Source of the DNA: a virus
Reading direction: 5' to 3' (one strand)
Length of the DNA stretch: 47,020 nucleotides
IMG/VR virus record: IMGVR_UViG_3300049046_000147
Location: 1-47,020 of that record
Shown: piece after piece, positions 1 to 47,020 of the stretch
Layout: each line of letters begins with the position of its first letter
How positions within the stretch are numbered: the first letter of the stretch is position 1
The notes under the pieces: generated by a model
The model's input: only the letters and a program-made list of their open reading frames with translations
What the model was told of the DNA's origin: nothing
Database searches by the model: none
Position numbers and translations under genes: made by a program

Positions 1-1568
1 AAGGGAGCAATCTTCTTACGAAGTCTGTTGTGCCTGGTGCATTTGCAGGGGGCGCTCAAGCATATTCTCAAGATCAAGATGTGGTAACTGGAGCTGCAAC
101 TGGTGGGGTATTATCTGGCATACTTGGAAAACTAATGAGTGGTCGTGGAGCTAGTAGAGCAGACGATGCTCTTCCCACCGTTACAGGCAAAAAACTTGAT
201 TCAACTCCATTTTTCTCAGCTAATAGGGCTAAAAATGCTCAATTGGCAGGCGAGATTGGAATAACAGATCGCCTGTCTTCTACTCAGAAAGTAGACTTGA
301 TTGACGCAACTTTTGATACTTATCAAACTCAGATTGGGAAGATTATTGAAAAGTCTGACCCAATTCCAGAAACAACCATATTACAAAATTATCAAAAGAA
401 TTTTAATGATTCGGTAATTGACACAGCATCATCTGCCAACAAGAGACAACTGGAGGTGGCTGTGAAAAAATTACGCGGAGCAATTGGTGATAACACCAAG
501 CTCAATGCTCTAAAAACAGAAGCTCGTAAAGAGATGGGTAATGCTTTTAGAAAAGGGGGCTCAAATAATAGTCAACGTCAAGAAATCTGGGGAGTTATCT
601 ATGACACAGTCAAAGATTCTCTCGACAGTGTTTCTCCTGCTATCCGAACTCTTAATGAAAAACAGCGTGGCTTATTTGATCTAGCAGAGGAGTTTGTCCC
701 AGCTGCTCAAAAGGCGAGTGCTAAAGTAGGAATTAAAGTTCCCTTCACTGAAGGTGCGACTATTCCTACTCCTATTACCCAAGAAGGATTTCAGCGTTTT
801 GCAGGCAACGTTGGTCGGATAGCAGCCTCTCCAGTTACCGCTCCTTTAAGATTACTTAGAAGTGGAGTAGATCGCCTACCTTCAGCTGATTCAGCAGCAG
901 GAAGTGCTCTTCTCAACACCGCTGCTAGAGCCCCACAGTTTCTTCAAGGAGAATCCCCAATGGGAGGCGCTGAAATGATTGCCCCAGAAGACAATGTTTC
1001 TTCATTAGTTGGTACTCAAGATACTGGAAGCACTGAACAAGATGATCTACTAAACACTATGCTTCAAATGGGTGTGTTATCTGGAGAGATTAGCCCAACA
1101 GCTGCCAAGTTTATCTTAGAACAACAAGGCAGTGGTGACTCTCAACTAAGCCCAGAAGCTCGAAATGCTAAGAATGTTCTCGGGCAACTGCAACAGATCT
1201 ATGGGTCTGTACAACAGCAAGGACTAACCGCTGGTCAAGCAGGTATCCCTGGAAGGATTTCTGGTTTTGTCAAAGGAACTGGCGCTGCTATTTCTCAAAG
1301 TTCTCCTGAAGCCGCTACCTACAATGACAGTAAAAAAGCCTTCCTCTCAACTCTTTCCAGAGGCTTGGGTGAAAAGGGCGTGCTGACCGACAGCGACATT
1401 AGCCGTATTGAGGGAGCTATCCCAGGATTTGGGGATACTCCAGAAACCGCAGCACAAAAATGGCAGACAATCCTTAATATTTTAAATGCAGCAGAACAAA
1501 AAGAGGCTCAAACTAGCTCAAATTCCTCTGGGGACTTGACTAGCCTACAGGACTTACTGTTACAATAG
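1..1568 (+). CDS. Internal virion / ejection-type protein, 5'-truncated
   Basis: The reading frame is open from base 3 to the stop at 1566-1568, so the true start lies upstream of the window; a GTG at 30 is the first internal start-like codon but has no clear ribosome-binding site. The visible N-terminus is a Gly/Ala-rich segment (GAFAGGAQAY, then TGAATGGVLSGILGKL) resembling the membrane-active stretches of phage internal or ejected proteins. The rest is hydrophilic, mostly helical and Gln/Ser-rich, with no catalytic motif I recognise. It sits directly before the lysis pair. Proteins of similar style close the window (45336 and 46141), so this is probably the last gene of the same late module. 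The function is inferred from composition and context only. Confidence 0.5.
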   Translation, partial: GSNLLTKSVVPGAFAGGAQAYSQDQDVVTGAATGGVLSGILGKLMSGRGASRADDALPTVTGKKLDSTPFFSANRAKNAQLAGEIGITDRLSSTQKVDLIDATFDTYQTQIGKIIEKSDPIPETTILQNYQKNFNDSVIDTASSANKRQLEVAVKKLRGAIGDNTKLNALKTEARKEMGNAFRKGGSNNSQRQEIWGVIYDTVKDSLDSVSPAIRTLNEKQRGLFDLAEEFVPAAQKASAKVGIKVPFTEGATIPTPITQEGFQRFAGNVGRIAASPVTAPLRLLRSGVDRLPSADSAAGSALLNTAARAPQFLQGESPMGGAEMIAPEDNVSSLVGTQDTGSTEQDDLLNTMLQMGVLSGEISPTAAKFILEQQGSGDSQLSPEARNAKNVLGQLQQIYGSVQQQGLTAGQAGIPGRISGFVKGTGAAISQSSPEAATYNDSKKAFLSTLSRGLGEKGVLTDSDISRIEGAIPGFGDTPETAAQKWQTILNILNAAEQKEAQTSSNSSGDLTSLQDLLLQ

Positions 1569-1595
1569 TTTTATTACTAAACTATTACACAACAA

Positions 1596-1814
1596 ATGCC
1601 ACAAGTTACCCTCAAAGATGTTTATGAAGTCGTCAATAGACTAGAGGATAAGTTCGATACAGAACTTAAAGAACTTGACGCAAGAGTAACATCCATAGAG
1701 AGTGTCAATTCAAACATCATGGGTAAAATCGGAGTTGGCGTTGCAGCCCTTAGTATCATTTTCTCAGCAGTAGTTAGCTTTATAGTAGATTACATAAAAG
1801 GAAATCGGGCATAG
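1596..1814 (+). CDS. Holin-like protein (XhlA/BhlA type)
   Basis: A 72-residue protein with an N-terminal charged heptad-type helix (about residues 5-36, DVYEVVNRLEDKFDTELKEL) followed by one hydrophobic span (about 43-67, GVGVAALSIIFSAVVSFIV) and a short basic tail. This is the layout of XhlA/BhlA-type holins and accessory lysis proteins. The gene ends 2 bases before the endolysin gene, a classic lysis cassette. A holin would permeabilise the inner membrane so that the lysin can reach its target. The ribosome-binding site is weak. Assignment rests on topology and position, not on a diagnostic motif. Confidence 0.65.
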   Translation: MPQVTLKDVYEVVNRLEDKFDTELKELDARVTSIESVNSNIMGKIGVGVAALSIIFSAVVSFIVDYIKGNRA

Positions 1815-1816
1815 TT

Positions 1817-2866
1817 ATGCCACCAACAGTTCTTGCTCCAAGCAACAACAAATTAAACCGAGGCTTTTCTTCTTCACATCCTGCGTATGATCACGACGAT
1901 GCACCAGATAACCGAGTCTTTGCTTCATTTGATGGCGAAGTTACTATGGTTGTTGACCGATTTACCACTTCATGGATTGCAAATACTCCGTCTGATCCTT
2001 GGTATCCAGGACAAGGAAAAACCAGAGCGCTTAAAACAGAAGACTACGGCAACTTAGTCAAGATTGCCGGAGATACACTTATTCAATTCTCCACTCACTT
2101 AAAGAAAGGCGCGATTGTCTCAGTTGGTCAGAGGGTCAAAAAGGGTCAGCTAATTGGCTATGCTGGTGACAACAGCACTGATACAGGCAATTCAACAGGT
2201 GGCCACACTCACAATGAATATCGATATAAAAATAATGTAAAAACAACAGTGGAGTTTAGTAAAGGAGAAAGTACTATGCCAGCAACTAGTGATCTAAAAA
2301 AGATTCTTGACTACTACAAAGTCAAAGATAGCGATGAGTTAATGAGAATGGTTGATGAACAGCTCAAGTTCTTGAAAGATGAGCGTGAAAAAACATCTAA
2401 GTTAGAAGAGGCTGCCAAAACCCACAATGCAAGTTTGGGGCAATATAAGAGTCAAGCTGACAAGTACAAGATCGTTAAAGACGTTATTCTCTCGGCCACT
2501 GGTATAGAGGTTAAGACAGCAGAAGACGTAGCCAATGCCTTTGAAAAATACGCTGTTAAATATCACAACGATTTAATTAAATCACAAGAAGCTGAGAAAA
2601 AAGAAGCGGCTACAGGCGATGCTTCTAAGGAGCTTGTTAAAGAAACAGGTAGAATTGTCCTTCTAGCAGCCTATGCTACCCCGATTTCAGCAGTCATTGT
2701 GCCTGTAATTAACAATATCGGTAAAAAATATGATCTTCCAGAGGTTAGTTTAGTAGAGGCTATCCCTGTTGTTACAGCAGTACTTAGGGTGATAGATCGC
2801 ACTATTTACCAACTTGGAAAATCGTTACAAAACGAATCCCTTGCCAAGTCGCTAACACGATTCTAA
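1817..2866 (+). CDS. M23-family peptidoglycan endopeptidase (endolysin) with coiled-coil/membrane C-terminus
   Basis: The first ~150 residues form a lysostaphin-type M23 metallopeptidase. The zinc-ligand pattern is visible: HxxxD at H21/D25, a histidine at H94 in FSTHLKKG, and HxH at H130/H132 in GHTHNEYR. The conserved GxxVxxGQ-like stretch precedes it (GAIVSVGQRVKKGQLIG). The fold normally cleaves peptide cross-bridges of peptidoglycan. Residues ~155-270 are charged and coiled-coil-like, and ~275-340 carry two hydrophobic stretches (LLAAYATPISAVIVPVI and AIPVVTAVLRVI). This tail is unusual for a soluble lysin and suggests membrane or virion association. An in-frame ATG at 2277 (MPATSDLKK) could start a separate C-terminal product; the bases GGAGAAAGTACT before it resemble a ribosome-binding site. 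It is the last rightward gene before convergent early genes. Confidence 0.85.
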   Translation: MPPTVLAPSNNKLNRGFSSSHPAYDHDDAPDNRVFASFDGEVTMVVDRFTTSWIANTPSDPWYPGQGKTRALKTEDYGNLVKIAGDTLIQFSTHLKKGAIVSVGQRVKKGQLIGYAGDNSTDTGNSTGGHTHNEYRYKNNVKTTVEFSKGESTMPATSDLKKILDYYKVKDSDELMRMVDEQLKFLKDEREKTSKLEEAAKTHNASLGQYKSQADKYKIVKDVILSATGIEVKTAEDVANAFEKYAVKYHNDLIKSQEAEKKEAATGDASKELVKETGRIVLLAAYATPISAVIVPVINNIGKKYDLPEVSLVEAIPVVTAVLRVIDRTIYQLGKSLQNESLAKSLTRF

Positions 2867-2910
2867 TATTGGATTGATGTATCAATACGTCTGTCTGGGG
2901 TAGTATAATC

Positions 2911-2931
2911 GCAGAGCAAGCTCTTGTCTGC
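2911..2931. terminator. Possible bidirectional hairpin between convergent operons
   Basis: GCAGA (2911-2915) can pair with TCTGC (2927-2931); alternatively AGAGC/GCTCT forms a tight inner stem. It lies exactly between the end of the rightward lysis genes and the end of the leftward early genes, where a two-way terminator is expected. There is no T-run, so this is a weak call. Confidence 0.2.
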
Positions 2932-3089
2932 TAATCCTCTCCAAGCTTTGAAGAGTTCTTAGTGGTCAATACCTGGTGAATTTTATCCAACAACTGTCTG
3001 TTTTTGGGAAGAGTCACTAGATACGCTACCCAATCGAGCAGTATTTCTAGACTTTCCTGACCTTCTACTGGTTCTATTGGCGATCTCAT
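2931..3089 (-). CDS. Small protein overlapping the 3207 gene in another frame
   Basis: A 52-residue acidic, Leu-rich protein (MRSPIEPVEGQ... ending in SSKLGED). The chosen ATG at 3089 has a purine-rich GAGAGAG just upstream; an alternative in-frame ATG lies at 3113. It overlaps the C-terminal half of the 2983-3207 frame. Its composition looks more protein-like than that tail, so the two frames may be one gene joined by a frameshift, or two overlapping genes. No family recognised. It is the last gene of the leftward operon. Confidence 0.4.
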   Translation of the reverse strand: MRSPIEPVEGQESLEILLDWVAYLVTLPKNRQLLDKIHQVLTTKNSSKLGED

Positions 3090-3207
3090 CTCTCTCTCGT
3101 ATGTCGAATTCATACTGTAATAATACACATTTATTACAATGACTAAAACCTTCTTCTCCACAATGAAAGTGATTGGCTGGAACTCCGTGACAATACAGAT
3201 CACTCAT
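2983..3207 (-). CDS. Small Cys/His-rich protein, possible frameshifted gene
   Basis: A 74-residue frame starting with an ATG that overlaps the upstream stop (ATGAGTGA), a typical translational coupling. The N-terminal ~35 residues look real and metal-binding: C6, H13/H15, C16 and a C-x2-C at CNKC. After about residue 38 the composition turns to Arg/Ser-rich low quality (NRTSRRSGKSRNTARLG), while the other frame in the same stretch becomes protein-like. This is the expected signature of a +1/-1 shift, natural, programmed or from assembly. Confidence 0.5.
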   Translation of the reverse strand: MSDLYCHGVPANHFHCGEEGFSHCNKCVLLQYEFDIRERDEIANRTSRRSGKSRNTARLGSVSSDSSQKQTVVG

Positions 3208-3487
3208 ATTTGTCTTGTAGTGGCAGAAATGTTACCACCTGACCCCTTGCTTTATCGTAGGCTACTTTAAGCAGAATACCCCGATACCTGACCTCGTACA
3301 ATTTTCTTGTTAAAGATTGTTTCTTTAATAGCTTAGCATTGCCTGTTCTAATTATATTGTTTATTTCCTCGTACGATGAGGCGTTGAGCTCAATTCCATA
3401 TCTTTCTTTGGCTCTGCGCTTTGCATGAACACGCTCTTTAACCACCTTGTCCTTGAACCTTTTTTTAGGCTTCTTCACGCCCCTCAT
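3200..3487 (-). CDS. Conserved-looking small basic phage protein
   Basis: 95 residues, strongly basic N-terminus (RGVKKPKKRFKDKVVKERVH) followed by a compact alpha/beta-type region (AKRRAKERYGIELN, then YEVRYRGILLKVAYDK, then VVTFLP). The pattern of an RAKERYG helix followed by two strands ending in VVTFLP is familiar from many short phage early proteins of unknown role; nucleic-acid binding is plausible from charge. Its ATG shares a base with the preceding stop (TAATG), so it is translationally coupled. Confidence 0.7.
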   Translation of the reverse strand: MRGVKKPKKRFKDKVVKERVHAKRRAKERYGIELNASSYEEINNIIRTGNAKLLKKQSLTRKLYEVRYRGILLKVAYDKARGQVVTFLPLQDKYE

Positions 3488-3741
3488 TATCCTCCATCTA
3501 TATCAATTATTAAGTGCTCCCACTTGTTGTTTGTGTCTGCCAAAACTCCATTTCTATAAACTTTTGCACCATTACATAAACCATTCTTATGAAATAAATC
3601 AATCAACTGACCACTTGATATTATTAGTTTTTGTTTTTGCTTTTGCTTCTTTTTTTCAATCCTTCCTTTCAAATACCCTATGAAGAACCCAATAAAATAG
3701 ATTGCAAATAACAATATTGCCGTCGTTTCTTTGTCTGTCAT
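3487..3741 (-). CDS. Small membrane-anchored protein
   Basis: 84 residues with one N-terminal hydrophobic span (about 8-26, AILLFAIYFIGFFIGYLKG) followed by a highly basic KKKQKQKQK stretch, giving a predicted N-out/C-in single-pass anchor. The C-terminal domain contains a GLCNGAKVYRNG motif of no family I recognise. Overlaps both neighbours by a few bases, so it belongs to the leftward operon. Confidence 0.65.
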   Translation of the reverse strand: MTDKETTAILLFAIYFIGFFIGYLKGRIEKKKQKQKQKLIISSGQLIDLFHKNGLCNGAKVYRNGVLADTNNKWEHLIIDIDGG

Positions 3742-4073
3742 TCTTGTCCTTTGGTTTGAGGTGAACTGAGTTTTGCCTCTTTTTTAATAAAAGATATTTG
3801 TTCAGCCCAACCACTTTTCCGTACTTCAATTTTCGCATTTGTAAATACGTTTACCTCCTGTAATGGTAATTTTCCCATCTCATCAAGTCTTTCCCACCAC
3901 TTCGGTATTCTATTTAATAACCTTATACAACGTCCTCTGTCACTAAAATCATGTGGGTAGCTGTAGTAACCATTTTTTGGTGGAAGCCCTAGCATAAATC
4001 TAACTATTGCCTTACTTGATTCTCCAGTGTCATCGTCAGTCAACCAATCAATCAGTTCAATAAGTTCTTTCAT
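3738..4073 (-). CDS. Unknown early phage protein
   Basis: 111 residues. The region DDDTGESSKAIVRFMLG, then a Tyr/Pro/His/Asp block (GYYSYPHDFSDRGRCIRLL) and IPKWWERL resembles a family of short phage proteins of unknown function. No catalytic motif is evident. ATG overlaps the stop of the 42-residue gene upstream (ATGA-type junction). Confidence 0.65.
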   Translation of the reverse strand: MKELIELIDWLTDDDTGESSKAIVRFMLGLPPKNGYYSYPHDFSDRGRCIRLLNRIPKWWERLDEMGKLPLQEVNVFTNAKIEVRKSGWAEQISFIKKEAKLSSPQTKGQE

Positions 4074-4198
4074 TCTTTCCCTCCTAGTTGAGCTAGTTTA
4101 GCCACAATTTTTCTCATTCGCTTTATTTTTGGCTTGTTTTTTTCAAACACTTTTTTAACATCCTCTGGCGTTTTACAGTTCCTAAAATCTAGTTTCAT
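4070..4198 (-). CDS. 42-residue basic micro-protein
   Basis: A short gene inside what would otherwise look like a 120-bp gap. ATG at 4198 overlaps the upstream stop (GTATGA) and its TGA overlaps the next ATG, so it is stitched into the operon by coupling at both ends. The product (MKLDFRNCKTPEDVKKVF...) is basic and helical. No known family. Confidence 0.6.
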   Translation of the reverse strand: MKLDFRNCKTPEDVKKVFEKNKPKIKRMRKIVAKLAQLGGKE

Positions 4199-4461
4199 AC
4201 CTCCCCTTTCATCTTGGATAGTGCTTGGCGTTGTTTGTCAATTAAATTAGATTCTGCTTCCCAAATAGTCTGCTCATGGAAACTTCCAACGGGGAATTTC
4301 CCTTTTTTTCCAATTACTTTCACCCTTACTTCTTCTAGTTGGTGAGAGAGGAGTTGACGTACCTTAGCAACAATTTCTTGAGCTGCCGACTCGGGTTGAT
4401 CCCAAACCATTATTGAGGCTGCAATATCTGAAAGTAATTCTTTTTCCCAGTCTTGTGTCAT
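4195..4461 (-). CDS. Unknown early protein
   Basis: 88 residues, mixed helical, beginning MTQDWEKELLSDIAAS. No motif recognised. Coupled to both neighbours by 4-base overlaps. Confidence 0.6.
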   Translation of the reverse strand: MTQDWEKELLSDIAASIMVWDQPESAAQEIVAKVRQLLSHQLEEVRVKVIGKKGKFPVGSFHEQTIWEAESNLIDKQRQALSKMKGEV

Positions 4462-4772
4462 TTGTCCTTAGTTAGTTTGTTTACTACGTTGATAATCTCA
4501 TTAACTTTTTCTCTCGTACTATTTATCAGATTTATATAGGGATTATCTTGTTTTTTTACTACAACCAATGTTTCTATCTCATCCTGGGTTTCTTCAAAGC
4601 CCAAGTTACAACATGAACAGAAAATCCCCTTGTCTGAGGAATAAAGTAAGTGATCACACTTTGGTGTTTCTTCAACTGGTTCAAAGTACTTGAGAATATC
4701 ATCTAAAGAGATTTCTCCTAAAGTAGCGGTAAACATTACTTTTCCATATTCTTGTTTAACTCTGTATTTCAT
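4458..4772 (-). CDS. Unknown early protein with Cys cluster
   Basis: 104 residues from the ATG at 4772, chosen because GGAGAAAGGGAAG lies directly upstream; an in-frame ATG at 4787 lacks such a site. A Cys cluster at CDHLLYSSDKGIFCSCC could bind a metal as a small zinc ribbon. The C-terminus is helical and charged (NSTREKVNEIINVVNKLTK). No family recognised. Confidence 0.6.
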   Translation of the reverse strand: MKYRVKQEYGKVMFTATLGEISLDDILKYFEPVEETPKCDHLLYSSDKGIFCSCCNLGFEETQDEIETLVVVKKQDNPYINLINSTREKVNEIINVVNKLTKDK

Positions 4773-5061
4773 CTTCCCTTTCTCCATAATTACTATCTAG
4801 ATGATCTGACATGGCGTTTGCTATTCTTTCTGCTTTCCTTTTCTGATTATTACTAAGCAGAGGTGGGCTCACTCGGTATCGTTGAATGCCCACCTCAAAC
4901 TTAGCTAATCCCCATTTAGGAAATTTAGTAGTTAGCTGTTCTCTTGCATACTCAAGACCCATTTTTTTAGCGTCCTTGATAGTTTTATGCTCCACTCCGA
5001 CAGTCATTGTTTCAGACTTATCTTTGAGCGTTGCTTTGACTATAACTGTGTATTTAGGCAT
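4756..5061 (-). CDS. Unknown early protein, alternating beta pattern
   Basis: 101 residues. The first 30 residues alternate like beta strands (KYTVIVKATLKDKSETMTVG), followed by an amphipathic helix (TIKDAKKMGLEYAREQL) and a basic tail with NNQKRKAERIA. It has no diagnostic motif. Overlaps both neighbours. Confidence 0.6.
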   Translation of the reverse strand: MPKYTVIVKATLKDKSETMTVGVEHKTIKDAKKMGLEYAREQLTTKFPKWGLAKFEVGIQRYRVSPPLLSNNQKRKAERIANAMSDHLDSNYGEREDEIQS

Positions 5062-5263
5062 GAATCCCTTCTTCTATACTAAATCCTAATTGGCGTTTTC
5101 TTTGAGTCACCAACCACTCAAGTGCTTCTGGCAATTCTTCAGGGTGTATTAATCCCATCTTAATGAACTCAGTCACCAGATCTTCTGGTTCAATTACGTC
5201 TGTTTCATTTTTGCGCATAATACCGTATGACGCATCCATGATTCGGATGTTGTGTTCCACCAT
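5054..5263 (-). CDS. Unknown early protein
   Basis: 69 residues, helical, with PEDLVTEFIKMGLIHPEEL in the centre. Preceded by a good Shine-Dalgarno sequence (AAGGAGCTGTT). The upstream 85 bp carries a palindromic hairpin (5294-5353), which may control expression from this gene onward. Confidence 0.6.
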   Translation of the reverse strand: MVEHNIRIMDASYGIMRKNETDVIEPEDLVTEFIKMGLIHPEELPEALEWLVTQRKRQLGFSIEEGIHA

Positions 5264-5293
5264 AACAGCTCCTTCCTTAGCTATTAGCTGGTA

Positions 5294-5353
5294 ATTAAAT
5301 ACTCAGTGTGGGAAGCAGCCTGCCCAGAAAACTTCCCACTCAAAATATTTAAT
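5294..5353. promoter_or_regulatory. Long imperfect palindrome / hairpin between early genes
   Basis: A perfect 8-bp stem GTGGGAAG (5308-5315) / CTTCCCAC (5332-5339) is extended, after an internal loop, by ATTAAATA (5294-5301) / TATTTAAT (5346-5353). The right arm overlaps the last codons of the winged-helix gene. It could be an operator for that protein, an mRNA processing hairpin or an attenuator. There is no T-run in either direction. Confidence 0.4.
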
Positions 5354-5609
5354 CTTTTATCTTCCAAAAATAAGACAATCTTTTAGTCTGACGTGACTTC
5401 TGTTTTTTAGCTACTTCTACCAATCCTTTCTCTCTTAACTCAAGTACTCTTGGAGTAATTCTATTGATGGTCCAGCCCAAATGATCTGCTATATCCATGT
5501 TAGTAGCTTCTCCTAGTTCTTGGATAGCATCATAAACCATCTTTCTTTTTTGTGAAAGCTTCTGGATGTTGTAATAAGCATCCAAAGATGTGTCAGTCAT
5601 TCTAGCCAT
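5349..5609 (-). CDS. Winged-helix DNA-binding protein
   Basis: 86 residues forming a typical small winged helix-turn-helix: helix 1 at KRKMVYDAIQELGEATN, a helix-turn-helix at MDIADHLGWTINRITPRVLEL, and a wing with RQTKRLSYFWKI. This is the MarR/initiator-type layout often seen as a phage early regulator. Very strong Shine-Dalgarno (AAAGGAGGGGCT). The palindrome just downstream (5294-5353) is a natural candidate operator. Likely a transcriptional regulator of the leftward operon (inference). Confidence 0.75.
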   Translation of the reverse strand: MARMTDTSLDAYYNIQKLSQKRKMVYDAIQELGEATNMDIADHLGWTINRITPRVLELREKGLVEVAKKQKSRQTKRLSYFWKIKD

Positions 5610-5641
5610 AGCCCCTCCTTTAAAAGAACTATATTAGTAAA

Positions 5642-6052
5642 CTATTTTTTCTTTGCAGCAGTTCGTATGCTCACAAACTCAGTCGAGAACTCTTCAATTC
5701 CTGGAAGAACTTCGCCGTCTTGTGTTAAGTTTTCAACAACTGGTTTCATATAATCCATATCCATGACTTCTTTAGTCACTACTTCATGACCCAGATCCTT
5801 GAGAGCATTGATAGCAGCTCGATCATTAGTTACTTTGATAGTCTTTCTAGTCTGTCTAGTCAGGGTATAATCTTCTGTCTTGAGAGAGACAACCTTAGTG
5901 CGCTTCATTTCTTCAAGCAGCTCTTTTCGTAGAGAGTTATAGCGCTCCTCAACCTGTTTTCTTACTTCGATTAGCTTGGCATACTGAGCAATCTTGTCAG
6001 GAGTACTTAAAGCTGGGGTGTCTGTTCCTAGTGATTCTACAAATTCGTTCAT
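5642..6052 (-). CDS. Unknown coiled-coil early protein
   Basis: 136 residues. Residues ~18-52 form a charged helix (KIAQYAKLIEVRKQVEERYN), then a beta region (SLKTEDYTLTRQTRKTIKV), then an acidic C-terminal part ending in a basic AAKKK. The helix-plus-strand arrangement resembles small phage proteins encoded near recombination or nuclease-inhibitor genes, but I do not recognise a specific family. The next gene upstream is separated by the 354-bp structured interval. Confidence 0.6.
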   Translation of the reverse strand: MNEFVESLGTDTPALSTPDKIAQYAKLIEVRKQVEERYNSLRKELLEEMKRTKVVSLKTEDYTLTRQTRKTIKVTNDRAAINALKDLGHEVVTKEVMDMDYMKPVVENLTQDGEVLPGIEEFSTEFVSIRTAAKKK

Positions 6053-6099
6053 ACCAATCCTTCTTTTAATATAAATACTTTTTTCTTAGAAAGACTCAA

Positions 6100-6169
6100 G
6101 GGATTGGAAACGCTCTCTATTGAGCTACGACCTGGTACGCTAGACTTGCACTAGACCTTTTCCAATCCC
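6100..6169 (-). ncRNA. Structured element A (11-bp closing stem, tRNA-like inner hairpins)
   Basis: GGGATTGGAAA (6100-6110) pairs perfectly with TTTCCAATCCC (6159-6169). Read on the minus strand, the interior holds CTAG-TGCAAGT-CTAG, a 7-nt T-loop-like hairpin, and GCTC-AATAGA-GAGC, a D-arm-like hairpin. Their order is reversed compared with a normal tRNA, and there is no room for an acceptor stem, so a functional tRNA is unlikely. The transcribed strand is inferred from the operon. Confidence 0.4.
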
Positions 6170-6208
6170 CTCAATCTTCCGTTTTAATGTGCAAACCTCT
6201 TCTGAGTA

Positions 6209-6274
6209 GGGGAGGGATGTGTACCCATCAATGAGCAAATCTAACTAGGTTGCTCGGTTCCTAGAAACCTCCCC
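6209..6274 (-). ncRNA. Structured element B (7-bp closing stem)
   Basis: GGGGAGG (6209-6215) pairs with CCTCCCC (6268-6274). Inside, on the minus strand, CTAGG/CCTAG and GATG/CATC hairpins can form, giving a three-way junction of tRNA size. No T-loop consensus is present, so it is not a recognisable tRNA. Confidence 0.35.
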
Positions 6275-6313
6275 GATTCAAAAGACGTTAATGTTCTTTG
6301 TTAAGTGCTTAGT

Positions 6314-6391
6314 GCAGGAACCTGGGGTGCACCCGAGGCGGTTGGACTCGAACCAACGTCTAACTTATTTCCCATGAGCCTCGGCTCCTGC
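6314..6391 (-). ncRNA. tRNA-like element with perfect T-arm but no D-arm
   Basis: On the minus strand GTTGG-TTCGAGT-CCAAC (6341-6357) is a textbook tRNA T-arm. It is enclosed by a perfect 7-bp acceptor-like stem CCGAGGC/GCCTCGG (6333-6339 with 6378-6384) and an outer stem GCAGGA/TCCTGC (6314-6319 with 6386-6391). Only about 20 nt lie between the 5' acceptor-like strand and the T-arm, too few for D- and anticodon arms. It is therefore a degenerate tRNA or a tRNA mimic, not a decoding tRNA. Confidence 0.45.
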
Positions 6392-6406
6392 GTTAAACAC
6401 TCAACC

Positions 6407-6763
6407 CTATATTGTTTCTTCTAAACTAATACCTTCTTGCCTCATCAAGTAGTCAAACATTTTCTTCTTCAATTTATACTTGTCAGTTCTCCATCCTTTT
6501 GTATCCAACACTCTTAAACGGTTTTGATCACAATCAAAAAAGCTAAAATCAGCGCGATAAGTAATAGGGCGTATCTTTCTTCCAGCTGCATTTGTAAATC
6601 CTTCCTGCAACACAAAGAGTGGTTGCAATGTGAGATCTCGTACTTTTCCTGCTTTTTCTAACAATTTTAATGTCTGGTAGTCTTTACTTTCTGCTCCTGA
6701 TCCAAAAACTATTCCGTCTACAACCACCTTCTTAGTTCGATAATATCCGTTAAGACCTCTCAT
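6407..6763 (-). CDS. DUF1064-like PD-(D/E)XK nuclease
   Basis: 118 residues. The arrangement F-GSGAESKDYQTLKLLEKAG, then LQPLFVL, then ITYRADFSFFD, then LRVLDTKGWRTDKYKLKKKM matches the DUF1064 family, a small PD-(D/E)XK nuclease fold. The likely catalytic set is E in GAESKDY, D in YRADF, and the D-x-K of LDTKG. Members are found in phage early regions and are thought to act on DNA junctions or as structure-specific nucleases. Its context next to an SSB-like gene fits DNA replication or recombination. Confidence 0.8.
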   Translation of the reverse strand: MRGLNGYYRTKKVVVDGIVFGSGAESKDYQTLKLLEKAGKVRDLTLQPLFVLQEGFTNAAGRKIRPITYRADFSFFDCDQNRLRVLDTKGWRTDKYKLKKKMFDYLMRQEGISLEETI

Positions 6764-7023
6764 TAGCGGCCGTTCACCTTTCTAACTAATTTTAAACAAC
6801 CTTTAACTCGACAAATAACACAATCACCATTTTCTATCTTTAATTCTGGTGGTATAGAAACATTGTTTACTTCTAAACAATTTGTGCAATATACTGTTGC
6901 ACTCCACCACCTTTGTTTGAGTTTTTTCTCTTCTTCAATTCTTTTAGTTTCCGCTTCTTCTTTTGATTGAATAACTCGTCTTAAATCATCAATCTGGCTC
7001 TGCTTGCTGTAATATTTACCCAT
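6763..7023 (-). CDS. Zinc-ribbon protein with coiled-coil N-terminus
   Basis: 86 residues from the ATG at 7023, chosen for its AAAGGAAATAGT upstream. A charged helix (QIDDLRRVIQSKEEAETKRI) precedes a CxxC (CTNC) and a second Cys pair (CVICRVKGC), together a small zinc ribbon. Function unknown; a nucleic-acid-binding or protein-docking role is plausible. Its stop overlaps the ATG of the nuclease gene. Confidence 0.6.
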   Translation of the reverse strand: MGKYYSKQSQIDDLRRVIQSKEEAETKRIEEEKKLKQRWWSATVYCTNCLEVNNVSIPPELKIENGDCVICRVKGCLKLVRKVNGR

Positions 7024-7024
7024 A

Positions 7025-7279
7025 CTATTTCCTTTCGTAATAATGCCACTCGCCTTTGCCACCTGGAGAGAAAGCTTCCACAATCTCTTTGATCATAGAA
7101 GCAGTTACCATCCGATGACCAGTCTGTTCTCGTGGAAGAGTAAGTCTTCCTCTTCGTTCATTGTTAAGCAATCCGTAGTAGGTCTTCCAGGATGCGCCGT
7201 GTAGTTTCAGTGCCTCATAAAGATGGCGAACTGATAGCCACTGCTCATTCTCGGGATTGATGTTTTTCATTTCATTCAT
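7025..7279 (-). CDS. Putative HTH DNA-binding early protein
   Basis: 84 residues with SVRHLYEALKLHGASWKTYY and RLTLPREQTGHRMVTASM, which resembles the small HTH/antirepressor-like domains that phages use in early regulation. No partner domain is present. Lies between the SSB-like gene and the zinc-ribbon gene in the operon. Confidence 0.5.
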   Translation of the reverse strand: MNEMKNINPENEQWLSVRHLYEALKLHGASWKTYYGLLNNERRGRLTLPREQTGHRMVTASMIKEIVEAFSPGGKGEWHYYERK

Positions 7280-7295
7280 AACTCAATCTTTCTTA

Positions 7296-8018
7296 TTAAA
7301 ATGGAATATCGTCGCTTAGGTCTTCTACTTCGCTAATCTGATCAACGCCCATATCTTGTGCTGAATCACCTCGAAGAATACTTTCTTCATAAGTATCTTC
7401 CTGTCTACTGTCCTTAGATAACATCCTATCAATAGCACCTTTGATCTTGGGAATACCTTCTTTAAACATAGTAATTGTCTTCATGTCTGTCTCAATTACT
7501 GGCTGGTTCTTATCGTTCTTCACAACTTCAAAGTTCATGGCTTTGACCTTACCATACTTACTATCACGATCAACGGTACTTAGCCGAGTAACTAGAGCGT
7601 ACATTGGAATAGGCATATCTGGATGAGACATATATTCATTGATTTTTTTCATGTATTCAAACAATTGGCCAAGAGAAATGCCTTTGACATACATGATGAA
7701 GGGAACATTCTTTTCTCGGATGATGCCACCCACGATATAAGTAAGCTGCGTGCCACTCTTATCAAACCGCATCATCTCAGTTTTCTTGATATACAAGAGG
7801 TTTACTTGCAGATCGTCATACTGTTCTTTAGTTGCAGTATGGTAATACTTACCCGGTCGAGCCAAGTTGCCATCCATCAACTCATTCTCGCTTTGTTTAT
7901 GAGTGAGTTTTAATTGAGGAACCAATTCTCCACCATCAATATCACCCATATCTGCCTTTGAGTCTTCTTTAAACATTGCTAATACCGCTTCATCTTTTAC
8001 TGCTAGATCATTTGACAT
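7296..8018 (-). CDS. SSB-like ssDNA-associated protein with DDIPF tail
   Basis: 240 residues from the ATG at 8018, preceded by GAAGGAGTAAT. The body contains a beta-rich core (residues ~65-160, including DLQVNLLYIKKTEMMRF and GTQLTYIVGGII). It ends in an acidic, flexible tail closing with DLSDDIPF. The terminal DDIPF is the signature docking peptide of bacterial single-stranded DNA-binding proteins, used to recruit host replication and repair enzymes. The core is not a recognisable OB-fold SSB by eye, so it could be a phage SSB analogue or a recombination mediator that mimics the tail. Nuclease, HTH and zinc-ribbon neighbours fit DNA metabolism. Confidence 0.65.
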   Translation of the reverse strand: MSNDLAVKDEAVLAMFKEDSKADMGDIDGGELVPQLKLTHKQSENELMDGNLARPGKYYHTATKEQYDDLQVNLLYIKKTEMMRFDKSGTQLTYIVGGIIREKNVPFIMYVKGISLGQLFEYMKKINEYMSHPDMPIPMYALVTRLSTVDRDSKYGKVKAMNFEVVKNDKNQPVIETDMKTITMFKEGIPKIKGAIDRMLSKDSRQEDTYEESILRGDSAQDMGVDQISEVEDLSDDIPF

Positions 8019-8019
8019 A

Positions 8020-8289
8020 TTACTCCTTCTCAACTAACTTGTATGTTTTTCCATTCATGTAGACAGTCATATTAGCAATGGTAATTTTTGGCACTTTCAA
8101 AAGACTACGCTCTACTGCGCTAGTTAATATATCCGCCGCACATTTTACGTATATTCTTTTATTGAACAAACTATGTGCGTTCCATCCCACACCAAGTAAG
8201 TAATCAATAAATTCGTTATAATCATTCGCCATACTTGCATCCAAAACTTCGTTATCACAATCAAGTAATAGATATTCATCTTTATTCAT
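8020..8289 (-). CDS. Unknown early protein
   Basis: 89 residues beginning MNKDEYLLLDCDNEVLDAS, mixed alpha/beta. No motif I recognise. Lies 1 base upstream of the SSB-like gene in the direction of transcription, and may be co-expressed with it. Confidence 0.6.
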   Translation of the reverse strand: MNKDEYLLLDCDNEVLDASMANDYNEFIDYLLGVGWNAHSLFNKRIYVKCAADILTSAVERSLLKVPKITIANMTVYMNGKTYKLVEKE

Positions 8290-8431
8290 CTGCTCTCCGA
8301 TCTAATTCTACTTGATACATATTTTCTAATCGCTCGTCTTGTTCTTCACGCTCTCGAATCGCCCATTCTTCTTCACTATCAATCTCAATTGATTTTTTTA
8401 TCTTCTCCAAAGACTTGTTTTGCAAAGTCAT
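8282..8431 (-). CDS. Small charged helical protein
   Basis: 49 residues from the ATG at 8431, chosen for GAAAGGAAG upstream. Almost entirely Glu/Arg-rich helix (EEEWAIREREEQDERLEN). It overlaps the C-terminal end of the 8385-8681 gene by 47 bp in another frame and the next gene by 8 bp. No family recognised. Confidence 0.5.
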   Translation of the reverse strand: MTLQNKSLEKIKKSIEIDSEEEWAIREREEQDERLENMYQVELDRRADE

Positions 8432-8681
8432 AGTTTTTCTTCCTTTCAGAGAGATTCTTTTTGAGTGTTTCAGGGTTAATAAGCTGCATCCGTGAAGAGG
8501 CAAGGACGTAGTGATATAAGTGTTCTATTTTAGCCTCTGCAAGAGTTAAGTTTGTTTGTAAGAAAGACATGTCTTCAAACCTTTTTTCTTTTAGACTTTG
8601 CAACTGATTAGCAAGCACAACAACGCCTCCAAGCGAAGCTCCTGCTACTAATCCTAAAACTATCTCTACTGGTGTGATCAT
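8385..8681 (-). CDS. Small membrane-anchored coiled-coil protein
   Basis: 98 residues: an N-terminal hydrophobic, Gly-rich span (about 5-26, VEIVLGLVAGASLGGVVVLA) followed by a long charged helix. Shine-Dalgarno GGGAAGGAAAACAC. It is the first gene after the consensus promoter at 8711-8739, so it is probably strongly expressed. Function unknown. Confidence 0.65.
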   Translation of the reverse strand: MITPVEIVLGLVAGASLGGVVVLANQLQSLKEKRFEDMSFLQTNLTLAEAKIEHLYHYVLASSRMQLINPETLKKNLSERKKNYDFAKQVFGEDKKIN

Positions 8682-8710
8682 GTGTTTTCCTTCCCTGTTA
8701 TTAAGTATGT

Positions 8711-8739
8711 ATTATACAATAGTATACAATAGATGTCAA
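8711..8739 (-). promoter_or_regulatory. Perfect sigma70-type promoter
   Basis: On the minus strand TTGACA (8734-8739) and TATAAT (8711-8716) are separated by exactly 17 bp, a perfect consensus. The -35 box overlaps the stop codon of the YopX-like gene. It should drive a second, internal transcript of the leftward operon starting with the gene at 8681. The spacer has two copies of an ATACAATAG-type repeat, also seen at the 12.6-kb promoter. Confidence 0.85.
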
Positions 8740-9104
8740 GAATTAGTTACTAGCTCTGGGTTCTCGTAAATGTTTCCGATTACTTCCAAATCAGAAGTCA
8801 TTTGTAATTTATAATGAGCATTATCTTTTTCAGATGAAATCAAAAATCTGCCCATCCAAAATTTGACTTCTCCCTCGTGACTTGATGAGGAATATCTCAC
8901 AATATCCCCCTCATAAATCTCTGTGCCGTTCTTGTCTTTGAGGCCGGTATGCAATTGCACGTCATATTGATCTTTACTGCAATAATCCTCGATCTCGCCT
9001 CCCAAGACATAATTGAGTTCCCCCCAACCATTAATGTACATATTTGGTCTACTACACCAGTTTCCAGTATCTTTTTTCCAGACTCTAAATTTAATTTCTC
9101 TCAT
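8736..9104 (-). CDS. YopX-family protein
   Basis: 122 residues from the ATG at 9104, chosen for GGAGAGGAGAAGCT upstream. It shows the YopX signature: N-terminal MREIKFRVWKKDTGNW, central HTGLKDKNGTEIYEGDIV, and C-terminal LEVIGNIYENPEL. YopX proteins are common in phage early regions and their role is unknown. The stop codon overlaps the -35 element of the promoter for the next genes. Confidence 0.85.
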   Translation of the reverse strand: MREIKFRVWKKDTGNWCSRPNMYINGWGELNYVLGGEIEDYCSKDQYDVQLHTGLKDKNGTEIYEGDIVRYSSSSHEGEVKFWMGRFLISSEKDNAHYKLQMTSDLEVIGNIYENPELVTNS

Positions 9105-9382
9105 AGCTTCTCCTCTCCAATTATATAAATCTTTCCTCGCCACTCTTTAAAATGGACAATATAGTCTTCACTCTCATCAAATCCAGCGTCAAATGCAGTA
9201 CTTACAGGAACAAACCACAGTATCAACCGCATCCACCAACTCATCTTCTTGACTTTAAAATTGGGAAACATTGTCATTATAAAACTTTCTATATAAATCT
9301 TATTACTTATTCTTCTGTTCAATTCTTTTTGCAAACCAAGCAATTGTTCTGCTCCACCTACGCTATAAAATCTATTCGTCAT
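9101..9382 (-). CDS. Unknown early protein with hydrophobic centre
   Basis: 93 residues from the second of two adjacent ATGs (9382; the first is at 9385), after AAAGAGGAGG. Contains a Trp-rich hydrophobic segment (MSWWMRLILWFVPVSTAF) that could insert in or lie on a membrane. No family recognised. It overlaps the short gene upstream. Confidence 0.55.
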   Translation of the reverse strand: MTNRFYSVGGAEQLLGLQKELNRRISNKIYIESFIMTMFPNFKVKKMSWWMRLILWFVPVSTAFDAGFDESEDYIVHFKEWRGKIYIIGEEKL

Positions 9383-9509
9383 CATCCTCCTCTTTCTCAA
9401 CCATACTCATAGCCAGTAGTGTTACCCGCATCAGATCCTCCACAGCTACCCTCATAGCTTCAGCAGCTTTCTCTAGCTCATCAAGATATGTTGGTTGTTT
9501 TTCACTCAT
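9372..9509 (-). CDS. 45-residue acidic micro-protein
   Basis: ATG at 9509 preceded by a very strong Shine-Dalgarno (AAAAAGGAGGGGGT) and a clean frame to TAG at 9372. The product is a single amphipathic helix ending in a very acidic tail (MVEKEEDDDE). No family recognised. Upstream, 9510-9707 holds no gene, only AT-rich sequence with small inverted repeats. Confidence 0.65.
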   Translation of the reverse strand: MSEKQPTYLDELEKAAEAMRVAVEDLMRVTLLAMSMVEKEEDDDE

Positions 9510-9707
9510 ACCCCCTCCTTTTTACGGCCTGTTTTCACAAAATAATATATACTTGTGAAGCCCCGACCCTTTCTTAATTTTTAAAACTCTTCCCGACTCC
9601 TTCGTACATAGACATATAGATATGTAGAGTAACACGCGCGGAATTAAGCCCTATTGGGGAGCTCTGTTTGTATATATAAAAAGAGCCCATTACCGCACCA
9701 TTTACAG

Positions 9708-9914
9708 TTAATCAGTCTTTTTGTAACCTATTTCCTTGACTTCATGCCAGGGATAAAACAAGTGATTCCACTTACTATGTGAGCTATTTCTATCTAAATA
9801 TTGTATATATATTCCATATTTAGATTGTTTAACACTCAAATTATCAACATCAGAGGTTTGTATAAGCTTTGTTGAGAGTCTTATGAAAAACGCACCTTCC
9901 CATCTATCGGACAT
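9708..9914 (-). CDS. Unknown early protein
   Basis: 68 residues, alternating beta-type pattern with many aromatic residues (KYGIYIQYLDRNSSHSKWNH, then LFYPWHEV). Shine-Dalgarno GAAAGGCAATTAAT. It resembles small beta-sheet (PH- or SH3-like) folds but cannot be assigned. Confidence 0.55.
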   Translation of the reverse strand: MSDRWEGAFFIRLSTKLIQTSDVDNLSVKQSKYGIYIQYLDRNSSHSKWNHLFYPWHEVKEIGYKKTD

Positions 9915-9915
9915 A

Positions 9916-10050
9916 TTAATTGCCTTTCAGTTTCTGAATTGTTTCTTCTAGTAACTCAATAGTGACAACTTCTCGCAGAGGATGGTTAATATCACCATCT
10001 GCAAGTATAGCCACAAGCCTCTCATAAGAGAGTTTAACAAGACTATCCAT
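9916..10050 (-). CDS. 44-residue micro-protein
   Basis: ATG at 10050 after GAAGGAGAACTATT, stop one base before the next ATG. The product is helical (MDSLVKLSYERLVAILADG, then REVVTIELLEETIQKLKG). No family recognised. Confidence 0.6.
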   Translation of the reverse strand: MDSLVKLSYERLVAILADGDINHPLREVVTIELLEETIQKLKGN

Positions 10051-10150
10051 AATAGTTCTCCTTCGTATTATTACCTCGTACCCTCCACGCCTAGCCTTGT
10101 GTAGCTGCCTAGAAGGTATGAGCTAACAATAAGATTAAATATTCAATGAG

Positions 10151-10175
10151 TGGGGCAGTTTAACGACTTGCCCCA
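10151..10175. promoter_or_regulatory. Hairpin in a 160-bp intergenic gap
   Basis: TGGGGCA (10151-10157) pairs with TGCCCCA (10169-10175), loop 11 nt. The preceding AAGATTAAATATT...TGAGTGGG block resembles, in inverted orientation, the flank of the 5294-5353 hairpin. Possible processing or regulatory hairpin; no T-run. Confidence 0.3.
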
Positions 10176-10209
10176 GGTCGCGACTTTGAGTTAGTTTGTA
10201 AGACCCTTA

Positions 10210-10443
10210 TCATTTAGTGCATGGGGCTATATTGAGTAAATCAACTATATTCACCCCTAGCTGTTCAAGGCTGACAGTTGCCTTGTAACACTTTTTAGCC
10301 ACCATCAAGCCTTGTATCACACCGTCACTGTGTCCGTTTCTATATGAGACAATCATATCTTTTTCATATTTATTACCATAATAACTAAGCATTGCGCCAG
10401 CCATCAAACCAGCACCAGCGATAAAAGATAAATAGCTTTTCAT
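10210..10443 (-). CDS. Small membrane protein, paralogue of the next gene
   Basis: 77 residues: MKSYLSFIAGAGLMAGAMLS is a signal-anchor segment, followed by a KDMIVSYRNGHSDGVIQGL helix and a Cys-containing C-terminus. Layout and the FIAG start match the neighbour at 10447-10740, suggesting a tandem duplication. Likely inner-membrane or exported; function unknown. Confidence 0.6.
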   Translation of the reverse strand: MKSYLSFIAGAGLMAGAMLSYYGNKYEKDMIVSYRNGHSDGVIQGLMVAKKCYKATVSLEQLGVNIVDLLNIAPCTK

Positions 10444-10446
10444 GGT

Positions 10447-10740
10447 TTAATCCTCACATGGATAGGGTGAGTTATCAATCAATCCATCCCTTGATAATTC
10501 CATACTCATCTGTAAGTACTCATTGATGATTTTATGGTCTGTGGTGTACTCACACTCTACCAATTCAGATAAGACACTATATCTACCTACTTTGTAGCCC
10601 TCATGGTATTGAGACGCTGTCTGGTCTAATCCGTCTTGATATGCTCGCAACATGTCAGACTCCCAAGCATGAGCCGATAGCGTATGTGTTACTTGATAAG
10701 TGATTGCTACCCCTGCAATAAATCCTAGAAATAATTTCAT
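10447..10740 (-). CDS. Small membrane protein, paralogue of the previous gene
   Basis: 97 residues: signal-anchor MKLFLGFIAGVAITYQVTHT, then SDMLRAYQDGLDQTASQYHE and a polar tail with two Cys. It shares the N-terminal anchor style and the (S/K)DMxxxYxxG helix with the 10210 gene. Function unknown; could modify the host envelope. Confidence 0.6.
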   Translation of the reverse strand: MKLFLGFIAGVAITYQVTHTLSAHAWESDMLRAYQDGLDQTASQYHEGYKVGRYSVLSELVECEYTTDHKIINEYLQMSMELSRDGLIDNSPYPCED

Positions 10741-10937
10741 ATTGTTTTTCCTATTTTATCTAGTAATTGCTGTGGGTTCTCATAAGCCATAATAATGGCG
10801 TTTAGAATACTTGGCACTATAGAGGGATCTTCTTCCCATTCTTCTCTATTCCAGTATAAAACCTCCTCATCTAGATTATTGTCTTTTAAGATGCGTACGT
10901 CGTCGCTTGTTATGATTGCGCTGAGTTTCAATGGCAT
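10737..10937 (-). CDS. Unknown early protein
   Basis: 66 residues, acidic, beginning MPLKLSAIITSDDVRILKD. Shine-Dalgarno AAAGGATAACTAAA. Its stop overlaps the following ATG. No family recognised. Confidence 0.55.
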   Translation of the reverse strand: MPLKLSAIITSDDVRILKDNNLDEEVLYWNREEWEEDPSIVPSILNAIIMAYENPQQLLDKIGKTI

Positions 10938-10949
10938 TTTAGTTATCCT

Positions 10950-11132
10950 TTACCAAGGTATATTTTTAATAGTATTTTGCTTGACTGCTTCCTCAAGTGT
11001 TTTTAGTGCTTCGCCTAGCGCTTCACACTCTCTTGCTGTGGAATAACCAGCTTCTTCCTCAACTGCTTGTGCTACCGCTTCAGTCGCATTGACAAGATTA
11101 GATAGCCAATACTTTGCATTATCATTAGTCAT
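10950..11132 (-). CDS. Unknown acidic helical protein
   Basis: 60 residues from the ATG at 11132, with GGGGGTG just upstream. Ala/Glu-rich helix (NATEAVAQAVEEEAGYSTAR). No family recognised. Confidence 0.55.
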   Translation of the reverse strand: MTNDNAKYWLSNLVNATEAVAQAVEEEAGYSTARECEALGEALKTLEEAVKQNTIKNIPW

Positions 11133-11152
11133 ATTCACCCCCTTATTTTTAT

Positions 11153-11455
11153 TTAATTGACAAACTCTTGATATAAATCGACTTGCAAATCCATGTCTGG
11201 GTACTCATCCATCACTAACAGAGGCAAGCCAGTTCTGAGTATAAAGCCCTCATTTGGATAATCATTCTCTTGCGAAAATGGTACTATTGCATATTTTTTG
11301 CCCTGTTTCATTATTACCAATCCATTCCAATCGCCCGCGCTGCTTGAGGTATCAAAATACTCGACTGCTTGTACTGCCTTATATTGGCGCAGTTTTTCTA
11401 GTGGAGAATACCAGCTACCCTCGATTTTCCATTCTCTATTTATTAAGTGTCTCAT
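11153..11455 (-). CDS. Unknown early protein
   Basis: 100 residues. The central part (GDWNGLVIMKQGKKYAIVPF) looks like a small beta sheet. Shine-Dalgarno AAAGGAAACAATAAA. No family recognised. Confidence 0.6.
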   Translation of the reverse strand: MRHLINREWKIEGSWYSPLEKLRQYKAVQAVEYFDTSSSAGDWNGLVIMKQGKKYAIVPFSQENDYPNEGFILRTGLPLLVMDEYPDMDLQVDLYQEFVN

Positions 11456-11456
11456 T

Positions 11457-11639
11457 TTATTGTTTCCTTTCTAACATATTGTTATTGTGTATGGCTTGAC
11501 TTGCTTCCATTACTAGATGATTGAGTCTTGTTAATTCTTTCAAGTCATATTCTGATAAGTGATAGCCGTTAATTGTTTGCAAATATAACATGTACCATTT
11601 TTCCAGATCATCCGCATATATTTTTCTGTTGTCTGTCAT
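11457..11639 (-). CDS. Unknown helical early protein
   Basis: 60 residues, Leu/Tyr-rich helix (DLEKWYMLYLQTINGYHLSE). Shine-Dalgarno GAGGAGTAATAAA. No family recognised. Confidence 0.55.
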   Translation of the reverse strand: MTDNRKIYADDLEKWYMLYLQTINGYHLSEYDLKELTRLNHLVMEASQAIHNNNMLERKQ

Positions 11640-11655
11640 TTTATTACTCCTCGTG

Positions 11656-11910
11656 TTATTTAGCTTGATACTGCTCTACTTTTACCCATCTCCAACCCCA
11701 ATTGGGCTTACCATCACCAGGCAGATAATGTTCAATCGTTACCTGATTGTTATATGGTTGTCCATCTTCCACAGTTAAGCGTGAAAGCCATACTTTTGTT
11801 GATGGTTTTTTATGTGCGTGACCATCTCCAAAAGTGCGTATTTTCAGATCATCAGTATGACCTTGTTCAATAGTGGGCATGGCTTCAAGTTGTTTGAGTG
11901 TGTATTGCAT
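11656..11910 (-). CDS. Unknown early protein
   Basis: 84 residues, beta-type with a Gly/His stretch (TFGDGHAHKKPSTKVWLSR) and a Trp-rich C-terminus (GKPNWGWRWVKVEQY). No family recognised. Confidence 0.6.
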   Translation of the reverse strand: MQYTLKQLEAMPTIEQGHTDDLKIRTFGDGHAHKKPSTKVWLSRLTVEDGQPYNNQVTIEHYLPGDGKPNWGWRWVKVEQYQAK

Positions 11911-11911
11911 G

Positions 11912-12196
11912 TTATGACTCCAGTTCCTTTTTTAATTGCTCTATCAAGCTATATTCTGATAGCGTACTTTTTACAATGTCCTTGCGTGTTAATCTGCCAT
12001 AGTTGCTATATACATAGTTTTCCTCATATCCTGCTTCTTTCAATACATCGGCAACACGTCGCTCAGCTCCATACATTCCCCCAAATACCTCAGACCTGAA
12101 GCCGTTTTTTGAGGTGTATATTAGGGTGAAGTATTCGCCAGTACAGCCATATTGACCGTATGTATAACCTGTTTTTGTAATTGTGAAGTATTTCAT
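11912..12196 (-). CDS. Unknown early protein
   Basis: 94 residues, Tyr-rich N-terminus (MKYFTITKTGYTYGQYGCTG) and helical C-terminus (STLSEYSLIEQLKKELES). Shine-Dalgarno AAAGGAGAGAACTAAT. No family recognised. Confidence 0.6.
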   Translation of the reverse strand: MKYFTITKTGYTYGQYGCTGEYFTLIYTSKNGFRSEVFGGMYGAERRVADVLKEAGYEENYVYSNYGRLTRKDIVKSTLSEYSLIEQLKKELES

Positions 12197-12210
12197 ATTA
12201 GTTCTCTCCT

Positions 12211-12366
12211 TTAGATATTCATTAGAAAGCTCTGTAAATTAAGTGCTGTCTTTTCTGCTGCCTTTTGGCAAGCTGTGACTTGTACCGTGTATGTTTTGGT
12301 AGTGGTAGTGAATCCTACGTACCAAAAACCGTCTTGTTTGTTGTGGGTGATGAAAATATCAATCAT
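12211..12366 (-). CDS. 51-residue unknown early protein
   Basis: ATG at 12366 after AAAGGAAACC and a clean frame to TAA at 12211. Product begins MIDIFITHNKQDGFWYVGFT, a beta-hairpin-like start followed by a helix. It fills what would otherwise be a 180-bp gap in the operon. Confidence 0.6.
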   Translation of the reverse strand: MIDIFITHNKQDGFWYVGFTTTTKTYTVQVTACQKAAEKTALNLQSFLMNI

Positions 12367-12374
12367 GGTTTCCT

Positions 12375-12560
12375 TTAAGCTACTTTAATAGCGGTTAGCT
12401 GTGTACTTAATAGGTGGGATTCTGCTTGTCTGTCGAAAGCCTCAAAGTATTCGTTATCTGATAATGATTCTCTATCCTCTGAACTGAGGGCTTGAAGCAG
12501 GTCGTTCTCGTTGATGGTATAATCAAGAGAAGGAAGAAACTGGGCGCTGACTGATGTCAT
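12375..12560 (-). CDS. First gene of the leftward early operon, unknown acidic protein
   Basis: 61 residues from the ATG at 12560, chosen for AAAGGAAAT and for its position just downstream of the promoter at 12592-12620. Acidic and Ser-rich (NDLLQALSSEDRESLSDNEY). No family recognised. As the first gene of the transcript it may be an immediate-early host-targeting factor (inference). Confidence 0.6.
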   Translation of the reverse strand: MTSVSAQFLPSLDYTINENDLLQALSSEDRESLSDNEYFEAFDRQAESHLLSTQLTAIKVA

Positions 12561-12591
12561 ATTTCCTTTATATATGTTTATTACTAATGTT

Positions 12592-12620
12592 AATATACAA
12601 TAGAATACAACAGTATGCAA
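12592..12620 (-). promoter_or_regulatory. Sigma70-type promoter of the leftward early operon
   Basis: On the minus strand TTGCAT (12615-12620) and TATATT (12592-12597) are spaced by exactly 17 bp. Three 10-bp repeats of the form ATACAATAG-x overlap it (about 12596-12625), two of which are shared with the 8.7-kb promoter; they may bind a regulator. It faces the divergent TerS gene. Confidence 0.7.
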
Positions 12621-12649
12621 TAGGTAGTTTACTCAAGAATAGAAAAGAG

Positions 12650-13165
12650 ATGGTAGGAAAACATACTTCACAAGTTCAAGTTGCTAAGTTTGCCAGAGCA
12701 TTTGTTAAGAATGGTGGTAATGCTACGCAAGCAGCTCTAGAGACTAAGCCGGTAAAATATAATAGTGCCAGGCAACTAGGTCATCATTTACTGAAACGTG
12801 AAGATGTCAAGCAAGCCATAATTCAAGCGTTAGCTGATACAGGAATTGATTATAAATATGTCCTCTCAGCCCATAAGCAATTCATTGATAAGGGTTTGAA
12901 GCAATTAAACGGAAAAAGAACGGAAACTGAGCCTTTTATTAGCCCTTCAGACACAAACAAACACTTACAAGGGGTTTTCAATGTGATGAGGGTACTTGAG
13001 GGGGATGGTAAAACACCAGATTCTAACGCCTCTCAACACGTCCATTTGCACCTAGAAAACGCCACAGTTAAAGAAGTAATACACAAGCGCAATGAATTAT
13101 CAGGCTGGTTTAATGGAATACTAGATGGTGAAAAGATTGATGAATCAAATAATTCTCATGATTAG
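12650..13165 (+). CDS. terS: Terminase small subunit
   Basis: 171 residues from the ATG at 12650, chosen because AGAAAAGAG precedes it and the conserved domain begins just after. It shows the TerS-type DNA-binding start KFARAFVKNGGNATQAAL, followed by a region with SARQLGHHLLKREDVKQAI, typical of Terminase_2/HTH small subunits. TerS recognises the packaging site and feeds DNA to the large subunit. The large subunit lies 3 kb away rather than adjacent, separated by a structured gap and a leftward gene island. Confidence 0.8.
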   Translation: MVGKHTSQVQVAKFARAFVKNGGNATQAALETKPVKYNSARQLGHHLLKREDVKQAIIQALADTGIDYKYVLSAHKQFIDKGLKQLNGKRTETEPFISPSDTNKHLQGVFNVMRVLEGDGKTPDSNASQHVHLHLENATVKEVIHKRNELSGWFNGILDGEKIDESNNSHD

Positions 13166-13683
13166 TTATTAGCCTTGTTGCTTCGTACAATCTATATTGT
13201 GCGACATGACTTGGTGTACCTCGAGGGGGGTATACACCCCTAACTCTTTGAAAATAGTTTTTGGCAAAGCCCTCGCCAGTGCGCAATATTTTTTAGGAAA
13301 AACAGTGATATAGTTTGATAGATTTCTGCAAGAGGAAGCAGAGACAAGAAGATAATTAGGAAGAGATTACTCACCATTTAACTTAGGAGATTCTGTAACT
13401 CCAGCAGAATAAACAGGCTTAGATGGCTCATAGCTTCTTACGCTGCTTTCCATCTAAGGTTTCTTTATAGTGCGCTGTTTGTTCTGTCGCACTCAATCTG
13501 TCTTAGTCCTGCAATTAGTTCTTCGACACATCGGGGAATAAGCCACATCCTGTTTTATTTTACAAGGCTTTCAGTGTGCCTTACCTCGTGGCAGCTTTCC
13601 CAAGCTATAGGGAGGTAGAGATGAACTCTTATCTGCTCATGCCTTGTTTAGACGGTTCAAAGCACGAACAGATAGCAATCCAC
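13166..13683 (+). other. 518-bp gene-free, hairpin-rich interval (candidate structured RNA)
   Basis: No credible reading frame on either strand. Several stems form on the plus strand: CGTACAAT/ATTGTGCG (13184-13191 with 13196-13203), GGTGTA/TACACC near 13213-13238, ATTCTG/CAGAAT near 13390-13410, the 9-bp CTTAGATGG/CCATCTAAG (13418-13426 with 13450-13458), and AGTGCG/CGCACT near 13470-13490. GTGCGAC (13199) is also complementary to GTCGCAC near 13478, a possible long-range pair. Length and density recall large phage ncRNAs; a packaging region next to TerS is the alternative. Confidence 0.4.
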
Positions 13684-14031
13684 CTAGTTATTCATTTTTA
13701 GGTTCATATACTTGACTATGGTTTTGTAATTGAGAAGGTATTTAGGGAAGAGCTCATGGGTTTTGTTTGTCTTTAACCACTCACTCATTTTCTTTTCTAG
13801 GGATATAAGTTGTTCTACAGGCATTCGTGTACATTTAGAGGCAAAAGAGAGGGGCTGTTTGGGGAGGGAATCAGTGATTGAGGTAGGAGCGCTTTGAGCC
13901 ATGTCTTTTAGTTTTTGTTGAATAGAATTAATGTTTGCTTTACTTCCATAATACCGATTCTGACATTCAAGGCAATAGTGGTATTGCTCTTCTACCTGTG
14001 TTTGGCATGTGTCTGCGTAGCATTTATACAT
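13684..14031 (-). CDS. Small zinc-ribbon protein
   Basis: 115 residues from the ATG at 14031, just inside the end of the upstream gene, with GAGGAG upstream; a longer version starting at a TTG (14055) is possible. The N-terminus has Cys pairs CYADTC and CLEC, a small zinc ribbon, then a helical region (PVEQLISLEKKMSEWLKTNK). It runs against the surrounding late genes. Role unknown; perhaps a DNA-binding partner of the neighbouring Cys-rich protein. Confidence 0.6.
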   Translation of the reverse strand: MYKCYADTCQTQVEEQYHYCLECQNRYYGSKANINSIQQKLKDMAQSAPTSITDSLPKQPLSFASKCTRMPVEQLISLEKKMSEWLKTNKTHELFPKYLLNYKTIVKYMNLKMNN

Positions 14032-14473
14032 GGGATGCTTGGTTCTCCTCTTCAATCATCTTCTTTAAATGCTCATTGGCTTCACGGCGCTGTTGTTCTC
14101 GGTATAGTTTTTTTTGTTTATCTAGAGAAATCATGTTAGAGATGAACTGATTGTTTTGTAAATACCGACCTACTTTGTGACGAGGCAAACAAGATTCGCA
14201 AATTTGCCTGTCTTTTTCTTTTGGTTGGCCACAGCGGTAGCAAGTGGTGCGAATGCGGCGTTGATCTTGTAAAGATAAGCCCCCTTTAAATTTTTTAACG
14301 GTTTGTTTTTTACCAATCTTAGTGGGGAAGCGTTTTTTACGTTTACGACTATCAGCAATACATTTTTCATCGCCACAAGTAATATTGTAACCATTGTTGA
14401 AGAATGCTGCTCCACTACTATGGGAAATCTTTTTACAGGGTTTGTTGCAGATACATAGTGGTACTTTTGGCAT
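14024..14473 (-). CDS. Cys-rich zinc-finger protein
   Basis: 149 residues from the ATG at 14473 (MPKVPLCICNKPCKK). Three Cys groups are visible: CICNKPC plus CGDEKC, and CYRCGQPKEKDRQICESC, each fit to bind zinc. Between them lies a basic linker (RKRKKRFPTKIGKKQTVKKF). The C-terminus is a charged helix. A Cys-Lys/Arg-rich protein of this kind is likely to bind nucleic acid. No ribosome-binding site is visible: the ATG follows a T7 run at the base of the hairpin at 14479-14546, so expression may be attenuated. An upstream GTG (14530) lies inside the hairpin. Confidence 0.6.
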   Translation of the reverse strand: MPKVPLCICNKPCKKISHSSGAAFFNNGYNITCGDEKCIADSRKRKKRFPTKIGKKQTVKKFKGGLSLQDQRRIRTTCYRCGQPKEKDRQICESCLPRHKVGRYLQNNQFISNMISLDKQKKLYREQQRREANEHLKKMIEEENQASHV

Positions 14474-14546
14474 AAAAAAATCCTGCTCTTTGTAGTGACC
14501 TCGGCTGATGCGTTGGTTTGCCTCAGCCACTACGAAAAACAGGATT
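14474..14546 (-). terminator. Long bulged hairpin followed by a T-run (terminator or attenuator)
   Basis: Read leftward: AATCCTG/CAGGATT (14540-14546 with 14479-14485), GTAGTG/CACTAC (14528-14533 with 14492-14497) and GCTGA/TCAGC (14523-14527 with 14504-14508) stack into one bulged hairpin, directly followed by TTTTTTT (14474-14480, overlapping the outer stem). This is an intrinsic-terminator-like structure placed between the HNH gene and the zinc-finger genes and touching the start codon of the latter. Confidence 0.5.
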
Positions 14547-14653
14547 AACCAACGCAGTTACAGTTTGTATGAAAAAGGTAAGAGTGTCAAGAGTGTGATT
14601 AAGCTTCCCTCTTAGGCGTATGGTCAACCAGGGATGCAGGTGAGTATTAAAAG

Positions 14654-14703
14654 GTGAGGATTGGGAAGGATAACCTTGCCATACTTACCGTTAGTATCCT
14701 CAC
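14654..14703. other. Hairpin in the 280-bp gap 14531-14812
   Basis: GTGAGGAT (14654-14661) pairs with ATCCTCAC (14696-14703); AAGG/CCTT nests inside. The gap otherwise holds an 11-bp direct repeat ACAGTTTGTAT at 14560-14570 and 14767-14777 and no gene. Confidence 0.35.
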
Positions 14704-14761
14704 ACTAATGACAACTAAGTATAAGTTTCTTACGCTCTCTTTACAACTCTCTCACGCGGCA

Positions 14762-14792
14762 TTGACACAGTTTGTATACATTCCTCTTTAGT
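14762..14792 (+). promoter_or_regulatory. Possible promoter for the micro-ORFs
   Basis: A perfect -35 TTGACA (14762-14767) is followed at 19 bp by TTTAGT (14787-14792), a weak -10. It sits 20 bp upstream of the 24-residue gene with its good ribosome-binding site. Spacing and -10 are poor, so this is tentative. Confidence 0.3.
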
Positions 14793-14812
14793 ACAAATAA
14801 AGAAAGGAAGCT

Positions 14813-14887
14813 ATGACAGGAATACAGCTGTCGTTGTTTGAGGAAGTTATTCCAGATTTTGTTTTGGAAGGAGGTCAAGATGAGTAA
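14813..14887 (+). CDS. 24-residue micropeptide with a beta-clamp-binding motif
   Basis: ATG at 14813 preceded by GAAAGGAAG; sequence starts MTGIQLSLFEEV and ends EGGQDE. Residues 5-9 (QLSLF) match the consensus pentapeptide by which bacterial proteins bind the DNA polymerase sliding clamp (DnaN). The rest is acidic. Overlaps the next micro-ORF by 8 bases, whose strong ribosome-binding site is in its 3' end, so both are probably translated. Such a free peptide could compete for or recruit the host clamp (inference). Confidence 0.55.
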   Translation: MTGIQLSLFEEVIPDFVLEGGQDE

Positions 14888-14933
14888 GTCTAAAAATAAT
14901 AGTTATCTACGAGCTTACTACAACAAGCGCTAA
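14880..14933 (+). CDS. 17-residue basic micropeptide
   Basis: MSKSKNNSYLRAYYNKR, preceded by an excellent GGAAGGAGGTCAAG ribosome-binding site. Starts inside the end of the clamp-motif peptide and ends at TAA 14931-14933, overlapping the stop of the leftward HNH gene. Function unknown; its very strong translation signal argues that it is real. Confidence 0.5.
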   Translation: MSKSKNNSYLRAYYNKR

Positions 14934-15427
14934 TCTGAAGCCATTGCGCTTTGATTAAAGATCTGCACCTCTTTAGGTTTTGTTCTGGAGAGCATGTGTA
15001 GGTGCATGATGGTGGGATACCATTGCTCTTTGCCAGTTTCTTCTAGATAGCTCCAGGTATACACACCCATCTCTAGTTGCTTGAGTGCTCCCCACTCATT
15101 GCCTCTCTCGAATTCATCGAGAGCATGATCAAGGACGCATAAAATCCGGCCATTAGAAGGAGAGCGATATTTCTTTCTATTTTTATGATCATGGTCAACG
15201 TGGGCTGCTGTCACCATGTAGCCGTCTTTAAACGAGACAGGCTTGCCATTATTGAGATATGAGATAACGCATTCTCGACCATGACGACCCTGGCAAGTCC
15301 AGTGATCTCGTCGACCAATTTCTTTACGGATGTAGTCAGGGAATGCAGCGGTGGAAAGTAGGGCAACAGCAAGAAGAGCAAATGAGGGGAGAAGAAGGTC
15401 TTTTGGAGTAAGTCCTTCCTTTTTCAT
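14930..15427 (-). CDS. HNH endonuclease-like protein with hydrophobic N-terminus
   Basis: 165 residues. The HNH core runs from RRDHWTCQGRHGRECV (Cys45, Cys53) through AAHVDHDHKN (H75-H81) to NGRILCVLDHALDEFERGN. HNH proteins near terminase genes assist DNA packaging in several phages; others are homing endonucleases. A hydrophobic stretch at residues ~11-29 (LLLPSFALLAVALLSTAAF) before the domain is unusual and could be a membrane anchor or a start chosen too early. It is encoded opposite to TerS and TerL. Confidence 0.75.
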   Translation of the reverse strand: MKKEGLTPKDLLLPSFALLAVALLSTAAFPDYIRKEIGRRDHWTCQGRHGRECVISYLNNGKPVSFKDGYMVTAAHVDHDHKNRKKYRSPSNGRILCVLDHALDEFERGNEWGALKQLEMGVYTWSYLEETGKEQWYPTIMHLHMLSRTKPKEVQIFNQSAMASD

Positions 15428-15616
15428 TTATGTGGTTTCCTGCTTGAACTTCTCTTGTTGCTCGAAGGCAAGGAATAGGTCTACTAGCGTATCCCCATAC
15501 ATCAGGTAGAGAAATTGTAACCAATCCAGATTGTCTTTCCTGGCATCTTCTTTAACGTCGCGCATTGCATCAAAGACGGCGCGGTGCTCAATGTTTGGGG
15601 TGAATTTTTCTGCCAT
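15428..15616 (-). CDS. Unknown small protein
   Basis: 62 residues, helical and acidic (AVFDAMRDVKEDARKDNLDW, then LVDLFLAFEQQEKF). It abuts the HNH gene with no gap, so the two form a leftward pair. No ribosome-binding site or family recognised. Confidence 0.5.
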   Translation of the reverse strand: MAEKFTPNIEHRAVFDAMRDVKEDARKDNLDWLQFLYLMYGDTLVDLFLAFEQQEKFKQETT

Positions 15617-15666
15617 AACTACACTACATGGTACAATGTTTTATAGTAGTTGTGCAAGAAACGAGT

Positions 15667-16155
15667 ATGAAAAAAATCCCCCTCTCAGAAAAGCAGCGAA
15701 AGGAAAAGCTAGTCGAGGCAAATGACATCTTAGATGCCATTGGACAAGAGAGTGAGAAGAAGGGTATCTCCGAGACAAAATATTTTATGGACCAGTGGGA
15801 CAGAAGACAGTGGCATGAGAATCAACTAAAAAAAGATAGGCTTGATAGTTCTCGTAAGTTTAGAAAAATGGAATACTACCGCATCCTTGCAGCTATGCTC
15901 CAGGAAGAAATTGCAGACTTGGATATACCAAACGGCTACATGGCTTGGAGTGAGTTTACTCAGAGTGGGGTTGTTGTGCGTCTTCGTGATCGCTGGGGAA
16001 AAAAATATTATCGTGCTTTTAAACCAGATGGTACTCCAGAGATTGATTTTAATGCGGTGGTTGGATTACTAACCGATGTGCAAAATAGTGTTGACAAACT
16101 AGAGTACGACGCTCGAGAGAATTTAAAACAATCAGGATTTATTTTACCTTCATAA
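15667..16155 (+). CDS. Unknown protein directly upstream of TerL
   Basis: 162 residues from the ATG at 15667 with AAGAAACGAG upstream. The N-terminal half is a charged helix (RKEKLVEANDILDAIGQESE), the C-terminal half has a strand-rich GVVVRLRDRWGKKYYRAF region. No family recognised. Two bases separate it from terL; it may be a packaging accessory factor. Confidence 0.65.
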   Translation: MKKIPLSEKQRKEKLVEANDILDAIGQESEKKGISETKYFMDQWDRRQWHENQLKKDRLDSSRKFRKMEYYRILAAMLQEEIADLDIPNGYMAWSEFTQSGVVVRLRDRWGKKYYRAFKPDGTPEIDFNAVVGLLTDVQNSVDKLEYDARENLKQSGFILPS

Positions 16156-16157
16156 CT

Positions 16158-17645
16158 ATGCTAAAAGAGGGTGTTTCCAAAGAAGATTTAATTGAGAAAG
16201 TTAATGAAGAAGTAGCTACTAATTTAAAATTGGCTAAACCAGTTCTAGAAAACAACCTATTTAAGTTTAACCGTTTTATTCTGGGTGTCGAAGAAGGCAA
16301 GGATATGCTCCCGCTTGGACAAGTTCATCGTGAGATGTGTGAGTTTATCGACAAAAATAAGCGAAAAAAAAAGCTAACTCTTATTCCTCGTGGACATTTA
16401 AAATCCACAGTAGTAACGGTGGGAAGAACTGTTCAGGCAATTTGTGCTAATCCCAATGTCCGTATCTTAATTGCTAATGCCACCTACTCCCTTTCATGTT
16501 CGTTCTTAACGGAAGTAAAACGACATCTTAAATTTAACGATAAGATCAAGATGGTGTGGGGAGATCTAACGGTTGATAATGAAAAATGGAGCGAGAACCA
16601 GATTGGATTATCTAAGGCCAACCAGCAGGGTGGAAAAAAAGAGCCTACTGTTACGGCTATGGGTGTGGAAAGCAACTTAACCTCGCAGCACTATGACATC
16701 ATTATCATGGATGACGTAGTAAATAAAGATTATGTGAATACCCAGGATCAGATTCAAAAAACAATTGATTTTTATAAGGAGTGTCTAAACCTTCTTGAGC
16801 CAGATGGTGAAATGATTATTATTGGAACGCGTTGGGATGACAAGGATTTGTATGGCTGGATCATGGAACCTGAGAATGGGGCGCTAAGCGACTTTGAAGT
16901 TTTCAAGAGAGAGGCATACTCGGGCAATCTAGAGACAGGCGATGATTTTCAAGCTTTGTACCCAGAGAAGTTCTCAAGAGCCCATTTGCTTAAAGTTCGT
17001 GAGCAGCAGGGTCCGTATGTTTTCTCGTGTAACTACATGAATGATCCTGTTAGCAGGGATGATGCTACTTTTAAGAGTGAATGGTTCAAATATTACGATC
17101 CTGTTGATATGCGTGGTAAGCCGCTCAACTACTTTATCTCCATAGACCCAGCTATTTCTCTTGAGCAAGCAGCTGACTTTAGTGTTATTACAACCATTGG
17201 TGTTGATGAAGAGGGCTTTATTTATGTGATTGATGTGGACCGATTGAAAGTCAAGCCAAGCGAATTAATTGATAAGGTCTTTGAGAAGTGGCGGCTATAT
17301 GGACCAACTATTATTGGAATTGAGGAGGTGTCGTTCCAGAAGACGCTCCAGTACATGATGACTGAAAAGATGCAGCAGACAAATACCTATTTGCCAATTC
17401 GACCAGTTAAGCCTAATAATAGAACGAAGGATCAAAGAATTCGAGGTTTGCAGCCACTATATGCTAATGGTCGCATCCTCCACGCAAAACAAGTGAATAA
17501 TATTAAGAACCTAGAGGACGAATTAATTCGTTTCCCTAGAGGTAGACACGATGACGTGATTGACTCGCTCTCGTATTTTCTGGATTTTATTTTTCCAGCA
17601 AAGCGTAAGAAGTCTAGCACAAAGCGAAGAAAGTACTTATACTAG
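16158..17645 (+). CDS. terL: Terminase large subunit
   Basis: 495 residues with both terminase domains. ATPase: Walker A-like PRGHLKST (77-84), Walker B IIIMDD (181-186) and coupling motif GTRW (223-226). RNase H-like nuclease: SIDPA with D330, IGIEE with E389/E390, and HDDVIDSLSYF with D465/D466. TerL uses ATP to pump DNA into the prohead through the portal and cuts concatemers. Length is typical. It is followed 6 bp later by the portal gene, the usual packaging order. Confidence 0.95.
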   Translation: MLKEGVSKEDLIEKVNEEVATNLKLAKPVLENNLFKFNRFILGVEEGKDMLPLGQVHREMCEFIDKNKRKKKLTLIPRGHLKSTVVTVGRTVQAICANPNVRILIANATYSLSCSFLTEVKRHLKFNDKIKMVWGDLTVDNEKWSENQIGLSKANQQGGKKEPTVTAMGVESNLTSQHYDIIIMDDVVNKDYVNTQDQIQKTIDFYKECLNLLEPDGEMIIIGTRWDDKDLYGWIMEPENGALSDFEVFKREAYSGNLETGDDFQALYPEKFSRAHLLKVREQQGPYVFSCNYMNDPVSRDDATFKSEWFKYYDPVDMRGKPLNYFISIDPAISLEQAADFSVITTIGVDEEGFIYVIDVDRLKVKPSELIDKVFEKWRLYGPTIIGIEEVSFQKTLQYMMTEKMQQTNTYLPIRPVKPNNRTKDQRIRGLQPLYANGRILHAKQVNNIKNLEDELIRFPRGRHDDVIDSLSYFLDFIFPAKRKKSSTKRRKYLY

Positions 17646-17651
17646 AACTAT

Positions 17652-19955
17652 ATGCCTGATTTAGAGGTACGAGCAAAAATCAACAAAGACTACAAACCAA
17701 CTGATGAGGAACAGAATTGGCGACAGTGGGTGTACAAGCGCTACACCACCATGAAGGAAGATCCCGAACGTGTGACAATGGAGAAGGAGTGGGAGGCTGG
17801 AGAGAAAGCTTGGGACGCATTTCGTGAGCCAAAGTCTGATGGTGATTGGGAGTCCAATTACTATATCCCCCTAACTACTAGTGTTGTTGAATCGGTGCTC
17901 TCAGAGTTTATTGATCAGCGAATTAGACCTCTTATTTTACCTCGAGCCAGTGAAGATATTTCTCGTGCTAAAGTCATGCGTCACATTTTTGACTTTACCT
18001 GGGATGTAGCTGATGGCGACCTCGAGTTATTTGATGTTTTAAAAAGCACTTTAATTAGAGGTACTGGCATTGCTCAAGAATATTATCTTAAAGACCGTCG
18101 CATGGTTCGTGATATTACTGGTCTTAACAATCTCTACAAAAAGGGTGGAAAAAAGAACCAGTTTGGATTCACCACAGAAGAGCGTGAGGTTTTTGAGTTT
18201 GATGGCTGCATGATGGAAAATGTTTCCATTTGGGATTTCTATGTTGATGAGAAAGCTCGCACGATTAATCGTGGTCCATACAAGGCTCGTGACTGTATTC
18301 GTCGCTATGTGATGAATATTCGTGATTTTAGAACATTCTTTACTGGTCCAGTTTGGGACCCAATGGATAGAGCTAAGCACGTTAAGCCAGGTGGTGATAC
18401 TAATTATTACCAATTCTATAAACCCCCAGAGGGTATAGATCACTCAGAAGATGTTGAGGTGTTGTGGTATTGGGCGCGTAGTCCAGAAGATGCACTCATC
18501 ATTGTTGCCAATGACGTAGTAGTTCGCATGGGTCCAAGCATCTTTAGACATAAGCAGCTTCCATTTGGAAGAAGTGTCGACGTAACACGCATGGACAAAT
18601 TCTATGGCAAGGGTGAGCCCAAGCTTCTTGAGTCAATTCAGGAAGAGCTTAATACACTGCGTCGCATGACTATTGACCGCCACCACCTTGATCTGGACAA
18701 ATCTTTCTTGGTTTCCCAGACAACTCAATTGGATGACGAAGATTTGATTGCTCGACCACACGCTCTTATTCCGGTTGATGATCCTCGTAACGTCAAAGCT
18801 TTAGAGTATGGTGATATTCCTAACTCAGTTAATATTACGCAAAAAGCTATTTCTGAAGATAGTGTCCGTGTGACTGGTGTTGATGACCGCTTCCAAGCTC
18901 TACAAAAAACGCCATCGACTGCTACCGAGGCTGCTATCTTGAAAGAATCTACTCTCAAGCGTATTCGTATGAAGATCATGTTGCTAACAGAAGGATTCCT
19001 CAAAGATATTGCTAAACAGCGCGTGGCTAATATCATGCAGTTCTATTCACAGCCCAAGCTTGAAAAAATTATTGGTGAAGAAGGAACAAGAGAATACGAG
19101 CGTCAGCTGGCTCGATTAACCAGAGATGGATTGCTTGAGGTTCGTGGTGGAGTTCCTTATGAGAAGAAATTCCCCGAGATTAGACTAGAAAACAAAGAAT
19201 TAGCATTTAATGAGCGTGGCGAAGTAACCGAAAGAAAGAAGATGGGCTTTTCTTTCTTTGAGGCTAAACCAGAATACTATATGCCACTATCTGGATTAAG
19301 CTATGACATTCGCTTTGAAGCTGGTTCGACTTTACCAATTTCTAAACCACTACTACAAAGTAAGTCGGCTGAGTTGTTTGACCGATTGCTTCCTCTTACT
19401 GAGGCAACTAATTATGATCCTGAGAAGTTGGGAGATATGTTAGTTGAAGCCCATGACAAGAATCCAAATGAATTAAAGAGTGATCCAGAGCAAGAGGAAA
19501 CACAGGCAACTGATTCAGATGCTCGTATGGAGATGGCGGTTCAAATTGCTACTCAAGAAAATGAAGAAGTTATGCGTGGCGGCAAGATTCCAGCTAATGG
19601 TACGCCGTATGCTCCTCCGGTTCATACCGAGGTTCATGCTGCATTTATTAAGAGTCCACAGGCTAAGCAAATGGGTGATGAGCAGTACAAGATACTGGTT
19701 CGTCACGCCGCAGGAGAAATGGTTGCTCAGTTAATTCGCAAAGGTGTCTCTCCAGCAGAAGCCGTGAATATGGCTCGACAGATGTTGCTTGGAGAAGAAC
19801 AGGCGCTTCCTCCTGGTGGTGAGACTGCTCCAGGACAAACTCCAGAAATGATGGGTAATGCTGACAACGAATTAGCAGCTACAATGCCAGGAAGGATTCA
19901 GGGTGGCAATGAAGTTCAAACAGGACTACCCCCTGGACCAGCTAGGATTCAATAA
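17652..19955 (+). CDS. Portal protein
   Basis: 767 residues, directly after TerL and before the scaffold and capsid genes, the fixed place of the portal. The N-terminal region (EAGEKAWDAFREPKSDGDWE and SNYYIPLTTSVVESVLSEF) and the central part with RHHLDLDKSFLVSQTTQL match large portal proteins of P22/T7-like phages. The portal forms the ring at one capsid vertex for DNA entry and tail attachment. The C-terminal ~120 residues are Ala/Pro/Gly-rich and probably flexible. Length fits the large portals of short-tailed phages (inference). Confidence 0.85.
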   Translation: MPDLEVRAKINKDYKPTDEEQNWRQWVYKRYTTMKEDPERVTMEKEWEAGEKAWDAFREPKSDGDWESNYYIPLTTSVVESVLSEFIDQRIRPLILPRASEDISRAKVMRHIFDFTWDVADGDLELFDVLKSTLIRGTGIAQEYYLKDRRMVRDITGLNNLYKKGGKKNQFGFTTEEREVFEFDGCMMENVSIWDFYVDEKARTINRGPYKARDCIRRYVMNIRDFRTFFTGPVWDPMDRAKHVKPGGDTNYYQFYKPPEGIDHSEDVEVLWYWARSPEDALIIVANDVVVRMGPSIFRHKQLPFGRSVDVTRMDKFYGKGEPKLLESIQEELNTLRRMTIDRHHLDLDKSFLVSQTTQLDDEDLIARPHALIPVDDPRNVKALEYGDIPNSVNITQKAISEDSVRVTGVDDRFQALQKTPSTATEAAILKESTLKRIRMKIMLLTEGFLKDIAKQRVANIMQFYSQPKLEKIIGEEGTREYERQLARLTRDGLLEVRGGVPYEKKFPEIRLENKELAFNERGEVTERKKMGFSFFEAKPEYYMPLSGLSYDIRFEAGSTLPISKPLLQSKSAELFDRLLPLTEATNYDPEKLGDMLVEAHDKNPNELKSDPEQEETQATDSDARMEMAVQIATQENEEVMRGGKIPANGTPYAPPVHTEVHAAFIKSPQAKQMGDEQYKILVRHAAGEMVAQLIRKGVSPAEAVNMARQMLLGEEQALPPGGETAPGQTPEMMGNADNELAATMPGRIQGGNEVQTGLPPGPARIQ

Positions 19956-20287
19956 TGTCTGACAAGCGCCGTAGTGCTGAAGCTACTCAGCTTCTTAGTA
20001 ATATGCCAACGGAAGTATTGGCTAGTTTGGCAAAAATCAAACAAAATGAAGATTTGTATGGAGCATTGCGTACAGTGCTAGAGGCACTGCTTCGTGCCAA
20101 TCAACAACAAATTATTGATGGAGCTGGAAGTGTTATTTCTCAAGATACTATGATAAATGGAGCGGTACATAGTGCTTTTTATCGAGGACGAGTTTCTTTG
20201 ACGGTGCTTCTTAATTCATTAATAAAAAATGCCCCTGACTTTTTAGAGAAACGCGCTGAAGGTAAAACTAAGGGCAAGCTTAAATAA
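19955..20287 (+). CDS. Unknown protein between portal and scaffold
   Basis: 110 residues, helical (EATQLLSNMPTEVLASLAKI, then YGALRTVLEALLRANQQQII) with a basic tail. ATG overlaps the portal stop. No family recognised; position suggests a head-assembly accessory protein. Confidence 0.65.
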   Translation: MSDKRRSAEATQLLSNMPTEVLASLAKIKQNEDLYGALRTVLEALLRANQQQIIDGAGSVISQDTMINGAVHSAFYRGRVSLTVLLNSLIKNAPDFLEKRAEGKTKGKLK

Positions 20288-20290
20288 TGC

Positions 20291-20320
20291 TTGCTATAGA
20301 GATAAATATAATAGTATAGT
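20291..20320 (+). promoter_or_regulatory. Possible promoter upstream of the scaffold gene
   Basis: TTGCTA (20291-20296) and TATAGT (20315-20320) are 18 bp apart in an AT-rich gap; a TATAAT also occurs at 20307-20312. A hairpin GAGG...CCTC with inner ATCG/CGAT follows before the gene. Would boost head-protein expression. Confidence 0.4.
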
Positions 20321-20381
20321 AAGAGTAATAATATAGAGGGCAATCGTTTATCAGCGATCCTCATCTCTGAAGGGAGATATA

Positions 20382-21191
20382 ATGACCGAGAACATAACGA
20401 CCCCTAGTACTGATCCTAATAATGGACAACCAGATAATACTCAGGGAAATGACCCAGCAAGCAGTAGTGCTGGACAATCGCCGTCAACATCTACTGAAGC
20501 ACCTTCACAAGATTTGCCTGAAAAATTTCGGGATAAAACTGCGAGCGAAATAGCTCAGCAGTACGTACAGCTGGAAAAGAAATTGGGTGAGCAATCGACA
20601 GAAGTTGAGACAGCTCGGAAATTAAAATCCGATATGGATCAAGTTTTGCAAGTTCTTTGGAAAAACCCAAAACTTTACGAGCAAGTTGAGAGAGAGTTAC
20701 TTCGATCTCAAGATGGCGGTTTACCTGAAATTAAAAGTCCAAAGAATGAAGATGACGGAGAGGCAGAGAATAGTGGTAAGGATGATGACGTTCGCAGCAA
20801 AATGGTGAACGACACAATTTCTGATTTTGAACAAAAATTTAAAATTAGTGAATTGCCATCTGAGAAACGAAAGATACTCAACAAAAAAATTGCAACTGAA
20901 TTTGCTGAGTTACGCGATCCAAGCGGCAAGAAAACAGTCGCTCAACTTATAAAAGAGACACCAGTTAATCAGCTGGGAAAGCTTTTAGAGAAGGCATACT
21001 GGTTAGCCCAAAAAGATCAGCTCGTTGACCAAGATACTATTCCAGACGTAGCCTCTATCAGCAGCATGTCTGCTAGTAGCGGGAAAGCAGATACCTCACA
21101 TGGTCTGTCGGAACGTGAACTTAAAGTTGCACAAAACTTAGGCGTTGCTCCAGATGAGTACGCCAAGAATAAAAAGAAGCTTAATTCCTAA
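20382..21191 (+). CDS. Scaffolding-like protein
   Basis: 269 residues, hydrophilic and helical, Ser/Thr/Gln-rich at the N-terminus (disordered) and acidic in the middle (GEAENSGKDDDVRS). This, and its place between portal and capsid, fits a phage scaffold, which shapes the prohead and leaves before DNA entry. Strong AAGGGAGATATA ribosome-binding site. No protease-specific motif seen. Confidence 0.7.
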   Translation: MTENITTPSTDPNNGQPDNTQGNDPASSSAGQSPSTSTEAPSQDLPEKFRDKTASEIAQQYVQLEKKLGEQSTEVETARKLKSDMDQVLQVLWKNPKLYEQVERELLRSQDGGLPEIKSPKNEDDGEAENSGKDDDVRSKMVNDTISDFEQKFKISELPSEKRKILNKKIATEFAELRDPSGKKTVAQLIKETPVNQLGKLLEKAYWLAQKDQLVDQDTIPDVASISSMSASSGKADTSHGLSERELKVAQNLGVAPDEYAKNKKKLNS

Positions 21192-21202
21192 TAGGAGGAT
21201 AT

Positions 21203-21739
21203 ATGGCAATATTTGATTATAAAGGCCAGATGAACGGAGCAGAAAACCCCGTTGATCTTCACGTCTTAATCGGAAACAGCGGCACAGTCGCCGTTGGTGA
21301 AGCAGTAAAAATGGATTCGTTTAGCAATGGTGGCGGCGTTCTTCGCGCTACAGCAGGAAGTAAAGTTCTTGGTGTGGTCGTTGGTATAGTCACTAATAAG
21401 GGTATTCCATTGGCTAATGCTTCAACCAGTGATTATGATGGTACGTTCACTGAATCCAGCAACACGTATGCTGCGACATCAGATAATACAACTGACAAAA
21501 AGGTCAAAGCTATTGTTCGTATTGACGAACATGCTTTATGGCGCAATGACACTGCTGGCGATCTCGCTGTTGCAGACTTGCTCAAATACTTCGACCTTTC
21601 TAGTGCTACCCAGGTTGGTGATCAAAATGGTCACGACACGGCTGGTGCTTTGCAATTGATGGAGATTGATCCTGATGATGCAAGTGTCGGTGTATTTCGT
21701 ATCGCCGAGGGATACCACTACCCATACGCTCAACAATAA
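21203..21739 (+). CDS. Capsid decoration / head-stabilising protein
   Basis: 178 residues, beta-rich, directly upstream of the major capsid protein. It begins with MAIFDYKGQMNGAENPVDLH and contains SGTVAVGEAVKMDSF and KVLGVVVGIV, the look of small capsid-cementing proteins (DUF2190-like). Such proteins bind the outside of the HK97-fold lattice. Good AGGAGGATAT ribosome-binding site. Confidence 0.65.
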   Translation: MAIFDYKGQMNGAENPVDLHVLIGNSGTVAVGEAVKMDSFSNGGGVLRATAGSKVLGVVVGIVTNKGIPLANASTSDYDGTFTESSNTYAATSDNTTDKKVKAIVRIDEHALWRNDTAGDLAVADLLKYFDLSSATQVGDQNGHDTAGALQLMEIDPDDASVGVFRIAEGYHYPYAQQ

Positions 21740-21782
21740 TGAGTGAGTGGAGATAATTAATTAACAATATTTAGGAGAAAAT

Positions 21783-22697
21783 ATGGCAACAAGATCAAAC
21801 TTTGCAGATTTGCTGGAACCAGGATTCCTCAAAATCTTTAATGATGCTTATGACGAACAACCGATGGTTTTTCCTCAGATCTTCAAAGTAGAAACATCAG
21901 GTAAACAGGACGAAAAAGTCTCTGGGGTAACAGGATTTGGCTTACTCGAGCAAACTGACGAAAACGAATCAGTGCGCTATGAAGAGCCAGTTCAAATGTA
22001 CGACACTGTGTTCGTGCATCAAAAGTACACCAAAGGTTTCAAGGTCAGTGAAGAGTTAGTCGAAGATGACCAATATAACGTCATTAAGACCAAACCAGCT
22101 CAACTGGCTCGTGCAGCTCGTCGTACTGCTGAGAATAGTGCAGCTAATGTGTTTAACCGCGCATTTAACTCATCCTACTTGGGTGGTGACGGTCAAGAGC
22201 TTGTCTCAACTGTTCATCCTCGTAGTGATGGCGGTTCTTCCCAAAGTAATGCTAGTGCAACTGGTATTACTTTGACTGAGGAGAACTTTGAAACTGCTCG
22301 AATCGCAGCTCGTCAACAGTTGGATGACAAGGGAATGGTTATTCAAACCAGTCCTGATACGGTCGTAGTTCCAGTCGATCTTGAAAAAGACGCTGAAATT
22401 ATCACCAACTCGACCATGCGTCCTGGTTCAGCCGACAACGACTTGAACATCTACAAGGGTAAATACAAAGTGATCGCTTGGGAATATCTCACTTTGAACA
22501 ACACCATGTGGTTCTTGATCGACTCTCGACAGTCCCAGCTCATGTGGTTCTGGAGAGTTAAACCAGAATTCAAACGCGATGAAGCTTTTGATACTGGTCA
22601 AGCACTCTTTAAGACCCGCGCTCGTTTCTCAAATGGGTGGGGTGACTGGAGAGGTGTATGGGGTTCCAAAGGTGACGGAGCTGCCTACTCTGGCTAA
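21783..22697 (+). CDS. Major capsid protein (HK97-fold, Mu gpT-like)
   Basis: 304 residues. Order of blocks: an N-terminal arm (FADLLEPGFLKIFNDAYDE), a spine helix region (ARAARRTAENSAANVFNRAF), a catalytic-free middle with SPDTVVVPVDLEKDAEII, and the final strands NTMWFLIDSRQSQLMWFWR and ALFKTRARFSNGWGDWRGVW. This is the pattern of Mu-type major head subunits. Preceded by AGGAGAAAAT; followed by a strong 10-bp hairpin that may stabilise or end its mRNA. Confidence 0.85.
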   Translation: MATRSNFADLLEPGFLKIFNDAYDEQPMVFPQIFKVETSGKQDEKVSGVTGFGLLEQTDENESVRYEEPVQMYDTVFVHQKYTKGFKVSEELVEDDQYNVIKTKPAQLARAARRTAENSAANVFNRAFNSSYLGGDGQELVSTVHPRSDGGSSQSNASATGITLTEENFETARIAARQQLDDKGMVIQTSPDTVVVPVDLEKDAEIITNSTMRPGSADNDLNIYKGKYKVIAWEYLTLNNTMWFLIDSRQSQLMWFWRVKPEFKRDEAFDTGQALFKTRARFSNGWGDWRGVWGSKGDGAAYSG

Positions 22698-22709
22698 AAT
22701 AGTAATTAA

Positions 22710-22740
22710 ACGAGGAGGGGTGCTTGACATCCCTCCTCGT
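22710..22740 (+). terminator. Perfect 10-bp hairpin after the capsid gene
   Basis: ACGAGGAGGG (22710-22719) pairs perfectly with CCCTCCTCGT (22731-22740), loop 11 nt. No T-run follows, so it is more likely an mRNA-stabilising 3' hairpin or partial terminator than a full stop. The loop holds the -35 box of the next promoter. Confidence 0.55.
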
Positions 22741-22752
22741 GAAGCTAATAAT
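22724..22752 (+). promoter_or_regulatory. Promoter for the Thr/Ser-tail genes
   Basis: TTGACA (22724-22729) and AATAAT (22747-22752) at exactly 17 bp. The -35 lies inside the capsid-gene hairpin. The ATG at 22761 is only 8 bp past the -10, and no ribosome-binding site is present, so the transcript would be leaderless or nearly so. Confidence 0.6.
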
Positions 22753-22760
22753 AAAATTAC

Positions 22761-22994
22761 ATGTCTAAATACGACTCACTTACTGGCAGATTAAGAATAC
22801 TCACGTCTGCTCCTTCTGACCCTAAAGAGGGTGAAGAATATTTTGATACAACAGCCGGAACACGATCCCGCTATGACGGCTCGGTCTGGAGAGCTGTTGC
22901 CTACACAACAACTTCAACCAGTACCTCTACTTCGACTACAACCACGACCTCTACCTCGACTACAACAACTAGTACAAGTACTACGACTTCCTAA
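22761..22994 (+). CDS. Small virion-type protein with Thr/Ser tail (1 of 3)
   Basis: 77 residues: an N-terminal ~48-residue domain (ILTSAPSDPKEGEEYFDTT, then SRYDGSVWRAVAY), then 29 residues of almost pure Thr/Ser. The head domain resembles the short collar/fibre motif found in many phage structural proteins (P-x-G-x-x-x-Y-x-T, then W at its end). The next gene begins at its stop codon (CTAATATGG). Likely a decoration or fibre component whose tail is glycosylated (inference). Confidence 0.65.
   Translation: MSKYDSLTGRLRILTSAPSDPKEGEEYFDTTAGTRSRYDGSVWRAVAYTTTSTSTSTSTTTTTSTSTTTTSTSTTTS
22905..22991 (+). repeat. Thr/Ser-coding low-complexity tract (1)
   Basis: 29 codons, all Thr or Ser, in mixed codons. 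C-terminal tail of the 22761 protein. Confidence 0.85.
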
Positions 22995-22995
22995 T

Positions 22996-23205
22996 ATGGC
23001 TAATACTATTAAAGAAAATGCTACACACATCAGTCAAATAAAGGGTAGAACAACCCAGGTAACGTCTGATCCTGAAAACCAGGGTGTTGCAGGTCTTCGC
23101 GAGGGAGATGTTTACTACCGAACTGACATTAGTGAAACTAGAATCAGAGCTAATGGCAAATGGTGGGGTAAAAAATTAACAACAACTAGTACGAGTACAT
23201 CATAA
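22996..23205 (+). CDS. Small virion-type protein with Thr/Ser tail (2 of 3)
   Basis: 69 residues from the ATG at 22996: NQGVAGLREGDVYYRTDISE and IRANGKWWGKK form the same head domain as its neighbours, followed by a short TTTSTSTS end. The family pattern (G-D-x-Y-Y-x-T, then W) is clear. Starts one base after the previous stop and is followed one base later by the third copy. Confidence 0.6.
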   Translation: MANTIKENATHISQIKGRTTQVTSDPENQGVAGLREGDVYYRTDISETRIRANGKWWGKKLTTTSTSTS

Positions 23206-23206
23206 T

Positions 23207-23518
23207 ATGGGTCAAACACACTATTCAAAACTAGCAGGTAAAGCCGCAACAGGAACAAGTTTCCCATCTTCTCCTTTTAATGGTCAAGAGTTTTACCACA
23301 CTACTCGTCATATTAAATATCAGTATGATGCTACTGCTGGAGCTTGGAGAGGTGAACAATATAGTACGACCACCAGTACATCTACCTCAACAACTACAAC
23401 TTCTACTTCTAGTTCTACGACTACAACTTCAACCTCAACAACAACAACTAGCACGTCAACTAGTATTACAACCAGTACCTCTACTTCTACGAGTACAAGT
23501 ACAACAACTACGTTATAA
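23207..23518 (+). CDS. Small virion-type protein with Thr/Ser tail (3 of 3)
   Basis: 103 residues: head domain (FPSSPFNGQEFYHTTRHIKY, then AGAWRGEQY) and a ~50-residue tail of Thr/Ser. Same domain logic as the two upstream genes, so the three are a tandem paralogous array. Each follows the previous with no gap. Confidence 0.65.
   Translation: MGQTHYSKLAGKAATGTSFPSSPFNGQEFYHTTRHIKYQYDATAGAWRGEQYSTTTSTSTSTTTTSTSSSTTTTSTSTTTTSTSTSITTSTSTSTSTSTTTTL
23363..23515 (+). repeat. Thr/Ser-coding low-complexity tract (2)
   Basis: 51 codons, only Thr, Ser and single Ile/Leu, mixed codons. Tail of the third array protein. Confidence 0.85.
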
Positions 23519-23532
23519 AAGAAGGAAGCTTT

Positions 23533-24027
23533 ATGACAATTATTTATAACCCCAAAAAAGGTGCTCCGATTAACGACATTTGGAACAGAAAAGCTGTTTT
23601 ATTGGCAGTTAATGAGATGAAGAAGTACGAAAATGATTCTTTAGCAATGTATTTGCTCAAGAAATATGGTTTTCTACGAGAGGTTGCTCCCGATGACATC
23701 ATCAAAGTACAAGCTGAGATGGAAAAACCAGATCCTAAAGATGAGGACGTTATAGCTGCTCGCAAGCTGAAGGCTTTAAGTCCAAAACAATTAGAGGCTT
23801 TAAGCGCTGTTCCTTCAGGTGATCCTGATGGAGATGACGCAACTATCTCTATAATTCAAACTCGACAAGCAACCCCTGAAGAATCAGCTGGAGTTCCATC
23901 TGCCGATGGTGCCAAAGATAAAGATGGTGTTGCTTGGGTAGGCGGAGGCTTAGAAGAGGATACTCCAGGAGATGCTTTCATGGCTCCTCGTCGACCAGGT
24001 AAAAAGGGTGTATTTGGAGCTGCATAA
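23533..24027 (+). CDS. Unknown protein, Pro/Asp/Gly-rich C-terminus
   Basis: 164 residues with good ribosome-binding site (GAAGGAAGC). N-terminal ~65 residues are helical and basic (RKAVLLAVNEMKKYENDSLA); the C-terminal 100 are acidic and probably disordered (PSGDPDGDDATIS, AKDKDGVAWVGGGLEED). Placed in the head region and possibly a neck or accessory protein. No family recognised. Confidence 0.55.
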   Translation: MTIIYNPKKGAPINDIWNRKAVLLAVNEMKKYENDSLAMYLLKKYGFLREVAPDDIIKVQAEMEKPDPKDEDVIAARKLKALSPKQLEALSAVPSGDPDGDDATISIIQTRQATPEESAGVPSADGAKDKDGVAWVGGGLEEDTPGDAFMAPRRPGKKGVFGAA

Positions 24028-24323
24028 TGTCACAACCAACAACCGCTATTACTATTTCAGCAACAGGCACAGCCGTGTCGGGTCCTTGCGTAGTTACCAA
24101 CCTTCATTTGGCTGGTGGCTCAGACGCATCTACCGCCGTTATTAGAGACGGAGGAGCACTTGGGCCTATCAGAGCCAAGTTGTCTGCCGCAGCTGCCGGA
24201 AATGACGATCTGATGGGCTGCTTTAGGTTTACAAGCGATGTTTATATTACGCTTACTGGAACTAGCCCTGTAGCAACTGTTGCTATCAAGAACAGCAAGG
24301 CAAATCAGCTTAATCCTTCCTAG
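24027..24323 (+). CDS. Small beta-rich structural protein
   Basis: 98 residues, beta-rich with Gly/Ala/Thr pattern (MSQPTTAITISATGTAVSG, then FRFTSDVYITLTGTSPVATV). Stop/start overlap with the upstream gene. It resembles small decoration or fibre-type beta-sandwich proteins; not assignable further. Confidence 0.55.
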   Translation: MSQPTTAITISATGTAVSGPCVVTNLHLAGGSDASTAVIRDGGALGPIRAKLSAAAAGNDDLMGCFRFTSDVYITLTGTSPVATVAIKNSKANQLNPS

Positions 24324-24330
24324 TTGGCAA

Positions 24331-24359
24331 TTGTAATAATTGCGTAAATATTGTATAAT
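24331..24359 (+). promoter_or_regulatory. Promoter of the glycan operon
   Basis: TTGTAA (24331-24336) and a perfect TATAAT (24354-24359) with a 17-bp spacer; AAGGAAA (24371-24377) follows before the ATG at 24384. A small hairpin GCAATT/AATTGC (24327-24343) overlaps the -35. The glycosyltransferase genes may thus be switched on separately from the head genes. Confidence 0.75.
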
Positions 24360-24383
24360 CTGGTGTAGTAAAGGAAACACTAC

Positions 24384-25703
24384 ATGAGTACAAAAAGCGT
24401 TGCTATTTTTACGAATTTTTCGACATCTGACCCCGCATATTCCCTTAATCGAGTAGTCCAAGATCAAATTAAAATGTTCCTTCACAATGGGTATGAAAAT
24501 ATCCGTGTTTTAGTTGCTGAAGGTTTTGAACCTATTGAGATGTACTCTGAAGTAGAGATTGTCCATATTCCTAATGTTCCTTGTCATAATGAAATTAGAA
24601 AAGATGAGTCATTTGATAATGATGTTGATCTTATTTATCAATCATTGAGTAAGGCTCTAGAAGGCGTTGATGTTGTCCTAACCCATGACATTATTTATCA
24701 GCCAGCAGCTCTGAAACACAATTTTGCTGCTCGTAAATTTGCTTCAGAGAATCCCAATATCAAGTGGCTTCACTGGATTCATTCTGCAACCTCTCCCTAT
24801 AAGCTTGAGGCGTTAATGGGTATTTTTGAAGATGGATACATTAATTTAGTTCGTAAAGAATTTCCCAATTCCTTTTATGTTTTCTTTAATCATTATTCAA
24901 TTCCTCGTGTTGCAGCTAACTTTGGTGTTTCAGAAGATAAAGTCAAGATTGTCCACCACCCTCTCGACGTATATGGGTTTTGGGGTCTTGATCAAGAAGT
25001 TGCTCAATTTGCAGATGCTAAAAAATTACTCGAGGCAGATGCTATCTGCGTATATCCTTGCAGATTAGATCGAGGTAAGCAGGTAGAAATAGCTATTAAA
25101 ACAATGGCTATGCTTAAAACTTTCAACATGAATGTGCGTATGATTGTTGTTGATTTTCACTCAACCGGAGGCGATAAAGTCGTCTACCGAGATGAGCTGA
25201 AAGAAGTAGGAATCGACTATGGATTAAATCCCATAGAGTTGTCCTTTACTTCTGAATTCCTCCCAGAATGGTCAGCACAATTACCACATGCTCTCGTGAG
25301 GCAACTTTTAATGTTTGCTAACGTGATGGTCATGCCGTCAGTGAGTGAAAGTTACTCACTAGTTACACAGGAAGCTGCGTCGCTTGGTGCTGTGGTAGTG
25401 CTGAACAAAAACTTTCCACCATTCAGAGACATCTTCGGACCTAATGCTATTTACAGAAAATACAATTCTGGCATTGATGTGCTCTCTGGCATGGATGGAT
25501 GGACAACCGAACACTATGGCGGAGATGATGTTTCTCCAGGTGAAAGAGAATATCACGAGAAACAATATCATAAGAATACCGCTGGTATGATTGCTTACAG
25601 ACTAAGAAATTATGAAAATTTAGTGCTTCGTCAAAAGATTCTTAAAGAACGAAATCTAGATGCAGTATTTAAAAACGAGCTAGAGCCATTGCTCTACTCA
25701 TAG
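24384..25703 (+). CDS. Glycosyltransferase, GT-B fold (GT4-like)
   Basis: 439 residues, two Rossmann-like halves. The C-terminal half carries the nucleotide-sugar-binding E-x7-E pattern in PSVSESYSLVTQEAASLG, and the preceding CRLDRGKQVEIAIKTM is the usual GT4 donor-domain start. GT4 enzymes transfer sugars with retention from UDP/GDP donors. First gene of the glycan operon and directly behind its promoter. Acceptor unknown; the Thr/Ser tracts of the virion proteins are candidates. Confidence 0.8.
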   Translation: MSTKSVAIFTNFSTSDPAYSLNRVVQDQIKMFLHNGYENIRVLVAEGFEPIEMYSEVEIVHIPNVPCHNEIRKDESFDNDVDLIYQSLSKALEGVDVVLTHDIIYQPAALKHNFAARKFASENPNIKWLHWIHSATSPYKLEALMGIFEDGYINLVRKEFPNSFYVFFNHYSIPRVAANFGVSEDKVKIVHHPLDVYGFWGLDQEVAQFADAKKLLEADAICVYPCRLDRGKQVEIAIKTMAMLKTFNMNVRMIVVDFHSTGGDKVVYRDELKEVGIDYGLNPIELSFTSEFLPEWSAQLPHALVRQLLMFANVMVMPSVSESYSLVTQEAASLGAVVVLNKNFPPFRDIFGPNAIYRKYNSGIDVLSGMDGWTTEHYGGDDVSPGEREYHEKQYHKNTAGMIAYRLRNYENLVLRQKILKERNLDAVFKNELEPLLYS

Positions 25704-25712
25704 GAAGGATTG

Positions 25713-26483
25713 ATGAAAGACGCAGTTGTAATCGGTGGACTAGGTATGGTTGGCAAAGCTACTCGACAAGCCTTTGGCATTGAGAAGTTTATTGATTTAA
25801 AAGAGTCTACCTCTTCTTATAAAGAAGCTGGAAAAATGCGCTATGTCTTTCTTTGTTTACCAACACCAACTGTTAATGGCGTTTGCCAAACAGACTCAAT
25901 TAAAGAAGCTATTAAGGCGGTTCTTGATCACAGTACTACTCAAAATGTCTTTATCATACGCAGCACTGTTACTCCTGGTACTACTAAACATCTCAACGAA
26001 ATATTGGGTATTACTTGCATTGTTCATAATCCTGAGTTTTTAAGCGAAGACACCTGGGAGTCTGACATAAATCACCCAGACCTAGCGGTTATTGGTGGAG
26101 AGAACGAGGCATATATTGAAGATGTTGCTGCTGTGTACAGGGGTCGTTATAAGGGGTTAAACATCATCAAAACAGACAGCCTTACCTCTGAGATGATCAA
26201 ATACGCTATCAACACTTACTATGCAACTAAAGTAGTATTTGCTAACCAGATTTATGATCAAGCACAACGAATTGGTGCTAATTACGAAACAATCAAAAGA
26301 GCAATGTATGGTCGCAAGTGGATTGGTAAGAATCACTTAACAGTTTGGCATAAGGAAAAACGCGGTGCTGGTGGTAAGTGTTTAGAGAAAGATCTGGAAG
26401 CGTTTGCAGAATATACCCAACTTCCCTTGCTTAAAGAAGCTAATAAATTGAACAAGAAATACTTAGGAGGACAGCATGATTGA
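25713..26483 (+). CDS. UDP-glucose/GDP-mannose dehydrogenase-like protein, short
   Basis: 256 residues from the ATG at 25713, after GGAAGGATTG. N-terminal Rossmann domain (VVIGGLGMVG), STVTPGTT, HNPEFL, a central helix with EMIKYAINTYYATKVVFANQ, and the catalytic-Cys motif GGKCLEKD are all present. Members oxidise the C6 of a nucleotide sugar to a uronic acid. It ends soon after the catalytic Cys, so the C-terminal UDP-binding domain (about 130 residues in the usual 390-450) is missing. This could be a minimal or substrate-shifted enzyme. Confidence 0.75.
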   Translation: MKDAVVIGGLGMVGKATRQAFGIEKFIDLKESTSSYKEAGKMRYVFLCLPTPTVNGVCQTDSIKEAIKAVLDHSTTQNVFIIRSTVTPGTTKHLNEILGITCIVHNPEFLSEDTWESDINHPDLAVIGGENEAYIEDVAAVYRGRYKGLNIIKTDSLTSEMIKYAINTYYATKVVFANQIYDQAQRIGANYETIKRAMYGRKWIGKNHLTVWHKEKRGAGGKCLEKDLEAFAEYTQLPLLKEANKLNKKYLGGQHD

Positions 26484-26790
26484 GGGCGCTGTAATTGAGT
26501 CAGAGGATTTATTGGCAGAAGAACCAAGAGTCGTGCGTACTCAAGCTACTGGAGATAAAATCTTTTTTCTTAAAGATGGCAAGAGACAGTGGATCAAGAA
26601 CCCAGAAACACTACGAGCACTTGGTTTTGATTTTGGACAAGAAAAAGACATCTCAATTAAAGAGCTATACGAGTATGAAGACATAGGATCAATAGATATG
26701 AGAGTTGTTGAGGAGGGCGCTGCTCCCCAAGTCACAGTGACACCACCTCCTGAAAGAAAACCAGTATTAACGTATAGAAGGTCTGCCTAA
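26476..26790 (+). CDS. Small protein with a DGK-x-W-I domain
   Basis: 104 residues. Residues ~27-70 (IFFLKDGKRQWIKNPETLRA, then LGFDFGQEKDISIKELYEYE) match a short domain found singly or repeated in bacterial and phage surface-type proteins with the pattern F-x-DGKxxWI-xx-P-x-x-x-x-LG. A Pro-rich C-terminus follows. Overlaps the dehydrogenase stop by 8 bases. Role in the operon unknown. Confidence 0.5.
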   Translation: MIEGAVIESEDLLAEEPRVVRTQATGDKIFFLKDGKRQWIKNPETLRALGFDFGQEKDISIKELYEYEDIGSIDMRVVEEGAAPQVTVTPPPERKPVLTYRRSA

Positions 26791-27530
26791 TGCCTAAATT
26801 CAGTGTTATCACTCCTGCTTATAATCATAATGAGTTTAGAAGGCGAGATCTTGATCGGTGTGTATCAAGTCTTTTAAACCAGAGCTTTCAAAAATTTGAG
26901 CATATTATTGTTGATCAAACTGACAACGAAGATTTTGACATGAGTTGGTTGGACGAGGTTGGAAGCGTTAGGTGGTTCCAGCAGCCACACCTAGAGCGTT
27001 TATATGCGCTAAGAGAGGGCTTTGAGCAGGCTATGGGTGAATGGTTCTGCTTGCTTGATAGTGACGATATTTACTTACCTCACTACCTTGAGACTTGCAA
27101 TCTGATGATTGAAGAAAATCCTGAACACAAGATGTTTAACTTTGGAAATATTTATATTCATAGAGATGGTCGGGTCACGAGTCGAGATGTCTTCAAGCCA
27201 GAAATGAAAGAAGTAGGACACGAAGAATTTGGTGGCGGCTGCATTGTAAATGGTACATTTATTTTTCATCGTAGTGTTTGGGAAGATCTCGGTGATTTTC
27301 CTACTACAACTGACAAGCTGTGGAATCCCTGGGATTTCTCTATTGCAGCTCAAGAAGAATTTCCTGAATTACAAAAATACTTTATGGTCGACCACGAGGA
27401 TGAGCCAGAAAAGATTGCTAAAGAATTGGGTAATCCGTGGGGAAATGATTTCTACCTATTTTACAAATATACAAGGAAGTATCACTCTCTTCCTATCGAT
27501 AAGCACTTGCACTGTGTATATAATAAATAA
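26790..27530 (+). CDS. Glycosyltransferase, GT2
   Basis: 246 residues, GT-A fold: KFSVITPAYNHNEFRRRDLD at the N-terminus, then the donor/metal motif LLDSDDIYLP with its DxDD, and GGGCIVNGTFIFHRS later. GT2 enzymes are inverting and use UDP-sugars. The C-terminal ~40 residues contain a Trp/Tyr-rich stretch. The ATG overlaps the upstream stop. Confidence 0.8.
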   Translation: MPKFSVITPAYNHNEFRRRDLDRCVSSLLNQSFQKFEHIIVDQTDNEDFDMSWLDEVGSVRWFQQPHLERLYALREGFEQAMGEWFCLLDSDDIYLPHYLETCNLMIEENPEHKMFNFGNIYIHRDGRVTSRDVFKPEMKEVGHEEFGGGCIVNGTFIFHRSVWEDLGDFPTTTDKLWNPWDFSIAAQEEFPELQKYFMVDHEDEPEKIAKELGNPWGNDFYLFYKYTRKYHSLPIDKHLHCVYNK

Positions 27531-27555
27531 TGAAAGCATGGTGTATAATAAACTC

Positions 27556-28032
27556 ATGGATTATACAAATAGTGGACCATTAATAGGAAAGGCTGGAGAA
27601 CTGAGAGTAAGATCGGAACTTCTTCTTAGAGGATTGTCTGGAGCTGCTTTTGATCAAGATATGGGAGTTGATGTAATTGTAAGCAATGGGAAAAGGTTGC
27701 AAATAAAAACTGCAATTAAGCCGAGTTTGGATAAAAAGGCTTATTCATGGAGATATTCGTTTAGTATAAGACAGCCTCAAGTAAGAGGAATTGGCGATGG
27801 GCTATATTCGAGAAAATATAATAAGCGAGATTATAGTGAAGTTGTAGATTATTTTGTTCTTTGGTGTGTTGAAGATAATGTTTTTTACATTATTCCAGAA
27901 GGTCAGATAGGAGCGAAGGTTTCTATAGCTATAGCTACTCCAGAAAGATTGAGAACATATAAATTAAATAAGAAATTTAAGTCAACATCGAAGTACGAGC
28001 AATACAAAAACAACTGGGAACAGCTTCTATGA
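27556..28032 (+). CDS. PD-(D/E)XK nuclease-like protein inserted in the glycan operon
   Basis: 158 residues from the ATG at 27556. IGKAGELRVRSELLLRGL, then MGVDVIVSNGKRLQIKTAIK, gives the E...D-x(9-12)-Q-I-K pattern of a PD-(D/E)XK fold of the intron-nuclease/HJ-resolvase-like type. It has no obvious glycan role. Codon use differs from its neighbours (many AGA and ATA), the gene is AT-rich, it lies in a gap that has its own TATAAT (27544-27549), and it has no ribosome-binding site. These are signs of recent acquisition as a homing-type or moron gene. Confidence 0.6.
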   Translation: MDYTNSGPLIGKAGELRVRSELLLRGLSGAAFDQDMGVDVIVSNGKRLQIKTAIKPSLDKKAYSWRYSFSIRQPQVRGIGDGLYSRKYNKRDYSEVVDYFVLWCVEDNVFYIIPEGQIGAKVSIAIATPERLRTYKLNKKFKSTSKYEQYKNNWEQLL

Positions 28033-28778
28033 CCAAACCAATCGACATTTTTATCACAACTTACGAGCGCCAGCATTTTGCTAAAGAGTGTGTGGAATAT
28101 TTATATGCACGTACTCGTACGCCATTTAAACTAACTATTATTGATAATGGTGGTAATGAGTGGGCTGAGACTGATTCTAGAGTGCAGCGCTATGTTCCTC
28201 TTCATCGAGTATTTGGTAATACCGGCGTTCACTTTGCTTGGAATGTAGCTGTGTCTTTGGCGGATAGTGAATACTTTATTACTAGTGACCCAGACCTACT
28301 AGTTCCTGATTTAGATCCTATTGAGGGAAGTACTGGTGAGGGTGATTGGTTATCTAGAATGGTTCAATACATGAATCAACGATCAAACTATGGTGCTATC
28401 TCTATGTGTCCCCATGTGTTTATTGGGGCAGAGGGAATCCCTGTAGATCATCCAGAAGATGTACTTGAGAGAAATATGTGTGGTGCGGTGTTTCGTATTA
28501 TGCGTACTGATTTTGTAAAAAGCGTAGGAGGTTGGGAGCTTCGCATTGAAGCAGGAAGGAACCATGAAGAAAGAACAGTTTGCTCACGACTTCAAAATTC
28601 TGGTTATAAAACCGGCATTTGTTCTCGTATTCGAGCTTATCATAACTTTGGACAGAATTGGGGGTATCCTGAAGAGTTTACTCCAGAGATGCAAAAACAC
28701 AATCCAGACTTAAAAGAATATGTATTAAGTTTTGATCGTAGAGAAAACTACGACGAGAAAACATGGTGGCCTAAATGA
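28029..28778 (+). CDS. Glycosyltransferase, GT2-like
   Basis: 249 residues, GT-A fold: PIDIFITTYERQHFAKECVE, FKLTIIDNGGN, GVHFAWNVAVSLADSEYFIT and the DxD-type SDPDLLVP. A later RNMCGAVFRIMRTDFVKSVG region matches the acceptor side of this family. TGA/ATG-type overlap with both neighbours. Confidence 0.75.
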   Translation: MTKPIDIFITTYERQHFAKECVEYLYARTRTPFKLTIIDNGGNEWAETDSRVQRYVPLHRVFGNTGVHFAWNVAVSLADSEYFITSDPDLLVPDLDPIEGSTGEGDWLSRMVQYMNQRSNYGAISMCPHVFIGAEGIPVDHPEDVLERNMCGAVFRIMRTDFVKSVGGWELRIEAGRNHEERTVCSRLQNSGYKTGICSRIRAYHNFGQNWGYPEEFTPEMQKHNPDLKEYVLSFDRRENYDEKTWWPK

Positions 28779-29398
28779 AAGAACGTACTTTTTGGGATAG
28801 TTTTCACAGCCAGTACCAGATGGGAGATTCTAAGCATAGATCCTATCTGCTCAATAATTTGAGATATGTTCTCAAAGCAGAATCAATGCTTGATGTAGGA
28901 TGTGGAACAGGACCGCTTTATCAGCTTATTAAAGAAAAAAAACTGAGGCTCAAATATAAAGGTACTGATTATTCGTGGGCGATGATTGAGCAGTGTCAAT
29001 TACATTTTCCAGAAGGTGATTTTGAGGTTCAAGACGCTCGTAAGTTAGAGGAGAATGCTGGTTCTTGGGATGCCGTTGTGCTTATGCACTGCTTAGATCA
29101 TTTAGATGACTATCAATCAGCTATCAGAGAAGCAGCTCGAGTAGCTAAAAAGTATGTGGTGATTGTGCTGTGGAGAGATTTTGTTACCGACGGAACACGC
29201 TTAAATGACCGCAATATGATGAATAAAGAGGAGGGTGAAAAGCCCTGGGAAGACACGTACCTACAAGAATATTCTCGAGAAGTACTGGAAGAAGAGTTTA
29301 AGAAGAACAATCTTAAAATTATCGAGGAAACTAGTGGGGAAGTGATTAACGATCCTGGTAAGTATAACTTTATTTATTGGCTGGAGAAAAATGACTGA
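28775..29398 (+). CDS. SAM-dependent methyltransferase (class I)
   Basis: 207 residues with motif I SMLDVGCGTGPLYQL and the following acidic position in YKGTDYSWAMIEQC; motif IV-like WDAVVLMHCLDHLDD. Sits between two glycosyltransferases, so sugar or peptide O-methylation is the likely role (inference). Confidence 0.8.
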   Translation: MKERTFWDSFHSQYQMGDSKHRSYLLNNLRYVLKAESMLDVGCGTGPLYQLIKEKKLRLKYKGTDYSWAMIEQCQLHFPEGDFEVQDARKLEENAGSWDAVVLMHCLDHLDDYQSAIREAARVAKKYVVIVLWRDFVTDGTRLNDRNMMNKEEGEKPWEDTYLQEYSREVLEEEFKKNNLKIIEETSGEVINDPGKYNFIYWLEKND

Positions 29399-29591
29399 GT
29401 ACTTGTTGATAGCTACTGGTTCAGGTCATCCAATGCAAGATGTCTCAATGTCTTTCTTTGTTACTGCTGATCCAGCGCCATTTGTTCAGTATTTTACTAT
29501 GGGTTTAGTTCTAGGATTAACTGTCGGCTTGGTTTTCAGTCTAGTATTGGTCGGAGTAGTAAGAAGGACGTATGATGCAAGAAATGATTAA
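29391..29591 (+). CDS. Small single-pass membrane protein
   Basis: 66 residues with a hydrophobic Gly/Val-rich span (about 34-59, YFTMGLVLGLTVGLVFSLVL). Overlaps both neighbours. Could anchor the glycan enzymes to the membrane (inference). Confidence 0.55.
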   Translation: MTEYLLIATGSGHPMQDVSMSFFVTADPAPFVQYFTMGLVLGLTVGLVFSLVLVGVVRRTYDARND

Positions 29592-30102
29592 TTATCAGGA
29601 GTTGGAGCAGCAAGCCAATCCTGGCCAGTTCAGCATCTATGATATGGAAGTGCTGGTTCCAGAAGTGCAAAAATTAGAGTCAGGAGAGTGTTATCTTGAG
29701 ATTGGGGTTGATAGGGGTCGCTCGTTGAGTATTGCTAGAAAAGTAGCTAAAGACGACGTTAGGATTTGCGGCATTGATTTAGGGGAAGATCCCAAAGTTC
29801 CAGGGACTATTTTTACTCAAGGGGATAGTCATCAGTTAAGCGATCTTGTTTCAGAAGAAATCACAGTGCTGTTTGTCGATGGCGACCACAGTTATCAGGG
29901 TTGCAAAAAAGATATTGAGATTTGGTTTCCTAAAATGAAAAGAAATGGGACAATGCTTTTCCATGATTGTGATGAAACTTCTCCAGGTGTTATGTGGGCT
30001 GTCTCTGAGTTTGTTGACACTCATCGTAAACAGGTAAGCGAATTTAAATTGTGCAAACGCACTGATAAAAATACTAGCATGGGAGTTGTTCGATTATGTT
30101 AG
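29572..30102 (+). CDS. SAM-dependent methyltransferase, Methyltransf_24-like
   Basis: 176 residues. Motif I CYLEIGVDRGRSLSIA, the acidic ribose-binding position in ICGIDLGED, and the family block FVDGDHSYQGCKKDIEIW followed by NGTMLFHDCDE match the macrocin/cephalosporin O-methyltransferase group, whose DGDH and HDxD motifs often bind a metal. It likely O-methylates a sugar in the phage glycan. Ribosome-binding site AGAAGGACGT. Confidence 0.75.
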   Translation: MMQEMINYQELEQQANPGQFSIYDMEVLVPEVQKLESGECYLEIGVDRGRSLSIARKVAKDDVRICGIDLGEDPKVPGTIFTQGDSHQLSDLVSEEITVLFVDGDHSYQGCKKDIEIWFPKMKRNGTMLFHDCDETSPGVMWAVSEFVDTHRKQVSEFKLCKRTDKNTSMGVVRLC

Positions 30103-30941
30103 AAAAAAATGATGTCACAATTGTAATTCCTCATTTAAGTACTCCTCTTGCAGACAATGCCTTGAAAGAATGTTTGCTTTCTTTACGAGAGTCAGGGTTT
30201 CCTGTAGAGAACATCATAATTGCGTACAACGGTGTGTTTGGAGGTTTTGGAGAGGTAGACATTCCAGTAGTGTGGGTAGAGCGTCAGGGTCAATGTGGAG
30301 CAGTAAATGCAGCCATTGCTACTGTCACAACCTCTTGGGTCATGGTTTCTAACAACGACATGATCTTTCCTCCAGATTGGTTTGAGCGACTAACCGGAGC
30401 ATATAGTAGTTGGGCTTTTTCTTTTGATGAGCCATGTACCATTTCTCCTCAACTTATCGAGCCTAACGATGGCGCAGTAACCTTTAAGAAGTACTTTTGT
30501 GGCGGCGCTGATGGTGATTTTGATAAAAAGAGATTTTTAACCTATGCACAAGGTCATAAGGGCGAGGGTCTTCGTAGTGGCTTTAATTTGCCCTTTTTAA
30601 TTAAAAAAGAAGTCTGGGATTTAGTTGGTGGTTATGATGTTAATTACGATCCTTGGGGCTCTAATTCGGATAGCGACCTGGAATATAAACTGAAACTAGC
30701 TGGTGTAAAAATGCTCCAGCAAACAGGCTGTCCTGTGTATCATTTTTCACAAACCAGTGGAACCTTCCATCCAAGCAAGGGAAGCTATTGGAGCAAGAAT
30801 TGGGATTACTTTATTGAGAAGTGGGGATTTCCTCGCACTGATGATGGTATTTGGGAAGCAACCTTTGAAATCCCAACTGTCAACATGGGAAGAGTCTTTA
30901 CGCCCTGGTGGGAGGGTTTCTACTCGAGGAAGACAAGCTAA
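30096..30941 (+). CDS. Glycosyltransferase, GT2
   Basis: 281 residues: VTIVIPHLSTPLADNALKEC, IIIAYNGVFGG, then NNDMIFPPDWFERL (metal motif NDM in place of DxD). A later GGYDVNYDPWGSNSDSDLEY gives the ED-type catalytic region. Inverting GT2 fold; third of its kind in the operon. Confidence 0.75.
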   Translation: MLEKNDVTIVIPHLSTPLADNALKECLLSLRESGFPVENIIIAYNGVFGGFGEVDIPVVWVERQGQCGAVNAAIATVTTSWVMVSNNDMIFPPDWFERLTGAYSSWAFSFDEPCTISPQLIEPNDGAVTFKKYFCGGADGDFDKKRFLTYAQGHKGEGLRSGFNLPFLIKKEVWDLVGGYDVNYDPWGSNSDSDLEYKLKLAGVKMLQQTGCPVYHFSQTSGTFHPSKGSYWSKNWDYFIEKWGFPRTDDGIWEATFEIPTVNMGRVFTPWWEGFYSRKTS

Positions 30942-30942
30942 A

Positions 30943-31908
30943 ATGCCTCATAATCGGCTCACAATTAATTTCATAGGTTCATTTACCACTGGATATGTTG
31001 GTGAAGTTGCCGACGAAGTGCATTTGGCACGAGAACTAGAAGAATTGGGTCATGTCGTCAATAGAGTACCTCGTGATCAATGGCATGGGTATGTAAATGG
31101 AGATGTCCCGCAAGCTGATTGGGTGCTTCCTAAAGTTGCTGATATTAATATCGTATGCAAGTGGCATCACTTCAATGATGCTAAATACTTTGACAGGTTA
31201 CGAGAACACTCTGAGGCAAAGGTATTGTATTGGGTGTGGGATCACATGGATTATAACGAAGACGGCTTCCACTATATTATGAGTAAGGCCGCAGACCTTC
31301 TATTAACCAATGATGGTTTTGGAAGAGTGCCTTCTGAAATTAAGTGGCAGTACTTCCCCTTTGATGTGGCCGATAGCTATATTCCCACTTTTACAGGCAC
31401 GAAAAATAATGACGTAGTCTTCTTTGGTACTAAACTTGGACAAGGCGACAGAGTTGAGTGGCTTACATATTTGAACAAACACCATCCTGTAAAGATATTC
31501 AGTTGGAACTATAAAGAATGGCAAGATCTGGGATTTGAAGCACATCCAGCAGTATACGGAGAAAGATTTAACGACGAAGTTTCTCAAGCTAAGATAGTTA
31601 TGGGATTTAATGTCAATGATCATACTTGGGGTTACTGGAGCAATAGGGTTGGAAAAGTGCTTCTAGCTGGTGGGTTCTTATTACAGCGCTATGTGCCAGG
31701 TATGGAGCTGTTTTTGCGCGACGGCGTTGATTATTTTTCAAGCAAACATGAAATGGTTAGTCAAGTAACGCACTATCTCCACCATCCTCTTACAGCAGCT
31801 ATGGTAGCAAGAAGAGGACACAGAATTGCTCAAGAGCGTTTTTCTAGCAAAGCGCGCATAATAGATTTAAATATATTAATCGACAGATTTTTGAACGGAG
31901 GCATCTAA
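30943..31908 (+). CDS. Glycosyltransferase, GT-B / CgeB-like
   Basis: 321 residues from the ATG at 30943. The C-terminal WGYWSNRVGKVLLAGGFLLQ, then MELFLRDGVDYFSSKHEM, is the CgeB/Glyco_trans_1_2 donor-site pattern. The N-terminal half is a Rossmann-like acceptor domain with HLARELEELGHVVNRVPRD. Overlaps the next gene by TAATG. Confidence 0.75.
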   Translation: MPHNRLTINFIGSFTTGYVGEVADEVHLARELEELGHVVNRVPRDQWHGYVNGDVPQADWVLPKVADINIVCKWHHFNDAKYFDRLREHSEAKVLYWVWDHMDYNEDGFHYIMSKAADLLLTNDGFGRVPSEIKWQYFPFDVADSYIPTFTGTKNNDVVFFGTKLGQGDRVEWLTYLNKHHPVKIFSWNYKEWQDLGFEAHPAVYGERFNDEVSQAKIVMGFNVNDHTWGYWSNRVGKVLLAGGFLLQRYVPGMELFLRDGVDYFSSKHEMVSQVTHYLHHPLTAAMVARRGHRIAQERFSSKARIIDLNILIDRFLNGGI

Positions 31909-32510
31909 TGGCGGGACACTTTGGCGCAAACCCTTATGGAACTTGGGGAAGAGATGCAAACGCACCTCATGTTTCCCGATACTTTTTAGCTCGTGGCTGG
32001 GTTATGCCAGGAGAAACAGTGCTTGATGCGGCTTGCGCTACTGGTTATGGTTCCTACCTCCTGTCACAAGTTGCTGAGAAAGTAATTGGTTATGAAGTTG
32101 ATGAGGGGTGTATTCAAGATGCTAAGAATATTTGGGGAGTAAAAGCTCCAAACATTAACTATGAAGTTCACGATTTAGACACTTGTGAATTGCCTGACGC
32201 AGATGTGTTGGTGAGCATTGAAACAATTGAGCATCTTAATGATATGCACCACTTCATGGATCAGGCTACTAAGCATATTAGCCGATTAGTTATTCTAAGC
32301 GTTCCTATTGGTGGTACTTCTTATGCTTATGTAAATGATACTCCTGGTCCAGCTACAGAGAAAAATGATTTTGGTACAGGTAATGACATGGACAAGTTGT
32401 GGTTTGAAAGAGGTTGGGAAAAGATGAGCGATTTCCAATATGGCTACAGCTATTTCGCCGTGTATTACAAGAAAGACTTGAAGGATTATGAAGATAGCCA
32501 TCGCAGATAA
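31908..32510 (+). CDS. SAM-dependent methyltransferase
   Basis: 200 residues, motif I TVLDAACATGYGSYLLSQVA, acidic VIGYEVDEGC, and motif IV-like DADVLVSIETIEHLND. Methyltransf_11/23-like. Third methyltransferase of the operon. Ribosome-binding site CGGAGGCATCTA. Confidence 0.75.
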   Translation: MAGHFGANPYGTWGRDANAPHVSRYFLARGWVMPGETVLDAACATGYGSYLLSQVAEKVIGYEVDEGCIQDAKNIWGVKAPNINYEVHDLDTCELPDADVLVSIETIEHLNDMHHFMDQATKHISRLVILSVPIGGTSYAYVNDTPGPATEKNDFGTGNDMDKLWFERGWEKMSDFQYGYSYFAVYYKKDLKDYEDSHRR

Positions 32511-33423
32511 CCAGCAGCTTAAATTCATTGGCGATCTCAAAAAGCATTGGGAATCTAAAGGCCATGAGGTTAAGTATGAGATGGGAGCCTCAGAGATTTT
32601 ATTCGAGTGGGCTGATCTCTATTTTGTGGATGGCTGGGAAAACAACATTCATTATTTATATAACTGGTACAAGGAACATCCAGAAGCTAAGAAGCCTAAA
32701 GTCGCCTGTCGCGCTATTGATTGGGAGGTCTGGCAGGGTCTAGCTCGTGACCAGGACATTATTGATTGGGTAGATTATCAGTTTGCCATCGCTCCACACA
32801 TTGCTCGGAAACTTCAATCTGAGAACAGATGGGATAGACTTGAGGTAATTAAATGCGGCATAGATACTCAAAAATTTACATTCAGAAAAGATGGCAATAG
32901 TTTTGGTTACAATGTTTTAATTCCTTGCAATGAAATTGACTGGCACTTAAAGAATGTATCAGAAGGTATCAAGATATTTGCCATGCTCTGTGATTTAAAG
33001 CCCTGGGGCAATTGGAAGCTGACAATTAAAGGCAAGTGGACAGGTATGTATGGATACATGAAAGTGTTTCATCTCGACCTTATTGAAAAACTTGGTATCA
33101 AAGATAGAGTTACCATTATTGAGGAACACGTTCCAGACTATAATGAATTCTTGGAACAATTTAATTATTGCTTAGTTCCTTCTTATAAGGAAGCGTACTC
33201 GTATGTAGTTGGTGAGTGTGCAGCAAAAGGAATTAGACCAGTTATCAATCATTGGTTGGGTGCAGAAGAGCTATGGAATCCTGACTGGATTTACCAGACT
33301 CCCAATATAGCAATCAATCATTTTAATGTTAATTTTTCTGCAAAAAAGAACAGGGAGTGGGTAATCAAGAACAGTAATTTTAAAGATATGGCTGAGAAGT
33401 ATGACAAGATCTTGGGAACGTAA
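32488..33423 (+). CDS. Glycosyltransferase, GT4-like
   Basis: 311 residues. The C-terminal domain shows IKDRVTIIEEHVPDYNEFLE and the E-x7-E donor motif in PSYKEAYSYVVGECAAKG. The N-terminal domain is short, so this is a compact GT-B. Overlaps the methyltransferase by 23 bp. Confidence 0.75.
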   Translation: MKIAIADNQQLKFIGDLKKHWESKGHEVKYEMGASEILFEWADLYFVDGWENNIHYLYNWYKEHPEAKKPKVACRAIDWEVWQGLARDQDIIDWVDYQFAIAPHIARKLQSENRWDRLEVIKCGIDTQKFTFRKDGNSFGYNVLIPCNEIDWHLKNVSEGIKIFAMLCDLKPWGNWKLTIKGKWTGMYGYMKVFHLDLIEKLGIKDRVTIIEEHVPDYNEFLEQFNYCLVPSYKEAYSYVVGECAAKGIRPVINHWLGAEELWNPDWIYQTPNIAINHFNVNFSAKKNREWVIKNSNFKDMAEKYDKILGT

Positions 33424-33424
33424 A

Positions 33425-34147
33425 ATGAGAATACTGGTTACAGGACATCTGGGATTTATAGGCTCTCATGTTTTTTGGGAGCTACGAGAAGCTGGTCATC
33501 ATGTCAGAGGAATAGATAAAAAGGACGAAAAATCTTTAAACAATATCCACGACGAGTACGATGCGGTTGTCCACTGCGCTGCCAATCTATTTGACAATTT
33601 TGATGAAAACTATGAATTCACCAAGCTTCTTATAACTAAGCATTCTAAGTCTCGATTTATTTTTACTTCAAGTGCTGCTGTGTATGGAAATGCCAATAAC
33701 GCTAGTGAAGACGATACCCCCAATCCATTTGGTGAGTATGGAGAGATTAAGCTTTTAGAAGAAAAATTTATTGAACATTTTTGTGAGAATCATGTCATAT
33801 TCAGACTCGGCAATGTTTGTGGTTATAACTCCGATCATGGCATTTACTCAAAACTTATTAATGGCTCTCAGGTTTTGAACAATCGAGGCGAGGCCATTCG
33901 AGACTTTGTTCATGTTGAAGATGTAGTTTGGGCTATTAGAGATGCTATTGAGCTTCCTGGTCGATGGAATGGCATTTACAACATAGCAACTGGAAAAGGA
34001 ACCAAGATCATCAACTTATTTAAACATCTTAATCCTGGGAAGAGTCCCTTGTTTGACCAAACTGTATTACACGAAATAGACGTATCAATACTCAATATCG
34101 AGAAAGCGAGGAAGAATGGCTATGGACCACGTGATATTCGATCTTGA
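33425..34147 (+). CDS. NAD-dependent sugar epimerase/dehydratase, extended SDR
   Basis: 240 residues from the ATG at 33425. NAD-binding TGHLGFIGS, SSAAVYG with the catalytic Ser region, and YGEIK as the YxxxK catalytic pair are present. GalE/RmlB-type members change sugar stereochemistry on a nucleotide sugar. It is shorter than the usual 300-340 residues, lacking part of the C-terminal substrate domain. Confidence 0.8.
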   Translation: MRILVTGHLGFIGSHVFWELREAGHHVRGIDKKDEKSLNNIHDEYDAVVHCAANLFDNFDENYEFTKLLITKHSKSRFIFTSSAAVYGNANNASEDDTPNPFGEYGEIKLLEEKFIEHFCENHVIFRLGNVCGYNSDHGIYSKLINGSQVLNNRGEAIRDFVHVEDVVWAIRDAIELPGRWNGIYNIATGKGTKIINLFKHLNPGKSPLFDQTVLHEIDVSILNIEKARKNGYGPRDIRS

Positions 34148-34718
34148 CGACTTTGCACAGCAACCAGATAGAAATTGTCTTGATGCGCTAATTCCGCTTA
34201 AAGAGAAGTTCCCCAATCTTAAAGTGACATTATTTGCTATCCCTTTTTATGAGAACAAAGATCAATCTGATTTCTTTCACCAGGTAATAAAAGATCATGG
34301 CGACTGGATTGAACTTGGCATACATGGTTGGGATCACCGCTCGAATTTTGAGTGTATGGAATGGACATATAAAGAAGCCAATCAAAAGATTACAGATGCC
34401 TGGAATATGGGTTGTTTTACGAAAGTATTTAAAGCTCCAGGCTGGCAGATAAGTAGAGATACTTATTCAGTCTGTAAAAATGCTGGGTTTGTAGTGGCTG
34501 ATCATAAAGAATCAGTCTATACCGAACCAGGAGTATTGAATAAAGATCGCAGACCTAAACATTTGCGCGTATATGAGATAGATCATCCCTGGATGGTTCA
34601 TGGTCATACCTGGAATTGTGTTGGCAATGGTATTTATGAATTAGTAGAAAAATGGGAAAAGGAAGGCTATCCCTGGGATGAGAACACTCAGTTCCACTCA
34701 ATACTAGAAATAGCATGA
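34116..34718 (+). CDS. Polysaccharide deacetylase-like protein
   Basis: 200 residues. The NodB-like metal motif is visible as DLDDF near the N-terminus (D-D pair), IHGWDH (H-x3-H) and FKAPGW. These enzymes remove N- or O-acetyl groups from sugars. The N-terminus overlaps the epimerase end; a start at 34122 is also possible. Function in glycan tailoring is inferred. Confidence 0.7.
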   Translation: MAMDHVIFDLDDFAQQPDRNCLDALIPLKEKFPNLKVTLFAIPFYENKDQSDFFHQVIKDHGDWIELGIHGWDHRSNFECMEWTYKEANQKITDAWNMGCFTKVFKAPGWQISRDTYSVCKNAGFVVADHKESVYTEPGVLNKDRRPKHLRVYEIDHPWMVHGHTWNCVGNGIYELVEKWEKEGYPWDENTQFHSILEIA

Positions 34719-35638
34719 TAAAAAACGTCTTTATCTACAACCCTATTCGACCCGACTATATACACCGCTGCTTAGAAACGCTTTATAAGTACACTGATAT
34801 GAGCCAAAATCGGGTGATTGTGGTGGATCAAACACTTGATGGCTTGCAATTAGATATGACGAAAGTTCACCTCGTACTTCGTCCACACCGCAATCTAGGA
34901 TTTAGTAAGTCTATGAATGAAGCTATCATTCACGCCTTATATTGGGGAGCAGAATATATTACTTGTGCTAACGACGATATTGAGTATATGAATGGCGGCT
35001 GGTGGCAAGGAATTCTTGATACGTTTGAACAATATGGAGAAAAAGTTCTAGCGGTTAATCCAGAATCTCCACGTACTCCGCTATGGGGCTATGGTCGACC
35101 ACATGGCGAATATATCGACATTATTGGTTACAAGAAAGAGTTTTCTCAAGAAGACTATGATTATCTTCTAAAAGGAGATTTCTCAGATATTGATACAAGA
35201 GGCGTTCTTAATTCTCCAGTTGCCTTACCCGCTACTTTTCCTAGAAGTAAGAGTGGGGTGACTGATGCTATTGCAACTTGGCACACTACCTTCAAAGCTG
35301 AGTTTTTTGAGAAGATTGGATTGTTTGAAGAGCGATACTATCCAGGCGGCGGAGAAGATTATGATATTAATGCTCGAGCGTATAGAGATGGTTACAGGAT
35401 GCTTGGGGCTACTAAGTCCTGGGTGTGGCATTGGTGGGGCTCCTCTAAAGACAACCAGGGACAACTTGGTCAAAGCCTCCCTATCATAGATGAATTACGC
35501 TGGTTAGATGTAAGTTCAATTTGGCCTCCAGAGAGAAACAATGGCCAGTCTATGGACCCCTGGGGAAAATGGACTGATGATAAGGGTGGGAAGCATCCCA
35601 TGTATCGTGATCCTAAAATCGGTATAATTGATATTTAG
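34715..35638 (+). CDS. Glycosyltransferase, GT2
   Basis: 307 residues: the GT-A start KNVFIYNPIRPDYIHRCLET, the metal motif CANDDIEYM, a late YPGGGEDYDINARAYRDG with its ED pair, and a Trp-rich C-terminus. Last gene of the operon. A strong hairpin follows (35647-35696). Confidence 0.75.
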   Translation: MIKNVFIYNPIRPDYIHRCLETLYKYTDMSQNRVIVVDQTLDGLQLDMTKVHLVLRPHRNLGFSKSMNEAIIHALYWGAEYITCANDDIEYMNGGWWQGILDTFEQYGEKVLAVNPESPRTPLWGYGRPHGEYIDIIGYKKEFSQEDYDYLLKGDFSDIDTRGVLNSPVALPATFPRSKSGVTDAIATWHTTFKAEFFEKIGLFEERYYPGGGEDYDINARAYRDGYRMLGATKSWVWHWWGSSKDNQGQLGQSLPIIDELRWLDVSSIWPPERNNGQSMDPWGKWTDDKGGKHPMYRDPKIGIIDI

Positions 35639-35646
35639 AACCTCTT

Positions 35647-35696
35647 GTGGAGCAGAGCAGCTTTCACTCATGAAGGTTTCCTTTACTCTGCTCCAC
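35647..35696 (+). terminator. Strong hairpin at the end of the glycan operon
   Basis: GTGGAGCAGAG (35647-35657) pairs perfectly over 11 bp with CTCTGCTCCAC (35686-35696), loop 28 nt, followed 6 nt later by a short TTTT. Placed just after the last glycan gene and before the first large Thr/Ser gene; terminator or mRNA 3' stabiliser. Confidence 0.55.
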
Positions 35697-35738
35697 TGGA
35701 TGTTTTAGTTACCTAGTTAGCCATGCTATGCTTACTGT

Positions 35739-36665
35739 ATGGCAATAGATTTAAACGATAAATCTGGAAATAGTAATACCCTCACTAATTCAGGCGCAGC
35801 AGAAGTAACAGCTTCCCTACCTTTTGCTGCCTCGACCATTGCAGCAGACTTTGAAGCAGCTGACCCTGATTACATGGAGGCGAGCGATTCCACTTCTTTG
35901 TCAATTACAGGAGATGTTACTATTGAATTTTGGGTCAAATTTGAGAGCACTCCTTCTTCTGGCAATGCAGTTGACATAGTTTCAAAATCTACCACGACTG
36001 GTGATCAGCGCTCATACCGTGTAGGTTTGATTAATAATGCCGGAACACTACAGCTCTTTTTTGCATACTCTACTGATGGCACATTCCAGGCCGGAAACGA
36101 CGTTCGCAAGAATTGGAGCCCATCAACAGCTACCTGGTATCACGTCGCTATAGTCTTTGATGCCTCAGTACCAGATGTTACTTATTATGTTGATACAGTC
36201 GCTCAAGGCAGCCCTGTTAGCGGGAGTGGAACCTCTTTATTTAATAGCAGCTCAGCGTTGCGACTTGGAAACAACCCAGAGGGAGGGGCAGCTCTTGACG
36301 GCGTATTAGATGAGGTGCGCGTTTGGAATACAGAAAGAACTAGTACTCAAATCGCCGACAATTATAATTTAGAACTAGCTGGAAACGAAACAGGCTTGGT
36401 TGCTTATTGGCCATTCGAGGCAACAATAGCTACCACTACCTCTACCTCTTCTTCAACGACTACTACAAGTACCAGCACTTCTACAAGTAGCACGACTTCT
36501 ACTTCTTCAAGCACAACGACTACTAGTACGTCTACCACCACTACAAGCACCTCAATAACTACAACTTCTACAAGTATTACGACTACCTCAACCACTGATG
36601 CTCTGGTATTTACTGTAGAAGCAGCTGAACAATATGGGTTTCAAGTAGACATACCGACTTACTAA
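35739..36665 (+). CDS. LamG-like virion protein with Thr/Ser tract
   Basis: 308 residues. Residues ~1-228 form a concanavalin/LamG-type beta-sandwich (EFWVKFES, SYRVGLINNAGTLQLFFAYS, TATWYHVAIVFDAS, LDGVLDEVRVWNTERTSTQI), a fold that often binds sugars. Residues ~232-287 are Thr/Ser. The last ~21 residues (ALVFTVEAAEQYGFQVDIPT) match the ends of the next two proteins. Tandem paralogue of the next gene. Likely on the virion surface. Confidence 0.75.
   Translation: MAIDLNDKSGNSNTLTNSGAAEVTASLPFAASTIAADFEAADPDYMEASDSTSLSITGDVTIEFWVKFESTPSSGNAVDIVSKSTTTGDQRSYRVGLINNAGTLQLFFAYSTDGTFQAGNDVRKNWSPSTATWYHVAIVFDASVPDVTYYVDTVAQGSPVSGSGTSLFNSSSALRLGNNPEGGAALDGVLDEVRVWNTERTSTQIADNYNLELAGNETGLVAYWPFEATIATTTSTSSSTTTTSTSTSTSSTTSTSSSTTTTSTSTTTTSTSITTTSTSITTTSTTDALVFTVEAAEQYGFQVDIPTY
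36432..36599 (+). repeat. Thr/Ser-coding tract (3)
   Basis: About 56 codons of Thr/Ser with two isolated Ile, in the 35739 protein. Confidence 0.85.
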
Positions 36666-36666
36666 T

Positions 36667-38430
36667 ATGGCAATAGATTTAAACGACAAATCGGGAAACG
36701 GAAATACACTTACCAACAATGGTGCTGCTGAAGTAACAACTTCGTTGGCTTTTGCAGCAACCACCATCGCTGCTGATTTTGAAGCCTCTGAAGGCGATGA
36801 CATGACCGCAGCAGACTCAACGTCGCTTTCCATAACTGGAGATATGACGGTAGAGTTTTGGGTCAAGTTTGAAAGTCTTCCAACCACTGACAATGCTGCT
36901 GAAATCATCAATAAGTATTCTCATACTCCAGCCAATAGAAGATCATATCGTATTGGTTTAATCAATAACGGCGGAACGCTACAGCTTTTCTTCAACTACT
37001 CAACTACTGGAGACAACTATCAGGCTGCTAATGACGTTCGACAAGCATGGACTCCGAGCACCGCTACCTGGTATCACGTCGCTATAGTTTTTGATGCTTC
37101 TGTTCCTGATATGACGTTTTATGTCAATGGATCAAGCATTGGCACTGTTTCTAGCAACACTGGTACTTCAATTGCTAACACCGACCAGGGGCTAACAATT
37201 GGTGATTATCCTACTGGATCTACTGCCTTAGATGGTGTTTTAGATGAGGTACGCATCTGGAATACAGAAAGAACGGCTACAGAAATTGCCAACAACTACA
37301 ATGTCGAATTGAGTGGTGGGGAAACAGGGCTAATGGCCTACTATCCATTCGAGGCAACCATTGCAACTACCACTAGTACGTCTTCATCTACTTCAACTAC
37401 CACGACCTCTACTAGCTCCTCAACCACAACGACAAGTACATCCAGCTCAACGACAACAACCTCTACAAGCTCGAGCACAACAACTTCGACCACAACAACT
37501 TCAACTTCTACAAGTAGTACAACCAGTATCTCTACCTCAACCACGACTACAAGCACTAGTTCTAGTACCTCGACAACAACTACCTCTACATCATCCAGTA
37601 CGACAACCACCAGCACTTCGTCATCCACTACGACCACCAGTACATCGACTTCGACCACAACGACTTCGACTTCAAGCTCTACTTCAACTAGTACAACCAC
37701 GACATCGACTAGCTCTAGCACTTCTACTTCTTCAAGCACAACTACGACTAGTACATCTACCTCGACCACAACGACTTCAACGAGTACATCTAGTAGTACA
37801 ACTACCACCTCAACAAGTTCGAGCACGACTATCTCAACGAGCACAAGTACCACTCAAAGTGTTACGACCAGTACTTCCACTTCATCTACAACGAGTTCGT
37901 CTACCTCAACAACTACCACCTCGACAAGTACGAGCACAACGACTACTAGCACCTCATCTTCCACAACCATCTCTACAAGTAGTAGTACGACTACTACTTC
38001 AACCAGCACTTCCAGCAGTACTTCTAGTTCAACAACAACTACGTCAACCAGCACAAGCACGACGATTACAACATCCACGAGTACGACAACTACATCTACT
38101 TCATCAAGTACCACAACCAGCACCACCACAACTAGCACTTCAACTAGTACAACCACCACTTCAACTTCTTCAAGCACAAGTAGTAGTACGACTACTACCT
38201 CCACAAGCTCGAGCACCTCTAGCTCTACCACCACCACGTCAACCAGCTCTAGTACAACTAGCTCTACGTCGAGTAGTACCTCAATTACATTTTCTACAAC
38301 CACCAGTACTTCGACCACAACTACCAGCACATCTAGTTCTACAACCACTTCAACAACCACAACGATTGGCATGGCGTTTATAGTAGAGACAGCAGATATG
38401 TATTTTGAGATTGAGCACCCAGGCGAATAA
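36667..38430 (+). CDS. LamG-like virion protein with ~330-residue Thr/Ser tract
   Basis: 587 residues: LamG-type domain at ~1-230, near-identical in plan to the preceding protein (MAIDLNDKSGNGNTLTNNGA; ATWYHVAIVFDASVP is identical in both). Residues ~233-566 are almost only Thr and Ser, with rare Ile/Val/Gln. The C-terminal ~20 residues (GMAFIVETADMYFEIEHPG) are a cap shared with the neighbours. The tract would be extended and is an ideal O-glycan acceptor. Confidence 0.75.
   Translation: MAIDLNDKSGNGNTLTNNGAAEVTTSLAFAATTIAADFEASEGDDMTAADSTSLSITGDMTVEFWVKFESLPTTDNAAEIINKYSHTPANRRSYRIGLINNGGTLQLFFNYSTTGDNYQAANDVRQAWTPSTATWYHVAIVFDASVPDMTFYVNGSSIGTVSSNTGTSIANTDQGLTIGDYPTGSTALDGVLDEVRIWNTERTATEIANNYNVELSGGETGLMAYYPFEATIATTTSTSSSTSTTTTSTSSSTTTTSTSSSTTTTSTSSSTTTSTTTTSTSTSSTTSISTSTTTTSTSSSTSTTTTSTSSSTTTTSTSSSTTTTSTSTSTTTTSTSSSTSTSTTTTSTSSSTSTSSSTTTTSTSTSTTTTSTSTSSSTTTTSTSSSTTISTSTSTTQSVTTSTSTSSTTSSSTSTTTTSTSTSTTTTSTSSSTTISTSSSTTTTSTSTSSSTSSSTTTTSTSTSTTITTSTSTTTTSTSSSTTTSTTTTSTSTSTTTTSTSSSTSSSTTTTSTSSSTSSSTTTTSTSSSTTSSTSSSTSITFSTTTSTSTTTTSTSSSTTTSTTTTIGMAFIVETADMYFEIEHPGE
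37363..38367 (+). repeat. Thr/Ser-coding tract (4), ~1 kb
   Basis: About 335 codons with over 97% Thr/Ser. All four Thr codons and both Ser codon boxes (TCN and AGY) occur, so it is not a simple DNA repeat. The reverse strand gives long artificial open frames rich in Val/Glu/Leu. Confidence 0.9.
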
Positions 38431-40586
38431 TGAAACAAATAATTTTAGCGCAAATACGAGCAAATAATGCAACTGGGACCAGATACAGTCAAATTAATAC
38501 TGACTCATCAAGTGCTTGGCCCACCACAGAATCTACTAAGGAAGTCACTTTTCCTGCGGCTGGTACTATTAGAAACCTTAGAGTAAAACTATCGGTTGCT
38601 CCTGGATCTGGCAACAGTTGGGCCTTTACTCTCAGAAAAAATAACGCCGACACAAGCGTTACCGTAACTATTTCAGACACCTCTACTTATGCAGAAGACA
38701 CAACTAATAGTTTCACGGTTGCTGCTGGAGACAGACTAACTCTTAAATCCATCTCGTCTGGAACGCCCACAGTTAGTCATGTGATTTTTGGCTTAGAGTT
38801 TGAAGGCGACACAGCAAAAGAGAATGTACTGCTTGGTACTAGTTATGCCAACCTATCTACTTCTGCCACCAACTACATTGGTGTTACGGGAGGCAGGAGC
38901 GATCCCACTACTACGGCAGGAAGACATCAAATAGTAGCTCCTCATGCTTTTACGATAAAAGCAATGTATGTTGCCTTGACAGCAGCACCAGGAGCCAGTA
39001 AAAGCTATGCATTTACTATCCAAAAAAATGGATCTAACGAAGCATCATCTACCGTTACTATTACGGGAGCCGCCACAACAACTGGAAACGTAACTGGATT
39101 AAGCATAGCAATGGCAGCTGAAGACCTGTTGAGAATTGAAGTAGTTCCTTCAGGAACACCAACGACAGCGCAAGCTAGAAGCGTCTCATTATTGCTAGAG
39201 TCTACTACCGATCATTACTCAATAATGACCTACTCTACTCCAAGTACTTTTGCTCTGCCTACCGGAGCTGACAATTATCTAAGAATACCAGGCGGCACTT
39301 CAATTTCAACTGAAGCAGATGCAGAAAGTCTTATTTCTGGCGGAAATTATGTTCTTAAAAACTTATATGCTGATCTAACAACTGCTCCTGGCTCTGGTAA
39401 AAGTCGTCGTTTTGTTCTTAGAAAAAATCAGGCAGATACCGCTATTGAAGTAACAATCGGAAATACCGAAACTAAAAGCAATGACCAAGCAGATACAGTT
39501 ACTCTAACCACAACTGATTCCATTGATTATCTAACTGTACCAGAGAATACTCCCGCGAGTACAGAAGGACGAGTTTCTTTAACTCAAGATACTAATCCAG
39601 CTTCTTTGACTACGACTTCTACTAGTAGTTCAACTACTAGTAGTACTTCTAGTTCTACAACTACGACCAGCACATCTACTTCAACTACTACCTCTACCAG
39701 CACGACCCTGAGCGTCACAACCTCAACTTCCACTTCAACGACAACTACCAGTACGAGCACATCTTCTACTACGTCAACCTCATCAAGTACTACCACAACT
39801 AGCACGAGTACTAGCATAACGACTTCAACATCCTCTTCGACATCTTCTACTACTACTTCAACCAGTAGCTCTACTACTTTGAGTACGTCTACGAGTACGA
39901 CAACAACCAGCACATCTTCTTCTTCAAGTACTTCTAGCTCAACGACCACCACGTCCACTTCAACGAGCACGACTACAACTAGTACATCTACCAGTAGCAG
40001 CACTTCATCCTCAACTACAACTACCAGCACGTCTTCTTCAACGACAACGACTTCAACGAGTACTTCAATTACTACTTCGACATCTACCAGTACAACTTTG
40101 AGTATTACGACAAGTACGTCGACAACTACCACAAGTACTTCTACTTCAACGACTACCACCAGCACTAGTTCTTCTTCATCAACCTCGACTACTACCACGT
40201 CCACTTCAACGAGTACGACAACTACTTCCACCTCAAGTTCTTCAAGTACCTCATCGAGCACTACGACTACTTCAACATCTACGAGTAGCAGCACTACAAC
40301 AAGCTCTTCAACAACTACTACCTCGACAAGTACGAGTAGCACAACCTCAATCAGTACGAGCAGCTCAACCACGACTACTTCAACGTCTACAAGTAGCACT
40401 ACTTCTAGTTCAACTTCGACTACAACTACCTTTTCAATCACCACGTCCACCAGCAGTAGTACTACGACCAGCACTTCTACCTCGATAACCACCACCTCGA
40501 CCACTACCACCTATGGTTTTGCTTTCAGCGTCGAAGCAATTGAGGAAGAGAATGTATTTACCATAGATAAGGCATGGCAGAATTGA
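38430..40586 (+). CDS. Three-repeat beta protein with ~300-residue Thr/Ser tract
   Basis: 718 residues. Residues ~35-385 hold three copies of a ~110-residue beta module with the pattern GTIRNLRVKLSVAPGSGNSW, then FTIKAMYVALTAAPGASKSY, then YVLKNLYADLTTAPGSGKSR, each followed by an (A/R)FTLRKN-like strand. Residues ~393-694 are the Thr/Ser tract with sparse LSV/LSI/FSI interruptions. The C-terminal ~24 residues (YGFAFSVEAIEEENVFTID) are the shared cap. Probably a fibre or surface protein. Confidence 0.7.
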   Translation: MKQIILAQIRANNATGTRYSQINTDSSSAWPTTESTKEVTFPAAGTIRNLRVKLSVAPGSGNSWAFTLRKNNADTSVTVTISDTSTYAEDTTNSFTVAAGDRLTLKSISSGTPTVSHVIFGLEFEGDTAKENVLLGTSYANLSTSATNYIGVTGGRSDPTTTAGRHQIVAPHAFTIKAMYVALTAAPGASKSYAFTIQKNGSNEASSTVTITGAATTTGNVTGLSIAMAAEDLLRIEVVPSGTPTTAQARSVSLLLESTTDHYSIMTYSTPSTFALPTGADNYLRIPGGTSISTEADAESLISGGNYVLKNLYADLTTAPGSGKSRRFVLRKNQADTAIEVTIGNTETKSNDQADTVTLTTTDSIDYLTVPENTPASTEGRVSLTQDTNPASLTTTSTSSSTTSSTSSSTTTTSTSTSTTTSTSTTLSVTTSTSTSTTTTSTSTSSTTSTSSSTTTTSTSTSITTSTSSSTSSTTTSTSSSTTLSTSTSTTTTSTSSSSSTSSSTTTTSTSTSTTTTSTSTSSSTSSSTTTTSTSSSTTTTSTSTSITTSTSTSTTLSITTSTSTTTTSTSTSTTTTSTSSSSSTSTTTTSTSTSTTTTSTSSSSSTSSSTTTTSTSTSSSTTTSSSTTTTSTSTSSTTSISTSSSTTTTSTSTSSTTSSSTSTTTTFSITTSTSSSTTTSTSTSITTTSTTTTYGFAFSVEAIEEENVFTIDKAWQN
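39606..40511 (+). repeat. Thr/Ser-coding tract (5), ~0.9 kb
   Basis: About 300 codons of Thr/Ser with sparse hydrophobic residues; codon choice is varied, as in tract 4. Confidence 0.9.
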
Positions 40587-40617
40587 CGCTTGGTACAAAC
40601 TAAAATAGAATGGAACT

Positions 40618-41898
40618 ATGGCTACATCAGCGCGAAGACTAAGAATTCCACATCCAGATCTATCTGAAACACAGAAGACCTATTTAAATGCTGACTATAC
40701 AACCGGCAGCAATCTCTCGGTTGATAGTAACGTCGGCTTTGCAGCAACTCAAATTGCGGTTGTTGGTAATCCCAGAGAAGAACAAACAGAGGCAGACAAT
40801 ATTACTGGCATATCGGGAAACCAGACAATAACTCTCTCAGGAACTCTTAAATTTGATCACAACTCCAATACTCCTATTTACAGATCAGAATATGATCAGG
40901 TAGAAATCTCTTACTACGATGGTTCTACCTGGGCTGTACTTACAACCATTGATATTCAGTGGGATCAGTTAAATACCATTTATGTACACTCTGGTGGCAC
41001 TGACGCATATTCCTATAGGTTTAGATTCTATAACTCAGCGTCGGGTGATTTCTCAGAATACTCTGGCTCTCAGGCTGGATCGGGTTATAGTAAAAATCAG
41101 ATTGGTTCAATGGTGCAAAGAGTACGAAAAATCGTTGCTGATCCCAATAAGCAAATAGTAAGTGATTCAGAAATACTGAGTCTATTTACCGCAGCTAAAG
41201 ACATTATCAGAGCAAAATCTCCAGAAGGTGGGTGGTATTTTTGGAAGAATACGAGCAGTGCTATCACTACAACTGCCAGCACGTTTAAATATAATCTAGA
41301 CAGTATCTCTGACTACATTGATTTTATTGGACAGATCAGGTATCGCTACGACAATAGCGATGGGGTCGACACAACATACCCACTTGATCAGCTTACAGAC
41401 CTAGAATTTTATGAGTTGACCCAAGACAATGATCGAGAAGATGATGATTGGGCTGAGGCATATCGAATCCTAGTTGGTGATGGTAGTTCTGATTCAGGTT
41501 ATATCGAAGTGTATCCAACTCCAGCAACCACTGGACGAGGAACCTTTTATGTTGACTACTATGAGCTTGAACAAGACTATGACAGTTTTAGTGACACAAC
41601 CAAAATCCCTATTCCTCAATTACTCGTCTACTTTGCAGTAGCAGAGATTGAGCAGATTAAAGGTAACGACGGCAAATCCAAAGTTTACAGAGACTTATTC
41701 TTTGGTCCTCCTCCAGACAAGAGAGACAACGAAAACTTAACAGGATTAGCACTCCTTTATAGTATTCACAACAAGAAACTGCGCGCATTAAAGAAACCAA
41801 GAGTACTAAAGAAATTTAAAGGTAGAGGGTATCTAAGCCGAGTATACAGGGGCAGATCTCATTCAAGAAGCCAATCGGATAGAATCAACTACTGGTAA
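40618..41898 (+). CDS. Head-tail adaptor-like protein with extra N-terminal beta domain
   Basis: 426 residues. The C-terminal ~250 residues (MVQRVRKIVADPNKQIVSDS, then GYIEVYPTP and FYVDYYELEQDY, then KIPIPQLLVYFAVAEIEQIK) match the adaptor/tubular-A type, a portal-bound ring protein of short-tailed phages. The N-terminal ~150 residues are an added beta-sandwich (QTITLSGTLKF, YDQVEISYYDGSTWAVL). Its place directly upstream of the nozzle-like genes supports this call. The C-terminus is very basic. Confidence 0.65.
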   Translation: MATSARRLRIPHPDLSETQKTYLNADYTTGSNLSVDSNVGFAATQIAVVGNPREEQTEADNITGISGNQTITLSGTLKFDHNSNTPIYRSEYDQVEISYYDGSTWAVLTTIDIQWDQLNTIYVHSGGTDAYSYRFRFYNSASGDFSEYSGSQAGSGYSKNQIGSMVQRVRKIVADPNKQIVSDSEILSLFTAAKDIIRAKSPEGGWYFWKNTSSAITTTASTFKYNLDSISDYIDFIGQIRYRYDNSDGVDTTYPLDQLTDLEFYELTQDNDREDDDWAEAYRILVGDGSSDSGYIEVYPTPATTGRGTFYVDYYELEQDYDSFSDTTKIPIPQLLVYFAVAEIEQIKGNDGKSKVYRDLFFGPPPDKRDNENLTGLALLYSIHNKKLRALKKPRVLKKFKGRGYLSRVYRGRSHSRSQSDRINYW

Positions 41899-41907
41899 GG
41901 AGTTATT

Positions 41908-42186
41908 GTGCCTGATTTAGAACCCGAGAGAGTTGTCCCACAAGAAGATTTTTCTGGTGGACCTCAAGAGAAAACCTCTCGTTTTCAAGCTAGAGAGAAT
42001 AATTTACGCTTTGCACAAAATGCACGGTTTGGTGAAATTGGTGGAATTGCCATAGCTCGAGGCTTTGAACAAACTGGAAGCGACTTAACTTCTACTACCT
42101 CGACAAGTACTTCCTCGTCTACCACCACAACTTCTACTTCCAGCTCTACTTCTACAAGTACTACAACTAGCACGAGCACATCATAA
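41908..42186 (+). CDS. N-terminal arm of a nozzle-like tail protein, ending in a Thr/Ser tail
   Basis: 92 residues with a GTG start at 41908 after AAGGAG. The first ~60 residues (EDFSGGPQEK, then LRFAQNARFGEIGGIAIARG) correspond to the N-terminal arm of nozzle/tubular-B-like tail proteins, which usually continue into a beta-propeller. Instead a 32-residue Thr/Ser tail and a stop follow, and the next gene starts with the propeller. See the finding on the split gene. Confidence 0.6.
   Translation: MPDLEPERVVPQEDFSGGPQEKTSRFQARENNLRFAQNARFGEIGGIAIARGFEQTGSDLTSTTSTSTSSSTTTTSTSSSTSTSTTTSTSTS
42088..42183 (+). repeat. Thr/Ser-coding tract (6), between nozzle halves
   Basis: 32 codons of Thr/Ser ending in TCATAATGG, the same junction style (tail, stop, immediate ATG) as the small array at 22.8-23.5 kb. 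Confidence 0.85.
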
Positions 42187-43763
42187 TGGCAGACATCGAC
42201 GGACTAGGAGCCCTAAACACTATCTCTGGAACAGCAAAGCTAATCGCAGCATTTGGCAATGACTTGGTTGATGTCTCAAATAATACTGGTTATGCACAGA
42301 ATATTACTAGCGGAAATAAAGCAAGTTTTGAACAGTTTATCAGCAATACCTTTTTCCAGAATTATAAAGACAAACCCAGACATTTTAACGGCACTACCTG
42401 GAAAACAGATCTTGCCAGTAAGATGCCAATGGCTAAATATCAGAAACGACTGAAAAACAAACTTTATGAGGCATATGTAAAATTACCGCAGTCTGGTGTT
42501 GATACCTGGGCGACTGACCCCCTGGCAGCAGCCATTGATGCTTCCCTGATTACATTCCCCACTCACGTCTTTTATTCAAACCTAGCTTCAGAGAAAGGCA
42601 AATTGCGCTGGGGCATTTTCTGGTCTTCTAAGTTTAGTACGGTCAAAGATCAGGATAATAAAGTACGCCTATCTTCACGACTTGACATTGGATTCATTGA
42701 TTCGGGTATTAAAGCAGGCGATCCATTCTATTTGCTTGATGGAGCAGCTCTTTCTCTAGGCAAATACACTGTAGCTCGAGTTGATAGTCAAGATCAGATA
42801 ACAGTTCTTGAGCCCATTCCTAAACAAATAACTAATGCTTCTGGTTGGATTGGTTCTAACTGGTTTGACTTTGATACTGAAGATGGGGATTACATTACTG
42901 GTCTTGGAGAAAATAGCGACAGGCTCTTAATCTTTAAAAACTACTCATTAGGTCGATATGATGATAGGAGCTTGGTTAAGTTTAAAGGGGCTCCAGGAAC
43001 TACCTCACAGCGCTCAGTACAAAATGTCAAAGATCGGTTCACTATTTATTTTCATGGTTCTAAGGGCAATCGTACCGGATTCTACCTATGCGATGGTGTT
43101 GAGGTTAAAAAGATTAGCAATGCCTTTGAAAAACACATTGCTGGCATTAGCTCTTCTAATATCCCAGAGGTTGTTGGATGGGTTGAGGGCGATTTATATA
43201 GAGCCTATATTGGTGATCTGACCAATAGTAACTACGGCATCAGCCTAAGCAATGCTGTTTGGACGTATGACATTACTACGAATACACAATCAATTGATCC
43301 CATTGGAAAGGTCATCAAAGACTCAGCCTACTTGAGAGAGAGCAATCTTTTAAATACCTACATTGGGGACAATGATAATAGTGTTTTCAAAACAGGTGAC
43401 GAATCAATGTATACCTATGACACTAGACCAATTCCCTTTGCTGCTGAAACATACCCAATATATCCAGCCGGATCAGAGAGTCTTGTCTCGTTTACCAGAG
43501 CTCAGTTCATTGTTCGCAATGGTCGAGGTATTATTGTCCAGTTTAAGCTGTATGACATGCCAAACGAAGTAGATGGCTCATGGCAATCTCTTGGTGAAAT
43601 TAGTGGGGATAAGACAGAATTCAATTTCCCAATTAATCATCGCAGTGCCTCTGGGGTAGCGTATCGGTTTATGAGAAATAATATCGCTGAACCGGATTTA
43701 CTGATCGAGAAGATTAGTACGTTTTACCGACCAGAAGGAGTACAGCGTGTCGTATCTGGATAA
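42186..43763 (+). CDS. Nozzle-like tail protein (beta-propeller body)
   Basis: 525 residues. Propeller-type blades recur: LIAAFGNDLVDVSNN, FFQNYKDKPRHFNGTTW, ITGLGENSDRLLIFKNYSLG, RFTIYFHGSKGNRTGFYL. The family (T7 gp12/P22 gp10-like nozzle) closes the tail tube of short-tailed phages. It begins abruptly at the first blade, the arm being encoded by the upstream gene. The final ~90 residues form a beta region before the next gene. Confidence 0.65.
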   Translation: MADIDGLGALNTISGTAKLIAAFGNDLVDVSNNTGYAQNITSGNKASFEQFISNTFFQNYKDKPRHFNGTTWKTDLASKMPMAKYQKRLKNKLYEAYVKLPQSGVDTWATDPLAAAIDASLITFPTHVFYSNLASEKGKLRWGIFWSSKFSTVKDQDNKVRLSSRLDIGFIDSGIKAGDPFYLLDGAALSLGKYTVARVDSQDQITVLEPIPKQITNASGWIGSNWFDFDTEDGDYITGLGENSDRLLIFKNYSLGRYDDRSLVKFKGAPGTTSQRSVQNVKDRFTIYFHGSKGNRTGFYLCDGVEVKKISNAFEKHIAGISSSNIPEVVGWVEGDLYRAYIGDLTNSNYGISLSNAVWTYDITTNTQSIDPIGKVIKDSAYLRESNLLNTYIGDNDNSVFKTGDESMYTYDTRPIPFAAETYPIYPAGSESLVSFTRAQFIVRNGRGIIVQFKLYDMPNEVDGSWQSLGEISGDKTEFNFPINHRSASGVAYRFMRNNIAEPDLLIEKISTFYRPEGVQRVVSG

Positions 43764-44163
43764 TGGTTTTGATCTATTCTTAGATAAAACTTCACCCCCA
43801 TCTGGGGAAGTCTCAGCAATTGATCAAGATGCTATTACTGATAGTATTAGTGGTAGCAAGATTTCTAGCGGCACAATCTCTTCTAACGACGGTAGAAGCA
43901 ATTTGAATCTTGATGATTCTTTGTATAGTGTTTCAGATGGATTGGTGAATCGTGTTGAAATGGGTCAGTTCGATGATGGTGAATATGGACTACGTATCAG
44001 AGATAGAGATGGCAATCTACTAATCGACATTACTGGAACAAGAAATTTATTACAGAGTGCGGATGGCAAATTTCAAATTGATCTAACCGACAAGCAGTTG
44101 CGCGTATATGATCAATTTAATCTTCGAGTGCTACTTGGGCTACTAGCAGCTGCATCAGGATAA
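43747..44163 (+). CDS. Tail-associated protein
   Basis: 138 residues with a GTG start at 43747 after AGAAGGAGTACAGC, overlapping the nozzle stop by 17 bases. AIDQDAITDSISGSKISSGT, then YGLRIRDRDGNLLIDITGTR, matches the neck/fibre modules of many phage tail proteins. Ends in a hydrophobic LRVLLGLLAAA helix. Confidence 0.6.
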   Translation: MSYLDNGFDLFLDKTSPPSGEVSAIDQDAITDSISGSKISSGTISSNDGRSNLNLDDSLYSVSDGLVNRVEMGQFDDGEYGLRIRDRDGNLLIDITGTRNLLQSADGKFQIDLTDKQLRVYDQFNLRVLLGLLAAASG

Positions 44164-44165
44164 AC

Positions 44166-44486
44166 ATGAATGTTGGTCTTCGAGTTTCTAACAAGGGTAA
44201 AGAAGCTACCTCTAGTAATCCTAGAGATATTTCTTTTAGCTCTGAGCATTACATGCACAGTATAGGAAAGACTGGATTTCGTAACACTCTAGCAGGTGAA
44301 GAAAAGATCAGTCATGTTTTTGGATACATACCTATTCTATTTAGTTACGTAGAAGATCAAAACAACGCTGGTGATTTTATGTGGGCTGGATTTACTGCAC
44401 TTACCGGAGCTGATAAAACGCGCATACAGTGGTCATTTGCTAGTGGCAAGAAAGTACGATATTACGCCCTATATCAACCAATATAA
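44166..44486 (+). CDS. Tail protein with HxxGYxP module
   Basis: 106 residues, beta-rich. EEKISHVFGYIPILFSYVED belongs to a module also found twice in the next protein (H-x-x-G/A-Y-x-P, then Y). Likely part of a receptor-binding or tail-tip assembly; function inferred from repetition and position. Confidence 0.55.
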   Translation: MNVGLRVSNKGKEATSSNPRDISFSSEHYMHSIGKTGFRNTLAGEEKISHVFGYIPILFSYVEDQNNAGDFMWAGFTALTGADKTRIQWSFASGKKVRYYALYQPI

Positions 44487-45325
44487 TGAGTGATACTGTT
44501 TTCAATATTTCCAAAGATGGCTACGATGCTAATACCAGGAATCTTAATAACCTGGTGGCCAGTTCTCTTGGCACTCAATTAAAGATTATTAAACAAGGCC
44601 AGGGTAGTCTCACTATTCCTAGTGCTGATTTTGATAAGACCGTCAAGCTTCATCACGGACTTGCTTACGAGCCCTCCTTTATAACCTATTTTGAGTATCC
44701 CGATGATCTAGAACGTTGGTGGATAGCAGGAACAGATCTGGGTAATCTAGGGCTCAGCGACTATGACTCAGAATCTAGAGTTGACAAAGAACATATCATT
44801 TTCTATGGGAGTCGAGGCGAATCAGCAGAAGTTGGTGACAAGACAATGGATTATGCCTACCTATTGTTTGACCAACCAGCAGCCTATATAGCAGGAGGAA
44901 AAGATGAACCTGTGGGATTTACTCACCAAGACATTGGGCTAATTGTCTCTCAAGCAGGAATAAACGCCAACGTTGCACCTCTCTATAAACAGCAATTCAA
45001 CTCTGAGACAGATTATCTGAAATATCACTTAACTAAGGATGGAAACATAGCCTATAACAATACAAGTAACGGAGCTAGTACTACCACCATAACTCACAAT
45101 CTTGGCTATGTGCCTGTATTTATGATGTATGGAAGCACGGATGATACAGTATTCTCTTTCTATTCAGCTGCTCCACAAGGAAAAGTGCCAGTTCCCTTTG
45201 TTGCTTCTGCTGGAGCAAGTAAAACCAACATCACTATTAATCTAGTGTGGGCTGGTTCTTTTAGCCCAGACAATTTCAATTTCAAGTATCGAGTTGTTGT
45301 ATTTAAGAATAGAATGGTAATATAG
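44486..45325 (+). CDS. Tail/receptor-type protein with two HxxGYxP modules
   Basis: 279 residues. Two modules carry VKLHHGLAYEPSFITYFEYP (near residues 54-73) and TTITHNLGYVPVFMMYGSTD (near 199-218), homologous to the single one in the previous protein. N-terminal SKDGYDANTRNLNNLVASSL resembles a tail-fibre attachment segment. Probably a receptor-binding protein. Confidence 0.6.
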   Translation: MSDTVFNISKDGYDANTRNLNNLVASSLGTQLKIIKQGQGSLTIPSADFDKTVKLHHGLAYEPSFITYFEYPDDLERWWIAGTDLGNLGLSDYDSESRVDKEHIIFYGSRGESAEVGDKTMDYAYLLFDQPAAYIAGGKDEPVGFTHQDIGLIVSQAGINANVAPLYKQQFNSETDYLKYHLTKDGNIAYNNTSNGASTTTITHNLGYVPVFMMYGSTDDTVFSFYSAAPQGKVPVPFVASAGASKTNITINLVWAGSFSPDNFNFKYRVVVFKNRMVI

Positions 45326-45335
45326 AGGTAACTAT

Positions 45336-46133
45336 ATGGCTTCATCTGACGCAATAATTCGCAACACCTACCGACAGGTCACTGGACAAGAAGCTCCTGA
45401 CTCTGTTCTTAGAGCAGCTAGAGCAGTTCCAGACAATGAGCTAGAATCATTTATTAAAGGTGGCGCTAAAAGTGGCGACCCCGCAGCAGACTTTATTAAT
45501 AGCATTTTAGATGAGATTACCAAACCCCTCAAAGAAGCTACTGAAAGAGCTGGTCAATTTGATAGAGAAAATCCTTTTGTTTTTGATGAAGTACTAGCTC
45601 GAGAATCGGCAGAAGAGCGTCTTTCCCCTTACTATGAGGCAGAGCTGCGTGATTTTCTTACTGGAGTAACTAGAGCTAGAGGACGCACTCTCCAAGATGA
45701 GCAGCGTCTACGAACCGAGCTTGATACTACTACTGAAACAACATCAGCTCGTATTAGAGCCAATGTCGAGGAAACTATTAGAAGCAGTGAAGAAGGCTTT
45801 GCTGGATCTGGATTACTTAGCTCGGGAGCAAGAGAGAGAACTACAGGTATGCAAGAGATTCAGGGAGAGGAAAACCTTTCTGATTTTATGCGTAAACAAA
45901 CTGGAGCACGTACTGAGTCTCAGATTAGAGAGAGTCGCAACCTTGAAGATATTGCTACTAAAGAAGCCACTGGAATTAGAACATCTCAAGCAGCAAAAGA
46001 AACTGCTCTTTCCACAGATGTCTTGGGTCAGAAAACCGAGTCTGCTCAGAAGAGAGAGCTTGAGAGGCAAAATTTCATTGGCTACCCATTAGCTGGAGGT
46101 ACTAATTCATTACAAAGTATTTTTGGATTATAG
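45336..46133 (+). CDS. Internal-virion-type coiled-coil protein
   Basis: 265 residues, helical and charged. NPFVFDEVLARESAEERLSP, then YYEAELRDFLTGVTRARG, is a motif seen in a family of tail/internal virion proteins in short-tailed phages. Long heptad-like segments follow. Likely an ejected or connector protein. Confidence 0.55.
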   Translation: MASSDAIIRNTYRQVTGQEAPDSVLRAARAVPDNELESFIKGGAKSGDPAADFINSILDEITKPLKEATERAGQFDRENPFVFDEVLARESAEERLSPYYEAELRDFLTGVTRARGRTLQDEQRLRTELDTTTETTSARIRANVEETIRSSEEGFAGSGLLSSGARERTTGMQEIQGEENLSDFMRKQTGARTESQIRESRNLEDIATKEATGIRTSQAAKETALSTDVLGQKTESAQKRELERQNFIGYPLAGGTNSLQSIFGL

Positions 46134-46140
46134 TTAAAGC

Positions 46141-46992
46141 ATGATAGATACATCATCTGTTCAGCCACTAGAAGATAGAGCAAGAAGCCTTGAAGAGAAG
46201 GCTATCTCTAGTTCATCTGCACAGTACACACTTCCTGATAAACTTCGCAGTGCAATTAGTGAGCGATTTACCGATTCTCCGCTAATTAAACAGCGAGAGA
46301 GCGCGCTTCAAACTTTCTTAACTTCTCCTGATAGAGCACGTTCTGAGGTGGCAGGTAAAGTAGCTTCTGGGACTATTCTTTCTCCTACTCAGCAACAGGC
46401 CATTATCAGTGGACACAGAGCAGCCGACACGGTTCCCCTTGTCTCACTCAATGATCTGCTTCAGTCTCAGTTTGGTAGTATTGGTGATTTGGTAACTGCT
46501 GGAAGCAATGCCTATAAGGGAGTAGTTGCTGCTGATCAGGGCGCTGCTGGACTTGCACGACAACAAGCAGATAGCGCATTAAAGAGGCTATTTGACGAAG
46601 CAGCCTTTGATCTAGAGAAACAGAAACTTGCAGCTTCAAGCGCTCCCTCACCCCTTGAGGCAATGTTACAACAGTTGCTTATGGGTCAGGGCGGAACTGG
46701 AGCAACTGGAGTACCTGAAGGTTTTGAGCCAGAAAATAAGCCAACTGGTATTCCAAGTGATGAATTTGTCTCTAGAGTGCGTCAGTCTGGTGGTCAAGTT
46801 AATTCACCAGGCGGTCAATGGACATTTCTTAATAATGTCGGAGATTGGGTTCCAGCAGTCACAGAGGTTGGTACTAAAGCAGTTGATGATACTTCCGGAG
46901 CTTCTTATACCTTCACTGAAAGTGGATGGAAGCAGGATGATACCAGAGGATTTTTATCAAGAATGTTATTTCCAGGACTAGCTCCGAGGTAA
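46141..46992 (+). CDS. Internal-virion-type protein
   Basis: 283 residues: a helical first half (TSSVQPLEDRARSLEEKAIS), an Ala/Gln-rich middle, and a C-terminal beta region (SGGQVNSPGGQWTFLNNVGD). Same module as the preceding and following genes. No catalytic motif. Confidence 0.5.
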   Translation: MIDTSSVQPLEDRARSLEEKAISSSSAQYTLPDKLRSAISERFTDSPLIKQRESALQTFLTSPDRARSEVAGKVASGTILSPTQQQAIISGHRAADTVPLVSLNDLLQSQFGSIGDLVTAGSNAYKGVVAADQGAAGLARQQADSALKRLFDEAAFDLEKQKLAASSAPSPLEAMLQQLLMGQGGTGATGVPEGFEPENKPTGIPSDEFVSRVRQSGGQVNSPGGQWTFLNNVGDWVPAVTEVGTKAVDDTSGASYTFTESGWKQDDTRGFLSRMLFPGLAPR

Positions 46993-46995
46993 TCT

Positions 46996-47020
46996 ATGGC
47001 AGTTAGAATCGTTCCCCCAT
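46996..47020 (+). CDS. Start of a further gene, cut by the window end
   Basis: ATG at 46996 begins MAVRIVPP and continues past the window. No ribosome-binding site is evident, though spacing to the previous stop is typical. If joined directly to base 1 of this window the frame would hit TAA, so the window ends are not simply adjacent. Confidence 0.5.

Follow-up and report, generated by a model that had tools for sequence, protein, structure and literature searches.

A glycosyltransferase cassette and Thr/Ser-tract proteins as a candidate virion glycosylation system of uncultured phages

Why does a phage place a long run of sugar-modifying genes between proteins with tracts of almost nothing but threonine and serine? 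The locus in question belongs to viral record IMGVR_UViG_3300049046_000147, and the whole stretch analysed, 47,020 nucleotides, is referred to here as the window. An earlier note, made from the sequence letters, had proposed that the phage makes a modified glycan and attaches it to these tracts. We assessed the tract proteins, the enzymes encoded between them and the occurrence of both in other viral records. All genes given below by coordinates lie on the + strand.

Proteins with Thr/Ser tracts

The family was anchored on the gene for an HK97-type major capsid protein (21783..22697; PHROG major head protein, E 2.8e-26), for which 16 relatives were aligned at 56-78% identity. Three stub-and-tract genes lie downstream of it. 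The first (22761..22994) encodes a beta domain of about 48 residues, modelled by AlphaFold with a pLDDT of 83, and then a 29-residue tract that runs up to the stop codon (22905-22991, 100% Ser+Thr). The second (22999..23205), whose start at 22999 is an addition to the earlier note, combines the same domain with an 8-residue tail (23179-23202, 100% Ser+Thr), and the third (23207..23518) has this domain followed by a 50-residue tract and one Leu (23363-23512, 98% Ser+Thr). The domain family was aligned from 65 stubs, and its predicted fold matched models of phage fibre and decoration proteins. A weak sequence match (E 0.02-0.07) pointed to beta domains in the tail fibres of T7-like Pelagibacter and Prochlorococcus phages; there the domain is part of the fibre, whereas in the window it is a free protein of about 50 residues beside the capsid gene, with a tract at its end.

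Four further tract genes lie beyond the enzyme genes. Two encode proteins with a lectin-like LamG-type domain (Laminin_G_3): one (35739..36665) has a 55-residue tract (36432-36596, 96% Ser+Thr) and a short C-terminal cap, and the other (36667..38430) a tract of 333 residues (37366-38364, 98%), likewise capped at the C-terminus. The next protein (38430..40586) consists of a 390-residue N-terminal part that gave no confident match, a 301-residue tract (39609-40511, 96%) and a C-terminal cap. The last is a 92-aa protein (41908..42186) with a C-terminal tract of 32 residues (42088-42183, 100%). Its gene has connector-type genes on both sides, an SU10-type adaptor gene and a head-closure-like gene; the window's adaptor protein retrieved no relatives when used as a search query. 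The seven tract proteins described in the earlier note were recovered, with tract lengths of 8 to 333 residues and with their genes on both sides of the 11-kb operon.

The description of these tracts as mucin-like held in part. They are indeed dense in Thr and Ser (96-100% over 29 to 333 residues), but proline is absent from all seven and the T/S order, instead of being arbitrary, is conserved. In a random sample of 120 viral loci (1.07 Mb), tracts of at least 12 residues turned up in three loci only, and a tract of at least 30 in one. Codon use in the window's tracts is nearly even over the four Thr codons (1.96 of 2 bits), and AGY codons account for 42% of Ser codons. Slippage of ACN/TCN units cannot yield AGY, so the tracts are products of neither chance nor slippage; the codon mix, together with amino-acid identity despite synonymous change, rules out a slippage origin. 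The pN/pS ratio was 0.33 for tracts and 0.29 for the stub domain, with pN inflated by the two Ser codon blocks.

Residue order within the tracts was far from random. TTTTSTS occurred 47 times compared to 6.7 in shuffled sequences, Thr runs longer than four were nearly absent, and a 9-residue tendency was seen. Two relatives carried an identical 39-residue tract in which 28 of 39 codons differed. At the level of sequence, selection is shown to act on T/S order. Each phage also followed its own rule for the lengths of Thr runs, and the tracts on the head side and the tail side of a phage obeyed a common rule (distance 0.22 versus 0.47; permutation P 0.0002, n=11, close sisters included), which is what a single set of enzymes acting on both would produce. 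In the window the Thr runs were of 1 and 4, in G037 and G045 of 1 and 6, and in G472 of 1 and 2; G475 had Ser runs of 4.

The glycosyltransferase cassette

The operon content listed in the earlier note (seven glycosyltransferases, a dehydrogenase, an epimerase, a deacetylase-like protein and three methyltransferases) was borne out by Pfam matches, some of them weak. With three small genes absent from that note, at 26476, 27532 and 29391, the cassette comprises 16 genes. It begins with a GT4-type glycosyltransferase (24384..25703; Pfam Glycos_transf_1 above cut-off), followed by a shortened nucleotide-sugar dehydrogenase of the UDP-glucose type (25710..26483), in which NAD-binding and central domains and a catalytic-type motif, GGKCLEKD, were found and the C-terminal NDP-binding domain was not. 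Next come a small protein with no Pfam match (26476..26790), a family 2 glycosyltransferase (26790..27530; PF00535, E 1.3e-15) and an inserted gene for a PD-(D/E)XK nuclease-like protein (27532..28032; weak Pfam match below cut-off), which was present in only 1 of 20 compared records. Another family 2 enzyme (28029..28778; PF00535) precedes a methyltransferase (28775..29398; Methyltransf_11), a 66-aa protein with one transmembrane segment by hydropathy (29391..29591), the sole membrane-type protein of the cassette, and a further methyltransferase (29572..30102; Methyltransf_24).

The remainder holds a family 2 glycosyltransferase (30096..30941; PF00535), a glycosyltransferase of the Glyco_trans_1_2 type (30946..31908), the third methyltransferase (31908..32510) and a GT1/GT4-like glycosyltransferase (32488..33423) whose Pfam match fell just under the cut-off and whose relatives hold their cassette place in five unrelated phages. 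A GalE-like NAD-dependent sugar epimerase/dehydratase (33401..34147; Pfam Epimerase, E 1.6e-25) and a DUF2334/polysaccharide-deacetylase-like protein with a weak, borderline match (34116..34718) follow. The last gene encodes a family 2 glycosyltransferase (34715..35638) with relatives near the cassette end in five unrelated phages. Cassette content differs between phages. A Pfam scan of the cassette proteins detected no lipid-carrier enzyme, flippase, polymerase or oligosaccharyltransferase, and neither a multi-pass membrane protein nor a base-modification gene was found in the cassette.

The product of the first gene is a member of the GT4 / GT-B retaining glycosyltransferases. Its score for PF00534 was 29.9 bits against a cut-off of 26.4, and its AlphaFold model (GT-B fold, pLDDT 92.7) matched MshA, BshA, WaaG and PimB' (E 1e-10 to 1e-13), as well as the NY2A virus glycosyltransferase 3oy2. 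R227, K232, E322 and E330, comprising Arg/Lys donor-phosphate residues and the E-x7-E motif, were invariant across 64 relatives. The enzyme bore no specific resemblance to any proven protein glycosyltransferase. Identity as a GtfA-like priming glycosyltransferase was rejected, with no sequence relation to GT4 among solved structures. GT4 was absent from 50,697 phage records, which held no cultured relative, and from 72,556 plasmid records.

Association of cassette and tracts among phages

The marker for scanning was changed from a loose T/S signature to a strict one and then to GT4 itself; the loose signature was too broad, with many proline-interspersed Thr linkers of other kinds among the matches listed. 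Scanning with GT4 only, we found 56 viral loci that also hold a related major capsid gene. Thr/Ser tracts lay within 4 kb after the capsid gene in all 56, compared to none of the 35 GT4-less capsid relatives for which 2 kb or more downstream was available. The earlier note had named independent occurrence of tracts and operon at equal rates in related phages as refuting its proposal, and the outcome was the opposite. Within the capsid family this association reflects a single origin and long co-retention, and the 56 counts are not independent. GT2 clusters (10/15 versus 2/35) are a lead only, since the groups had been assigned visually ahead of the search.

Phages with few or no further genes in common also had this cassette, with its gene order retained. 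Long tracts were present in 6 of 7 such cassette-sharing records of at least 40 kb and in 1 of 12 random records of that size, a small comparison sample (Fisher p = 0.0017, or 0.004 when the search seed, G039, was left out). Six records (G039, G472, G474, G475, G476 and G480) have mainly the cassette in common with the window, and each contains at least 205 tract residues, up to more than 1000. As in the window, G039, G476 and G480 have structural genes with tracts immediately after the cassette or no more than about 2 kb away. From the end positions in G472, G474 and G475, circular cassette-tract adjacency looks likely; these records are classed as linear, and the adjacency was not counted. 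G042 shares only a divergent GT4 with the window, and its tract genes directly adjoin that gene. No tract was found in G478 (50 kb, GT4-positive) or in six shorter GT4 records (13-37 kb), but the latter are fragments. Long tracts occur in G050 without a GT4 of the window type, and in the unrelated tract phages G056, G069 and G085 the tract genes adjoin other glycosyltransferase and sulfotransferase-like genes. The constant association and order in these genomes show that cassette and tracts travel together and appear to have moved between phages.

A candidate virion glycosylation system and its alternatives

We consider it probable that operon and tracts form one system that coats the virion with O-linked glycans, by cytosolic, stepwise O-glycosylation of dedicated acceptor tails. 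Dense acceptor arrays would be provided by the Thr/Ser tails of short fibre-base-like stubs near the head and, near the tail, by those of fibre-type proteins, the LamG proteins among them. GT4, as the putative priming enzyme, would put the first sugar covalently on Thr/Ser in the cytosol of the infected cell, and the soluble family 2 and GT1-type enzymes would lengthen the glycan by single sugars. Making or decorating the sugars would fall to the dehydrogenase, epimerase, deacetylase-like protein and methyltransferases. Finished glycoproteins would then assemble on head and tail, giving the virion a hydrophilic glycan brush, with particle shielding, solubility or surface binding as likely uses of the coat. 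The lack of membrane-protein enzymes, lipid-carrier enzymes, flippase and oligosaccharyltransferase in the cassette fits cytosolic stepwise transfer. More tentatively, and with considerable doubt on our part, the Thr/Ser order may be a lineage-specific 'grammar' that is read by each phage's own glycosyltransferases, with acceptor and enzymes having co-evolved and T/S order specifying glycan placement or density.

The tracts could instead be bare spacers or ordered fibres, such as repetitive beta structures, that keep domains off the particle, with the cassette acting on a separate target. Other kinds of Thr/Ser tracts do occur in many viral contigs without glycosyltransferases, several tracts lie between domains, and conserved order with a 9-residue tendency would suit a regular fibre. 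We nevertheless judge this unlikely, as it accounts neither for the joint retention of cassette and tracts in unrelated phages nor for the tracts of the short proteins running up to the stop codon; a fixed geometry would be expected to give one rule everywhere, but the rules differ by phage. It is hardly credible that the tracts arose by neutral expansion of low-complexity sequence or as artefacts of assembly: their lengths vary widely among relatives and several contigs end within them, but AGY and TCN codons are mixed, all four ACN codons are used, T/S order is non-random with amino-acid identity at synonymous saturation, and tracts recur in dozens of independent assemblies.

Phage glycosyltransferases that act in serotype conversion, superinfection exclusion or DNA modification are well known, and the cassette might likewise alter the host surface or the phage DNA, its place among structural genes being incidental. 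Its variable content resembles that of surface-glycan loci, and the 66-aa membrane protein lies inside it. Such a role is quite improbable in our view, since the cassette has no lipid-carrier transferase, flippase, polymerase, other multi-pass membrane protein or base-modification gene, and is found among structural genes in unrelated phages.

The proposed system has partial parallels. Chloroviruses of the PBCV-1 type build their coat glycan in the cytosol with virus-encoded enzymes; unlike the window, they have a eukaryotic-algal host and an N-linked glycan on the major capsid protein, and are not known to have Thr/Ser tracts. In Gram-positive bacteria, the serine-rich repeat glycoproteins (SRRP) with GtfA/GtfB combine long Ser/Thr acceptors, a conserved glycosyltransferase primer and variable extending glycosyltransferases (PMC6973325). 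The window resembles these in its long Ser/Thr regions, conserved candidate primer and variable set of further glycosyltransferases, but its GT4 has no DUF1975 (none in the Pfam scan of cassette proteins) and no GtfB partner, and its tracts are nearly pure T/S. SecA2/SecY2 export genes were absent among the scanned cassette and neighbouring proteins, and genes of PglL/PilO-type lipid-carrier O-glycosylation (initiating lipid sugar transferase, flippase, membrane oligosaccharyltransferase) had no Pfam match in the cassette. As summarised in PMC12363180 and PMC12619734, which cite Freeman et al. 2023, mycobacteriophages Che8, Corndog and Myrna glycosylate capsid and tail proteins at C-terminal sites with their own glycosyltransferases, and a shielding role is reported for the glycans. 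Phage-encoded glycosyltransferases are common to both, seven in the window; by these summaries the mycobacteriophages use a few such enzymes on ordinary capsid and tail-tube proteins, whereas the window combines a 16-gene cassette with dedicated Thr/Ser proteins as putative acceptors. Che8 gp108-gp110 had no phmmer or profile match among the window's proteins.

The host was sought through related genes. One 4-kb contig in a Ca. Zambryskibacteria MAG carries a capsid gene of 61% identity together with the beginning of a tract. This was the only genome with a capsid match among 380 of its phylum, and GT4 was in none of the phylum's genomes; with one matching genome and no GT4, a binning error is equally likely, and this lineage is no more than a possible host.

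Our search of the open literature found no description of a cassette and Thr/Ser tract system. We infer a form of phage virion glycosylation that brings enzymes and acceptor together. Such a system would offer a well-defined candidate for the priming step and an acceptor of the simplest conceivable kind, made only of T and S, both suited to work in a laboratory host, and the cassette could supply enzymes for glycan addition to designed peptides. The grammar, if real, would be a sequence code for the glycan brush. If the proposed system is correct, a self-contained, horizontally transferred set of enzymes with a purpose-built acceptor would be present in six or more groups of uncultured phages that are distinct in other respects, and glycan-brush phages would be predicted in the environment.

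Thr/Ser tracts and operon of the window

The 47,020-base virus record encodes a terminase, a portal protein, an HK97-type major capsid protein (21783-22697), an SU10-type adaptor and a head-closure-like protein. Seven nearly pure Thr/Ser tracts were found where the earlier note had placed them, with lengths of 29, 8, 50, 55, 333, 301 and 32 residues; Ser and Thr account for 96 to 100% of the tracts, and proline is absent from all seven. The 11-kb operon between the tract groups, referred to here as the cassette, likewise had the content described there: seven glycosyltransferases (GTs), a nucleotide-sugar dehydrogenase, an epimerase, a deacetylase-like protein and three methyltransferases. A PD-(D/E)XK-like gene within the cassette (27532-28032), otherwise seen in one relative only, is possibly a mobile insertion. 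The three large tract proteins of the window share a short C-terminal cap (F.VEA or similar; 36597-36662, 38365-38427 and 40512-40583), and similar caps occur in relatives; the cap may be an anchor or tip motif.

The short proteins encoded directly 3' of the capsid gene (stubs) consist of a beta domain of about 50 residues that runs straight into a tract, an arrangement repeated across the family in 90 distinct stubs. No Pfam match above the cut-off was obtained for the window's stubs. Structural neighbours of the AlphaFold model (pLDDT 83) were all weak and included phage tailspike, major tropism determinant and collagen XVIII/XV trimerisation domains. Against a viral structure library the model matched phage fibre, decoration and collagen-like proteins (best E 1.3e-3), and weak sequence matches in cultured phages were to tail fibres of T7-like Pelagibacter and Prochlorococcus phages. 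We infer that the stub domain is a small oligomerising fibre base.

One open frame of contig 3300002460_002255 (from 12375 onwards; 2825 onwards in locus L236 of record G041) encodes a nearly pure Thr/Ser tract of 1,565 residues, about 4.7 kb. Contigs G042, G046, G472 and G069 begin or stop inside such tracts, which suggests that assemblies break there and that tract phages are under-represented among complete genomes.

Co-occurrence of tracts and cassette

Capsid relatives at 71-79% identity (L004-L008) all carried tracts right after the capsid gene, and no comparable tract was found at 38% identity or less (L009-L060), where one 12-residue Ser-rich match occurred, in L024. GT2 genes were likewise present in the L004-L008 group only (the L005 contig was too short to judge). 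The constant member of the cassette is its first gene, a glycosyltransferase (GT4; 24384-25703). Viral contigs were scanned with GT4 alone and tracts sought afterwards, so that loci were not chosen by tract. Fifty-six of the loci recovered also hold a related capsid gene, at identities down to 36% and a median distance of 1.8 kb from GT4. A tract of at least 12 residues lay within 4 kb 3' of the capsid gene in 56/56, and one of at least 30 residues in 52. Among capsid relatives that lack GT4 but have 2 kb or more of downstream sequence, a tract followed the capsid gene in 0/35; the Fisher value for this comparison (5e-26) overstates the evidence because the loci are related lineages. The association within the capsid family is one origin with long co-retention.

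Just upstream of GT4 in L406 (6719-6810; record G479), more than 20 consecutive Ser residues take the place of Thr/Ser, making this a poly-Ser counterpart of the arrangement. At 2046-3729 of L330 (contig JANLIM010000024.1, from a Ca. Zambryskibacteria MAG), a group I intron (Rfam RF00028) interrupts a related capsid gene next to an HNH-type endonuclease frame on the opposite strand, and a stub-and-tract gene starts at the contig end. This contig is the only, and weak, hint of a host.

Outside the capsid family, GT4 was found in phages having mainly the cassette in common with the window. Gene order was kept in these phages (GT4, 26790-type GT2, 28029-type GT2, 32488-type, 34715-type, named by start coordinate in the window), with varying insertions and losses; G474 differs in retaining the 25710, 30096 and 30946 types instead. 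Long tracts were present in 6/7 cassette-only records of at least 40 kb (G039, G472, G474, G475, G476 and G480; G474 and G475, which have some additional genes in common, may represent a single lineage), G478 being the sole exception, and a comparable pattern in 1/12 random records of at least 40 kb (Fisher p = 0.0017, or 0.004 without the search seed G039). The tract gene lies a few bases after the cassette in G480, and within about 2 kb of it in G476 and G039. In G042, which has nothing else in common with the window, the tract genes are directly followed by a divergent GT4, which has 25% identity and scores 438 bits against a family profile that includes it as a member. Tract genes also stand beside other GT or sulfotransferase-like genes in three more unrelated phages (G056, G069 and G085). 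One of these, the contractile-tail-type phage G056, encodes a protein with 101 consecutive Thr (34309-34881), directly adjoining a sugar-pathway cluster of about 26 kb (7779-34302) with nine GT2 matches; no relative of the window GT4 was found in it. G050 is a counter-example: its tracts total 820 residues, yet it lacks such a cassette.

Selection on tract sequence

Thr codon use in the tracts is near-even (1.96 of 2 bits) and AGY makes up 42% of Ser codons, which rules out slippage of one DNA unit as their origin. The order of Thr and Ser is far from random: in 737 tract residues TTTTSTS was counted 47 times, whereas shuffles gave 6.7 (maximum 14), and a five-Thr run was seen once where about 33 overlapping matches would be expected. 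Between the related phages L348 and L397, a 39-residue tract is identical at 39/39 amino acids and differs at 28/39 codons. The tracts are thus selected at the protein level.

Thr run lengths vary by phage (1 and 4 in the window, 1 and 6 in G037/G045, 1 and 2 in G472). Eleven genomes had sufficient tract on both sides for a comparison, and in these the head-side stubs and other tract proteins of a genome obeyed the same rule; the mean within-genome rule distance was 0.22 versus 0.47 for shuffled pairs (P 0.0002, an optimistic value as some genomes are sisters). Ongoing gene conversion could produce such matching, but it fits poorly with codons that have diverged. We prefer the reading that one modifying enzyme is common to all tracts of a genome.

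Candidate mechanism and known systems

GT4 is confidently modelled (pLDDT 92.7) as a GT-B enzyme, with MshA, BshA, WaaG and PimB' as structural neighbours. R227, K232 and the E322-x7-E330 motif make up the catalytic set typical of GT4 enzymes and do not vary across 64 sequences. Neither 50,697 phage records nor 72,556 plasmid records yielded a relative of GT4. GT4 is a candidate priming enzyme, acting first on the polypeptide, because it is the only cassette gene that accompanies tracts in all lineages, among them G042, in which no GT2 gene was found. One 66-residue protein is the only cassette product with a transmembrane segment, and searches of the cassette turned up no lipid-carrier transferase, flippase or oligosaccharyltransferase. 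Periplasmic block transfer is therefore unlikely, and stepwise transfer of sugars in the cytosol is favoured.

Our search of mainly open-access literature found no description of the system. In serine-rich repeat glycoproteins, GtfA/GtfB prime Ser/Thr and a variable GT set extends the glycan (PMC6973325). The proposed system resembles this logic of priming and variable extension, but no DUF1975, GtfB or SecA2/SecY2 was found among the cassette and neighbouring proteins scanned, which places it outside that system. It also resembles mycobacteriophage virion glycosylation, as covered in PMC12363180 and PMC12619734 (citing Freeman et al. 2023), although the Che8 enzymes are unrelated to those of the window. 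The earlier note had proposed that tracts and operon form one virion glycan system; comparisons among genomes now support that putative link from several directions.
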